A program made the position numbers and the translations under genes. Shown one piece after another: positions 1 to 64,000 of a stretch of 64,000 nt of DNA. Position 1 is the first letter of the stretch. Every line of letters starts with the position of its first letter. Source of the DNA: Polytrichum commune (lineage: Eukaryota > Streptophyta > Polytrichopsida > Polytrichales > Polytrichaceae); assembly GCA_950295325.1 (NCBI GenBank), contig OX485806.1:18786001-18850000 (forward strand). The letters are read 5' to 3'. The notes under the pieces were generated by a model. That model made no database searches and was not told the origin of the DNA. It worked only from the letters and a program-made list of their open reading frames with translations.

Positions 1-192
1 CAATTTATTATCACAACATCAATTTAAGGCCTCCGTTGTTAATTTCACAGTTTCTTATATATATACATATATCAGACAACAAGTATATGATTGATTCATC
101 CCAATTTATTATCACAACATCAAGTTAAGGGCTCCAATGTTAATTTCACGGTCTCTTATATTTATATATATATATATAATACACCAGACAAC
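1..192. repeat. AT-rich tandem direct repeat, two copies
   Basis: Two copies of a segment starting caatttattatcacaacatc lie at 1-85 and 102-192, both ending in cagacaac. The first copy may continue left of the window. AT microsatellite tracts lie inside each copy. Confidence 0.8.
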
Positions 193-1636
193 GTGTTGGT
201 GGTGGCGGTGGTGGCGGTGGCCGTTGCCCCACCGTTCCATAGAGGTGTGGGAGCCACGTTAAAGTGATGTGTCCCATATGCATGGGTGCAAAGGATTGGG
301 ACGGCACAGGCCCATACTAGACCGATTGTCCCATTTAGTGTGTGTGGTATAAATTCCCGAAACACACATTGTTTTGTCAAATCTCAAAATTAGTGAGGGA
401 TGAATTTTTTACTAAATTCGTGAACATATGCTCATTTATCATACATTTCAAGATGACTAGTATGTGTTCTAAGGTGTTTGTAGATTGTAAAAACACAAGC
501 TATAAGGATGAGACCAACCTAAGTGCACCATGATGGCAAGAATTAAACCATTAAGGTTTCAAGCTACCCTTGGTTGGTATACATGACAATGTGTGCACTG
601 CCACTCTCACCACCACTCCCCCCCCCCCCCCCTTCCTTACACACAATTGTTTTAGTTCTTGATTGGTAACAGTCAACATCTAATTTAGTTTGTCACTAAA
701 ATTTCATACCATGTCAATCAAAGTGGTCATTATGGACTTGTCATGTAGCACCAAGTGTCATATGACATCCTTTGCAGGTGCTCCCCATAATTGCAAGATA
801 ATTGAATTAATGTGTGAATATGGTCGATGATCAATATTGTGGGTCACACCGAATCACATGCTTTGGTGTAGTTTTCACTTAGTCTATGAGACTAAGAACT
901 ATATTAAACACACCCTAGGTTTGAATCTCCTTGTATTTCTTTGGACCTTGACAAAAGGTTTGAATCGAGGCCCAAAGGAGTTATTGAAGGCCAACCTCAA
1001 TCTATTCAAGATTTGAGGTTGGGGTGGCCATGTATCCAACCTTGACCTACATTATTATCCAATAACAAGGACTTGGGGTTCAAGTTGAGGTTGGGATGGC
1101 CTTGCTATCTCACTAGATTAAGTTGGGATTTGTGATGCTAATATCGGGCTCAAATCTACTATATAAGGAAACTTCCAAACTACAAGGGTTTCCCAACATG
1201 TTCGCTTTCAACTTATATGGTTGCTACAAATCCCTGATTCCAAAGGCGAGGCAATCATGTAACTTAAAGTGTGTGTGGCTCTATTGGGGTAGTTTAACCT
1301 TCACACACAATTTTGACCAATGATAAGGTCATGAATTTTCTGATTCAATTATCATTTGTGAGTGACGGAGATTTCTATTTCAAAGTCGCATTTGAGAAGT
1401 AATAGTGATAGATGGCCAAGTGAAGATTCTTTTTCTTTTGAAGTAATCACATGAACTGATTATACCTAGAATGATGTCTATGTTTTTGAACATGTAGTCC
1501 AATCTCATCGTGACACATGTTATTTTTTTGTGTGTTCATTCTTAACAACTTGCCTTGCCATACACCACTCAAATCTAGATGTCGATCAAGAAGAGTGATC
1601 GCGTAAGGCCCACATCTAGTGGACCGGCATTGTCAT
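193..1636. other. Gene-free stretch, nothing recognised
   Basis: I see no convincing coding frame, splice structure or known repeat here. A run of 15 C lies at 618-632. The short open frames are interrupted and have no recognisable protein similarity. Confidence 0.5.
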
Positions 1637-2609
1637 TGTCGCAACCCTTGCTAGCTCCCCTTAACCATCTTAATCATTTTCATTTGTAGCAAGGGTCACG
1701 AGCGCTAACCCTTCACATTCCGCTATGCTAATGATTAGCTTCTCATACCCCCGACCTTATAGTTCATAGGAGGGGAACCAACATTTTTTTTTGCTTTCGG
1801 GACTCACCCTTTAATCGGTAACCAATTCTTAGATGTGGACTTCCATCGATGGAAGTCCAATCCTATGATGATCATCGCGTTGCCGGAGCAACACTATAAC
1901 AACCCAAACCATACTAGACAACTATGCCCTTACATTGGGCCAATGCCCATGAAGGCCGTGTCGTTCGGCCTCGGGTGGGTGAGGCCACATCACCTCACCC
2001 ATATAAGCCTCTAGGACTTTTGGCAGGGCCCCTACACCACCATCAAGAAATCTTTTGTCTCTCTACAAGAGTTGAGGCCAAGTATATATTTTCCTTTAGC
2101 CGTTGGGCCTAGAAGCCCCCAACAACTTCAGAACACCATAATTTTCTTGTATGATGTTTGATGCTAACAAATGACCGCTTCATTGTCATCTACGCTTCAC
2201 ATAAATGCCGATGGACTCCTTACTTGCCCCATTTTGGCAAGTAATGAGGAAGTTATGCCTCTTCAAACCTTGGCACTCCCGGGAGCCACTCCCAAGCCAT
2301 TGATGTACCAAGGCGATATCCCGGGACATCGCCCCACTCCAATTGCCATATCTCCTAGCTCACACATCCGATTGAGATGTTCTTGAGCATTCTAGAATTT
2401 ACACATCATAAGCTACGCATAGCTCATGGCCTTACCCTCATGACTTCTAATTTCCGTGGGTAGAAGGCGTTCCCAACGCCCGGGGCCCTCACCCACACTA
2501 GGATCACTTGGACCCTCTCACCAACGGTACCACAAGTCCCGGGTGTCACTCTGGGGTCCCCCTTGTGTCCATGGTGTTTCGGGCACTCCTCATGGAGAGG
2601 TGCGCGATA
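1637..2609 (+). mobile_element. Solo LTR, family A, copy 1 (973 bp)
   Basis: The segment starts TGTCGCAACCC and ends GGTGCGCGATA. It is flanked by a perfect 5-bp direct repeat GTCAT at 1632-1636 and 2610-2614, as expected for LTR retrotransposon integration. Related copies lie at 17,460-18,439 and, reversed and interrupted, at 40,644-63,853. A TATA-like cccatataagcc lies near 2000. Because a single LTR carries the target duplication and no internal domain is present, this is best read as a solo LTR left by LTR-LTR recombination. The terminal CA seen in copy 3 is TA here, which a single C-to-T change would explain. Confidence 0.85.
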
Positions 2610-2708
2610 GTCATAGTGCCCACCCAACTTTACATGCCATCTTTGGCAAGAGGGAAGTGTTGCATACAACCCACCCATCTTAAAAACCTACCCCCTATGA
2701 TTTTGTGA

Positions 2709-3340
2709 TGATTCATTTACACTTTTGTTCACTACACCAAATCACGATCTTTAAAACCAATTCCAGTGTCAAATTATCTAAATTATGTGACGTCTACCCT
2801 ACATACTAGTTACATGCATTTTCGTTGGATGAATGAAAGGGACACTTGTATGCATCAATTCCCTCTCATCACCATCCACTTCCACGCCATTCTTCTCCTT
2901 ATCTTATTCTCTTCTTTAGTGGGTCAAACTTATCTCCATGGTCTTGTAAATTGATTTGATTCATATGTTGTTCATCACACTGAATCAAAGTCTTTGAAAC
3001 CGATTCCGGTGTCAAATTATTTTAAATAAATTACCTCCGACCTACATGCCATTCACGGGCATTTTCACTTGACAAAAGATTTGAGGCACACTCATATGCA
3101 ATAATTCCCCTCATCACCATTTACTTCCACATTACTCTTCCCCATATTCTTATTATCTTCCTTAGTGGGTCTGATCAAATCTCTAAAGTTTTATAAGCTA
3201 ATTCATTTCATATGTTGCTCATTACATGAAATAAATTTTTTTGAAACCACCTCCGGTGTCCAATTAGTCAAATCAAATAACCTCCAACATAATACCATTC
3301 ACGGACATTTTCGCTAGCTGAAAAAGGCTTGTACCACTAG
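2709..3340. repeat. Tandem repeat of about 246 bp, 2.5 copies, interrupted by the satellite
   Basis: Units begin near 2709, 2957 and 3202 with gattcat...ttcat and share the motifs 'gaaaccgattccggtgtcaa' and 'cttagtgggtc'. The third unit stops where the 151-bp satellite begins. Matching text (gtgcaataatttccc, cttcagtgcgtcc) resumes after the satellite near 4778-4830, so the satellite seems to lie inside the third unit. Confidence 0.7.
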
Positions 3341-3377
3341 AAGAAAGCTTGTCCATTACAACCACCTAGTGTGACTT

Positions 3378-4730
3378 GGCCACTACACTTGTGGCGAGAA
3401 AATGCATAGATAAATCATCTTGGTTGTCCAATGTCCAAAACCAAAACCCTCTTATTGACGACCAAACTCGTTTATTAATGCATTTTCCTCACCACAAGTC
3501 GCCACAATGGCCAAGTCTCAACAGATGGCCACTACACTCATGGCAAGAAAATGCATAGGTAAATCATCTTGGTTGCCCAATGTTCAAAAACAAAACCCTC
3601 CAGTTGACAACCAAATTGATTTATTGATGCATTTTCCTTGCCACAAGTCGCTGCAGTGGCCAAGTCTCAACGGATGGCCACTACACTCATTATGGCGAGA
3701 AAATGCACAGATAAATCATATTGATTGCCCAATGTCCAAAACCAAAACCCTTCGGTTGATGACCAAACTTGTTTATTGATGCATTTTCCTCGCCACAAGT
3801 CACCGTAGTGGCCAAGTCTCAACAGATGGCCACTACACTCATGGCGAGAAAATGCATAGATAAATCATATCGATTGCCCAATGTCCAAAACCAAAACCCT
3901 CCAGTTGACGACCAAACTCGTTTATTGATGCATTTTCGTCGCCACAAGTCGCCACAGTGGCCAAGTCTCAACGGATGGCCACTACACTCATCATGGCGAG
4001 AAAATGCACAGATAAATCATATCGACTGCCCAATTTTCGAATCCAAAACCCTCCGGTTGATGACCAAACTCGTTTATTGATGCATTTTCCTCGCCACAAG
4101 TCACTGCAGTGGCCAAGTCTCAACGGATGGCCACTACACTCATGGCGGCGAGAAAATGCACAGATAAATCATATTGATTGCCCAATGTTCAAAACCAAAA
4201 CCCTTCGGTTGATGACCAAACTCGTTTATTGATGCATTTTCCTCGCCACAAGTCACCGTAGTGGCCAAGTCTCAACAGATGGCCACTACACTCATGGCGA
4301 GAAAATGCATAGATAAATCATATCGATTGCCCAATGTCCAAAACCAAAACCCTCCAGTTGACGACCAAACTCGTTTATTGATGCATTTTCGTCGCCACAA
4401 GTCGCCACAGTGGCCAAGTCTCAACGGATGGCCACTACACTCATCATGGCGAGAAAATGCACAGATAAATCATATCGACTGCCCAATTTTCGAATCCAAA
4501 ACCCTCCGGTTGATGACCAAACTCGTTTATTGATGCATTTTCCTCGCCACAAGTCACTGCAGTGGCCAAGTCTCAACGGATGGCCACTACACTCATGGCG
4601 AGAAAATGCACAAATAAATCATATCAAATGCCCAATGTTCAAAACCAAAACCCTCCGGTTGACGACCAAACTCGTTTATTGATGCATTTTTGTCGCCACA
4701 AGTCGCCGCAGTGGCCAAGTCTCAACGGAT
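3378..4730. repeat. Satellite-like array, nine units of 149-152 bp with a 453-bp higher-order period
   Basis: Unit starts (ggccactac) fall at 3378, 3527, 3676, 3828, 3977, 4129, 4281, 4430 and 4582. Units three apart are more alike than neighbours: 3828-4128 is nearly identical to 4281-4581, so a three-unit block of 453 bp has been duplicated. Because 453 is a multiple of three, long repetitive open frames run through the array. They carry no protein signature and are shadows of the repeat. Confidence 0.93.
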
Positions 4731-7700
4731 GCTTGAAATGGAGCGTGTTTTCTTCTCGTGTACACTCACTCACTCATGTGCAATAATTTCCCGCTGGCAG
4801 CGATCCACTTCTTTTCTTCTTCAGTGCGTCCAACGTAGTATCTCTCAGATTTGATGAACAAATATCCCAAGTTATCTACAACAAATCATACCCTATCCCA
4901 GTACCAGAATCCTAACTACCAGTGAGTACTCATGCCATTTTTCCAGTCTTCTGCAAGGAACTTGATCTCCGACTCCCCAAGTACTGAGGTGGCTGCAGTG
5001 TCTTCTCCTCCCGTATGCTTGCAAACTTACTGTTTCGTACTCGTCAGCAGCGAGTCAGGTATAAATCCATTTCACTCACCTCCCCGCCCGTGGATTTAAT
5101 TTGAATCACCGTAAGGTAACTATGTGGGCACTTTGGCCAACGCTACACCGATTTTTGAGCCCGTGAATTGTTTCACATGAATCGTGATGGTGAGTCACGA
5201 AGGTTGTCCTTTCAAGTTTCAAGATTGGATTACGAATGCAAAAGTTATAGGGTTGACACATGTGATGGGTTTTTTGCCTTTGCAACTTTTTATGACGCGT
5301 TATTCTTATTTACAGGGAAAAAAAAAGACCCAAAAATCATACTAAAATAAAGTCAAAACATGTATGGGATATTTTCAGGTGATAACCTTTTTGTAATGAT
5401 CACATACATAAGTATTGTAAATTTCATCTTAAGCACTAACCTAATTTGTTTGTGTGCCAATCCTTTCTAAACAACTTTGTCTTAAGAGGTTTCTCTTACA
5501 GAGTGAAGAACGTACTTTTTTTTAATAATGAATATTGAGATCGCTCAAAACCATTAGACAGAGGGAAGTCAACCCCGTTTCTAAAGCTTCATATGACAAG
5601 TCTGCGTGGTAACCAATGGATCCAATCCAGATTCGATCCACCGGTCAAGTGAGATGAAATCGGTCTGTGTATTTAAGTGTGCCCACATTATCAAGGCCGC
5701 ATTCTACCCGACCTTCATCGAAGGAGGTCAAGCGACGAGATTCGAAGCAACCCGAAGAATTAACGCCAACGAATCTTGTCGTCGCACAGAGTTTCAAACT
5801 TTCACCCAGCAGAGAGAGAGAGAGAGAGAGAGCCAGGCAGGGGTGCTCCATGTAAATCCTGCGATATATATAAAAATATAATGTACGAAGGTACCCGAGC
5901 AGCGGATCTGGAGATACGTACTTCCAGCGAGATTGTGTACCCGGCTCGAGGTTGTTGCAGATTCTTGTGGCACATGAGATTTGGAATGAAAGTGAAAGAC
6001 AAGTTAATTAAGTTGGCAAGTTAAGTTAGTACTATGTAGCCTACCTGCAACCAACTGAATCAAGGAGCGCCGTCCTGTATTAAGGCTCGCTTCATGAAAT
6101 GACACCCACCGTATCATGGGGGTCGTGTCGTTCGAAAGAGCATGTGAGGGAGGACAGATTTGCTCCTGCAAAGCAAAGCAAAGCAGTCGTGTGTTAACTT
6201 TACTTAGAGCTTTGTCACATCTATGTTATGTCGGCGTGATTTGCGCGGTCTTTGACTTTCGTGCTCGAAATGGACCGGCGTGAGTTATGAGGAAGGGTGA
6301 GTTATTAGGAGTCACTCCACACACACCCCCCCCCCCGCAAGACATGTGTCACAAGGGCACTGGCCCATGTGCTCAAAGTATAGACATCGTTCTAGGTTCG
6401 ATAATGAACACAATTGGAAGATTCTATGCGTTTGTTTTAAGACTACTGCACATTTTGGAACTTGAATGGATTATGTGTACGATTCACAATCCTCAAGAAG
6501 ATGAGATGATGTCCAAGCTAATGGGCAGCTAAAATCTCCCTCTCTTTGCTATGTTTTTGCTTAATCATAAATGAACAGAACCAATATCACAATATAACCC
6601 CAAAGGAATAATACTTTAGGGTTAGGTTAGGTTAGGTTAGTTTGACCTAACGAATATCCACCATAGATCAGATCCTCTGCATCTATGGTCACGATTGTTA
6701 CCTAATCCTATATTAAGTGAAAGAGGCCATGAGAGCCTCCTTTCACTAGTTAAACCGCAATGGCAGTTTACCCTAAGTAACTTTTGGGATTAGTGTAAGC
6801 TGTGTGAACTAGTTAAGGTGGGAGGTGTATGTAAGCTACCTCTAAGCTCGGTAGCACAAGGTTCAAATGGCTAAGGAATGGGTAGAATACTCTATGGCAA
6901 TATGTGTATTTGATGATACAAAGTGTATGATTATGCCATACATGATTGTGTGACATAGATAACAATTGGGTTTTGTTGTTATTCACCTCGTGTACGTTAC
7001 TAACCCTCTCTTTGGATTTGGTTGATGGCATGGACATAGGTGAGACATACCTTTCACAAATTGACGGCACTCTTAGGTTTTGTATATCATCTTCTTTTAG
7101 AAATAACGTGTGTATAGTGCTTAAATATTCTACAATGATGAGGAATACAAAGCAATATTTTGATTTGTGAGAGGACTTCAAAGTTCTTTTGAACATGTCT
7201 TACATATTATTTTAAACTTGTTTTTTTAAAACTTTGGATATGGAATGCAACACATTACTTAAAGGTACAAAGGATAAAACCTTAACAATGTAGGTTGCTT
7301 AAAGGTTTTAACTTTCTTAGATACATACCAAGGTGAGACAATGACAAAAGTATGGAGATAGTTAAGCAAATATATGGTCATGAGGGATGGTCCCACCCAC
7401 CGACCCTCCCGGGTTTTGAAAGGTACATAGATATGTAGAAGAATGGGTTGGCCTCTACATAAGAGGATGTATAATGAAAGGACTAAGGTTGAAAGTAAGC
7501 ATAGAACTGCTCAAGAAAAGCCCAACTCTCTCTCCAATGTCCCAAAGGCCTTTGTTGCCCTTCAACTGGACCATATCAAACACTACATGTACCATAGAAA
7601 CAAAACATGGTTGTACATTAAAAGACCATGGACATGATGTGCATGAACATTTGGCACCATAGTGGAAATATAAAAGCAGTCACATGGTGATACTTTAGTC

Positions 7701-10700
7701 CGGAATTGGCCAAAAACATGGATTTGCTTTAATATTAGGTAATGTATATGGTGTCATTTTGCCCAGCTATCGCCTATACACAAAACACATTTGGCACCCC
7801 CTAATTGTAAATTATAGACTTTCTTCTTTATATCTCCCTATCATGTGATGTACTGAATCTTTTGAGGGTTTCCATATTGACTTGCATCACATGCTCCTCA
7901 ACCATCTTGAAGCCATAAATTTGGCCATTCATAGTTGAAATTTCAATATTGGTATGTTGCAAAGGTGGCACCAAATTCCGATCGCAATAGACACAATGTG
8001 TAATACAAATTTCACTAAAGGTGTATAAAGCAATATGGTGCCATCACATGTGGGTTGGAACATGACATCCATAAAGCCCGCATAGTTGGTATGCCACATC
8101 CATGCCCTTCACAAACGTTTTGCATTCACATGCATTTGGATTGTGTCAATGTTTATGGGTTTCTTCCCACTCACCTCGGCTAAATATGACAGTGGGCCCA
8201 ATTGTGTCAATTATACCACTTGCCATTTTATTTGTAACCCCTTTGTCAATGTCCTCACTAAAACCGTACCTTGCTTGGCATTACCTTGCATGAAAGTTGG
8301 TCATCTACCATGAGATTGAGCTTCCATGTGTATATCCCAGTCATGCCCTAGTCCAACTATGGACAAATTGTACTTTGCCACCAAACATGTGAAAGCCCAA
8401 ACCTTGATCCCCTGTTTTGGGAGGTTTTTGGGTGAATTATTGGCACCATCTCTTCATGGAGAGAGATGGTGCCAATCAAGAGTTTGTAAGAAGAAGAGTC
8501 ACTTCACCCTTGGACACAAACTTAGGCTCATACAACATTTCCCTTTATATGTAACCATGCCTCCATCCACATTTTCTTCCATAGTGGCTTCGATCTATTG
8601 CTTTTGTCCTCAATCAACCATCAAAATTTGTTTAGTTTGTCATGATTTGGGCTAGCCCTATCAATTTCTCTTTCCACATGAATGCATGTGGCAATTGCAT
8701 CAAATCATTCCCTAGACATTGTGCTTGAAATGAATGAACACCTAAATACTAGTTGACTTATTTGTCAGTAAGTATATTAACCTAATGTTGAGATTTTGTT
8801 TTGCACCCATGAGATTAATTATTACAAACCATGGCTCTCAATCATGTTGGCATCCACCTTGATCCCCCCACCCCTCAACTCTGATTATCCCTTTGTTCGC
8901 TACACTCACATTGATATAACGATTGACATGTACTTAATTTGTGAAGAGTGTTGTGAGAGCATAAATCCCCAATCATTGTGGTTCAATGTTTATGCTTTAG
9001 GCCCTATGTTATTTAGGTTGCATAAGGGTCCAATGAATGTTATAGCAATGGAACATATAAATTTCGGGGTTGTAACCAATGCTCATTGGTATAACTATTT
9101 GTATGCCATGCGCCTTGGGATTTTATTTGTGTTTTCTCTATCTATCTTTTTGGTTGGTAAACTACATAGAATATGGGGACTAGCATCTTCATGCCCCCCA
9201 AGATGTAAAATTTTATCAGATTTTGGGGAACCCTCATTCTCACCTTCATTTCCTGCAATCTAGAACAATCCCGTCATCACTAAATGCAGCCCTAAACCCT
9301 AATCCCTAATGCATGTACTTGCACTTCACTCTCTATCAATTGCGCCCGATCCCCTATCTTCTACCAACCATGAGAATAAACATACCCAATGGACCAAAGT
9401 TTGACTTCATCTTTATCACCAAAATGTATAACAACTATATGTTGTTACCAACACCCACATAGCCCTCTCATCTTGTTCACGCATTGTTGTCTTCCTTCAT
9501 AAGTTATGGCCATGGAGAACCAAGCTCAAGACTTTGTGTTGCCTTAAAATCTCTCATCATAGTCACATGGTTTCGGACACTATATTGGTGATTGACATTG
9601 CATAAGCGGGTGCTTCATAAGTTCGTGAGGTTCCCTCAAATCCGTTATGGTAGCAATTGTGTACCATGATTACTATTTGCAATTGTTTAAGTCTCCCTCT
9701 CTTTATTTGGTTCTCCAACCTGGTAGCAACTATCGCCATTCCTTCATTGAAATTGAATGCGGCCATTGTCTTGCATTTGTGCAGGAGGCCTAGGGTAAAT
9801 GATAGGGCAAGGTGCTTGAGATTTGACATGCAATATAAAATAGAAAACCCATAAACGAATCTCCATTGTGGATAGGTTGCATGGATGAATTCGGCCAAAA
9901 TATTGATGATTGTAGCTTGAAGGGAGTCCCCCCACCCCCACCCCCACCCTGCGAAGTCCTTGTTTGATGTTCAATACGAGTCCATTGCTTTGAAATCAAT
10001 CAAATGGGATCCTTAAGGTGCAAGCCTTAGTACCGAAAACTCATCGTGCAATAATTTTCACATTTCTTGCCATTGGATCTTTGACCAAATTTGGCATCTT
10101 TCAACTACCAAGAGTCCTTAGAAGGGAGCACCACATGTAGATCATGGGCTCTTGTAAATTCTAACAATAACTACTGCGACAATCACTAGAATTTCAAAAT
10201 GGCATGGGAAAACGGCTCTTCTTCTTATAAGACATAATGTTAACCTTCCCCAAAGAAATTTAAAAAATCCTTCCTCTTTACCATTGCCCATGCATCACTT
10301 GTGCCCCTCTCGTTGGGTTTCCCCTCAATCAAGAATCAAACCCACCCAACACAAAAACCCTAACCCCTAACCCCTACCCCCACCCCACCCCCAAATCAAT
10401 GGTTTGGCCAAATAGACAATAGGCCAAGGGGTAGGCCCCAATACCCTAAACCCGCTCCCCGTCCAATAAATTATCCCAGCCCCCAATGAACCCAGTCTAG
10501 CATTGCAACATTTCAACATTGAAAAAAATCAAAATCAAATCTCCCCGCAACCAATTTTTGATTTGCCGGCGCTTAAGGGCCAATTTACACCATGGACCAT
10601 GAAGTCAGACCATGGAACAAGGACAATTTCCACAGTCCGACTTCATGGTCTAACTTTCATGGTCCAATTTCTTAAAAAAAAATCAATTTACAAAGCCTTT

Positions 10701-11040
10701 GGGATCCTCACTAGATGTAAACCGAATGTGGACCAAGAGGAACGACCATGCACCCAAAAGTGAATGTGCTGATTTATTTAGTACATGTCCAAAAAGTGCA
10801 TTTCTGAAAAAAAATAAAAAAATCGATTGAACATTCTTTTGTTTCCTCTTGTCTTCATCTTCATCCACCCCCCCACCCCCCCACCCACCCACCCAAAAAA
10901 AACATTAAAATATGAGTATAACAATAATTCTTTGCCATGGGCCCTTGTTTTTTTCCCTACCAAAACACTTATTTTGCCTCTCCCACCGTAAAAACCCATT
11001 GGACCACGTCAACGGATACTGCAGACCTCAACATACGTCT
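4731..11040. other. Long gene-free stretch with simple repeats
   Basis: No gene can be supported. An (AG)11 microsatellite lies at 5811-5832, a short TTAGG run at 6615-6640, and telomere-like CCCTAA strings near 9290-9310 and 10,350-10,380. A short inverted repeat lies at about 10,574-10,690 (accatgaagtc against gacttcatggt). The longest open frame (8796-9263) lacks recognisable domains and starts without a convincing ATG context. Confidence 0.5.
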
Positions 11041-11044
11041 TTGG

Positions 11045-11165
11045 GGGAAAAGAAAGAAAAGAAAAAATAATGCCCGTACCATGTACCGGCATGAATGTGA
11101 GCCCGTTAACCCGATGTTGATCATGTTACCCATGATGCAGTATGGGGCGTTATGCCTCTTTAGGA
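11045..11165. repeat. Dispersed repeat family C, copy 1
   Basis: The text from gaaaagaaagaaaag through cgtacc-atgtaccggcatg to gcgttatgcctctttagg is repeated with few changes at 15,765-15,885. It is about 120 bp long and non-coding, with no termini that identify a transposon class. Confidence 0.7.
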
Positions 11166-11954
11166 GGTGGGCTCCGGTGGTGTGTCTTTAGTTAACTTCC
11201 CTTTAGGGCGGGGGAACAATGGTTTGTTTATTATCAAGTTTCCTTTTGTTAAGGACTAAGTAGGTGAGGTATTTGATGGCATTTTGGTGTAAGTTTTTCA
11301 TGAGTGATTTGATACTGGACTTTGGGAGTTTAAGTTTGTCGAGTTGTTCGATAGAGTGTTCATGGATGGCCCCTCGTACTCCAGCAGTGATAGTGATGAG
11401 GGGGTTCTTTGGGGGAACCTCGAACTCCATGACCACTCTAACATATTTATTCCGTCCCGGGACGCGTTCAACAGCCAATGAAATATTTTACAAGGCCTTG
11501 GGACGAGTTCACGGTCCATGGTGTAAAGCAAACCGGCCGGACGACCCCCTCCCCTCCCCTCCTCCCCTCCCCTCCCTTAGGTTACACAACACATTGGAAC
11601 GGGAAATCGCTCGAGGGCCTCCGGAGGCGCCGGCAGGATAAGATAAATTGCCCCTTATCCTGGTCTCCTTACGAGATCTTTCGAGGTTTGAAAGAATGTT
11701 GAGCATGATCATGCAGTAGTACCAGCGCTGCTGCTGTTGCTGTTGCATGTAAGAAGTGAAGGATTCCGTGGATTCCGCAGATCTCCTCCAGCAGGCTCCC
11801 CAGTTGAATGGCCTTGTGCCCACTAGGCTTAAGCTAGCCAGCTTGTAGTGGCTGTCAGAGCTGTGAAAGCCCCTCCCCTTCCCTTCCCTTCACCCAATCG
11901 TGAATAATATATACGCGTATATAACTCACTTGTGCCCCCCTCCCCAGTGATCGG
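11166..11954. other. Gene-free stretch with C-rich tracts
   Basis: CCCCT-rich tracts lie at 11,545-11,578 and 11,870-11,890, and a CTG/CTGTTG cluster at 11,727-11,747. Overlapping open frames on both strands near 11,200-11,820 have no recognisable domain. Confidence 0.4.
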
Positions 11955-12185
11955 GGAGATTTTTGGGCATAATCGGTTGAGATCCTAGTGTTTGCAAGTC
12001 CAACCGGTTACATGTTCACATCCTTCGGTTTTTCTTTATTAAACTGGGGTATATTCTATAAATTCCTCTAAAATGATCGGAGATTTTCCTGCAGTCTTGA
12101 ACTTCAATCGGTTATTTTCCAAACTCAACTGGTTTGTCTGTATCTAACTGCCGGTTCTCCCCAATCATAGCCGCTCCCCACCTGA
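11955..12185. repeat. Dispersed repeat family B, copy 1
   Basis: It shares 'agtgtttgcaagtccaaccg', 'ggttacatgt', 'ggggtatattctata' and 'gccggttctc' with the copy at 35,070-35,330, where the blocks are in a different order. A more diverged copy lies at 23,345-23,525. No open frame is present. Possibly a non-autonomous transposon, but termini were not identified. Confidence 0.6.
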
Positions 12186-12657
12186 CTTTACCAAATCACC
12201 AAAGTCTTTCCGAAAACCCGGGTAAAGCTCCCTCGGTTACAGCGGAGGCACCCGGCTATCCCAATGCACCTACAAGGACTTGCTCCGGAGATTTTTTAGT
12301 AGGCTTTAGTTAAGTAGCTTTCACACGTGTTCATGGATAGTTTTTGTCCCATCCCCAAATGCCTTACTACTCGTCTATCTTACCATCGGTTTTTGTTAAT
12401 GGAGCTCCCTCGTGCCCTCATAGCTAAGACTAAAAAGCCACCAATCACAAGGGCGGGAGGCGACACTTTTGAAAGTCCTATATTCTTGCCTCATGTCTAG
12501 GTACCGATGGGAGGGTCGGTGCTTGGGGCTTAAAACCTCCACTTTTAAGCCATGCCACATCATTTGCCAACTAGGCTCAGCACTAGATAATGTCAATGGT
12601 GTGGAGGCCGTGTTTTTAGAACCAACTTTTAGGCTTCGCTAAAGTCAGGTGGGGAGG
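12186..12657. other. Gene-free stretch
   Basis: Nothing recognised. The open frame on the minus strand (12,396-12,596) has no domain signature. Confidence 0.4.
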
Positions 12658-13679
12658 GGGCGTCAAGCCCACTTCCCACACGAGACTGAGAGCCATGACC
12701 ATGAAATTGTGAGAGCCCAAAAGAAAGTGTCCAAAGGCCGTCCCAACACACACCTCCAAAATCATCTAGCGTAGTCGCGGACCCTCAAGTGTAATGAGAA
12801 GTCATATGTGACCGGCCCTCAACCGAATGCTATTTCAATAGATTTCTATTCATGCGGGTCCTCACACATGATAAAATAGAATAAATCAACGGTTGTAAGT
12901 GTTCGGAGTGCCATGGTCTCCATGTTTTGTGTCAGGCCTACCTATAAGAGGTGGTTCTTGAAAATAGTCCAAGTGACCATGAAGCATGATCTATTTGATG
13001 CCATGTAGACATTACATCCATTTTGCATTCACATGCTCCATTGGTCCTTCAAGCATAGTGTGAAGCGAACTTGGACCAACTCCGCCTATTCCACCGATGA
13101 GAGTGCTTGAAGTGTAATGGTCATGGGCTCTCAGTCTCGTGTGTGAAGTTGCCCTAACTCAAGGCCACTGCCCACACGAGATTGAGAGCCCGTGACCATT
13201 TTCATGCTTCAAGCACTCTCATTGGTGGGAAAAGGCAGAGCCGGTCCAAGTTCGCCGCTTCACACTACGCTTGAGAGACCAACGGAGTGAGTATGTGAAT
13301 GCAAGATGGATGTCAAGCCTATGTGGATTCGTACGTGATATCCAATGGATCATGTTTCATGACCACTTGGACTGCCTTCATAAACCACCTCTGGGAGGTA
13401 GGCCTAACACAAAACTGGGAGACCATGGCACTCCAAACGCTCACCGCAGAACCGTTGGTTTATTTTATTTGATCGTGTGTGGGGACGTGCGTGGATAGAA
13501 ATTCATTGGAATAGCATTTGGGTGAGGGCCCTGCCACATAGGGCTTCACACTACACTCGAGGGTTTGTGACCATACCACATGACATGATTGTGGAAGTGT
13601 GTTGGGACACTCTCGTTTGGGCTCTCCCAATCTCATGGTCACGGCTCTTGGCTCGTGTGTGAAGTGGCACTCAACGCCC
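12658..13679. mobile_element. Foldback element, two arms of about 500 bp
   Basis: The left arm (12,658 to about 13,145) and right arm (about 13,155 to 13,679) are imperfect inverted copies of each other, with almost no spacer. Matching landmarks include cacacgag...gagagcc at the outer ends and again at the centre, 'ggtctcc' with 'ttttgtgt', and tgcattcacat against atgtgaatgca. Both outer ends begin gggcgt reading inward. The sequence relates to the MITE at 22,391-22,967. No transposase frame is present. Confidence 0.75.
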
Positions 13680-13704
13680 ATGATTTCATGTGAAAGTCGA
13701 ATCC

Positions 13705-13790
13705 CCACCGATCATCATCATCATCATCATCATCACTCATCATCATCCGCATCACTCATCACTCATCATCATCGCCACCGCGGACCCGAG
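13705..13790 (+). repeat. CAT/ATC microsatellite
   Basis: An almost pure run of catcat units followed by degenerate atcactcatcatc repeats. Confidence 0.85.
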
Positions 13791-13893
13791 TCCCAGTGCC
13801 TGCTCTGACGAGACTGACCATTCAAATCACTGCCGCCTGCTGCTGTTACAAGACAAATTTACAATGACATATTCATTTCCGGGAGGAAGAGCT

Positions 13894-13967
13894 TGAGGCG
13901 GCGGAGGAGGAGGTGGAGGTGGAGGTGGAGGGGAAGGAGAAGAAGAAGAAGGAGAAGGAGAAGGATC
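13894..13967 (+). repeat. GGA/GGT purine-rich microsatellite
   Basis: The run ggcggcggaggagg continues into (ggaggt)n and gaagaagaagg. It is strongly strand-asymmetric (purine-rich plus strand) with several GG/GGG blocks, and could form a triplex or quadruplex. Confidence 0.8.
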
Positions 13968-14224
13968 TTGAAGATTGTGTGATGTGAAACAACGACGCCC
14001 GTCGGAGGGGAGGGGGGTCAAAGGTAACTTCAAATGATGTCTTTGCGAGATACTGTCATTGGTGAGGCTGAGAATGTATGGTGCCTTTTTGGAGAGTTGA
14101 TCATTTTATACCACTTCACTTCGTCTTCACTTTGTACCTCATGATGACGATAATAACAATAATATAGCACCCTTGAGGAGTGTAGATACTCTCCCTAGAT
14201 CAGCATCTCCCCAAGCGTATATTG

Positions 14225-14434
14225 GTATATGGTAAGGTAGATGTATGTTATTCGGAGACTTTTCTCTCTACATCCACTTCTTGGAGGATATGATGTATAT
14301 GGTAAGGTAGATGTATGTTATTCGGAGACTTTTCTCTCTACATCCACTTCTTGGAGGATATGATGTATATGGTAAGGTAGATGTATGTTATTCGGAGACT
14401 TTTCTCTCTGCATCCACTTCTTGGAGGATATGGA
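14225..14434 (+). repeat. 70-bp tandem repeat, three copies
   Basis: The word ggtaaggtagatgtatg recurs at 14,231, 14,301 and 14,371, each followed by ttattcggagacttttctc. The copies are nearly identical, which suggests recent duplication. Confidence 0.92.
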
Positions 14435-14725
14435 GTAGGCAAATAGTGCGAGATGGTGATTAGCAGGCTCCAAATTGTGCCTCATGATTTTTGGAGCCCG
14501 TATGAAAATCTTATTTATCATCAAAGTGAAGGTTTTTGTGTTTGTTAAGTGGTCATGTAAGTCGCCTCCATCGTGTTGATTGTTGAGCCTAAAGAGGTTA
14601 GCGTATTTTGAGCGCATAGTCTTGTCTCTTTTTCATACACATGTCATTTTGGTGTTTTGCGCTTAGATGCACACTTCACCACATACCACTCAAATTCGGG
14701 TGTCCAAATTATCGTTGGGCTCGAT
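14435..14725 (+). repeat. Dispersed repeat family F, copy 1
   Basis: Shared landmarks (gtgattagca, tatgaaaatcttatttatca, tcaaagtgaag, ttagatgcacacttcaccac) recur at 21,870-22,390 plus 22,968-23,030 and at 35,850-36,065. Non-coding. Confidence 0.6.
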
Positions 14726-17459
14726 TTAGGCATGTCTACTTGAGGGCAAGTTTTTATTTGGGGAAAACATTTAGTGTTTGATGTGAGGGGTTCAGTCCAT
14801 CGTAAGTTTAGAGAGATCAAGAGAGGTCCTCTCAAGAATGTTATGGGTGATGGTAGCATTAAATTGGAGTGGTGCCCAAAAGCTCTTGAACTCCTGCCCC
14901 ACATAGCTTAAGCTCAAGCTTGCGAATATGGTGGGCCAAGGTAGATTGAATTGGACCCTTGCATGGACTTGCGTGTGCCTACATGGTGCATAACTTGCAA
15001 CCATCTAACATAGTTTCTACATGTTCAAGTTCATGCTTGAACTTGACAGTCAATCCACAAAAATGGGGACCAACCTTGAGACAAAGGTTGATCATCTTAG
15101 GTACATGTAAAGGTTCAAATTTTGTTTACCTTGGCCCAACCAAACTTGAGGTCAAGTTGTGTGCAACCACCCCATGAATGCCAATCAAAAGTACTCGTGT
15201 GGGGTTGACCACCATGACCAAATGTTTTACTCTTTGAGTTGGGCCCCACCATTTTTACCTAGGTGAAAATGGAATGACATGTAATCCAATACATAAAACT
15301 TTCAAAAAACTATTTGACTCCGGAATTGCCATAAGACAGACCTTGAATTAGTACCAAGAAAAAGATTGGATGGAACTCCATGGAATACAAACCCATGGAG
15401 GGCAAGTTTTTACTAGACCACTTTCAAATTGGTATGATTAGTGGAGGCCTAAGTCAAAGAACTGCACTAAATATGATAACTAGTGCCACTGACTATTTGG
15501 AATTATGAGATGTTGTATTTTTTTTACTATTAATGTATTTTGTACTAACAAATGTCAAATTGGTTGTTTGGACATTATAAGATATTAACATCTTTGCTTG
15601 GTAAGAAATTACATCAATTAATAAAAAAATATTGGATTGCTTGATTACAAATAGAAAGTGACACTAAATACCACATTTAGCGTGGACATCACTTTGGAGC
15701 TCATGGAGTCTTCAATGTTATTGTTAGAATAGATGCCATTTCTCACTGTTAGGTAATGTAAAAGAAAGAAAAAAGAAAAGAAAAATTACGCCCGTACATT
15801 GTACCGGCATGAATGTGAGCCTGTTATCCAAATGCTTAACACGGCGGACCATGTTGTAGCATGAGGAGTTATGCCTCTTTAGGTAATGTAAAATATTAGG
15901 TTAAGAGTGTGGTTGCAATGACAAGTGACAATGGAATATTGACATCACCTTGGCATCAGTTTCTCCAAGTAGTTAGTGGATTGTTAGGGAGTTGATTACA
16001 TAGACCATCAATTTTTCACTTTGTGAAACCTGCTATATAGCATGTTGAGATCACCACTGTAAATTCAAGATTGTCCATAATTGGCTTTTCAACTTTTCTT
16101 TGGGCAACATTGCATCCTCATCCGGTCCATATTGTCATGTATATATGAGCATATGGCTTTGCCCTCCAAAAAACTAAAAGCCAATTGTTCATATAAAAAT
16201 TAAATATGATTATTGGAGTAACGCTCTTATGAGGATGAACAATCATAGGTCTATCCGTAATTGCTAAATGTGGAGGGAATGCATTGGGGCCATCAAATCT
16301 TGATGACATCAATGTTTGGTTTCCATCCCTCCAAGGAAGAAGAAGAAGAATTCCGCTTCCATGTCGGAGTGAATAGAATGTCTGTTCATAAGACGTCCAT
16401 GGCCACGTCCTAAAGGCCAATGACATTAGATATAAAACTACTTCACGCTTTGGAGGGAGTAGACACTGTCTTAGTATTTATTAACCTAATACCAATGACC
16501 AATAACATGTGACTATAGTTCTTGTGTGTTGTCTGAAAAAATAGTATCATTAGAAGTGGAGTATAAGGGTATGCTTTGGTAGTGAGTGGGCACCATGCTA
16601 TTCACTCCACATAATCTAGTCCGAGTTTGATTCATGTGGAACTCATTTGAATGGATGCGGATGTAGAACAACTTGATTTTACTATGTGAATACGTGCATG
16701 TAATGTCAGCCAACAACCTATCCCTAAGCAATTGTTAATTGAGCTAAAAGTGGTTGTGCCTCAACAAACTTTCTATTGCATTTATGATGGGTCTTGGCGA
16801 TTTCTGAAATATTATATTCCTAGGTGTGATGCAATTTTGGTAGCATAAATTTGTGTCTCTGATGTTTCCCTATTGATTTGTTGTTCTAAGGCGGATCTTG
16901 GAGGCTTGCAACAAATTGTTGATTTTATAGTGTTTGTTTATGGAGTATAATGGAGTGTGCATATTGTGTGGCAATTTGTTGATTTGTTTGGAATTACTCT
17001 TGATTTTTGTAACCGGGAGTTTTAGTTTTGTTTCCAAAGTTATCATTGATGAAATGTGTGTGGTGGCTCTTGTGCCCACACCTAAGACATAAGTGGGGCT
17101 ACGTTCCATCATCTTGTTGTGATGATGTTGACGAGTGGTTGATATTTGGATGTTTTACTATAGAGAGTTACTACGGAGAATCTATTGTCACAATATGTAA
17201 ATTCTATGAATTTAATTATGAATTTTGATGTGGGGCCTTTTGGTGGGGGTGATTATATGGGTGGCCTATGATACATAGTAGGTATGCTTTAAACATAACA
17301 TTGCATTGGCACGGTAACAACCATGTTGGTACGGTGTTGTCTTGAAGTAGTCCATTGTAAGTTCCTACATTCATGAGTATATAGTGTCTTGATACTGTGT
17401 TTAATTAAGGGGTTTACGTAGTTCCTACATACAACTTTGTGTGCCTTTGTGATATTAGT
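14726..17459. other. Gene-free stretch, includes repeat C copy 2
   Basis: Repeat C copy 2 lies at 15,765-15,885. No coding region is supported. A minus-strand frame at 16,118-16,426 (102 residues) has no motif I recognise. Confidence 0.45.
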
Positions 17460-18439
17460 TGTCGCAACCCTTGCTAGCTCTCGTTAAGTATCTTGGTCAT
17501 TTCTTAATTCTAGCAAGGGTCACAAGCGCTAACCCTTCGCATTCCATGCATGCTAATGGTTTGCTCCCAATACCTTGGACCTCCAAGCTCATAGGTGGGT
17601 GACCAACCCTCCTACACTTGCATTCGGGACCCCCCTTTAGTCGGTAGCCAATGGTTAGATGTCAACTTCCATCCATGAAAGTCCAATTTTTAATTGATCA
17701 TTGCGTTGCCGGAGCAACACTATAACAACCCGAACCATACTAAGGCAACTATGCCCCCACGTTGGGCTGATGCCTGCGGAGGCCGTGCCGTTTGGCCTCC
17801 AGTGGGTTTGGTCGGCCACGCTGCCTCACCCATATAAGCCTCTTGGACTTTGGGTAGGGCCCCTACCCCATTATCAAGAAACCTTTTGTCTCTCTCCTAA
17901 GGGTTGGGGCCAAGTAGACATTTTTCCTTAGTTGTTTGGGCTAGAAGCCCCCAGTAACTTCAGACCACCATAACTTTTTCCCATGATCTTTGATGTCATC
18001 AAGCCACCACTCTATTGACATCCACTCTTTGTGTAGATGCCAATGAACCTATCACTTGCCTCATTGAGGCAAGTATTGAAGAAGTTATGCCTATTCAAAC
18101 CTAGGCAATCCCAAGCACCACTCCCAGGTCACTGCTCTCCCAGGGCACTGTCCCTAGGCAAGCCCCACTCAAATTGCCATATCTCCTAGCTCACACCTTC
18201 AATCGAGGTGTTCCTGAGCATTCTAGAATCCTCACAACATAAGATACTCATAGCTCATGGCCTTACCCTCGTGACTTCTAGTCTCCGTGGGTGGGAGGCA
18301 TTCCCAACGCCCGGGGCCCTCACCCATACTAGGATCACTTGGGCCCTCTCACCCATGGCGCCACAAGTCCCGGGTGTCACTCCGGGGTTCCCCTTGTGCC
18401 CATGGTGTTTGGGCAATCCTTATGGAGAGGTGCGTGACA
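17460..18439 (+). mobile_element. LTR, family A, copy 2 (about 980 bp)
   Basis: It starts TGTCGCAACCC and ends GGTGCGTGACA, collinear with copies 1 and 3 and with the same cccatataagcc TATA-like site. The flanking five bases (TTAGT and TTTCT) do not match, so the target duplication has mutated or the ends recombined. No internal retrotransposon domain is next to it, so it is probably a solo LTR as well. Confidence 0.8.
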
Positions 18440-19620
18440 TTTCTAGTGTCAACTGATTGTTTCTTTAGGTGGTTTGAATGATTCATTTTTGTAGTTACTA
18501 ATGTGTGGCAATATTTGGGGGGGTATGTAGGCACCGTTCTAGATTAGTGATCGATGGGGTATCTAAGATTTAGGAGATTGGCAAGGGGGGGGGGGGGTAT
18601 GTGAGTTTTGATCATTTTGTATTGTAGGTTATTGGGACACCCAGTGGTGTAGCTTGTGTGTATGTTATAGGGATTTATAGGGTGTTAGGAATAACAACCA
18701 TTTGTTGTGTAAATACATCATATTTGATGGATGTATTTTTATGGTGTATGCAAAGTATATGGATGGCATTATTCTCTATTCTAGGTTCACTTCTCAAATA
18801 TGGTGGGACTTTTGGTTCTTTGTAGGTGATGGTGTCTACTTTGAAATGTGTTATGACATGTGAATTTGGAAAGGCACTATCATGGGGATTGAAGTTGTGA
18901 TACTAGTTATGGTCTAGTGTCCCTAGTGTTGTAACATTGTTTGGGTCATTCTTGGGTGTAAGGCATGCCTAGTGGGGGGTTTGTTGTGCTTTGTTTTCTG
19001 TATGTGGGTGTGAGCAAGAATCATCAACCACCCTTGAATGCGTCCTAGTCCGGGTGAAGAATCCTTCTTCACATAACCTAGGTTACACTTCACATGTGCA
19101 CCTTTGTTCCATTTAATGGTGAGAGAAGTGGTGTGTATAACACCTTTTTATTAAACAATGCAAGCATTCACAAATGCTTGGCCACCAAACAATGTCAAAC
19201 ACCAATGAACCAATTGCGTCCTTACCACATCCTAGCCTAATTCCACCTTCCTCCACAAGCGGAGAATTCGGCCCACAACCTACCTAGCGCTTCCTACTAA
19301 CAACAAGCTCATTCTTGATCCCACTTCATTGGCACCTCCATCCACGCCAATTCCCCTGTTGAGTGAATCAATAGCCGTGGAGGTGAGTTCCCAGCTCAAC
19401 CTCTGCATTTCCTCCGCAATTTTGCCTTGAATTTACTTCAACCCTGTACTTTGTCCGCAAGCTCAAACTCTTGCACAGCTGATTATTATTGCTTGCAGTT
19501 CGATCTGCTACAATACACCTCCTCCCTCGCCTACGACTTTCATAAAATCTCCTCACTTCTCTGCATTGTGAAATTTATCTCCTCATTGGTGGTCTGTCAA
19601 CAATCCAATGCTTCAAATTT
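18440..19620. other. Gene-free stretch
   Basis: Nothing recognised. A run of about 13 G lies near 18,585-18,597. Confidence 0.4.
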
Positions 19621-19706
19621 GAACTATTTAAGCAGGAATCCCAGTAGTAACAATCTCGGCAGCCTCTCCCTCCGATACTTGGAGCTCTCACTTGTTTTCT
19701 TGCTCA

Positions 19707-19919
19707 ATGGGAACCGACGAACCTGCTGCTGAGGTTCAGAAAGAAACAGAGCAGATTAAAGCACCGGTTGGAAGACTGAAGCAGAAATTTGAAACGCGAA
19801 TGGGATGCGAGCAATCTGGTTGGCGAGATGCGAGTTGGTGGTGGTCTAATTCAGTGTGTGGCTGGTTGCAGATTGGCGCCCTTCACTTCCCCCTTTCTCG
19901 AGAACAAGCTACAATCTAA
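19707..19919 (+). CDS. Doubtful small ORF or first exon, unknown product
   Basis: I do not recognise this gene. A 70-residue frame begins MGTDEPAAEVQKETEQ and is predicted mostly charged helix for its first 30 residues. The ATG has a fair context (tcaATGG), and a TATA-like tatttaag lies about 80 bp upstream after CT-rich leader-like sequence, which is why I list it. After about residue 32 the composition becomes Trp-rich and unlike a normal protein, so if real it is more likely a short first exon that splices out near codon 33. No partner exon with a matching phase is obvious downstream. Chance occurrence is quite possible. Confidence 0.15.
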   Translation: MGTDEPAAEVQKETEQIKAPVGRLKQKFETRMGCEQSGWRDASWWWSNSVCGWLQIGALHFPLSREQATI

Positions 19920-21869
19920 TTCTCCTAAACAGCTTCGTCACCTTCCTCGCCCAAAATTCCTGGCTGCCCATCAGCCTCACTCACTCACTCACTCACTCAC
20001 TCCTACAACCGCATCCACACAACCTCGGACCTACTTACCCTTCGGATCACTCCCATTGCAGCCTCCTCCTCCTGTTGCATGATGAATGCTTGCAATGCCC
20101 CATTCACCCAACCCGGCATCCCACCTCCACACGCCCTACCTGACTAATCCTCATTTGCAACCCAGCTTCATTTTTTTTCTTGAGTTCGTATACCACCAGA
20201 AGCTACCTGTCTGCGAGCTCGAAGCCTATCAACTTTTCCGCAATGGTTGTCTCCTCGCATCACCGGCCGGTCGACTCGGAGTCCACGTATACATATTACA
20301 TATACATGTTCATTCCACTAGCCAAGTCTCTCTCCTGCTCTCTCTCTCTCTCTCGTCATCCACATGATCCGGTAGCATCATCAAGAGCTTGGGCGACTCG
20401 TACCCATCTTCCGCACTTGATCCACGCCCCTGATGAGCACATGCCCCTTCCTCCGCCTCTCAACACCCTCCTCTCCATTCCGGCAGGGCTTCCGCATCAT
20501 GTCCCGAGTCTCTCCTCCTCTATTGCATACTGAGCTATCCTCTCCCCTACTCCCCGAGACCCCTCCAACCTTCTCCTTTTTTTTTTGCACGGCCTGGCAT
20601 CTTCGGGCCGCCCAAAGAAAAAAACCGGGTCTGGCCCTTCTCATTGGCCTTTCCCCTTTTTCTTAGACTCCACCTTCCCACGCATGGTAATCACGCTTAC
20701 CTTTTTACTTTTCTTTCCTCAATAAGGTGGGGTTAGTTTCTCTTGCTTGCTTCTTACCTCTCAATACCTTCCATTATAGTTAATAACATGTGAGTACGAC
20801 TTTTCGGGCTCACAGTGGGTGTGCATATCCAATACCCACTTCTCAATGGAAATGCACACTCCAAAACTAAGTTGTTATGTCAAATCAACCACCCCAACTC
20901 AATACCTATCCACCCTCATTCATTGCCTACCCTCAATGCCACCAGGTAACTATAATATTTTAGGTAATTTTGTCTACTTTCACATGTATTCATACGCATT
21001 CAAACTAATTAAGTGCGATTGATTGTAATTAAGTCTAATTAATCCCAAATAAATCAGAAAGTATGTTTACCAAGTTAAGTAAACATAATTAATTATAAAA
21101 TGCACTGTAATTTATGGAATTAATTCCAGCAAATTAATTCTGATAATTTGTTTTTGAAATCAATTCTAGTGAATGAATTATTATTTATAATTAATTAATT
21201 TCAGTCTTAATTAATTATTGAATGCATATAAATACATGTGAAAGTAAACAAAATTACCTAAAATATTATAAAATATACATACTAAATCAGCACACCAATT
21301 TAAGTGTCATTTTAGAATGACAAAGACAAATTCAAATTGTAAGTCACAAAAATTGTAATCTGAGTGGTAGTGAGGGTTTTGTAATATTTTTGACTTCTAG
21401 GTCAATTACATGTTTTATTGACGGTTTCACTTTGATAATGAAATCCTAGTCAATTGCTTATTACTCAATGAAAGTGAACATATATATTGGATTTTGGGCC
21501 TTGAAGGTGAAGTGCACTCAATATGAGATTTGTAGTCAAGCGGCCTTCAAGAATGCAAGGGCAATGTTTTTTTTCGAAGTTGGGTGGGGCGGGCAACAAT
21601 TTTTGGTTGGGGTCAAAAAATTCCTGGGAGGGCTGCCCCCGCCCGGATGTGACACCCCCCAAAGTTCGGAGGGGGGTGTTTAATGTTTGCCATGAATTAG
21701 ATCTTCAAATGCACTCCCAAGATTATGTGATATGAGGCAAATGACAACGGGCATGATTTGATTTGTTAACTATCTCGCCCTAATTAAGTGTTTCTATTCT
21801 ATGAGAAGTGGCTGCAGAGAGAAAAGTCTCCATTTGAGGTAGATGGGGTCCTAAATGGCTACTTCTTCT
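19920..21869. other. Gene-free stretch with CT microsatellite
   Basis: A (TCAC)n run lies at 19,977-20,001 and a (TC)n run at 20,335-20,357. The plus strand is pyrimidine-rich from 19,900 to 20,650. Several AT-rich aattaatt palindromes lie at 21,000-21,230. No gene can be supported. Confidence 0.4.
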
Positions 21870-23035
21870 GACTAGGCCACCTTTCCTAGGATATGAAACA
21901 CACGATTAGTAAATTACTATGAGATGGTTAGCAAATCCAACTTGAGGCCATGGCCGCCTTCCTCATAATTTTGAAAGCTCATATGAATATCTTATTTATC
22001 ATCAAAGTGAAGATTCTCGTGTGCATTAAATGATGATAGAGGTCTATAAATTATGTTGACTATTGAACCTAGAAAATGCATCATTTCTAAGCAATTAGTT
22101 TAAGCTCCTTAAACACATGTATTTTTGGGATGTATTTTTGAAGCCACACCTAACCACATATACAAAAATTACTAAGTAGCTACATGATGGTCTCTTCTCA
22201 AAGAAAGAAGTTGTGATTTAAGAACTTGGATGATTCACAATTGCTTGTTGAAAAGTTCACAGTACACAACACGAATGCTCCTCATAAACATGAGATCCCA
22301 AAACTAAAGAAGAATCATATTCAACTCATACATGGTCCCAACATAATGCAACCAAGGAACTATATAATGTTATGTACCACTCAAGTATAAGGGCCACTTC
22401 ACACACAAGATTGAAGGCCTGTGACCATGGCAATCTAAGAGCTCTCATTGGTCGAAAGGGCGGACACCGTCCAAATTCACTTCACACACGACGGTGATGG
22501 CCTAAAGGCCCAAAGAAGACTTCATGGATGACAAGTCTAGATGGAATCCTACATGGCGGACTATGGATAAGGTTTCACGGTCTCCCGGAATTTGCATCAA
22601 GCCCACCTCTTGGAGGTAGCCTGACGAAAATTCCAGGAGACCATGACTTTTTTTGATATTTTGTCCAACAAAACAGAGTTCATGACAGATTCCAGGACAT
22701 ATTCCATGACAGACAAACACCACCAAGTAATTCTCTTAATTGATAAAATTTGAAACATATTATATCAAACCAAATCCTCCCCTCTTTTTCCGCCAACATA
22801 ATATGCAATGATCCCGTAACATGATCCATTCTCACTTCGCACTATGCTTGAGGGCCCGTGACTACATAAAACAACTTTCCCAACACCCATGGCATGACTT
22901 TTGGATGAGAGTCAAGGGTCCTCACCATTACAAGGTCATGGCTCTTGACTCATGCGTAAAGTGGCCCTAAGTGTCCGATCAAAATAAGTAACCGAATTAG
23001 ACACGACTACGTAAAGGCCTGCTTACATTTCCCCG
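21870..23035 (+). repeat. Dispersed repeat family F, copy 2, split by a MITE
   Basis: It matches the family F copies at 14,435 and 35,850. Similarity stops at 22,390, where the 577-bp MITE begins, and resumes at 22,968 with gtgtccgatcaaaataagtaac, which corresponds to 36,025-36,050 in the third copy. The MITE therefore inserted into an existing F repeat. Confidence 0.65.
22391..22967. mobile_element. MITE with GGGCCACTT terminal inverted repeats and TAA target duplication
   Basis: The ends are GGGCCACTTCACACACAAG and, reversed, GGGCCACTTTACGCATGAG. A TAA triplet flanks both sides (22,388-22,390 and 22,968-22,970). A 3-bp TWA duplication and short inverted repeats suit a PIF/Harbinger-like non-autonomous element. 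The interior shares sequence with the foldback element at 12,658-13,679. No open frame is present. Confidence 0.75.
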
Positions 23036-25565
23036 ATGGTCTGAACCATAGTGCAATGGTCCATTGTGAACTGGGCTTGGAAAGCACAGCTGGAGCGGGA
23101 GACGTTTGTTGCCAGAACTGTACTAGAGAGGTGGCAGAAAGATCAGAAAAGGAGGAGGTATTTGGTACGTTCTGTACGTGGCTAGTGGCTACTTCGAGAA
23201 GGCTGTGGGGAATTGACTGTGAGCTTCTTCATACAAGCCCCCCCCTCCTTTTCTAGATTTGGGACACGTGCTACATCCTTTTGAAATTATTGTTTCGCTT
23301 GCCTTTTACCATGTGGGTGGTGATGTGTGGATGGCCGTAGTTGGAACAGCGTGTCTGGGAGACTTTTGGGCATAATTGGCAAGGTCCTTCGGTTTCAACG
23401 CCTAACTGGTGACACTTTGTGACCTTTTGGGCTTTCTTTTTTTGGTAAATATATTCCACAGATTTCTCCAAAATGATTGGTAACGTTCCTGACGTCGTGA
23501 ACTTCCGCAGTATAGTGCCACCCAACACTAGCCGTTAACCCAACATTGTTTGTCAAATTTTTTGGGGGGATTATAGAATTGACAGTGTTGCTATTACTGT
23601 CACTTACAAAGTGATTCTTCACCCAAATTTGAATCACCCATAATCATAGTTCATGACAAAGTTGCTGACAAGAGTAGGGTTTTGGCCAACAGATGACCTC
23701 GTCCATCATCCATGACAACATTTGTTCACTTATTCATGAGAAGTGTCGTCCGAAAAGTTACCATAGTGACATAAAATACCATGTGACACTAGATCTCAGA
23801 TGTAGTGTAGCAGTCAGGTCTCCACGATCATTGATTTGGAGACGGAAGAGCAGTTTCCACCCCATTTGCCATTCCATACAGACAAGCAATAAGTCACGGA
23901 AGTTAATGATTCCCGGTCCTTGGAATCCCGACACTCTTGGACTAGTCCACCACTAGCCCACCTTCCTGTGGTTTACACGTCTGCACGCAGAGGATGTAAA
24001 GTGCCGAAGTTAGTTCCCCATTTAGTCCACAATCGACTCAGGCAAGGTGCTTGTCGCTTGGCATGCTTGCAAGTTTCTGACTCGAGCTGAACTACTTACA
24101 CTTTCTCCTCGTTTCATCACCGATGAATTTGAGAGGTCCGTTAGTTAGAGACCAACAACTCATATTTTGCGCAGGTCCGTTTGCTATATGAGATCTCAGT
24201 TGGGAATCGGGAGTCTACAACATGTTGTGGGGACTCGGGACCTAGGAGCGTTCAAATCTAGATCTCATGGCCTGGATTCACAGTCATTTGTAAGTGTTTG
24301 ACTTCATTTTCTTTTACTTGTATGGCTGATGCGCTCAATTATTCATCATGTCTGTGAGCCAAATTGGGTTGCGTAGCGCTGTTTTTGACATTTGAGTGCA
24401 TGTCGATGCGTTACTAAGTGGTAGACTCGGCATGAAGATAGTTTTGTGGGCGCTATAAACCCCAGGGAGGGCTTGTATTGTGAGGTTTGTGCGTCATTGC
24501 GACAGACATGAAATTAGAGATTGGTATGAGTTTCTTCAATGATTGCAAGAACTTGTCATTGTTCCATATCAAGTTTTTCTAGTTGTGATGTCTTTTAGTT
24601 CTTAACAAGCACAAGGGACAAGCCAGTAGAACGCAAGGAAATTCTTGTGTCCCTGGCATGGCATCAAATTGCAAGGATGGTAGAGCCGAAGTTCTGAATG
24701 AGTAGATGGTGAGTGCGACACATAGATTTTTTTGGCTTCTTAATTATGTGTTGTGGCTAACACCATTAGCAACCATTATCTCTACTTCAAAGTTTAACCA
24801 TTAGATCATTAATTTCATATGAGACTTGAGTTTCGCAATGAAGAATCCTTTGTTTTGTAGTGTGTGGTCTTTGTTGCCAAAGAAAAATGAAGTTCAAGTC
24901 ATCATAAATTTAATCATTGTGGCACGTAGTGGAGTTGATTGGGAGTCAATTTGAATCAACCTACCTCACTTTCATATGCACCAACTCCAAGATTTTAAGG
25001 TGTATCCTCATTTTCTTGGTTTGTTCTTAAATTTATTCTTGGAGTGTAACAGGTTAAGCTCCTGCACTATATGATGGTTTTGGGTTATGTTTCAAAACCC
25101 TTCTACAGAGGACTATGACATGGACCCTAACCTCCTCTTGGCAAGGTACTCGACACACTCTACACCTCAGTTAGCACATAAAATCAAGAATCTTATGAAT
25201 GGGATATCACTAATTGCTATTGAAATGATCCAAGTGGCAGATACAAAAGTGATGACTTTCAAAATTGTGGGTTTATATTGTTAAGTGTATGTTGTCACCT
25301 TTTCAACATTATAGGACATTAGTCTTAGGGCTTATATTTAATTTTATGAATTTATAGCTAGGTATTCACTTAAGAGGATAACGTGTACTAAATTACAAGC
25401 TTATATTTGGTTATATCCCTTGTACTCATTGATCATATGTGTTTGACATGGAGAAGATGTGGGTGTTGAATTGGACATATAGGTTGCAAGCCATTTTTGT
25501 GTAAACATGTGGGTATGATGCAATCTATTATGCAATAATACTCTGGTGAAGGAGAGACCAGAACC
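23036..25565. other. Intergenic stretch upstream of the kinase/NB-ARC gene
   Basis: A diverged copy of repeat B lies at 23,345-23,525. Upstream exons or the promoter of the gene starting at 25,566 could lie here, but none can be proved. The frame at 25,087-25,284 is open but unrecognised. The rest is AT-rich and without gene signals. Confidence 0.4.
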
Positions 25566-28078
25566 ATGGCAAATTATTTTGAACTTATCATACAAACGTT
25601 GCAAAGTATTGTGGATATGGAGAGATTATTGATATTGAATGCAAATCAATGCATACATTTGTCCCGCAAGCTCAACCAAGTTGTTGTATTAATCAAGACG
25701 ATCATTGGAAAATGCGATGAAGCACTGAAGTTTGGCCCAATTATTAAAGATTTCTACCGTATTGTGCAAAAAGCCCATTCACTTGTAGGAGATTGTGCAA
25801 CAGAAGAATGGTGTCAAGTTGTTGCAATCCAAATGGATAATAAGGAAGGGTTTAGAGAGTTGCTTCAGGAGTTAGAATGTTGGTTTCACACAGCATGTGA
25901 GGACTTTATGGAAAATCACTTGACACAAGAGACGAGAAGCTTAGATTTTTACCCGACCTCCTTTGCTGAGGTTCAAGGAGACCGAGATTCATTGGTGTCC
26001 ATGCTTATTGCGACACTCAACAATTCAACAACTAGTGACAAGATGCAAGCAATTACAAAGTATATGTTGGAAAAATTGATTTGCCTGAAAGAATCCGAAG
26101 GTATTCAATTGGATTTAGTCACAAACCCAAAATGTCATTGGGAGATTTCTCAATCATCAGAGATTCTTGGTCGAGGAGCATTTGGCACAGTGTTTAAATC
26201 ACAATGGATGGGTGTGCCATGTGCAACAAAAATCTTGCAAGAAGAGACTAGTCCACAAGTTGAAGCAAGTTTCTTGAAAGAGGCGTGCATTATGTCTGTA
26301 TTGAGTCATCCCAATATCACTAAGTTGATTGGATGTGGTACAACCACAGGTGAAAACACCCATTCTTTTGTGATTATGGAGCTGATGAAGTCAAATCTTT
26401 CAAAATGGTTATCGAAGCAACCCAAGGGAGTCCCCATCACACGTCTCGCGGTGATTGATGTTATGCACCAAATTGCAAGTGGGATGTGTTATCTTCATGA
26501 TATGCATGTTGCACATCGTGATCTCAAGCCTGATAACATCCTTATCACTTCCATGGGACCAAATCTTATGTTGGATGAATATGCATATATCAAGTTAGTT
26601 GATTTTGGCATATCCAAACTTGAGGTTGGGAATGTTCCCCTGGTACCAACTGGTGGGAATCTTGGTACAAGTAAGTACATGGCACCGGAGGCGTTTGGTC
26701 CTGATGAACAACTCCAACCAATAGACGCATTCAAGGCGGATGTCTTTAGTTTTGGAGCAACTTGTTCACAAATTCTTACTGGAGAAATTCCATTCTCTAC
26801 CATCTTGAAACATACAGATATATTGCAAAGAGTGAAAAATGGACATCGACCAAAGTTGCCAAGAAATTGGCCATCATTGACATCACTTATAAATGAATGT
26901 TGGAGTTCATGTGCACAAAAAAGGCCTTCGTTCTCAGACATTTGTGTGAAGCTTCAAAACTTAAGAAGTGATACTTTGAAAAATGGAGATGGTGATTGGG
27001 TTCCACTTTATGATACGAGGATTGATGCAAATATTTCTTATGAAGGTCATCAACAAGCTCACAACAAATTTTTGCATTGGTGGAATCAATTCAAATGGTC
27101 CAAAACAAAAGAAGTAACCAAACAGGTAATTGTTTTCTATATAAAATGCTATTGTTTTTAAATATACAATTTGGATGCATCATTTAGAGAAAAATTACTC
27201 AAGAGATTACCTATTGATTTTTTTCGAGTGTTTGATAAGTGAAATCATTGCAGGTTGAGAATGATAAACATGTGCCAATGGTTGGTGTGGAAGACATTGT
27301 TTTGGAAGCAACCACGAAGATTGGCAATGTTGGAACATTGGGTATTGTTGGTATTGGTGGAAGTGGCAAAACTAGATTGGCCAAGATATTATATGATCAT
27401 ATGCACCATAAATATGATGCAACTTGTTTCATCAAGGATTTGAAGAATCAAAGTGACAACCTCAACATATTGAAAGAGATATTGAAAGAAATCGGGGTCC
27501 AAAAAGAAGCTCGCTCTTTGAAGCATGGTCACAAACTTTTGAAGGAATCAACAAAACAAAAAAAAACCCTTTTCGTTTTAGATGGTGTCAAAGATGAAGG
27601 CCAGGTTGAGTTCCTTTTGCCACAAGAATATATCCAAGTTGACAACAATTGTCATGTGGTACTTACAACTCGCAATTGGAGTTTTATCCAAAACCGCGTG
27701 ATGGAGATTGGAAGGGTGGATATGCCAAAATTGAACAATTTCTTCTCAATGCAAGTCTTTTTGATGCATGCTTTCATCGATGAAAAAACATGCCCATTGC
27801 AATATGATTGTCTTGCCCAAAATATTGTGCAAGCTTGTGATGGTCTCCCTTTGAGCTTGGAGATCATGGGAACTTTCTTGTGTGGAAAACCACGATTACG
27901 CACATGGGAATGGGCCTTGCAAAGGCTAATAAGGGCAAGATCCTTAGGAGTTGGAGATGAAAATGAAATGCTCACTAATCTTAGAAGTTTGAGGTTGAAC
28001 TTTAATGAGTTACATGATACTAGAGGAAGTATTCATTTCCAAGACAAACGGAAGTTTTGTAGATGCATCTCTTCTTGA
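25566..28078 (+). CDS. Protein kinase/NB-ARC fusion (PK-NBS type immune receptor), C-terminally truncated
   Basis: A predicted intracellular immune receptor of the kinase-NBS class reported from mosses. Exon 1 is 25,566-27,125 and exon 2 is 27,254-28,078, joined in phase 0 across a 128-bp GT-AG intron (CAG|GTAATT ... ttgCAG|GTTGAG), giving 794 residues. The start has an excellent context (accATGGC). Residues 1-170 are helical with no clear motif. The kinase domain follows: glycine loop GRGAFGTV (202-209), Lys222, HRD at 317-319, DFG at 346-348 and APE at 373-375, so it looks catalytically competent. The NB-ARC has a P-loop GIGGSGKT (553-560), kinase-2 LFVLDGVKD (about 626-634, with Gly in place of the usual second Asp), an RNBS-B-like VVLTTR and GLPL (717-720). 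The frame ends soon after, before a winged helix or LRRs. Kinase/NBS architecture is well supported; whether it still functions is not. Confidence 0.88.
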
Positions 28079-28400
28079 CCATATCTCCATACATGTAGAA
28101 AATGGGTTCATGAATAATTAAGGTGGGTGATTTTTACCATCTACTAATTGGCTTTCAATTGTGTTGTCCACAATGGTGGAAATATTGGATTTTTTCTAAA
28201 GGTTGTCTCATTTTTCAAATCCATGATGCTAGAATTACCCTACCCCATGACGGCTTAAACGTTGAGCTTGTTGATTCAAAGCTTCATGTAGTGTGATTCA
28301 AGTCATTATATTAGAGCCATGTAATCTAAGGCCCTCTTCTAGGTTGCTCAAGGAGCATATTAAGGATCTAAACGAGTTGCCACAAGGAACCAAGTGACAA
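28079..28400 (+). pseudogene. Decayed ARC/winged-helix and pre-LRR remnant of the kinase/NB-ARC gene
   Basis: Directly after the stop, fragments typical of the C-terminal part of NB-ARC proteins appear in shifting frames: an 'FQIHDARITLPHDG' piece near 28,215-28,260 that recalls the winged-helix IHDxxRDL segment, and 'RLLKEHIKDLNELPQGT' near 28,343-28,396 that recalls the pre-LRR linker. They are separated by stops and frame changes. No leucine-rich repeats follow. I infer that the 3' half of the receptor has been broken. Confidence 0.5.
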
Positions 28401-28826
28401 CTACAAAGAAGAACATCAAGCAATAGTGTAATTCTAAGGTGTATGGAGGAAATCAAGCTTTGTTGGGGCACTGGAAATTATGCTAAGCCAGTTTGTATCC
28501 AAGAGTGGGTGATTGCTTCATGTGGCTAACAACCAATGTGGTGTGTATGGAAGTTGAATTTTTTGGGAGACCCCAAATTGAGAGTTGCATTGTCATGATA
28601 ACTACAATGTTTTGAAATCCTATTGTATTCATGTGGTAGTAAATTTCAATTTTTTTTGTTCAATTCTGGTTTAAATGTAACTAGAGCCTTTACTTATCTA
28701 GTTATTACTTGAACGGACCAGTAGGAATAGGCAATTGTCTCGGGGGATTAGAAACAATAACTAGTTGGACAATGGTCTGTGGTGGTTGAGGAAGTTACCG
28801 AGACTTGGCCGATCCTCGGGATCTAT
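28401..28826. other. Gene-free spacer before element T2
   Basis: I see nothing coding here. It is AT-rich and holds short diverged sequence that may be further remnant of the preceding gene. Confidence 0.4.
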
Positions 28827-28828
28827 TA

Positions 28829-28850
28829 GGGTGGATGCATGGTTGAGTGG
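28829..28850 (+). repeat. T2 left terminal inverted repeat
   Basis: 22 bp beginning GGGTGGATGCATGG, identical to the reverse complement of 39,733-39,754. The adjoining base A/T pair extends identity to TAGGG. Confidence 0.85.
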
Positions 28851-29624
28851 CTCACTTTCTGTGTCACACCCTATTTTACAGTGTACCCCTGTGCATTGCA
28901 AGCCACGTTGCATACAATTGATAGAAGCTATGGATGTGAGATTTGGGATACACAATGGTAACTTGAATAGGTAGATGACCACATATTCCTTTACATGAAA
29001 TTCTTCTTCAATTAAGGGTGATGGACTTTTGAAAATACAATATGGACTGTGGTCAACAGGTTTTGGTTTAGGAATTTTGGCGTAAACGTCTAGAATTTTT
29101 GGGCATTTTACTAGGAGTGACTATGTATGTTATGTGATCCACTATGAGGTCCATAGTAGTGATGTTTTTTTCCACATTATGTGTAGAAATACAGTTGGTA
29201 TGGACTCTTAAGTAGGCTAAATGACGACGTTTTTTTGGAAGTCCATACTTGGAGCAAAAATAATCGTTTTTCATTATTTTTTTTCGGGAAACTACTAATG
29301 TACAATATCTTCAGGTGGGCTTCTTGTCAAAAATCCCGCTTTTACTTGCTATACTACAGTTATGGAAGCAGCGTTTTCGGGTCCCACCGACTGTGGGAGT
29401 GGATGTGGATGAGTTTAGTTGTAGGGTGGAGTGCACAGTGACTGGTGCCACGCGCCACGTGGACTACAACCCTCTGTTTTAGGGTTTAGGGACTGAAAAC
29501 GTTCCGGAGCAGTTTTGCGTTGCTCGTTACAGCTCGCATGTCTCTTGTTCAAACCTGCAGGTGCTCGTCATGTGCATGAAGAGTGAGGTTTAAGGTTCAG
29601 CTTGAGTGACGCTTGCACGCCGAA
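28851..29624. promoter_or_regulatory. T2 left subterminal and probable 5' region of the transposase-like gene
   Basis: No coding frame is supported. A tttagggtttaggg string at 29,479-29,490 and GC-rich text near 29,540-29,600 precede the ATG at 29,625. The promoter is presumed to be here from position only. Confidence 0.3.
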
Positions 29625-32600
29625 ATGGGTAGTGCGAGAGCGAGAGATAGGAGAGCAGGTATTCGGAGAGAGGGCCCTGTGGAGAGGGCTAGACTGGATG
29701 TTGCGCAAGAGCGGGCGAGGGAGCGCCAACGCGAATCACGGCGTCGGAGGAGAGCAAATGCTGCGAACTCCGTGCGTGTCAACGTGGACGCAGGATCGTG
29801 GTCAGAGGGTGATGACGCCTATGCTGATGGCATCAACCGCAGATTGGTGCGCCAGGACGTTCGTGCAATCTTGAGCTGCGTTCAAAGGACTTTGAGAGGA
29901 AGAGGGCGCTTGCTTCCACACAAGCAGGCAGTAATGCAGTCCGTGTGGAACAATAAGTTGACGAGGGATCTCCTGCCACTTCGGTCACGAAGGGTTTGCA
30001 GTGAAACAGATGCGCGAGAGACAATTGTTTCCAGTTTGTTGCAATCCCTGTCGGAGGTGAAGACTTCGAAGACAAAGGCACATTTAGCTACCAAACATGC
30101 TATCCTCACAGCCGCTGTGACGAATCCACAGCGAGTCTCTGCCCAACAGACAGCTCGCCTGCTTGGGGTTCATCCCCGCAATGTAGCGATGGCCACACAG
30201 AGGCGAGCGACCATGGTCAGTTCCGTGCATATGGAGTGGGCTTTGTCCGTCAGGAAGGTAAGGAGCGATGCGACATCTCTGATGGTGAAAGACATTGTCA
30301 CTGCGTGGTGGGCTGCAGAGATACGGCCAAGCCCGAATCGCAAGGAGGTTGTAAGGAAGTGGGTTGCTCCAAAAACATACGTTCAACACCATGCTCAATA
30401 TTTGTTGGAATCTCTGGTGGGCGCTCTCACATCTATGTCATATGTCGTCTTGCTTTTTTTTTGTGTAATGAGGGTCTCCGAATTTCGTGCTGGTTTAGGG
30501 TTCCTACCGATTCCAGGGTCGTAGGGCTACACCTAGATCTGTGCCTGTTTAAGGTATTCTCGTGTCATTTGAAGCCATGAGTGTGCAATCTGGCTATGGA
30601 CCTACCTATCACTTAAGTTGTAGAAATTTGCAATTTCTGTGCTAGGGTATGAAGGGTTTAGGGTTTCGGTGGATCGGTGAAAGGTGACAGTGCGTTCCTC
30701 CATTGGCTTCAGTCTTGTGGCTATCTGCCTGATTTGATGTGATGAGCGTTTTAGGGGTCACAGATGTTCTTAGGATTTCAGGTTTTCCTTGCGACATTGA
30801 ATGCAGTGGGCTTTAATTCGAATCTTGGATTTTAGGGTGATATTCTGGGTTATATTGAGCATGCTGGTTTTCTCTTCCAACTGATTCTAGGGACCAAGGA
30901 ATACACCTAGATCTGTGCATGTTTGGGGTATTAGCTTGTCATTTGAAGCCATGAGTGTGCAATCTGGCTACTTCTCTATAAAACGCATACCGGTACTGTG
31001 CATATGGGATCCCATCAGTTTCGTTGTGGTTTAGGGACGGCATTGCAACTTCTGGACTCTGTGGAACTTTTCACGCATGGGTGGGAGTTCAGGGTGATCC
31101 GCTTGGGTCTTCATAAGGAAATATTGGAGTTTATTTACTTCTCCTCCCATTGTATGTACTACGGTGGATATGCTACAGGGACCCCATATAGAGTATGGGA
31201 GGGAATTGTCAATTTATGGAATGTTTACATATGGGCATTTGCTAAATTGACATCGATGGGATTTCTCACCGTTCCTTTGGAGTGTATGCAGTCGAGTATT
31301 GAATATGTGTCTCTGATGGAGACGTTATATGCATTGTGTGGGGGTATATGGAGACGTTATAAGCATTGTGTGGGAGTATATGGACTTCCTATTCATCAGT
31401 ATATGGAAGCAGGCCAGTGTAATTGCAAACCCTGTAGACAGTCACCCAGGGTGAGGACCATTGTTTGAGGGTCATGGATGTTCTTGAAGTTCTTGCAGGA
31501 AATATGTGCACGTGTGGACTGCACAGGACCTCTATGGAGATCTGCAGGCACTTTTAAGCCCAGAACTTTTGGTGAATGTCTTAATAGTGTATTCTTGTGA
31601 CATATGGCGTCCTATATGCGCTTCGGTGAGTAAAGTATTGAATATGTGTGACTACTCGAGACGTTATATGCAGTGTGTGGGAGTATATGGACTTCCACAT
31701 GAGTATATGGAAGTAGCGTAGTGTAATTGTACAATCTGTAGACAGTCACCCATGGTGAGGACTATGTTTGTGTATTCCTATGACAGATGGCGTTCTATAT
31801 GCGCTTCCGTGAGGCCCATCCCGATGTAATTGTCGGTAAGCGTGTTTTTGATTCCTTGCAACCATATTGGGTGAAAAAATTGCATGACCAAAATGTGTGT
31901 TGTTGTATATACCACGTAGAAATGGAGGAATTGCTATCTGCTTTTACTCAACTGAGGACAAAATCAGGTATACACAACAAAGTAGATTGTGCTTGTCAAT
32001 GTGAGGTATGTCTCAGTGAATCAAATGTGGGGCAATGTGTTGCGGGAGTGTTTGTGTATCCTGGTCTGACAGCCATTTCAGATGCAGTGTTGTGCCCAAA
32101 ACCTCCTAATTCGGCGTGGCATGCAAAGGATTGTTTGTTTGGTGAATGTATGTGCTGCGGTGTGGACATTCTGCCCATGTGTCCTACCGAAGAGGATGGA
32201 ATCTCTCCTATAACTGTGCACTGGAAGCATTACGAGATGCAGTCTATCACTACGAGGAAAGGTCTACAACGAAAGAAATTGCAGTTGGTTTACAAAGACA
32301 CAACATCGCGTGAGTTAATCAACTACCTCAAGCCAAAACTCCAATTTTTTGTGCGTCATAGTTTTGTGGCGAAGTGGGAGGATGAACAATTTAGGACGTG
32401 CTTGAGGACCTCCCCCGCTGACACAATGGTGTCCGTCATTGACTATGCTGAAAATTATTCTTTTGAGGTACAAAATGAAGTCCAGTCCATGCACTGGCAT
32501 AGCTACCAAATTAGTATCCTTGTACACATAGCATATATCCGAAATCCTCACCCAGATCCACATGATGAGAGCACACGTAATATCACGACCTACCATTTCT

Positions 32601-33682
32601 ACATAAGTGATGATATGAAACATGATAGCTATTTTGTGCAACACTGCCTCATGTTGCATTGGGAAAGCGTTCTTCAGGGGGGTTTCATACCCAAACATCA
32701 CTGGATATGGAGCGATGGCTGTGCAAATCAGTTTAAGAGTCGAGTCCCGTGGTACTTTGTAGCTCGGTATCCAGAGATTACTGGTGGTTGCACGTGCATG
32801 TGGTCTTTTTTCGGAACAGGACATGGGAAAGGACCGCACGATGGAGCAGGTGCTGTCCTGAAACGGTACATTCGAACTGCCCAATTGGATATAAATGGCC
32901 CGAAGTTACAGTGCGCTGAAGATGTTGTCGGTTACTTGAGGAAAGAGTTGAGTGGCTGCCCAAAAACTGTCTATGGCGATAGGAGGCCTGTGAATAGAAC
33001 ATTTTGGCATGTTCTGGAAGGAGATGTTGACAGGGAACACGAGTACGATTGTGAGCCCATACCCCGGTGCAGAAATCTGCACTCTATTCGGTCTGTCAGC
33101 AGCATGGAGGTTGGTAAGTTGTTGAAGCGCCATTTGGCATGTTTTTGTTTCTCATGTATTGAAGGGAACTGGGAGGAGTGTGAGAATAAAGCTTGGGCTG
33201 GGGACTGGGAATTGGAGGTCTTAGTGCCATTGAATGCTGCTTATGTTCGGAATGTCCAGTTGAATGAATTTTCGGTGGAAGATTGGCATCATGTTGGTGT
33301 AAATGGCACATATTTTGCTTCAATAATCGAAGTGGGTGATAACTTTGCTATTGCAACTTCCCCTGATAATGAAGAAAATGTGGATTTTTATGTTCTTGTA
33401 TGCACTAGGAAAGCTTACACTTGTAAGACAGCTTTTGTTTGCAAGTGGGGTGAGGAATTCGAACCTGGAGATCAGGTTCTTGAGGGACTCTACTACCAGA
33501 AGTATGGTTTAGGCGCTGATACGTATGTCCTCTTGAGAAAGTCACATAGGGCACACATTTTGGCAGATCATGTTTGTGCAGTCAAATTTCCGATGTCAAT
33601 GTGTGATCACCGTGTGTCTGGTAATGACCCCGTGTACAAGTTGCAGAGGAAAGTGGAAGACGCCATTTTGGAGCAGGCGTGA
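29625..33682 (+). CDS. Transposase-like protein (SDGC/HGKG family), two exons
   Basis: Likely the recombinase gene of T2. Exon 1 is 29,625-30,416 and exon 2 is 31,787-33,682. Both junctions are phase 0 (TCTCTG|GTGGGC and gacAG|ATGGCG), giving 895 residues. The first 60 residues are Arg-rich and probably bind DNA or direct nuclear import. Residues 215-260 (SPNRKEVVRKW) match the segment that precedes the CCC..HVE cysteine cluster in this widespread eukaryotic family. A cysteine-rich stretch lies at about 300-390. Family hallmarks follow: DYAENY (Asp483), SDDMKHDS, WSDGCANQFKSR (Asp574) and GTGHGKGPHDGAG (Asp616). I infer that the three acidic residues form an RNase H-like catalytic triad. The C-terminal 120 residues resemble a small BAH- or chromo-like beta domain. 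The family is common in repeat-rich genomes. The exact superfamily name is uncertain. Confidence 0.75.
30417..31786 (+). other. Intron of the transposase-like gene, with internal tandem duplications
   Basis: A 1370-bp intron. A block at about 30,505-30,595 recurs at 30,885-30,975 (cacctagatctgtgc; tcatttgaagccatgagtgt). A block at about 31,281-31,450 recurs at 31,630-31,770, and text like the exon 2 start (atatggcgtcctatatgcgc) occurs at 31,603. The 156-residue open frame at 30,998-31,468 is intronic and lacks family motifs. Confidence 0.6.
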
Positions 33683-34032
33683 AGGGTTTAGGGTATTCTG
33701 GGTTTTCTTGCAGGTAAAACCTAAGTTCCACAGTGGAGGGGGTTGTCAAGTTCTGGATTCCTATTTGGGAGACGATTACGATGACCCACTATGAAGGTGA
33801 GAATTTTTATTGAGACCCTGGAGAGCATGATCATTTAAATGCACTAATCATGTTTAAAGTATGGTTTCAAGCTGGAATCTCAGAACGCCTCTATCCTCTG
33901 GTTCCATCTGCGTTTGGTTTACAAGCTAAAATCCGAGTATGCGGAACCACGGTTGTTACGTATGCAGGCAATTGTGTCCGTGAATACGTAGAAAAGAATC
34001 TCACCAAGCATTGAATGCATGATTGGTTACAG
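33683..34032 (+). other. Spacer, possible extra exon piece
   Basis: After a pyrimidine tract and tgcag at 33,713, a 26-codon frame (VKPKFHSGGGCQVLD... ending at 33,794) looks coding-like but cannot be joined in phase to the exon before it. 33,850-33,965 also has a codon-like open stretch. Both might be fragments of captured exons; neither is identified. Confidence 0.3.
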
Positions 34033-34266
34033 GTCGGAAACAGGATCATCCAGAACCGACTTCATGTGCGCATCGAGCACGTGCAGCCGTCAAGATGCAG
34101 GGAAGAGTTTTTGGAGCGTCGCAAGAGCAACGACATCAAGAAGGCTGAAAAAAAGGCCAGGAGCGAAACCGTGGACCTGAAGAGACAGCCTGCAGGTCCC
34201 AAGGGTGGATTTGTGTTGGACTCTTCCACATTGGAGACTGTGACCCCCATTCCTTACGATGTCGTA
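34033..34266 (+). pseudogene. RPL21: Captured exon of ribosomal protein eL21 (RPL21)
   Basis: The frame [20 protein letters not shown]...[11 protein letters not shown]...[12 protein letters not shown] is unmistakably the C-terminal half of large-subunit ribosomal protein eL21. It covers 78 codons and ends just before the usual terminal NDLKGGY, which is replaced by unrelated sequence, although the frame stays open to 34,530. It is preceded by an intact-looking 3' splice site (ggttacAG|GTCGG), so the piece comes from genomic DNA and not from a spliced mRNA. The N-terminal half is absent. It lies inside T2 beside other host fragments, which suggests capture by the element. It is unlikely to make functional ribosomal protein. 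Confidence 0.88.
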
Positions 34267-34698
34267 CATGGGCTACATTCAAACATGTACTATTTCATTG
34301 ATGAATACAGAGTTTATTCATGGACTAGGCTTCATTTTGGGTGTGATGTACATTTTTTAGCGCGTGGCTTTGGTGCTCTCATCCCGAGTGGTTGTGTTAC
34401 AACATTGAAGGAACCCCAAACTATCACGGCAGTGAACCTTCTGACTCGAATTGAATGCAATGACGGTTGGTTTATGGATAAGCACGGAGTGTATTGGGTA
34501 CTGGGAGGATACTGTTGGGTATCAAGGTGAAGATCATGCTTGACTGGGAAGACACCATCCCTGGGTCTAATATAAACCAAAACACATCAAAGACGACGAC
34601 CTTATCCACATTCATCCACACTTATTCATCCAAATGCTAGGTGCGCTCCAGCGTGTTCGCCCCCGCCACCATCGCTCGCAAACACCGGTGCGCTCCAC

Positions 34699-34891
34699 CC
34701 TGTTATTGCCTCAAACTTCCATCGGCTAGACGCCAATAGTCCCTCTAAGAAGTTGGCCGCGAAGGGGATCCTTCGCGTAACTAGTTAGCAGGTTGAGGTC
34801 TCGTTCGTTAACGGAATTAACCAGACAAATCACTCCACCAACTAAGAACGGCCATGCACCACCACCCATAGAATCAAGAAAGAGCTCTCAA

Positions 34892-34930
<39 letters not shown>

Positions 34931-34954
34931 CCGTGTTGAGTCAAATTAAGCCGC

Positions 34955-35012
<58 letters not shown>
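34699..35012 (-). rRNA. Partial 18S rRNA fragment, antisense to the window
   Basis: About 314 bp matches the conserved central part of nuclear small-subunit rRNA on the minus strand, including cctgttattgcctcaaactt, the ggtctcgttcgttaacggaa stretch, and the universal primer site ccgtcaattcctttaagttt at about 34,980-34,999. It is bounded sharply at both ends by unrelated sequence, so it is a fragment and not a functional rDNA copy. A few differences from the plant consensus (for example ggggatccttcgcg) suggest it is evolving freely. Confidence 0.9.
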
Positions 35013-35069
35013 TGGAGGTGTTAAAAAAATGCCAGGTTGAGAAATTGAATGAGTCAGGTCGAAGCTTTG

Positions 35070-35330
35070 TCTTTGCTGTTTTTGCACTCGTAATAGTTTC
35101 CTGGATTCTTGAACCTCAGATGGTTATTTCTCAAACTCAACCGGTTTGTCTCTAAGTAGCAGCCGGTTCTCTGTTCATATCAGAGCTAGCTAAACACAAT
35201 CGGACGAGATACTAGTGTTTGCAAGTCCAACCGGTTACATGTAGACATCCTCTGGTTTTCATGTATTGAATTGGGGTATATTCTATAGATTCTTCTAAAA
35301 CGACCGGTACTTTTCTTGAAGTCTTTGATC
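35070..35330. repeat. Dispersed repeat family B, copy 3, rearranged
   Basis: It shares caaccggtttgtct, gcagccggttctc, agtgtttgcaagtccaaccg and ggggtatattctata with 11,955-12,185, but the two halves are in the opposite order. Confidence 0.6.
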
Positions 35331-35651
35331 ATGTTCATTTTGGTGGTCATGGTGATTATAGGTACAACAGTTATTAGCATACCTGACTTGAAGCTGAGGT
35401 ATTATGGTATTTAGGGTTTGGAATTGTTGTACAGGAGTAAGGGTTTGTGGAGATTGTCTCCAAGTGTTCATCATTCAAGCTAGCGCAGGTGAGCTGATGT
35501 TTCTTGCACAGACTTGTATTGATCGAAGCCCTTCCTACTCAGGTTAATCCTGGTTTCAATGCTTGCATCTTTTAGGACCGGATTAATGGGTTTTTTTAAT
35601 GTTGTAGCATCTTCAATGTTTAATGGATGATTATCGGGGGATATTGGATAG

Positions 35652-37049
35652 GTGGAAATGGAAGGTGTTGAGTGCTTCAACATTGCCTCAAATTTGCCTG
35701 TTGCTGTCGCCCAAGAGCTGCAATGGTACATCCTTGTTAAAAAGTAGTTTTTATGGCAAGGCTGCTTGCCTGTAAATATGCACTGGGCAAAATCATGTTG
35801 CGTGGTAACCTTTGAACAATACGTGGCTCTTAGTTGGTTACTTTTCCGATTAGCTCACTTCTCCTTGTATATGAAACACGTGATTAGCATGAGATGATTA
35901 GTGCATCCAATTCAGGGCTATAGTCATTTTCCTCAAAATTCTCGGAGCTGATATAAATATCTTATTGATTATCAGAGGGAAGATTTCTTAGATGCACACT
36001 TAACCACACATCACTCATATATAGGCGTCCAATTAAGATAAGTAACCAATTTAGGCCTTCTTACCTTAACTAGCAAGTGGGTATGCCCCAAAATGCTAAT
36101 AATCTTCATACCATAATTATGTCAACTGATTCTTCCTTTGGGTGTGACCAGGGTGTGGGATGCCATAAGGAGCTCTACTCAATCACAGGCTCTCATTATA
36201 TTATATCGGACCACTTGTATACTGCAAACAGGTTTAGTTGCTGCCTCAGAGGATGGATCTGCAGTCTCTGTCAATGCCACTAAATTCCTACATGGACCAC
36301 TTTGTAAAGGTCTTAAAAGCTCCGGGAAACGTAAGGACTAAACTCGTGACCGAGAAATTATGCTGTGTCATTGCTTTTACTTACTAACTCTTTAGTAGGA
36401 CATAACAACTCCTTGGTGACGAAGGTTGTTGGTTTGTGCATTGCAGAAACCTATCTTGCAAATCTTGCACTTTATCCTGGGCGATTCGAGTTGTCATTTT
36501 TGCCATCTAATGCACAGGTCTGGTATTCATGATTGTCCTATTCCTTTCAAGTTTCTAAATGTGCAATATCATATCACAATAGTGTTTGTTTCCCCAGTTT
36601 GTGAGACGACTGAAGGTTCTCTGCTAATACCTTTCTTGTGTTCCTTTAAGGTTGCAAATTCTTACATGACTTACTTGAATGTGTTTCTGGTTTGAGGATG
36701 TGAGCAGGCAGTCATTCTACAGCCTTTGGGTGATGATGGTGTGTTGGTGGTTGCAAGTGACACAATTCGTGGGTTCACATCTAGAGACCAGGTACTTTGT
36801 CATCCTTTGAAATGAAGTTTCTTTTTGCGGAGGCCAATTTGTTGTGAGGAGACATTTTGAGTTGAAATGTTTGCACGGGAACCATGTAGACGTAGTCAAA
36901 ATAGAAACGTCTTATTTGAATCTCAAATTCTTATGTCAACTGAACTTGTGCAGGCATGGTTAGGTACTATTGCAGAGAAATTAGATACCTCTTTAGAAGA
37001 ATGGGTTGATACCTCTACATCAAATCTGGAGGGTCAAGTTTCTCATTAG
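35652..37049 (+). pseudogene. Cofactor assembly of complex C (CCB2/CCB4 family), C-terminal five exons
   Basis: CCB2/CCB4 proteins act in the plastid in attaching heme c(i) to cytochrome b6. Five exons are readable: 35,652-35,725, 36,152-36,330, 36,447-36,517, 36,708-36,791 and 36,954-37,049. All junctions agree in phase and total 504 nt, 167 residues plus stop, with no internal stop. Recognisable segments are KFLHGPLCKG, QTYLANLALYPGRFELSFLP (exon join), AVILQPLGDDGVLVV, DTIRGFTSRDQ and AWLGTIAEKLD. The N-terminal half, with transit peptide and membrane helices, is not visible upstream, where an 18S rRNA piece and a dispersed repeat lie instead. One donor is weak (CAG|GTCTGG at 36,518). The context suggests a host gene tail captured within T2. 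A complete gene with far-off 5' exons is less likely. Confidence 0.65.
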
Positions 37050-37380
37050 ATTTCTTGCACTAGTAGAAGAAATTCAGGACTTGCCACATGTGCTTTTCAT
37101 GAGTACAAAAATCACTGGCTGAAAAATTGGCTCATTCATCAAACTTTTGGAAATAGAGGCACCCAAAAGTAGCTGTTTGAATAAGGCTGGTGTTAGCATA
37201 AGATGTATCTACCTTATCTTCTGCACTTGTAGGTAGCAAAAGAATGAGAGCATTAATTGATGGTTTTCCTAATTGCATACAGAGTCTATTACATGAAGAC
37301 AGAGGATGAAGGCACTGACTACCTTGTTGACCACTCCATTATCTTGTACAATAACAACTCATTCTTCTGTGTACTTGATT

Positions 37381-38066
37381 GAAATATTTGAATGACATTT
37401 TGCATATAGAGTTCATACTTTGGGGGAGGTCATAATTCTTAAATCTTGCAACGATGTGTGCTGTGCACAGTGTCCTTGTGGTAAAGACTTGGCCTCTCTT
37501 AAAGTGTGAAGTTTATGATGCTTGTCTCTTAGAAATTGCAACCATGACAATAGAGTTAATATGTATATTGTGTTAGGCATTAGATACGTAGGTTAAATTG
37601 GCATTAACTTCATTTGTGCTAATGGTTTGACATTACTGGTCTTATTCTTTTGTAGGTGAAGAAAAAGAGTATTTATCAAGTCCTAGCGTGAAAAGCTTTC
37701 AGAACTACTTTTACTAGAAGTTGAGCTTGCAAACTCACGGTTTTCTTTGGAAGTTGATTTTACTAGTGTTCATATCGGTGAGTGCTTCTTTTTTCAAGGC
37801 CAAAGTGTATGTTGAGGTGGATGACAACCAATTTGTTATAAATATGTATGTGAATATGTGTGAAATATTTGAATGACATTCTGCATATAGAATTCATACT
37901 TTGGGGGAGGTCATAATTCTTAAATCTTGCAACGATGTGTGCTATGCACAGTGTCCTTGTGGTAAAGACTTGGCCTCTCTTAAAGTGTGAAGTTTATGGT
38001 GCTAGTCTCTTAGAAATTACAACCATGACAATAGAGTTAATATGTATATTGTGTTAGGCATTAGAT
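37381..38066 (+). repeat. Direct duplication, 205 bp, 481 bp apart
   Basis: 37,381-37,585 and 37,862-38,066 are nearly identical (from gaaatatttgaatgacatt to gtgttaggcattagat). No open frame is present. The spacing sequence includes ttttgtagGTGAAGAAAAAG, so a small duplicated exon cannot be excluded. Confidence 0.88.
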
Positions 38067-38271
38067 GGAGGGTGCCATTGTCGCCGTCCTCTTGCATTTG
38101 GTCATGAATATGACAATGTATTCCAATAAGGAATCAACATTTTATCTATCTGGAGTTGTAGTTTAGTTCTCTAAATAATGCTCCTGATGATGTCATAGTT
38201 TGATTTTGCACTTTCAAAACATATATTCTAATAAGTTATTGGTTTTGAATGATTTAGGATCATTGACAAAA

Positions 38272-39523
38272 ATGAGGATCAAGGTGGCCAAGGCTAATGT
38301 AACGTGTGATATATGTCTCATTGAGATCACCAACAAAGCTAAACACATCGAGCGCCATACCTTAGGTAACAAGCATCAGAGGATGCTTGAGCTGATTTTG
38401 AAGAAATATATTTTAGAATCCTGGAACTTTCAATGGATAAAAAGTAACAATACATTCGTGTGTTTAACTTGTTTGGAGCCTATAGACAACAACCTCAGTT
38501 TTAAAAGGATGAAGCGACATTTCAAGTCCCAGCATCAACCATTTTCTTCTTCAACGGACTATACAGTGGAGATTTTCAAAGTTTTCAGAAAGAATAAATA
38601 TTATGAATCAAGTGAGTATGATTTTGAGGAAGAGAAGAAAAATTTTAAGACAATGGAAGGTCTGGTACGTATGGTGGATGGATTTGAAAATTTATTGAGA
38701 GTTTTGAGGTTGAATGTTTTTCCAGTATCTGATCATTCAAGATTTTATGCAATGGCATTCATTCTTGAGGAGCACGGAAAAAGTACCAACAGAGGTAAAT
38801 CAAAGGGAGAATCGAGGATGGTCATGTATGGGCAATATGAGAACCATTCATGTGGATGGTTTATTCATCCCCATGAGAGTTTATATGCTTTGTCAGAGAT
38901 TTTTATTCAGGAAGTATCAAAATGGCTTCAAATTTCATTTCCCGATGTTATGAAGACTTTGGACAAAAACTTTGAAAATGAAGGTCTTTTGGGAGGAGAC
39001 GGTCATTTTGGTAACACTCATTTTACTCTATTTTCAGTTACTAGGGATTATTATTGTTGTCCTCATGACGATGATACCGACTATGGATATGGGTTTATAG
39101 TATGGTTTTTTCCTGATGGGAAGCTTGAGGTGGAAGAACAACCAAGTTTCTGGCTCCCAGAATACAAGGTACGGTGTACACCAATAGCGGGAGCAACATT
39201 TCTTTTAAATTCAAAGACTACTGTTCATTGTACAACGCGACCAGTTCAAGTTGGTGTTTTAGGTATTGCTTTGGTACAAAAAAGGTCATTTATGTTACGC
39301 TTGAAAAAAAGTCTGGATAATCCTTCAAGCAAGATTGGACTGGCGTATTTCAAAGCCAAGAGAACTTATGAAGCTAGACGGGTAAGGAAATTCATTTATG
39401 TTGTTAATTTTTGAAATTGTTTAAACTTGTTATTTATTTTATGATGAATTTTAATAGTTTTCTTCATTGTGATGCTTTCAGGAGCATTATCAGGGAACTA
39501 GAGTAGCAAAAGGTTTCTACTAG
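38272..39523 (+). CDS. Two-zinc-finger 2OG-Fe(II) dioxygenase, TET/JBP-like
   Basis: Predicted oxygenase of the double-stranded beta-helix fold, possibly acting on modified nucleic-acid bases. Exon 1 is 38,272-39,381 and exon 2 is 39,482-39,523 (AGACGG|GTAAGG ... tttcAG|GAGCAT, phase 0), giving 383 residues. Two N-terminal zinc fingers are visible: Cys12, Cys15, His29, His35, and a second CxxC...RHFKSQH (about 66-94), BED-like in spacing. The catalytic pattern is HDD at 265-267 (HxD), a distal His319 in TTVHCTT, and Lys337/Arg338 as candidate 2OG-binding residues, matching HxD...H...R/K. The intervening segment (FPDGKLEV, IAGATFLL) fits the core strands. TET/JBP-like dioxygenases are known as cargo of fungal KDZ transposons, and this gene lies just inside the T2 right end. 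The dioxygenase call is fairly sure. The TET/JBP placement is inference; a protein-acting prolyl hydroxylase relative is the alternative. Confidence 0.68.
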
Positions 39524-39732
39524 TAGATATTTATGTAATTAGTAATAGAGTTGTTTGTTTATCCATTTCTTTAACTTTGTAATTGTTCTTACTTTTGTAT
39601 GAACATTGAATCTCATAATCTTAGTTTCGGGACCCAGCACTTAGCAACAAGAGTGCTGAAACTTTGAGTGTCTTCGGTCTCGACTTTCAGGGGTATGGAC
39701 TTTAAAAAAAAAAAGTATGGACCGGTATTGGT

Positions 39733-39754
39733 CCACTCAACCATGCATCCACCC
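39733..39754 (-). repeat. T2 right terminal inverted repeat
   Basis: The exact reverse complement of 28,829-28,850, followed by TA at 39,755-39,756. Confidence 0.85.
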
Positions 39755-39756
39755 TA

Positions 39757-40638
39757 GGGGTTTTGAGTCCTATCTAGCTCTCTGTTGGTGAGGCTTCTCC
39801 CTCTCTTTGGCCCAGGATTTTCGAACCATAATTCTCTGCATTGAAGGGCATTTGACACTGCTCGCATCGCTTAAACTTCAGCACCTGGGGTTGCTTGAAT
39901 TCCCATGTGTTCCTGCGCATTCACTCATCTTCAAGCCTGTTGTGCCGAAAACATAGCCAAATGTTCCGAGGCGACTGAATTTCAAGCAGTCATTGTTTCA
40001 AAAGCGATGAACTTTATGTGGAAAACCAGTTCTTCACCCAATACTTAAACCAAAAAACAGGTTTTTAGAATGAGTTCGACTTGCCACTACCAATGCCATC
40101 TAATTACCAGCCAATTCACAGGGGCTACAGGTCCACTCTCTGATCATCCCAGGCATGGATAATATGTTCTATAAGTTATCATAAGACCATGGCAGCTTCT
40201 AAAAACAAAACAATGTCACAGCATAGGGTAAATGCCATCATCTTAGTTTTAAATACCACTTAGATGTACCATGACATTCTCATACTGTACTTGAATTTGA
40301 GACATTTATAATAAAACAGGGCCTGCAATTCTATGCATAGAAATTCCACTTGGACACCTGAGATGCAAGAGGAGACTTTCAAAGAATACTTGAGGACAAT
40401 CGCAAAAGAAGAAATTCAAAGAATACCTGAGGACACTCAAGAACGTTCTATTTCCTTGTAGGTTCAAAAATAATTCCATATTTCAAGGTTCATAAGATCA
40501 AGGACCTTGATTCAAGAATAAAGCCAAGTGACAAGCTCTCAGTGTTTGACGGCTGACTCTTACCTAGCTATATCTTGGAATAAAGCCCTTTCCCATCACC
40601 CTAGAGTCAACTATCACAAAACCGTGAAGATAATGCAA
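39757..40638. other. Gene-free spacer between T2 and the split LTR
   Basis: No coding frame or recognisable repeat is visible. Confidence 0.4.
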
Positions 40639-40643
40639 TCTTC

Positions 40644-41497
40644 TGTTGCGCACCTCTCCATGAGGAGTGCCCGAAACACCATGGGCACAAGGGGGACCCC
40701 GGAGTGACACCCGGGACTTGTGGCGCCGTTGGTGAGAGGGCCCAAGTGATCCTAGTGTGGATGAGGTCCCCGGGCGTTGGGAACGCCTCCCATCCACGAA
40801 GACTAGGAGGCACAAGGGTAAGGCCATGAGCTATGCGTAGCTCATGGCGTAGTGATTCTAGAATGCTCAAGAACACCTCAATCGGAGGTGTGAGCTAGGA
40901 GTTATGGCCATTTGAGTGGGGCGCTGTCCCGGGACAGCGCCCTGCTACAGCGGTGCCTGGGAGTGATTCCCGGGACTGCCAAGGTTCAAACAGGCATAAC
41001 TTCCTCACCACTTGCCCGAATGGGGCAAGTGAGGAGTCCATCGGCATCTACGTGAAGCGTAGATGAAGATGGAGTGGTTGGTTGCTGGAATCAGACATCA
41101 TACAAGGAAGTTATGATGGTCTGAAGCTGCTGGGGGCTTCTAGGCCCAGCGGCTAAGGGAAAATGTCCACTTGGCCCCAACTCTTGGTAGAGAGACAAGA
41201 GGTTGGTTGACGGTGGGGTAGGGGCCCCTCGTAGAGTCCTAGAGGCTTATATGGGTGAGGTGGTGTGGCCTCACCCACCCGAGGCCGAACGGCACGGCCT
41301 CCATGGGCTTTGGCCCATTGTGAGGCCATAGTTGCCTAGTATGCTTCGGGTTGTTGTAGTGTTGCTCCGGCAACGCGATGATCAACATAAGATTGGACTT
41401 CCATGGATGGAAGTCCACATCTAAGGAGTGGTTACCGATTAAAGGGGTGAGTCCCGAAATCAAAGTAGGAGGGTTGGTTCCCCTCCTATGAACTAAT
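40644..41497 (-). mobile_element. Solo LTR, family A, copy 3, 3' part (interrupted)
   Basis: Minus-strand LTR sequence ending GGTGCGCAACA (reading on the minus strand), with TCTTC outside at 40,639-40,643. The missing 5' 129 bp lies at 63,725-63,853, on the far side of T1, with a matching TCTTC at 63,854-63,858. Together the parts make 983 bp, collinear with the 973-bp copy 1. Confidence 0.9.
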
Positions 41498-41525
41498 AAC
41501 ACTATATTAAACATTTCGGGACTTT
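41498..41525 (+). repeat. T1 left terminal inverted repeat
   Basis: 28 bp, an exact reverse complement of 63,697-63,724. It is followed by a second partly symmetrical block, cgggagtccc. Confidence 0.9.
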
Positions 41526-41564
41526 CGGGAGTCCCAAAGTGAAGATTTTTTTACATTTTGGGGA

Positions 41565-41825
41565 CATGGGAACATATTTATTGCTCCCAGGAACATGCAA
41601 CTAGCTTGTGGGAACGTGGGAACAATGAATTCAGACCATGTGAATGCCAGATGCGCACGTGGGAACCTATGTATGGGAACGTTAAAGCGAACGCATAAAC
41701 GCTCTATGGGAACATGGGAACGATATATGGGAACGTTGGGAACGCGGGAACGCTCTATGGGAACGTATGTGCGCACTGTGGAACGGGGGAACAAGAAGAC
41801 ATTTTGTGGCTACATGGGAACGGTG
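41565..41825 (+). repeat. T1 left subterminal GGGAAC repeats
   Basis: About 14 copies of GGGAAC, mostly followed by G or A and then T or C, are scattered over 260 bp. The same motif, inverted, occurs at the right end. Subterminal motif arrays of this kind bind transposase accessory proteins in other TIR elements. Confidence 0.85.
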
Positions 41826-42282
41826 TGTGGTCGCGGCAGGGTAGTGTGGTTTGCAAACGTGATAGAAGGGGTGTTTGTGGTGTGCACAGTGACAGACCGA
41901 GGGCTCATTAATACAAGTAAACCCAAACCCACATCCAAATACAAAGGATAGACCTTGCATTACATACTTCAAAGTTCAAATTACAACACTTCACATTAGA
42001 TAAATGAACCCACCCTCTATAATGCTGGTGGTTTCCATTAAGAGTTGCACGGGTACACCGTGCCCACAATGGGGTTCCATTTAGCTGCATAGTGTTGAAA
42101 TCAACAAAAATTGCACCCACATGTCCGAGAGGAGCCATGATGGTCTCCCATCGAGGAACCACCCCAAAAAAATTAGTACCAATCATTGGAGTATTTGATG
42201 TGGTGTCTCACATTGTCAAGGAAATCACATCTAATCATGAATCATTGTGTGACGACTACGATGTGGGTTTTCCAATCTCGCA
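41826..42282 (-). other. Probable 3' untranslated region of the DUF7869 gene
   Basis: There is no coding frame downstream of the stop at 42,283 on the minus strand. A minus-strand AATAAA lies near 41,575-41,580, a possible but distant polyadenylation signal. Confidence 0.35.
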
Positions 42283-45200
42283 TTACGAGGAAGGGTTGCC
42301 CCGAGCTCCCCGTCTACCAGTTGCACGGCCACGACCTCGAGTTCCATGTCCACCCCCTACATTTCCACGTCCACGACCTACTCGTCGCGCACTCGGCACA
42401 TCAACGTCCTCCTCAACCGCCATCCCTCCGCGCTCTTGCGCAGAACAACGGCGAAGGTTGTCTTTGGCAAATTCAATCTGCTCTGGTGGAATAGTAATCT
42501 TAAGGGGCTCAACATCTTCATGTGCAGGTAGAGGCCATGCTGCCAAGATGCAGTCAATTGGTTGCCAGTCGGGGATGGAATATTTCGAATCGGCTTTCCA
42601 CTTGAAGTTCGTGTTGGAGTCCCAACCATGGTATTTCTTTGTTATGTCTCTAGCAGTTGAAGTGGGAGTGAACCATTGTACCAGAATCTGACGGGGATGG
42701 TCCCCAGTGACGTTCAAGTTTGGTGGACACAAAGCTCGGCACACCCAAATGGGTCTATCAATATCTTGATCTTGGGGTCGAAGAATGAGGAAATGCCCCT
42801 CATGCACGTTGTCGGCAATGCGGAAAGCCGGTGCAGGTCGAAGGTTAGAGGGGCCCACATAATGGTCATCTGGTTGGTGTTCCTCACGAAGTTCACCAGT
42901 ACTCATGAAAGGATGTGCGTCCCTTTCGATTCGGGAGGATGGCCAGAATCCCTCCTGGAGTGCCAATCCCGCAGTGTACACATTTGTGAGGGGTGCCCGT
43001 AATGCCTCCAGTACCCCAGTCCAGTATTGTAAAAGATGTGTTTGTGAGCCCCTATATGCTCCGGTCATGTCATGGTCACATATAGATTGCCAGTAGTCAA
43101 CAAACCCTTGCAACCCAACAAGAACATCGTCCAGTTTTGCCATTTCTCGAGGTTTAGCAGGGTAAGGTTCCCCAGGTGGGAAAACTGGCTCCCCCTTTAT
43201 GTTGGATTTCCACATCAATATGCCATCCTTGGGCAACCATTCATCATGCGTACTAAGCACCTTGTAATGCATGACGGGCCAACCATCATCCCGTACAACA
43301 AATTTGAATTGTTGGGCTTTCGTATGGCCAATGAGTTTGTCTTGGCCATCAGGAATGTACTCACTAACAAAAGCCCTCCAATCTGGAAGCTCCTCTATCA
43401 TATGTGGGATGATAGGGACCTTCTCCATGTCCATGTATGATTTCATGAGCAAGGGGATAGTGGGGTAATCATGTTCACGCAAGTCCATACTCCATCTACC
43501 AAATGAAGCGTCAATGTCGTCATGTGTATGACCAACTAAAAGGTAAGACACGTGGACCTCTGTGAATATACCTTTGGCCGTGAGCATGGACCAAAATGCC
43601 TTCACATATCTACACTTGTTGTCCTTCCAACAATTATCGAGTTGAACATGCAAAACGGGTGGAAGCGAGACAGCTGGAATAGGCTCACTAGGTGGAGGTC
43701 GTAATCCTGACAAACATACATCACTCCCATGAAGAACAGCACGATAAAGCGGTGACCGACCCGCACCATGGAATAGCATGCGAGATGATGAAGCCGGGGG
43801 CTGTTCCAAATCGCGAAGAAGCCTCGCAAATGAGCCCACAGTATGGTTGCAATCACCAGGATACAAATCCAATGCATAATGAGCATATCTCTCATCTCCA
43901 TGGCCATGAGCCATCATGCCTGTCACGGAAAGTGGTAGTTTCGTGAACATATCAGTGTCTTTGTTCTTGTTAGCAAAGCATGGAGATGCAGTTTTGCCAT
44001 GGTCCATTTTGTCGTGAATGATGGTCAAAACCTTGCGCGGATGCTCAATGGACAACGCTCTCATACAACGGTAAGCATTACGAGCGGATTCTTGCTGTGC
44101 CTGGTGCTTCTCCAACTGCTTGGAAAACCCGGTGTGTGCGGCAGAACCTTTAACATGTTGAAGAATAATAGCCATAAGTGAATCGCATTTCCCACAGCGA
44201 GCAAAATTGTCCCCTGCTCTTTTTGTCACGTAGTGCTTAAAATAATTCTGTCTTATTTGGCTCAGAGTCGAAAGAGAGATTGGTTGCAACCCACATTTGT
44301 CATTCACCTGAATATCATACCACATACAACATTTAGACAGCCACAGAAATGAGAACACCTGGATTGAGGCAATCACTAACAACACATTGAAAATGGACTA
44401 AGTGGAACATCGGGAGCCTACTAACCTGGTTGATTGTAACTAAAAATTTCTTCCATTTTGTGCCGCGAGGCAAGACCATCTCCACTACTCGAGTACCATT
44501 AGGCAAAGTGCGGGATTTATGAGGCATCATGTCCGCTTTGTCCTCTAAGAGGTTGGAAAGAGTGGCAGTGGCTTGCTGAGTGGACACACGATACCGTTTG
44601 GTGTTCAAGTTCCCATGGTCTCGTGGTCGCACCCCACAATTGAACTCTTGTCGATTTCTGTAGAACGCGGTTTTTGAAATCACAAATATGTGCCTCCATG
44701 CGATTAGGCAAATATCACGTCCACTAAGTGTTACCACATTCGTATGCCCCCCCGGAAGTGGATGTACTTGTCCGTGGACCTCAAGACGTTTTGCATGCCT
44801 CATCCTTGTGGAGCAATCATAAAATTCAGTTCGAAGAGCGAGAGCCTCATCTCTAGGAAAGAATCTAAGGCACTCGCGATCACAACACAAAACTGCAGAT
44901 AGTTGTTGTATGCTTGCATTGGTTAGTATTTGGGATTTTTTCGTTGGCTTACGACGCTCTGGTATCCTCGATGTTTCATACGCTCTCTTCCCGTCCTTCC
45001 TTCGCTTCTCCAGCGACTTGGTTTGTGCCCGTAATCTGTGGCCACTAACAAGGAGATGATGTGCCAGAGTGCAACCACCGTGGAAAACACGAGAGATTGG
45101 CCACGCCCTCAAAGCAAACATGGCCCCCATGTCCATCATGCCATGAATAGGCTCCATTATTAGTACACCAACGTGATCAGGTCCCAAACATTTGTCTTCC

Positions 45201-45476
45201 ACGCAGTCAATTGGGTTTACATTACGGCAAATTCCTTTTGCCATATTGTGTCCATGTTCATTCACAAGCATAACAGGCTTGTTCACCCAATCATCCCTAC
45301 GAAGTCCACTGCAATTCGGGTCAATATCTTCAACCGGAACAGTTTCATCTTCCGAGAATATTGCGTCGGAAAGGGATGACCCCTGCACAAACACTTCATT
45401 AGTAAAACATATTCCAACAAACAATGTGAAACATCTTAGTTTAGAAAACCACCTCTGTGGTAGATTCCGCATCCAT
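42283..45476 (-). CDS. DUF7869-type transposase-like protein, 1001 residues
   Basis: Probable transposition protein of T1. Three exons on the minus strand: 45,476-45,453, 45,382-44,426 and 44,307-42,283. Every junction is phase 0 (GAG|GTGGTT...gtgcAG|GGGTCA; CCAG|GTTAGT...attcAG|GTGAAT). The diagnostic DUF7869 block is LDNCWKDNKCRYV (Asp551), then LLVGHTHDDIDASFGRWS (583-600), which is the family's 'LDN..ENKNRY ... GHTH.DID..F' signature. A CxxC (Cys365, Cys368) and HDKMDHGK (426-431) precede it as in relatives, and I infer an RNase H-like active site from the conserved Asp residues. The last 34 residues are an Arg/Gly-rich tail typical of RNA or DNA contact. A 26-bp palindrome cluster lies 220-650 bp upstream of the ATG. 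No frame breaks were seen, so the gene may be active. Confidence 0.85.
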
Positions 45477-45698
45477 GTGCTCGGCCAATCTGCACAAGAA
45501 CACTTGCGCGGTCAGTGTTACAACTTAGGCCTAATATAGCTTCACGTACCATTCGCTATTGAATCATATTAGTGCTTGTACTCGCAATCACCAAACGTTT
45601 AAACTAAAAACACAACTGTAGATATCCTAAAGAACGAAAACTTCATCCTGTATTATCTGCCTTGTGACCTCACTAGATATCACCTATATCACCTGTTA

Positions 45699-45792
45699 CA
45701 ATATGTCGTGTATGTGGCGCGGGCATGCATCCCACTTTCACTCGATCGAGTGAAAGTGGGATGCATGCCCGCGCCACATACACGACATATTG
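45699..45792. repeat. Perfect 94-bp palindrome
   Basis: Every base from caatatgtcgtgtatg to its mirror catacacgacatattg pairs with its opposite, with the 26-bp core palindrome at the exact centre (45,745/45,746) and no spacer. It lies 223-316 bp upstream of the DUF7869 start codon. Confidence 0.97.
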
Positions 45793-45993
45793 GGCCCTTC
45801 ATGCCTTTTCTTTTCTCAGAAAATCCGGTCATAAATAGATGTTACCCAATCTATCCCACCCGATTAACACCTACCTCCCTCTATACATATTATTTGTGTC
45901 GATAATAAAAACGTCGATCACCAAACAATCACATCCTCTCCCCAGAAACTAATCACATCCTCATCCCCAAACAATCACATGTTCATCCCCATG

Positions 45994-46142
45994 CAATCGA
46001 CTCGCCAGCCCACTTTCACTCGATCGAGTGAAAGTGGTGGGCCTGCCAGCGCCGCGCCACAAAACTTTCACTCGATCGAGTGAAAGTGGGCTGGCGAGTC
46101 GATTGCAGGCCCACCACTTTCACTCGATCGAGTGAAAGTGTT
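45994..46142. promoter_or_regulatory. Palindrome cluster upstream of the DUF7869 gene, three copies 52 bp apart
   Basis: The core palindrome (half site CACTTTCACTCGA) is centred at 46,023, 46,075 and 46,127. Spacing is exactly 52 bp. Flanks of neighbouring copies are themselves inverted copies (tgcaatcgactcgccagccc against gggctggcgagtcgattgca), which makes a larger cruciform. The second copy has A in place of the outer C on its left side. Probable regulatory or binding sites. Confidence 0.85.
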
Positions 46143-46408
46143 GGGCCTCCCAGCGCCGGTTGTTCGGGCCGTACTGTACGGACTGCAGGGATGGGTACAG
46201 GGCCCCGCAAATATGGTGCCGCTGCAATGCTCCATGCATATGGAACGGCACATTGAACAGCGCCTCTTCGATCAGGTGTTTCTTGTTGCGTAGGACCGAA
46301 CCTTGTGTGAAATTGATCCCTGGAAGGGATAGAAAGAAGAATGTTGTGGTGTTGTGCTCCCTGGCACAAAGGGCGACAAAAGAGGGTTCGAGTGTGCTCC
46401 TTCCAGGC

Positions 46409-46416
46409 TTATATAG
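46409..46416 (-). promoter_or_regulatory. Candidate TATA box for the DUF7869 transcript
   Basis: The minus strand reads gactATATAAgcc here, upstream of a leader running toward 45,476. If it is used, the palindrome clusters at 45.7-46.1 kb would lie in the 5' leader or a leader intron. Position is the main support. Confidence 0.35.
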
Positions 46417-46575
46417 TCGGGTGTAGCAGAATTGGTGGGAGAAGTGCCCTAATCCAATTTTGAAGGTTCCCTCCCTTTCGTTTTAGGCCGTCACAGATCC
46501 GTATGTGGACGGCTTTTGATGCCTTTGGGTGGGTTTTTACATGCACCTTGATACAATTGTGTTAGTGGGATTGTT

Positions 46576-46830
46576 TTGCATTATTTTCGGCATGATGTGT
46601 TTAAGCCAATCCGGTCCACCCCCAATCCTGTAATGATAGTTAGCACATCGCCCACTCTTGGGCATCACTACTATGAGCGCGTACTACCTGTTGGTACGCC
46701 TTTGGATCCAAGTTTGATTGATGAGATGAAAACACGCCAGAATGTGGTCCTATCAACAGGTACCCTCAGCCCACCACTTCCATCGCACTTGTGGCATCAC
46801 ACCCTGCTATTGAGGCGCGTACAACGTTGA
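46576..46830 (+). CDS. Doubtful ORF, unknown
   Basis: I do not recognise this 84-residue frame (HYFRHDVFKPIRSTPN...LGHHYYERVLPVG...). Its composition is protein-like and it ends in a short basic tail. There is no ATG in good context, no adjoining exon with a matching phase and no family resemblance. It could be an exon remnant inside T1, or chance. Confidence 0.2.
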   Translation: MHYFRHDVFKPIRSTPNPVMIVSTSPTLGHHYYERVLPVGTPLDPSLIDEMKTRQNVVLSTGTLSPPLPSHLWHHTLLLRRVQR

Positions 46831-47189
46831 GGTACTCACAAGCGCTCATTGTCGTTGCAACCTACATTTGTGCACCGGCTTCAAGGTTGAAGATATTTGC
46901 ACCCCTAGACCTTGAATCTCTTGAAAATAAATGGATGTCCCCAACATGTCATAACAATTACAATTAAATCATCGGCCCTCATCCCAACGTATCTATGTAT
47001 GCTTGTAGTATTGCAGATAAATTGCCATGCTCCCAATGCTATCGGAGTGGTTTATGGCACCCCGATGAGTTCTCCTTCCGAAATTCATATTAACTATTTC
47101 AATATTAATCCAAAATTAATTATTATGTGGGTGGGTCCAATTTCCAATTACAATGTGCTTTGCACATCTCTCAACATTGACATAATGTC
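46831..47189. other. Non-coding stretch within T1
   Basis: Nothing recognised. Confidence 0.35.
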
Positions 47190-47487
47190 TTAATAACTTC
47201 CCAATAGAGGTTAGTAACTTCCCAACTTCCCAATAGAGGTTACTAGTAACTTCCCAATAGAGATTAATAACTTCCCAATAGAGGTTAGTAACTTCCCAAT
47301 AGAGATTAGTAACTTCCCAATAGAGGTTAGTAACTTCCCAATAGAGATTAGTAACTTCCCAACTTCCCAATAGAGGTTACTAGTAACTTCTCAATAGAGA
47401 TTAGTAACTTCCCAATAGAGGTTAGTAACTTCCCAATAGAGATTAGTAACTTCCCAACAGAGGTTAGTAACTTCCCAATAGAAGCAA
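47190..47487. repeat. 21-bp minisatellite, about 13 units
   Basis: Units of taacttcccaatagag(a/g)ttag alternate the A and G forms. A composite variant with a doubled aacttccc and gaggttactag occurs twice, which gives a longer period of about 143 bp. The minus strand is open and would read as a WEVTNLY repeat, which is a by-product of the 21-bp unit. Confidence 0.95.
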
Positions 47488-47737
47488 ATTAGGAAGGGGC
47501 TTATTAACCCCATTATAGTAACCCCATTGGGCTTATGGGGTTCAACAATTCATAAATTAAATTGGAAGAATTTGAAATTTGCGCCTCCAACTTCATCTGA
47601 GGATGCCGTCTCGAATTGACCCTAGACCCTTCTACCCTATTTAACAATTAGTCCAATACCCTAAATGAAAGGTGAAAAGTGCATGTGTGGGTTAATATTA
47701 GTGAAGATTGAGTAGCCTCTGGAGGCCCATCAGCCTA

Positions 47738-47769
47738 CTTAAACCCTAAACCCTAAACCCTAAACCCTA
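47738..47769 (-). repeat. Interstitial plant telomere repeat
   Basis: Four CCCTAAA units in a row. A second short run on the other strand (tagggtt units) lies at 49,021-49,050. Confidence 0.85.
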
Positions 47770-49809
47770 TACTCGAAGTACCACTTTGGTTTGCATTTGA
47801 AGCAAATAATGAATGGGCTACCATGATACAAAACCAATCCCAAATATATTTGATATTCATATTAAGTGCTATGTCTGAATCGGTTGCTTCCACCATTGGT
47901 CACACTTTTTACATTATTTTGTTAGGTCCAATAGCTAAGTCATAGTCTAAGAACTCTAAAATGATTTGAATCAGCTGATCAAACTAGTCAATTTAAAGCG
48001 TTGTCTACATTTGAGCACGTCGTAAGTTAATCTCATCCTAACACGTGTTCATTTAGTGTTCCCTCATAACTGCACGTATTACAAGCATACAACTCTTGGA
48101 CAATTGATCTGCGTTAGTGACAAATATAGGTGTTTAATTAAGAAGCGCGAACATAAGGCCCTCAAACCTTAATCACCATGTGTCCAAGTGTCTTCGTGGC
48201 AATAATGCATCCAAATAAATGCATGGCTTGGACCCTGTAGGAAGCAGTTACAACACTGGCCATTCCCGCAAATTCCTGTGAGCATGCCACGTGTCACATA
48301 TCTTCACATCATGTCTTCAAAAGTTCACGCCCAAGCAGTTGCTCTTGCAATGGTCGGAGTCAATTGTTGAAAGTGCCTATATTGTTCGTAATTGGGAGTT
48401 CACCCATTGGATCTCCCCTTTATGACCTCTCCACTTTCCTTCCATCCACACTCATAACCTTAGTACGTGTAATTAGGTTGCCTTCGCAAATGGGTAAAGT
48501 TGTGTTGCCTCTTACATCGCCTCTTTACGCAAGCAACTTTCCATAGGTCAAACTCGGATCAAAAACCTTATATTAAGTTTTTTGGTTCATTCCTATCACA
48601 ATTAAAGTCCATACAAAATTTGTGTATTTTGTTGTACTGGTAATAAATAATCAAGTAATGTGACATGCCAATAGATTAGTGCAAGACTACCTAATTGCCA
48701 ATATTGGTGTAGGTAGATTCATTGGCATTTATTTGAGCTACTAGTCTAAGAGACAAATTGAATCCAAACTTAAGTTAGAGTTAGAGCAAACCAAGAGCTA
48801 CCTCAATTGATGGAAACAGGGATTTGAGTATATTTGGATTATGCATTAATTTTGGACAACACAACTGCCTAGTAGTATATGGCGTGCACTAGATTGGAAA
48901 ACTACATGAAATTAATATAATGGTGGTTGGCAAATATGGCATACATTGTCAAACATTTGAAGTTGTCACTGATTGTTGTGTTGTCACTCCCACTCCAGTG
49001 CGCAATAATTGTGAACTTTTTAGGGTTTAGGGTTTAGGGTTTGGGGTTTATGGGTTAAGTTATTTAGTGGGCTCCAATCTGCCTTTGAAATCCAATGAGC
49101 TCAGTTATGTGCAAAATGCAAGGGTGGCCATTACGAATGGAACGGTCATTTGAAGCTCCAATGTGGTGTTTTGAAAAATGGGGTAACGTTATGGTCACTA
49201 ACCTTTCACCATTTAAACTAGTGATCAATCTTGGGTCAAGTAACATAGTGACATTTCAAACATATTGGCATAAATATGCTTACAATTCAACCTACAAGCC
49301 TCAACCCTCCATCCTAAACATGCACTCTAAAAACTAAAACTCTATGCCTGAACCCCAAGTTCTAAACGTTACCCCTAGACAATGAGTTTAATATCCAGCC
49401 GACGTTGAATGAATCATATCATCGTGACGAAGGCCACAAACCTATGCATTGGGGAGTCAAGTGTTCCACATGTTGATGGATGAGAGTAAACTTGTCAAAG
49501 CATAATTATTATACCCATAAGAAGTTTACACATTTGGTATGACACTAGTCGTATAACTAGTGTTAGACATAAATGCGCCACCACCCTCCCTACGACCATG
49601 CACCTTCTCTTATCTTTGTTAAGAAATTTTCACATCCTTACTAACACTAAATTTGGGCATGTGACTTACCATAGTCCAAGTTTAGTGTTTGAGTTCACAA
49701 TGAATGTTACTTACTTTCATCTAGGGTTACTAATATTTAGTGTATGCGTTCGTATTTTGTGTATCTAACACTAAATATCACTAGAGTGGGTTGGGACATA
49801 TATGCACCA
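47770..49809. other. Non-coding stretch within T1
   Basis: No gene is supported. It is AT-rich, with short scattered frames only. The interstitial telomere run at 49,021-49,050 is the only notable feature. Confidence 0.4.
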
Positions 49810-49952
49810 CTATAGTTAACTAATCATTAATAGGTCAATGATCATGCACAAATAATATCATCGTGAACTAAACCTTAAAGGTCAGCAATCATGCACCACT
49901 ATAGTTAACTAATCATTAATAGGTTAGTGATCAAGCACCACTATAGTTAACT
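49810..49952. repeat. AACTATAGTTAACTA motif cluster, first group
   Basis: The text caccactatagttaacta occurs at about 49,807, 49,891 and 49,937, twice followed by atcattaatagg. The motif joins two overlapping palindromes, ACTATAGT and AGTTAACT. Confidence 0.8.
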
Positions 49953-50966
49953 AGGTTATGAGAGGATTGTTTATTGCGCACCACTATTCACCACTTAGTG
50001 TAGTTAGTGGCGTTGTAGTTGCCACTATTATTTAGTGGTAGAAGGTCTCGAATACTTGCCAGCAGATTGCCTACTAGTAGGCTTATGAAAGTGCACAATA
50101 TTAATATCGGATGGAGGGCTAACCCTTGCGACACCCACTTTCACCATATGTTATAATCAACACAACAATAACATAACATCTGTTATGTTATTATAACCAA
50201 CAGACAACCTTAAAGTTTACCACCTTGCAATAAAGAAGTTCAACCCAAGTTAACTTATGCGTAGTACAATGAACACACGACATCCTTACACCGTCGCGTA
50301 GGCCTAAGGTATAGACACCCATAACCGATAACACACCCATCACCGACAAGTAGACCTATGCATGAACGCGCATGGCTTAAATTAGCAGAAGTCGATGTTT
50401 TTATATTATAAACGTGAGGACCATATGACTTCGTGGAGGGGAAGTTGTCGAAATAGTTGTTGTCGGTCATGGGTGAAGCTATATGTTGGTTATGGACTCT
50501 AACCAACTTTCATGTTTGCAAAATTTGTAGTAATTCTAACTTTAATCAATTTTGAAAAAAAGCTCGACATTCATCATGGACATTATTTTCCTACGCAGAA
50601 AAATTAACTCCTTCTTGATAACCGAAGATATGCTATGCTGAAATTCTTAAGTTATCGGTTATAGGTATAATATGTACCTTAACTTAAATTTAGGGGAAAT
50701 CTAGATATATTTAAAGATCCTACTACAGGCCACCGGTCCCTCTATAAATGTCCGTGAAGGATAGAAGATTTCAAGAGTGATTTAGATTGTGAATTTCTTA
50801 CATCTTTCTACTACTGCTTTCTTGTTGTCCTCGAGATTATCATTGATACATTCTATTAACCTTGATAATGTCACCCTTGGTAATAGAACACCTTAAAGTT
50901 TGAAACCGATTTTCTTAGTGTAAAACTCCCTTGTTATTATCCCTATCATCCTAGACAATGCCACTA

Positions 50967-51032
50967 TCCAAAATCCAAAATACATCCAAAATACTCCAAA
51001 ATACATCCAAAATACTCCAAAATACTCCAAAA
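50967..51032 (+). repeat. Short tandem repeat of CCAAAATAC(AT/T)
   Basis: Six units of tccaaaata with alternating cat and ct linkers. Confidence 0.9.
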
Positions 51033-51254
51033 TCCGTAGTGTGAACGTTATAATATCAATTATGGATGGATTGTATGTGATGGTTGGATGGACAGATTGT
51101 AATAGCCAAAAGGGTCATGAGCCGCCCCCTGTGATAATGCAATGCTATTCACATGGTCATGAGCCGTCCATGTGCACCAACTTTGAACGGTGTTGTCTAT
51201 ACACGGCACTCAAAGGTGTTGTATGGGACGGCACTGTCAAGACTTCAGACCTTA

Positions 51255-51885
51255 AACAACTGCCAAAATAACTAGAGTTAACTAGAGTTTTTTCAAGACA
51301 TTAGAAAACAACTATAGTTAACTAGGAAATTTTCAAACCAATTTGAAGAACAACTATAGTTAACTAGAAATATTTAAGACCATATTAAAAAACAACTATA
51401 GTTAACTAGAAAAAAATTCAACCAACTACAACTTGAGAGTTCCAAAAAATGTAAGGAGTCAACCAACAAGTTATTTCATTTTTGAATTAACGTATATTAC
51501 ATAACTTCTATAATAGACCTTATGTTTGTCACCCATGAAGGCCCATCCCAAGAAGGACTAGAACCCATTATACTCTAAGTAACTTAGACATAATGAAGTC
51601 ATCATCATGATGCTCATTGGGTGTTGATTGAGTGCGGATCACAACTGGAATCAAGTCCCAAATTTAAATTTTGAATAAAAGAGAAGGAAAATATATAGAT
51701 GCTATGATCTGTCATGGTACTACACTACAGGTTGTGCCCAACTTTAGTTAACTAGATATAACTATAGTTAACTAGATTTTTTGGCATACCAAAATCAAAA
51801 CAACTATAGTTAACTACATTTTTTGGCAGGTCAAATCACAAACAACTATAGTTACGAAAGGCAACTAGTTAACTGATAGTTGAAT
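51255..51885. repeat. AACTATAGTTAACTA motif cluster, second group
   Basis: About nine copies or near copies at 51,270-51,420 and 51,735-51,870, separated by 20-45 bp of AT-rich text. The last copies degrade to tagttacgaaaggcaactag. Confidence 0.8.
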
Positions 51886-54114
51886 TAGTTGGTTAGTTGT
51901 CCAAGGTCTGCAAGACTTCTCGGCCTCTAATATGCATCCCACCTTCCGTCACATGTGTTCACCTAATATGTGTCTATGAGGGTTTCGGCTTGTGTGAAGT
52001 AATTTGGGATGTTAGTTAAGTTCTACGGTTAGGTGAGCTGGTCTAGGTACAGAGTAAGTGTCGACTTAAGCTAAATTAGTTCAATTGGTTTGCAGTGCAG
52101 GTGTTATTCGTTGTGTTGTTGTTTTTGTTGTTGTTGCTACATTGGAAGCTAGTGATTCCATGGAAGAAGACCCATTGATTGTTGATAGCAGTCACTGTGA
52201 TGACGAGTCTAAAGTAGTATAGCTAAGCGATCATGCACAAAAATATGCTAAAGATGTTTTGAATTTTATGGTTAGCCAAGGTTTTCAGATTTTCAACACC
52301 CAGGAGTTGTTAGGAATGGAAAAAATCCATAACAAACTCATTAGAATTGGTGTTGGACAATAAACATCACTAAAACAATGTGACATTAGAAGCTCCTTTG
52401 TCTCTAGTGAGAGGTCTTTACCTGGTCTCAATGACAGATTATGATGTGCTCTTGCTGTTATTCACAATTTTGAATTAGAGTTTACATGTAAAAACATTGA
52501 AGTCTTGTATTTGTTATTTTCTTTTTTTACATTGAAATTTTATTTTGATTGTCTACCTATTTTTTTTGATAATATCACATTATGCACAAATCTTCAGAAT
52601 GTGACATTATCAAATATGACACCTTCAATGCTTATATCACACTTTATGGTGAAACGGATGCTGTGATATTATCAAGGTTAGACTGTACCAATATGTTGAA
52701 ATGTCAGTACCGTTTCAATATACTCAAACATCAATGTTTCATTATTGAAATTATTATTCTATCTTTTCACCATGTGTGTTCTTTAAGTTTGGTCTCACTT
52801 ATATTATAATAGTATTGAACATCGCTTAAATGATAAACATGATAATGTGCACTTTGAACAAAAATTTCAATACATACATGAAGGGCAATTTTTGAGCTAA
52901 CCCTTCATTTTGAAAGGGAAAATTTTAAGTTACCCTTCCTTATGAAATACAAGCAACCCTTCAAATTTATTCCCTGACACTAAACACCATAAACAATGTA
53001 ACAATACTTATTGAATGCAGGGCCTAGTAAACAAATTAAACTTTTTAGGTTTGATCACCCCACCTTATTTTTCACTCGGAAATTAAACTCAAGGTTTTGA
53101 TGATGATTTCAAGACAAAATTGCTCAGAAAAGAAATATTTGGACTACAAGGGAGCGCTAAATTGTCGTCCAAAGTATTCCAATGTGCTACTCTCACTGTC
53201 ATAATGTAGATTTTTCAATTAATATTTTTGCTTAAACATGTTACTTATGTTGATGAATTGTATCATATGGGCAATTAGTAGGCTAGCCTTGACACTTTGA
53301 GACCCCGCCGGCATCTAGTTTAGGCCCTTCGCAAATTGTGCACTTGACACTAAACATCATAAACGGTGTAGTACCTTCTTACATGTGGTGAAATATATAT
53401 GTATATGAATATGTATGTGTATATGTATAATTTTTGAGCTGCATATATATAGGTCCATTCAACTGAATCGTTTTTGAGAGTAGAGATTATCAACGTTTCA
53501 ATACATAGTACACTCTTTTAAACGTGTCTTCTTGATGTTTGCTCTTTGATCCTCACTGAACCCCATACCATTCAAATATAGGGGTTTCGGTTTATGTACC
53601 AGCCAAGCGGTGGCGGTGGCCGTATCATATCTAAATTGAACCATTGTGATGGAATCAAGCCATTTGGACGAAAGCTCATTTGGTAAGTTAAGTGAATCAT
53701 AAGTGAAAGCACCAACTAACATCATACAGTTTGCAATCAATACCCTCTACAGTTAGTAGGAAGTACCCTTCCTACTAACCCACACCCTCCTTAATGAGAA
53801 CGGGTGAAACTACACCCTAGCCTACTCGTCCGCCCATCATGGTCCGGCGTCTAGGATCTGGGCCGTCCATTATTGACGGCACAATCCTGACCATCGGCAC
53901 TTGGGCGAAGGGACGTGGCCGTTCCCAATCTTGGGTCCAGAATGACCTCCCCCGCTCAACACTTTCATTGTGTTTTCTCCTCTTCGATCCTAGTGTTTTC
54001 TCCTCTTGGTTCTTCCGTTGCAACATTGTGCACCCTCTCCCTCTCCGCACCCGGCTCCAAGTGTATTATGCATTTGCCTTCGTCTATGCTCCTTGCTTCA
54101 TTGAAATTGCTGAT
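51886..54114. other. Non-coding stretch within T1, possible distal promoter near its end
   Basis: A 12-bp inverted repeat (gataatatcaca at 52,568 against tgtgatattatc near 52,663) lies in AT-rich DNA. From about 53,820 the base content rises and CT-rich leader-like text begins, which might be the start of the rightward T1 transcript. No reading frame is convincing. Confidence 0.3.
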
Positions 54115-54298
54115 CTAGTATGCACCTTGCACCTTGCTTCACTGCCATCCGGTTGATCTCTTCTAGTATGCACCTTGTTTCATTGAAATCTGGTTGATAT
54201 CTTGTAGTATGCACCTGGTTCACTCCAATCTGGTTGATATCTTGTAGTATGCACCTGGTTCACTCCAATGTGGTTGAGCTCTGCCTCTAGTATGCACA
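54115..54298 (+). repeat. Tandem repeat of about 52 bp
   Basis: The words tagtatgcacctgg/cttg, ttcac/attg and tctggttgatatcttg recur four times. Two middle units are identical over more than 45 bp. Confidence 0.8.
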
Positions 54299-55132
54299 TT
54301 GCTCAACAATCTGCATCTTCCTTTTTTCAATTCACAATCTGCATATCTCCCTTTTCGCACATTCCTCCACCCTCCTGAAGTGCCATCCACACCTGGGATC
54401 CACTCAGTATATCACAAAGAGCATCCTGGTTATGTTTATTTCATTGAATGCATTTTGCTTGACGTTTTTCTATACATTAGGCACCCTGAATTCTTATTAA
54501 GAAATCTTCTTTTGTTTGTTCCATCTCCATGGATTCGGGATGTTCACCCTGATACTCTTGATTTCTAAAGAGTATGCACCTGGAGCCTCCAAGTGTATTA
54601 AGTCAATTTTCGTGTTCCACATTGTTTGTTTGCTATGCTTCATTGAAATCTTCACCCCCAGCATCCTAAATTTGTTCAGTGCAATCGGCATCTTGAATTT
54701 TCCTTCGATATGCTCACTTTTTGAGGTATTTACAACTGGAACCTAATCACATTCTGGTTTTTCTTTTTCAATCCAGGCCCCTGAATCCTTGCAGCATAAG
54801 CATTCAGATTAGCCATATTCCTGTAAACAATATTAAATAACCTCCATCTTGATCCATGTAGCAAGACATGGTATTGGTTTCTACAGTAATCAGAACTTAT
54901 GTAAAATCCCCACTCCTGCTCTTATTGTTGATTCCAAGTGAAGGTCGTGCAAGCAGAGACTGAGTAGCAAATATACATCCATACTCTTCACACATCAGGT
55001 ACACTTCCCGGCTTGCATTGAATGTCAAAGACATAGAAATAAGAAGTTTACAGTCGAAGTATATTTCAAGATATAGTGGTGGGAAATATCCCCGTTCACA
55101 CCTGACTGTACGGACACTCTTCAGGGTTGGAG

Positions 55133-55460
55133 GCGCTGGGCCACTTTCACTCGATCGAGTGAAAGTGGCCCAGCGCTGGCGTGCTGGCTGCCTGAGAGCC
55201 ATGGCTGGCCACTGGCCACTTTCACTCGATCGAGTGAAAGTGGCCCAGCGCTCGCGTGCTGGCTGCCTGCTTGTGCCATGGACAACCATGGCTCACTTTC
55301 ACTCGATCGAGTGAAAGTGGCCCAGCGCTGGCGTGCTGGCTGCCTGAGCTGGCCACTGGCCATTTTCACTCGATCGAGTGAAAGTGGCCCAGCGCTCGCG
55401 TGCTGGCTGCCTGCTTGTGCCATGGACAACCATGGCTCACTTTCACTCGATAACATGAAA
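55133..55460. promoter_or_regulatory. Palindrome cluster upstream of the rightward T1 gene, four copies plus one half
   Basis: The core palindrome is centred at 55,154, 55,229, 55,306 and 55,373 (the last with one mismatch), and a left half site ends at 55,450. The first copy extends to a 44-bp perfect palindrome (55,133-55,176). Copies 1-2 and 3-4 belong to a duplicated block of about 150 bp containing gcgtgctggctgcctg. The cluster lies 73-400 bp upstream of the ATG at 55,533, mirroring the cluster ahead of the DUF7869 gene. Confidence 0.88.
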
Positions 55461-55532
55461 GCATTAATGTTGAGTTGAGATGCATTAATGTGGTTTGAAG
55501 ATTAACTTATTTCACATACCATTGCAGGAGGC

Positions 55533-58500
55533 ATGGACAAAGTTGTTTTCTGGACAGATATAGTTGGAGTCAAACAAACAGGACCAACTGCTCAATGGGT
55601 AATTAGAGACTCTCATTTGCAGAAGTGGTCGCTGGCCATTAACAAGAGAAACAAATCTTCAGGGTACGAGCTTATATTTACGTACAAGGTAAACAATAGT
55701 TGGATTCCGAACCCTGGAAATCCAATTACCATCGCTCATGTGGGAGCGAGGGACAGGCTAGAGGTTTCGGTTATGGAGGGGGTGGAAGAGAGAATTTTAT
55801 CAATTGATTGCAAGAAGCATACATTTCTCTTGGTGCCATTTTATGAGTCCATGGCCTCATTCCCTTCGAAGGAGAAGGAAGAGATAGAGAAGGTGATGTC
55901 ATCTGGAATATCCAAAAGAGCCATAAACTTTGTGTTGGAGACACTGGAAGACATCAACAGTAGAGAGGCAGCTACACGGGAAGAATCAAGGCAGCAAAAG
56001 AAGAAGCAAGCCGAGGTTATACTGAAATCCAAGGCCGATGAAGGTGGCAGCTCTATTGGACAACAGCCGAAGGCAAAGAAGGGGAAAAAACCTGAAGAGC
56101 TAACCGCATCACTGGAGACGGAGAGAAGGAAGCCTCACGAGGTGGTGCCCCACGTTTCTACAGATTCTCAGAACACGGAGAGGGATGCTGGGGATGCCGG
56201 GAGTGGAAGGAAAAAGAAAGCAAAGAGGGCTTTGTCACCCGAGAAGAAATCAAAGCAAAAGAAAATGAAGCCCGACGTTGTTATGCATGAGGAAACCCCA
56301 CTGGTCTTGACTCAAGCGGAGAAGGGTCGAGTTATATCGCAAGGTCAACAACCCAGCCTTGAGGAAGCTGCTCTGGATAGGAAGAAGTTTTTGCAACTTT
56401 TTGGGCACATTTATCCATTCGGCGCAGAATCGATATTCCGTGTACCCATCAAACAAATGAAGGGCGCAAAAGCTTATCAAGTTACGCGGCCTTTGGATCC
56501 AAGTGGGGTGAACCTCATGAAGAACTACCTTATCCAAATCCCGCCTGCTTGGCCTCAGCACAATCTGTGTTTGATGCCGAAGTTCAAGAAAGGTGAAACA
56601 TGGCGAGAAGGCATGACATGGGATGACATCAAGAACATGCAATTCGCCATAATCAATGGGCAACATACTGTAGCCGCATCTACGGAAATAATTGCTCATC
56701 GAGATACCGATCCGAAGCTCAAGGAGAAGTTAAAGGTGTGGCCCTGCACAATTGTGTGGACAGAGGATCCGAGCATGACCGTCAGGCTTTCATATACATT
56801 GAACAATTCGAACTCGTTCAACAAGTTCACACCGACATGGACTACACAAATTCTGTATTATCGCAGGGTTTGGGTGAAGTTGAACAAGCCCGAAAAGCAG
56901 CGTGCGAACGCCTCTGAGGCTACACAGGACCCTGAGAAAACATTGGCTTGGAATGTATGTTACTCTGCTCCCTTAATTCATCAGACCTCTCAAGTGTTGA
57001 CATGACCTCACACCACTTTCACTCGATCGAATGAAAGTGGTGAGGCGCACCTAAAGTGTTGACATGGCCTCACACCACTTTCACTCGATCGAGTGAAAGT
57101 GGTGAGGCGCACCTAAAGTGTTGACATGGCCTCACACCACTTTCACTCGATCGAGTGAAAGTGGTGAGGCGCACCTAAAGTGTTGATCATGCAGGCATTG
57201 TAAACCATTGTATCCTAAACCAATGTATCCTATATCCATGATGTGCAGAACTTTACTACCAGCATGGAGGCATCATTCACCGCAATCGCAAGAGGGATCA
57301 CGCATAACGATCTTAAAGCGGAACTCACGTTAATTATGGCCCCTGAGGAAACATCAAGATTGTGGAAGAAAGTGTTCATGTCGCACGAGAAGGGCTTATT
57401 TATCAACCCGGACAAGCCAGGACGCACATACCTGGAGGATCATGTGGAGGCTCAACAAAAATTACGAGCTCGCCACGAGAAGTCCAAGGCAGGAATACCC
57501 TTCGTGGAGAAACCTTTCGTGACTAAACCCCTTACAAGGGAGACATTCAAGAGTATGTCAGGACTCACAAAGCCAGACTTTCACCTGGCAGCGAGACGGC
57601 TTTTAGAAGGGAGGGGAGAGGACGACGTTCCTAGTGTCACTCTCAGGCCTTGCAAGAACAGCAATGTCGTGACACTGAAGTCATGGTGCAATTTCCGCAA
57701 GTGGAAGAATATCTTGCTGCAGGAGTTGGATAAGCGGGATCCCAATAAAGTTGGCTTATGGAAGAAGGATGATGAGGGGAATGGGTTCCTGGATCGCGAC
57801 GTATGGACAAAATTCAAACGGGAGCATGGAGTTACAAAGCCGAAATGGGTAAAGCTCTACCAGGTTGCGACTTCAGAGTGGTTGAACAGGAAGAGGGCGA
57901 CTAACAACAAGTCCTTACCGGTACAACCGGCTTTAGACCGATTGCTTCGCGACTGGCTGCAAACAGATTTCAACGAATGTACAGGGCAAGTGATCACGCG
58001 GTGGGTGTCACATAATGTCATTAAGAAACGATTGGTGATTCCCAAACAAGATTCCAGTGATGTTGAGTGGATTGAGGGAAGCACCATTGCCGCGGGGTTT
58101 CTGGACTTCAGGTTCATCCCTGGATGTGTAGATGAACCAATCCCTCCTGAAGTTGTGGAGTCCTTGGTTAAATACTTGTGCTCTCCGGAATGGACACCAG
58201 GGGTGAAATCTGTTCCAGCTTGGATGATTATCTCCGACTTACGTAGCCATGATGCCTCGCTCGTATTCATGTCGTCGCTTATGCGCAGACATCCCAACAC
58301 GTTTGTGATCGTCCCGTCGTTCTATTTCCCTTGTCCTGCAGAGGAGATAGCCGACCCCAAAGAAATAGTTGGAAAGAGGCAAACCCCTGCCCTCTACATC
58401 GACCACCTCATTGTCCCAGATAAATTTCCCAGGTGGAAGGTAATTGCATGTCCAATGCTAGCCCCGGATTCGCGCCGATACAAAGTAAAACCCAAGGATT

Positions 58501-60178
58501 GGTCTGAGTTAACATATGAAGTGAATCGAGGGGAGCTCAGAATGGAGGTCTATATTAAGTTCTTGGAGTACATGGGTTCCGCCGGAGGCATGGTTCTCAA
58601 TCTATTTGGGGGCTTGAAACCAGTTGCTGCAGCGTTGGTGAGTTCTACCTATCTGAACTATCTCAATTCGTTCCCTTTCACCTCTTCCCTCTTCCATTTA
58701 TCTAACCTCATTGATTTTCCAGATGCACGATTACAACGTCTTTTCCTACATGGATTCGGCATTCTTGCATATTCTGGACGCGTTGATTCAACGTGTTCGC
58801 GTACTTAAGCTGAAGGATTTCGCTGAACAAGCCGAAGATGAAGATGAGTACCAAGCCCACGATGGCCACATTCACCCTGACCTCAACCCAGATCCACCCT
58901 TGCTTTTGGTAAGTATTGCTAATGAATTACTTTCTTGTGTTTATGAAAATCATCGTTTTCTCACTTCCCCTTTATATGAGATGATAGTTGACATTGTATG
59001 GTTGCTACACAGGAGGATGTCGAAGATCGCGAACCGATCGAGGCCATGGACATTGACCGAAACCCCTCCGATGTGGAAGATCTTCCTGACGATGAAGATG
59101 ACGAGTCTGTGGAGCCTCCAAGTGAACGGGATACCGACGTCGAGAGCCATGGCGAATCCCCCCACACGTCCCATCACTCGGACGATGATGCCCCTGGCGG
59201 TTTGACTCCGTTGGAAGAGCATATGTCGACTGCCTGCGATCTCGGTGCTTCGCCGCTACGAGCGAAGCAACTTGACTTCGATGACGAAGACCGCGATGAC
59301 CAAGACCCAGCTGACGATGAAGACCAGGAGGATGAGGACCAGGAGGATGAAGAACACCAAGATGAGGACCAGGATGTCGAAGAAGAGGATCAGGATGCCC
59401 TTGAGGAGGATCAGGATATCCAAGAGGCCCAGGATGTCGAAGAGGAGGTCGAAGATGTCGATGTGGTTTTGGAGTCCCCTCGTTCTATTCCCGACACCTA
59501 CCAACCTCCACAGCCTGCTGCACGTAGTCCACAGAGACCCAATACCGCCGAAGTTGGTGCTAGTGGGTCCATGGACATTCCACAGAGTCCCCTCAGACCC
59601 AGTACTGCCGATGTTGGTCCTAGTGGTGCCATGGACATTCCACATAGGAAGTCCTCTCGCTCACGAAGTCGGTCCTCAACTAAGGATAGGCATAAACGCC
59701 GCCATGGTAAGCCCGTGGAGCCCCCACTTACGACGGCTGTTTTGGAACCTCTCATGATGGGCATTTTGAATAAAAATTTACCAGGCTTACTAACGAGCTT
59801 GTTCAAGGATGCCATGGCCCAGGCCATGCCACCCTCTCAAGTCGTGCCCACGCCAATTCCTACTCCGGCCACTGTACCAGCAAATGCGGAGGTTGTTTTT
59901 GTCCCCATTGATACTGACCCTTCCCAAGATGTCCTTCCTCAAGTAAAGCCAGCTCATGTGGATCAACCGGAGGTTGCTGAGAAATCGGCCGAGAAGAACG
60001 AAGTGGAAAGTTCACCTGCAGATGCCGGATGCCTGGAGGGGCCTTCACATGATTCCCAGCTTGTTGAAGATGAGGTAAATATCCTTGACCTATTCTCGCT
60101 TTTCCAATTGTTTTTAAACATGCTAGTCACTGAATCTCCGCCGGGATGTTTGATCAGGTTGGAGGCCGCGCATCATAA
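55533..60178 (+). CDS. ParB/DGQHR-like plus methyltransferase-like protein with acidic/SR tail
   Basis: Probable DNA-associated cargo protein of T1; function unproven. Exons 55,533-56,954, 57,249-58,637, 58,723-58,908, 59,013-60,074 and 60,158-60,178 all join in phase 0 with GT-AG introns, giving 1359 residues. A 3' splice site just before the ATG implies a leader intron. Residues 150-250 are Lys-rich (RKKKAKR, a likely nuclear signal). INGQHTVAAS (374-383) resembles the GQHR/GxxR core of the ParB/DGQHR fold, followed by N-rich LNNSNSFNKF. Residues 475-999 end in GGMVLNLFGGLKPVAAAL joined to MHDYNVFSYMDSAF, which resembles the FxGxGT and following acidic motif of beta-class DNA methyltransferases, but no clear DPPY is seen, so catalysis is doubtful. 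Residues 1088-1152 are Asp/Glu-rich and 1209-1232 Ser/Arg-rich. Beyond the TAA, the frame stays protein-like (KPFVDRNPRLTRALDLKTF), so the end is uncertain. Confidence 0.65.
56955..57248 (+). promoter_or_regulatory. First coding intron with three palindromes in a 62-bp tandem array
   Basis: A 294-bp intron (AAT|GTATGT ... gtgcAG|AACTTT). The core palindrome is centred at 57,026 (one mismatch), 57,088 and 57,150, inside 62-bp units that also contain gaggcgcacctaaagtgttg. About two thirds of the intron consists of these units. They could fold in RNA as well as in DNA. Confidence 0.88.
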
Positions 60179-60372
60179 TCAAACCACTTGGAGAATAGGA
60201 AGCCGTTTGTAGATCGCAATCCAAGGCTGACTAGAGCATTGGACTTAAAAACCTTTAGGACATTTTAGTTGTAGCCAAACTCATGTACTGGGTATTTGGA
60301 AGATGTACATTTTACATTCAATGAAATGTGTTTCGTCTATACATTGTCTGCAATGGCTGTCATTAACAATGC

Positions 60373-62405
60373 ATGTTCAATTCACATGCTGGTTTGCAAA
60401 TCGTTGATTTCACACGGCCAGAATCACCATGTGCAGCAGTCCCGCAAACGGGTGCAGCCGAAGAGGACACCTCACTTATAGTTGGCCCCATGCAAGCCCC
60501 CATTGCCACTACATGTCGAAGTCCAACGCTTGTCGTCACCCCTTTGGACAAAGGGGATCGTTCACCCCTCTTGCCCATAGGTAGTGACGATGATGTGGTC
60601 AAGTCGCCTTCACCCACAGCGGTCCACATTGCTGCCATCAAACCTCTTGCTCTGAAGCAGGCTGTCATCGAACATTCAGAGCCCGGGTCATCATCTGCAG
60701 GCCTGCAACAACCAATATCACCACCTTGTTACTGTACTGCTACCGTGGAGCCAACGGAGCCTTCCTCTTCTGCAGGCCCTTGCCAACCCGAGGCTCCACA
60801 TTGTGAGGAGCATGCTGTCGTTGATGCAACGGAACCCGCTGTCGTCGATCCAACAGAGCCTTCATCTTCTGCCGGCCCACATCATGTCAAGAAAGTCGTG
60901 GAACGTTGGCCACGCGACGACAGGTTCCCCGACTTTCCCCCTGACAATACAAAAATAGCCGAACGTCCATTTGAGGCTTGGCGGGCTATGCACGCCAGCC
61001 GTTCCGAGGTCACTTGCCCAGAGCTGCGTGTGCGGCCAGCTCTCCCAGTTTGTGTAAGCATCGTTTCCCCTTCTCATGGCACTTAGTTTGTGTAAGCTTC
61101 GTTTCCCCTTCTCAATAAAATTTCACTTGGTCCACTGGATTTTCTTTTCAATATACCCGGTTTATTTGTGTCCCAAACATTCATCTCCGCGTAGTTTTGG
61201 GTTCAGGGTGGACAAAGTGCGCAAACGACTATGGATGCGCCCTTCAACCCACACGTTGTTTATGATAAACTTTTTGTTTACGCTGACAACTACCCAACGT
61301 ACGATAGGAACATCTCTCAAGTTTTCACGAGGGAGATGGGAATAGCGTGTGCTAAAAGACTTATTTCTAGGGACCCTCAAGACCCTTCAGTAGGACCATC
61401 GGATCGCTGGGAATTCAATCCCATAACTTTCGAGGTATTGGTTTCCCAGTTCATAATAACTTTTAATATTTAGTTCATTATAAACCCCCATATCAATATA
61501 TGCACCTATTGCATATATGAATGTAAGTTATTGAATATATGAATGTAAGTTATTGAATATATGAAGTTCCACAATTTTCATTAGTTGCAACATTATATGT
61601 AATTCGAGTAAAGCAGGAGAAGTTGACAGTGGATTCCTGTCGCCAGGCGCTAGCTGCTGTACCCGACCGAAGGTTCATTCTGGTGTTCGATTTGAATGGC
61701 ATATTTTGTCATTGTATTCCTCGCGGCCGTTCCGCTTTACCCACATGGATGGTGCAAGATCGTGCGCCAGACAAGGGTCCGGCGATTGTTGGTCCCAAAG
61801 CTGTCCTACCTAGACTGGGTTACAAGCACTTTTGGGAGAGAATGACCCAAATGTTCTATGTTTGCATATGGTCATCTATGAAAAAGTCCACTGTGGACCT
61901 CGTGGTGGAGTTTTTATTCAATGGGATGTCAAGACCTGCAATAGTTCTTGGCCAGGAGGATTGCATCACATTCAAAGACATCTGGGACAATGAGATCAGG
62001 AACCCCCTAAAGCCAGAATCAATATTGTTCTTCAAGAGTTTAAACAAAACATTTTGGTGGCCGCCTGTATCTCTTGATTCCGGACGTGTTACTGCCACTA
62101 TTGAGAACACTGTTCTTGTGGATGACAGCCCCTACAAAGGTGCTTGTAATCCTCCCGGGAATGTATTGTTTCCCGATTCCTTCACCACCAACAAACAGGC
62201 AACTGCGGATATGAGAGCAGTTCTTCTCCCCTACTTCCAACGTATGTTCAATTCGACAATGAGCGACGTACGCGATTTTGTGATCACACATAGATTTGGG
62301 CAACAGCCGGTCCCGCATAACGATCCAGTCAGGGAGTCACTTATGATGGCCAACAAGCACTCCAATCGACCCGACTTGCACCCTATAACTGCTGTCCCAA
62401 GATAG
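60373..62405 (+). CDS. FCP1/NIF-like phosphatase-fold protein with changed active site
   Basis: Exons 60,373-61,053, 61,207-61,434 and 61,617-62,405 join in phase 0, giving 565 residues. The first 227 residues are Pro/Ser/Glu-rich with three TEPSSSAGP-type repeats and look disordered. Residues 320-530 form an FCP1/NIF-type HAD domain: FDLNG (328-331 begins DLNG), CIWSS (motif II), and VLVDDSPYKGACNPPGN (470-486, motif III DD). The family's first motif is DxDxT. Here the second Asp is Asn and the Thr is Ile, so phosphatase activity is doubtful, although DLNG variants occur in plant members. The start is uncertain: the only in-frame ATG after a stop is at 60,373. It may instead be the continuation of the preceding gene, since all junctions share phase and there are only 195 bp between them. 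FCP1-like proteins dephosphorylate the RNA polymerase II tail in other systems. Confidence 0.6.
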
Positions 62406-62488
62406 TTAGCATGTAGGGTTTAGGTTAGGGCATGTAAGGTTCATGAATTGTATGGCATGTAACATTGTGTATTATATGCTTTGTTCAG

Positions 62489-63288
62489 TTTCCTCCTGCT
62501 GGATACACACCATCCACTTCCAAGCGATCGGCATTCGTGTGTCTCACCCCGCGGCATGAACACAACGTAGTACTGGCCTGCCATCCCTTCTCACTCGCCC
62601 ACGTGGGCGTAGAAGCTATCCGGGTCGCTAACTCTCAAAGTGTGTCACCCCTCACTGAAGCAACCCCTGAAGGACAGAGTCTGGTAAATATAGCTCATTT
62701 TGTTCACCTGGGAATGTTCTTACCCAAATAAATATTTTGCAAATCTCCTTTTCAATCTCTATCTAATCTCCAACATTTGGCGTGGAATGTATGTGCATGT
62801 ATATGAATGTTGGTGGTATTTGTGGGGCAATAAGTTGGAGAATGTTTTTTGCCTATGTCGGCCTGCAGGATGTTGACCTAAATATGCTCCCCCCAATGGA
62901 TGATGGACCACAACCCGCCCATACATTATCCATTATGCGCCCCACCCCTACCCGCGAGTACCAAATTGCGCTAATCGAATCGCAAGGCCCTGACTCAAGA
63001 GGTGTTCGTCTTCTACGTGCTGGATTGGCATCACTTGGGAAGACTTATGCCCCTCAACCCGCCATGACGAAGCTCCCTTCCACCATTAACCATGTGGAGG
63101 GCGTTGACACCAGTATGTGCACCCTCGCAGATGCTTCAACACCTCCATGCGGAACTTTGGCCATCGTGCACCCCGCTGCTACACGGGACTACCAAATTTC
63201 ACTCATCGAATCTCAAGGCCCTAATTCAAGGGCAGTTCGACTTTTGCGGGCTGGATTGGGTGACCGTGGAAATAATCGTATCGCTTGA
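62489..63288 (+). CDS. Two phase-0 exons with a duplicated YQI-LIESQGP repeat
   Basis: Exons 62,489-62,683 and 62,869-63,288 have good splice sites (gttcAG|TTTCCT, CTG|GTAAAT, tgcAG|GATGTT) and end in a stop. The second encodes two similar units, REYQIALIESQGPDSRGVRLL and RDYQISLIESQGPNSRAVRLL (with one residue fewer shown at each end possible), each about 60-75 residues. I do not recognise the domain. The exons would continue the FCP1-like gene in phase 0, but the preceding exon reaches a TAG at 62,403 with no good donor before it. They are therefore either the end of that gene through alternative splicing or read-through, or a separate transcript. Confidence 0.45.
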
Positions 63289-63448
63289 CGAGGCAGGACT
63301 ACAATTGAGCGACCTGTAGAAGCCACAACATGTATTAAATACTATAGTTGATAATGCGTCCCCTTTAGCCACATATCGGTGGGGACATATATATAGCCAA
63401 ACATGTATGTAGACGCCTAAGAATGAGGCATTCGACATATGCTTCAGG

Positions 63449-63454
63449 AATAAA
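63449..63454 (+). terminator. Candidate polyadenylation signal AATAAA
   Basis: An AATAAA hexamer 161 bp after the stop at 63,288 and before the T1 right end, suited to ending the rightward transcript inside the element. Confidence 0.5.
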
Positions 63455-63624
63455 GATCTCAATTCAAACAGTAATTGTTCTACAAACTTGGTGTATGGGT
63501 TACCAATTCTTTTCTTTCGAGTACAAGGCTGTAGCCTCCACTCACCCACTCATTTGAACCGGTCAAAGTAGTGTTGCAATCAACTGGGAGTCCATTAGGG
63601 GTCACTGCTACACAACATAGGATT

Positions 63625-63668
63625 TGTTCCCAATGTGTTCCCAATGCGTTCCCAATGCGATCTCAATG
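63625..63668 (-). repeat. T1 right subterminal repeats
   Basis: Three GTTCCCAATG units and one decayed copy (tctcaatgg). On the minus strand this is GGGAAC, the same motif as at the left end and in mirrored orientation. Confidence 0.8.
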
Positions 63669-63696
63669 GACACTCCAGAAGTCCCATATTGACGCC

Positions 63697-63724
63697 AAAG
63701 TCCCGAAATGTTTAATATAGTGTT
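63697..63724 (-). repeat. T1 right terminal inverted repeat
   Basis: The exact reverse complement of 41,498-41,525, followed by TAAT. Confidence 0.9.
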
Positions 63725-63853
63725 TAATGGTCCGGGGTTAGAGGAGCTAACCATTAGCATGGCGGTATGCGAAGGGTTAGCGACTCGTAACCTTTGCTAG
63801 AATTGAAAATTGGCAAGATGGTCAAGGGGGGGGGGCTAGCAAGGGTTGCGACA
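63725..63853 (-). mobile_element. Solo LTR, family A, copy 3, 5' part
   Basis: Minus-strand TGTCGCAACCCTTGCTAGC start of the LTR, with TCTTC outside at 63,854-63,858. It stops exactly at the T1 duplication TAAT. Confidence 0.9.
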
Positions 63854-63858
63854 TCTTC

Positions 63859-64000
63859 ACTGCAACCTCCTGCCGAACCACAGACAAGATTCCCATAGGA
63901 TATGCAAAGACCCCTAAACCTGAATCCTTAAGGCCTGTGCCGCTGGGACGATCTGGTCCTCGTGGAAATAGGTTTTCGATTAGCAAGGGTCAATTTCTTC
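63859..64000. other. Flank beyond the split LTR
   Basis: Nothing recognised in the last 142 bases. Confidence 0.4.

Follow-up and report, generated by a model that had tools for sequence, protein, structure and literature searches.

The window, a 64,000-nucleotide stretch of the Polytrichum commune genome, contains a transposon, T1, that spans positions 41498-63724 and ends in perfect inverted 28-mers (41498-41525 on the + strand and 63697-63724 on the - strand) with TAAT on both sides (41494-41497 and 63725-63728). In 100 trials with simulated 100-bp ends, the longest chance match was 11, as against 28 in T1. The left 400 bp hold 13 copies of GGGAAC (0-3 in 20 simulations) that form a putative transposase binding region (41560-41836, + strand), mirrored by GTTCCCAATGC repeats at 63626-63668 (- strand), with three copies of GTTCCC in the right 150 bp. 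When the T1 flanks are joined with a single TAAT, the resulting sequence aligns through the join with 2605-1637 (86%) and 18434-17457 (81%) of the window, two uninterrupted copies of the host repeat that display the empty site. Because of these perfect termini, the TAAT duplication, and the two uninterrupted copies, T1 is a complete insertion; the sequence-only reading had described the inverted termini, the duplication, the mirrored subterminal motifs, and a host repeat made whole by removal of T1, and all four descriptions hold.

The transposase gene lies on the - strand. By reading of splice sites, its three exons give a 1001-residue frame with no internal stops, in agreement with the earlier proposal of a DUF7869-type protein of that length: a putative exon 1 (45453-45476) of eight codons from the ATG, preceded at a short distance by a 3′ splice-like site; exon 2 (44426-45382), which aligns with relatives; and exon 3 (42283-44307), which carries DUF7869 (Pfam, 4.1e-40) and a predicted RNase H-like catalytic core. 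The protein is predicted to have an RNase H fold, as in DDE/D transposases. Residues D426, D429, D551, D591, and D593 are invariant among 22 sequences; among 59 sequences, D429 and D551 are invariant and D426, D591, and D593 are found at 90% or more. The transposase would bind the ends through the GGGAAC arrays and move the element.

On the opposite (+) strand lies a ParB-like gene whose four exons (55533-56954, 57249-58637, 58723-58908, and 59013-60074) keep a frame open over 1353 codons. Exon 1 encodes a confidently modeled N-terminal beta-rich domain, then a region with an INGQHT motif; exon 2 has a methyltransferase-like end, in which no catalytic motif was found; and exon 4 encodes acidic repeats. 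The labels “ParB-like” and “methyltransferase-like” come from motif reading. Profile searches gave no ParB and no methyltransferase match, a PDB profile search returned four rows (best E 0.72), none of them ParB, and phage searches found neither ParB nor methyltransferase; the ParB region of the predicted structure has low confidence. The catalytic [DNS]PPY-type motif of N4/N6 DNA methyltransferases was not found in T1; the only matches to a wider pattern are a DIPH in exon 4, the acidic one, and an SPPF on the opposite strand. A third gene (60367-63288, + strand; several exons by our own reading) contains, in the ORF at 61557-62402, an NIF/FCP1-like phosphatase domain (Pfam NIF, 7.7e-10, 39.1 bits vs a cut-off of 21.8) that we read as having D-L-N instead of D-x-D. 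Among the domain labels given earlier, profiles thus support the FCP1-like one and not the ParB-like or methyltransferase-like ones. The middle part of the element (46500-55000), mostly low in G+C with several short repeat arrays, has no stop-to-stop ORF longer than 115 aa.

Many relatives of T1, near-identical copies among them, are present in its own genome (408 Mb). Ten copies were examined with their surroundings: the left 28-bp terminus is identical at all 10 left ends, and nine copies have both ends, with the right terminus perfect in eight and bearing one mismatch in the ninth. These nine are 22.3-24.4 kb long, each with a perfect 4-bp duplication, different each time, so that T1 and the nine copies together show ten different 4-mers. 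ParB-like exon 1 has 18 genomic matches at 93-100% identity; by coordinate arithmetic, at least 15 of these share a strand with a left terminus that lies 14-24 kb from them. Other copies therefore do share the T1 ends next to other 4-bp flanks, the point on which the sequence-only reading had staked its claim, and T1 proves a complete, multi-copy transposon with terminal inverted repeats (TIRs), precise ends, and an apparently autonomous set of genes. T1 is almost certainly a full-length copy from a transposon family, and that family is a young, multi-copy, giant, and probably mobile one in a land plant.

The Sola superfamily is described as having 4-bp target-site duplications, a DDD transposase, TIRs of 11-1124 bp, and sizes of 2-9 kb (some >15 kb), and as being reported from the moss Physcomitrella, in the part of the source used here (PMC10741241). 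T1 and its nine copies have 4-bp duplications, and the 28-bp TIRs and 22-24 kb length also agree. Mutator or Pack-MULE membership was rejected, since 7-12 bp duplications are expected there and the T1 family has 4 bp. The sequence-only reading took the gene combination to be undescribed; this does not stand, since Sola1-1_Ec32, a Sola-1 element from the brown alga Ectocarpus, pairs a ParB-methyltransferase gene with a transposase encoded on the other strand, and comparable proteins occur in transposons of green and red algae, according to the relevant passages of PMC12477816. Compared by description, Sola1-1_Ec32 (21.5 kb) and T1 are alike in size and in a ParB-type gene facing the transposase; they differ in that a methyltransferase is predicted in the former whereas no catalytic motif was found in T1, and those passages mention no palindrome arrays (PMC12477816). 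Because Sola transposons and Sola1-1_Ec32 fit, T1 is a variant of a described giant-transposon design, and on this likeness of design its family is quite likely Sola-1-like.

The feature that we judge most informative was absent from the earlier account: a 24-bp palindrome present in 12 copies, one of them decayed. The copies form three clusters, one ahead of each main gene and one within a putative intron. Cluster 1 (45699-46140) has four copies, whose starts lie 258-640 bp before the ATG of the transposase gene; around one of them, symmetry extends to a perfect 94-bp palindrome centred on it. Cluster 2 (55133-55464), with four copies and the decayed one, immediately precedes the ATG of the ParB-like gene and probably belongs to a 5′-UTR intron. 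Cluster 3 (57011-57166), with three copies at a 62-bp period, lies in the apparent intron between ParB-like exons 1 and 2. Between clusters, 11 copies are 98% identical within the palindrome and 20-48% identical in their flanks; these copies were picked for matching the palindrome, with the decayed twelfth omitted, which makes the inside identity partly a matter of choice and leaves the flank identity unaffected. Generic near-dyads (9/10 pairs) number 13 in T1 (22.2 kb; 11 are the motif) vs 19 outside it (41.5 kb); that they are not rarer outside counts against the palindromes as sites of a protein reader.

Relatives carry different, equally symmetric palindromes at 18 of 20 ParB-like loci, and the remaining two (L030 and L041) have no such dyad. 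The unselected dyad count at these loci is 81, vs 0-3 in simulations; the “consensus kind” dyad pattern, by comparison, was chosen after the dyads had been seen. The three divergent loci located (L031, L034, and L047) have palindromes at the same two positions, with sequences that differ in part. Two palindrome types surround one gene at L033 and L034, which counts against a single reader. L001 has palindromes upstream of its transposase gene, as does T1, with a consensus drawn from its own copies; a generic test there found three dyads at 9/10 pairs (expected 0.29, maximum 2 in 100 simulations) and no excess at 8/10 pairs (4 vs 3.62). An initial test on translated introns was set aside, its motif having been tuned on the same 17 tails (8 matches with at most one mismatch, where shuffled tails averaged 0.14 and never exceeded 1). 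A second run left out P0066 and searched the other 16 tails with nothing but the core found in the window: 3 matches had at most one mismatch (200 shuffles averaged 0.24 and reached 2), and 8 had at most two (average 2.07, highest 7). The corresponding counts were 0 and 18 in exons of the same proteins (6773 aa) and 7 and 89 in transposase relatives (47,031 aa). The locus DNA of the relatives supersedes both translated-intron tests.

The palindromes might instead act as RNA, with strong hairpins in the introns that steer splicing or give rise to small RNAs, and with no DNA-reading protein involved. The clusters do lie in or beside putative introns, the intron between ParB-like exons 1 and 2 folds at -116.5 kcal/mol (z -8.3), several copies are symmetric over more than 24 bp (94 bp at most), and co-varying arms are as compatible with paired RNA as with DNA dyads; hairpins, however, do not need the 24-bp sequence itself to be kept while its flanks diverge, and intronic hairpins would likely provoke silencing. 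We regard an RNA role as unlikely. Extra transposase binding sites, serving as synapsis enhancers or in self-repression, would fit the location of palindromes ahead of the transposase gene, seen both in T1 and in L001; yet two of the three clusters are at the other gene, and the motif is missing from both T1 ends, where GGGAAC is repeated instead, which makes such sites improbable.

Palindromes can amplify through template switching, and the clusters are tandem, as would suit small repeats that propagate themselves, do nothing for the element, and are homogenized by gene conversion. Against this rather improbable origin, sequence around the palindromes is not common to the clusters, and the three divergent loci fill the same two positions with partly different sequences. 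It is very improbable that T1 is of Pack type, a simple transposon with host genes picked up by chance: NIF/FCP1-like is a common eukaryotic domain, but the ParB-like exon recurs in a constant arrangement with the left terminus, and the ParB-like and transposase genes have the same palindrome.

Our overall reading, to which we give a probability of about 0.5, is of a Sola-1-like giant cut-and-paste family with self-recognition palindromes. It is plausible, and we hold it with some hesitation, that the element encodes a reader protein whose binding sites are the palindromes: the accessory protein, or a different product of the element, would bind them as a dimer and so be recruited to copies of its own family. 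In bacteria, the palindromic parS site lies close to the ParB gene, and the T1 half-site TTTCAC/GTGAAA presumably matches that of parS by coincidence; the T1 palindrome has eight extra central bases, other families have other half-sites, and no segregation role is expected for T1 in a chromosome. A further parallel is VANDAL21 and VANC, where tandem element-specific motif arrays are described in accessory-gene introns and upstream of the transposase, diverging between families (PMC5735166, PMC10398659, in the parts drawn on here). T1 likewise has arrays, apparently element-specific, upstream of its transposase and in putative introns. VANDAL21 differs in being Mutator-type with a non-palindromic motif, YAGTATTAY (the term “palindrom” is absent from the text of the VANC paper), and hypomethylation is shown for VANC, whereas the T1 arrays are known here from sequence (PMC5735166, PMC10398659). 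Fungal DNA transposons of several superfamilies carry TET/JBP dioxygenases, and so resemble T1 with its putative DNA-modification gene; enzyme and hosts are different (PMC12730594).

By analogy with VANC in VANDALs, the reader would keep promoters and introns of its own family's copies free of silencing, and the palindrome of each family may drift together with its reader, making families separate recognition groups. More tentatively still, the palindromes may be an evolving self/non-self code in which each family's reader binds its palindromes in introns and 5′ regions and shields only its own copies, an anti-silencing system with an origin separate from that of VANC; the palindromes would then be the cognate target of the puzzling ParB-type accessory proteins of giant transposons in algae and plants. 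What is new here is the 24-bp palindrome arrays at both main genes, differing between families. The accessory ParB-type proteins that giant algal transposons encode are suspected to bind and mark their own DNA, with no target named in the passages available (PMC12477816); the T1 palindromes offer a visible candidate target for such proteins of giant transposons, one that is repeated, differs between families of one genome, and sits at the genes themselves.

T1, the 22.2-kb transposon at window positions 41498–63724, has a perfect 28-bp inverted repeat at either end and is bracketed by a TAAT duplication. Its flanks, joined through a single TAAT, align for ~980 bp through the junction to two further repeat copies in the window (86% and 81%), showing that this repeat, a putative LTR according to the sequence-only reading, was the insertion site of T1; the exact boundaries drawn in that reading are upheld by all three features. 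We searched the assembly containing the window (407.8 Mb, 64 contigs; window at C4:18786001–18850000) with the left 503 bases of T1, obtaining at least 40 matches, of which at least 19, T1 included, cover the query almost fully at 89–100% identity, with at least 18 beginning exactly at base 1. Exon 1 of the ParB-like gene returned at least 53 matches; those listed comprise 14 at 98–100% (including T1), four at 93%, and 35 others at 65–76%. Judging from the near-identity of the first 14, the spread of the T1 family must be recent. Ten copies with left end and exon 1 on the same strand, 13.98–14.77 kb apart (14.04 kb in T1), were picked for an end check; at least five more, spaced 15.6–23.4 kb, lay outside it. 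All 10 fetched copies have the perfect TIR at the left end, and the right end was located in nine, being absent from the 5 kb fetched for the tenth (L010/L011). The nine two-ended copies (22,269 to 24,362 bp) each have matching 4-bp flanks on both sides, every 4-mer being distinct, T1's too. The search for copies sharing these termini between differing flanks, suggested in the same reading, thus found nine besides T1. At G000:C2:23.20–23.29 Mb of this genome, partial and 93%-identical copies cluster in both orientations.

The ParB-like gene starts at 55533 on the strand opposite the transposase gene and comprises four or more inferred exons, whose joint open frame spans 1353 codons. Its exon 1 has 30 public relatives (48–93% identity), none of them with precomputed Pfam domains. 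An INGQHT motif looks ParB-like and a VLNLFGG segment looks like methyltransferase motif I; profile library searches gave no match supporting either label, and no [DNS]PPY motif was found in the gene. The third gene (60.4–63.3 kb) has an NIF/FCP1-like domain in Pfam. The ParB-like and methyltransferase labels are plausible because Sola1-1_Ec32 of Ectocarpus offers a parallel: PMC12477816 describes this giant Sola-1 and its ParB-methyltransferase gene, citing cases from green and red algae. Sola elements are described as having 4-bp duplications, some exceeding 15 kb, with moss among their hosts (PMC10741241). In our reading, T1 is a land-plant variant of the same giant Sola-1 design.

T1 has nine exact copies of the 24-bp palindrome ACTTTCACTCGATCGAGTGAAAGT, two with one change and one decayed (five changes), in three clusters. 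The first lies 258–640 bp upstream of the transposase ATG, the second 71–367 bp before that of the ParB-like gene, and the third within the inferred intron following ParB-like exon 1. In 7/30 exon 1 relatives the upstream reading continues as AGD-M or AGK-M, which fits a splice site directly before the ATG; the second cluster is therefore probably within a 5′-UTR intron. Across the 11 well-kept copies, between-cluster identity is 98.4% for the 24 bp and 20–48% for flanking 10-bp blocks. To the left of T1, all 41,497 bases are free of matches to ACTTTCACTCGATCGAGTGAAAGT at up to seven mismatches. T1 also contains a perfect 94-bp palindrome (45699–45792) and, in its middle (49802–52245 and 47169–47484), more repeat arrays with a 42-bp unit and a 21-bp tandem unit; the 42-bp unit includes AACTATAGTT, itself palindromic, with six exact copies in T1 and none in the 41.5 kb leftward.

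From the exon 1 matches in the same genome we took 20 ParB-like loci (18 divergent, two close). Dyads with arms of at least 9 and 0–2 bases between them number 81 over these loci, as against 0 to 3 in total in each of five simulations of all loci; 74 are same-kind dyads, spread over 18 of the 20 (missing at L030 and L041). The types are ACTTTCACTCGATCGAGTGAAAGT (T1, L048, L049), ACTTCCACTCGATCGAGTGGAAGT (e.g. L031, L035–L038, L042), AGGTTCCTCTCGGCCGAGAGGAACCT (L040, L044–L046), and AACTTCCTCTCGGCCGAGAGGAAGTT (L047). Between-type changes are mostly matched in both arms because the dyad criterion required the arms to pair. In L031, L034, and L047 dyads flank exon 1, both ahead of its start and right past its end. 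L033 and L034 have two types around a single ParB-like gene, one per side of exon 1, a hint of element recombination or two readers. Three-frame reading of the protein tails of P0087, a public relative, revealed four copies of a single near-perfect 26-bp dyad (spacings 58, 58, and 60 nt) that agree in 30/32 columns, where random offsets leave 26/32 empty on average. L035, L036, and L037 have one perfect 108-bp palindrome apiece.

Only two of the 65 transposase relatives are named, both from the moss Ceratodon purpureus. L001 (CADCWO010000071.1), a contig in a cyanobacterial metagenome-assembled genome, carries a plant-like transposase gene (944-codon frame; 41% identity to T1's in the best segment) and probably represents contamination from a moss. 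Between 93 and 548 bp before its transposase ATG there are three dyads, whose type is again different (AGTTTAGCTCGACTCGAGCTAAACT in the best copy). Beside T1, at 25539–28078 (+), a protein kinase domain ORF is followed by an NB-ARC ORF (Pfam), a kinase-NLR arrangement known from mosses. Together with the Ceratodon relatives, this arrangement makes a moss the likely host. Elsewhere in the window, a stop-free 407-aa ORF (38191–39414, +) with an H-D...H pattern is a possible 2-oxoglutarate oxygenase, perhaps TET/JBP-like, its Pfam hit being a weak zinc finger alone, below cut-off; a stop-free 632-aa ORF (31784–33682, +), with no Pfam match, has a GTGHGKGPHDGAGA segment and looks like another transposon protein; and self-alignment revealed a tandem array of ~150-bp units at 3377–4731.

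Its ends and transposase should suffice for cut-and-paste movement of T1, and the palindrome arrays, lying away from those ends, would therefore not be the substrate of cutting. The main rival explanation for them is action as RNA hairpins. We propose instead the ParB-like protein as their reader, because the palindromes are conserved against changing flanks, are symmetric in a way that fits binding by a protein dimer, and occupy regulatory positions at T1's own genes. Nothing similar to such a palindrome code was found in the literature searched. In VANDAL21, as described in PMC5735166 and PMC10398659, motif arrays in VANC21 and VANB21 introns and upstream of VANA21 match VANC21 binding, VANC21 leads to methylation loss in its own family, and VANDAL arrays are tandem and fast-diverging. 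T1 has the same array layout with different parts; on that ground, the ParB-like protein, by binding the palindromes and acting thereafter, may provide this moss transposon family with a self-recognition and anti-silencing system.
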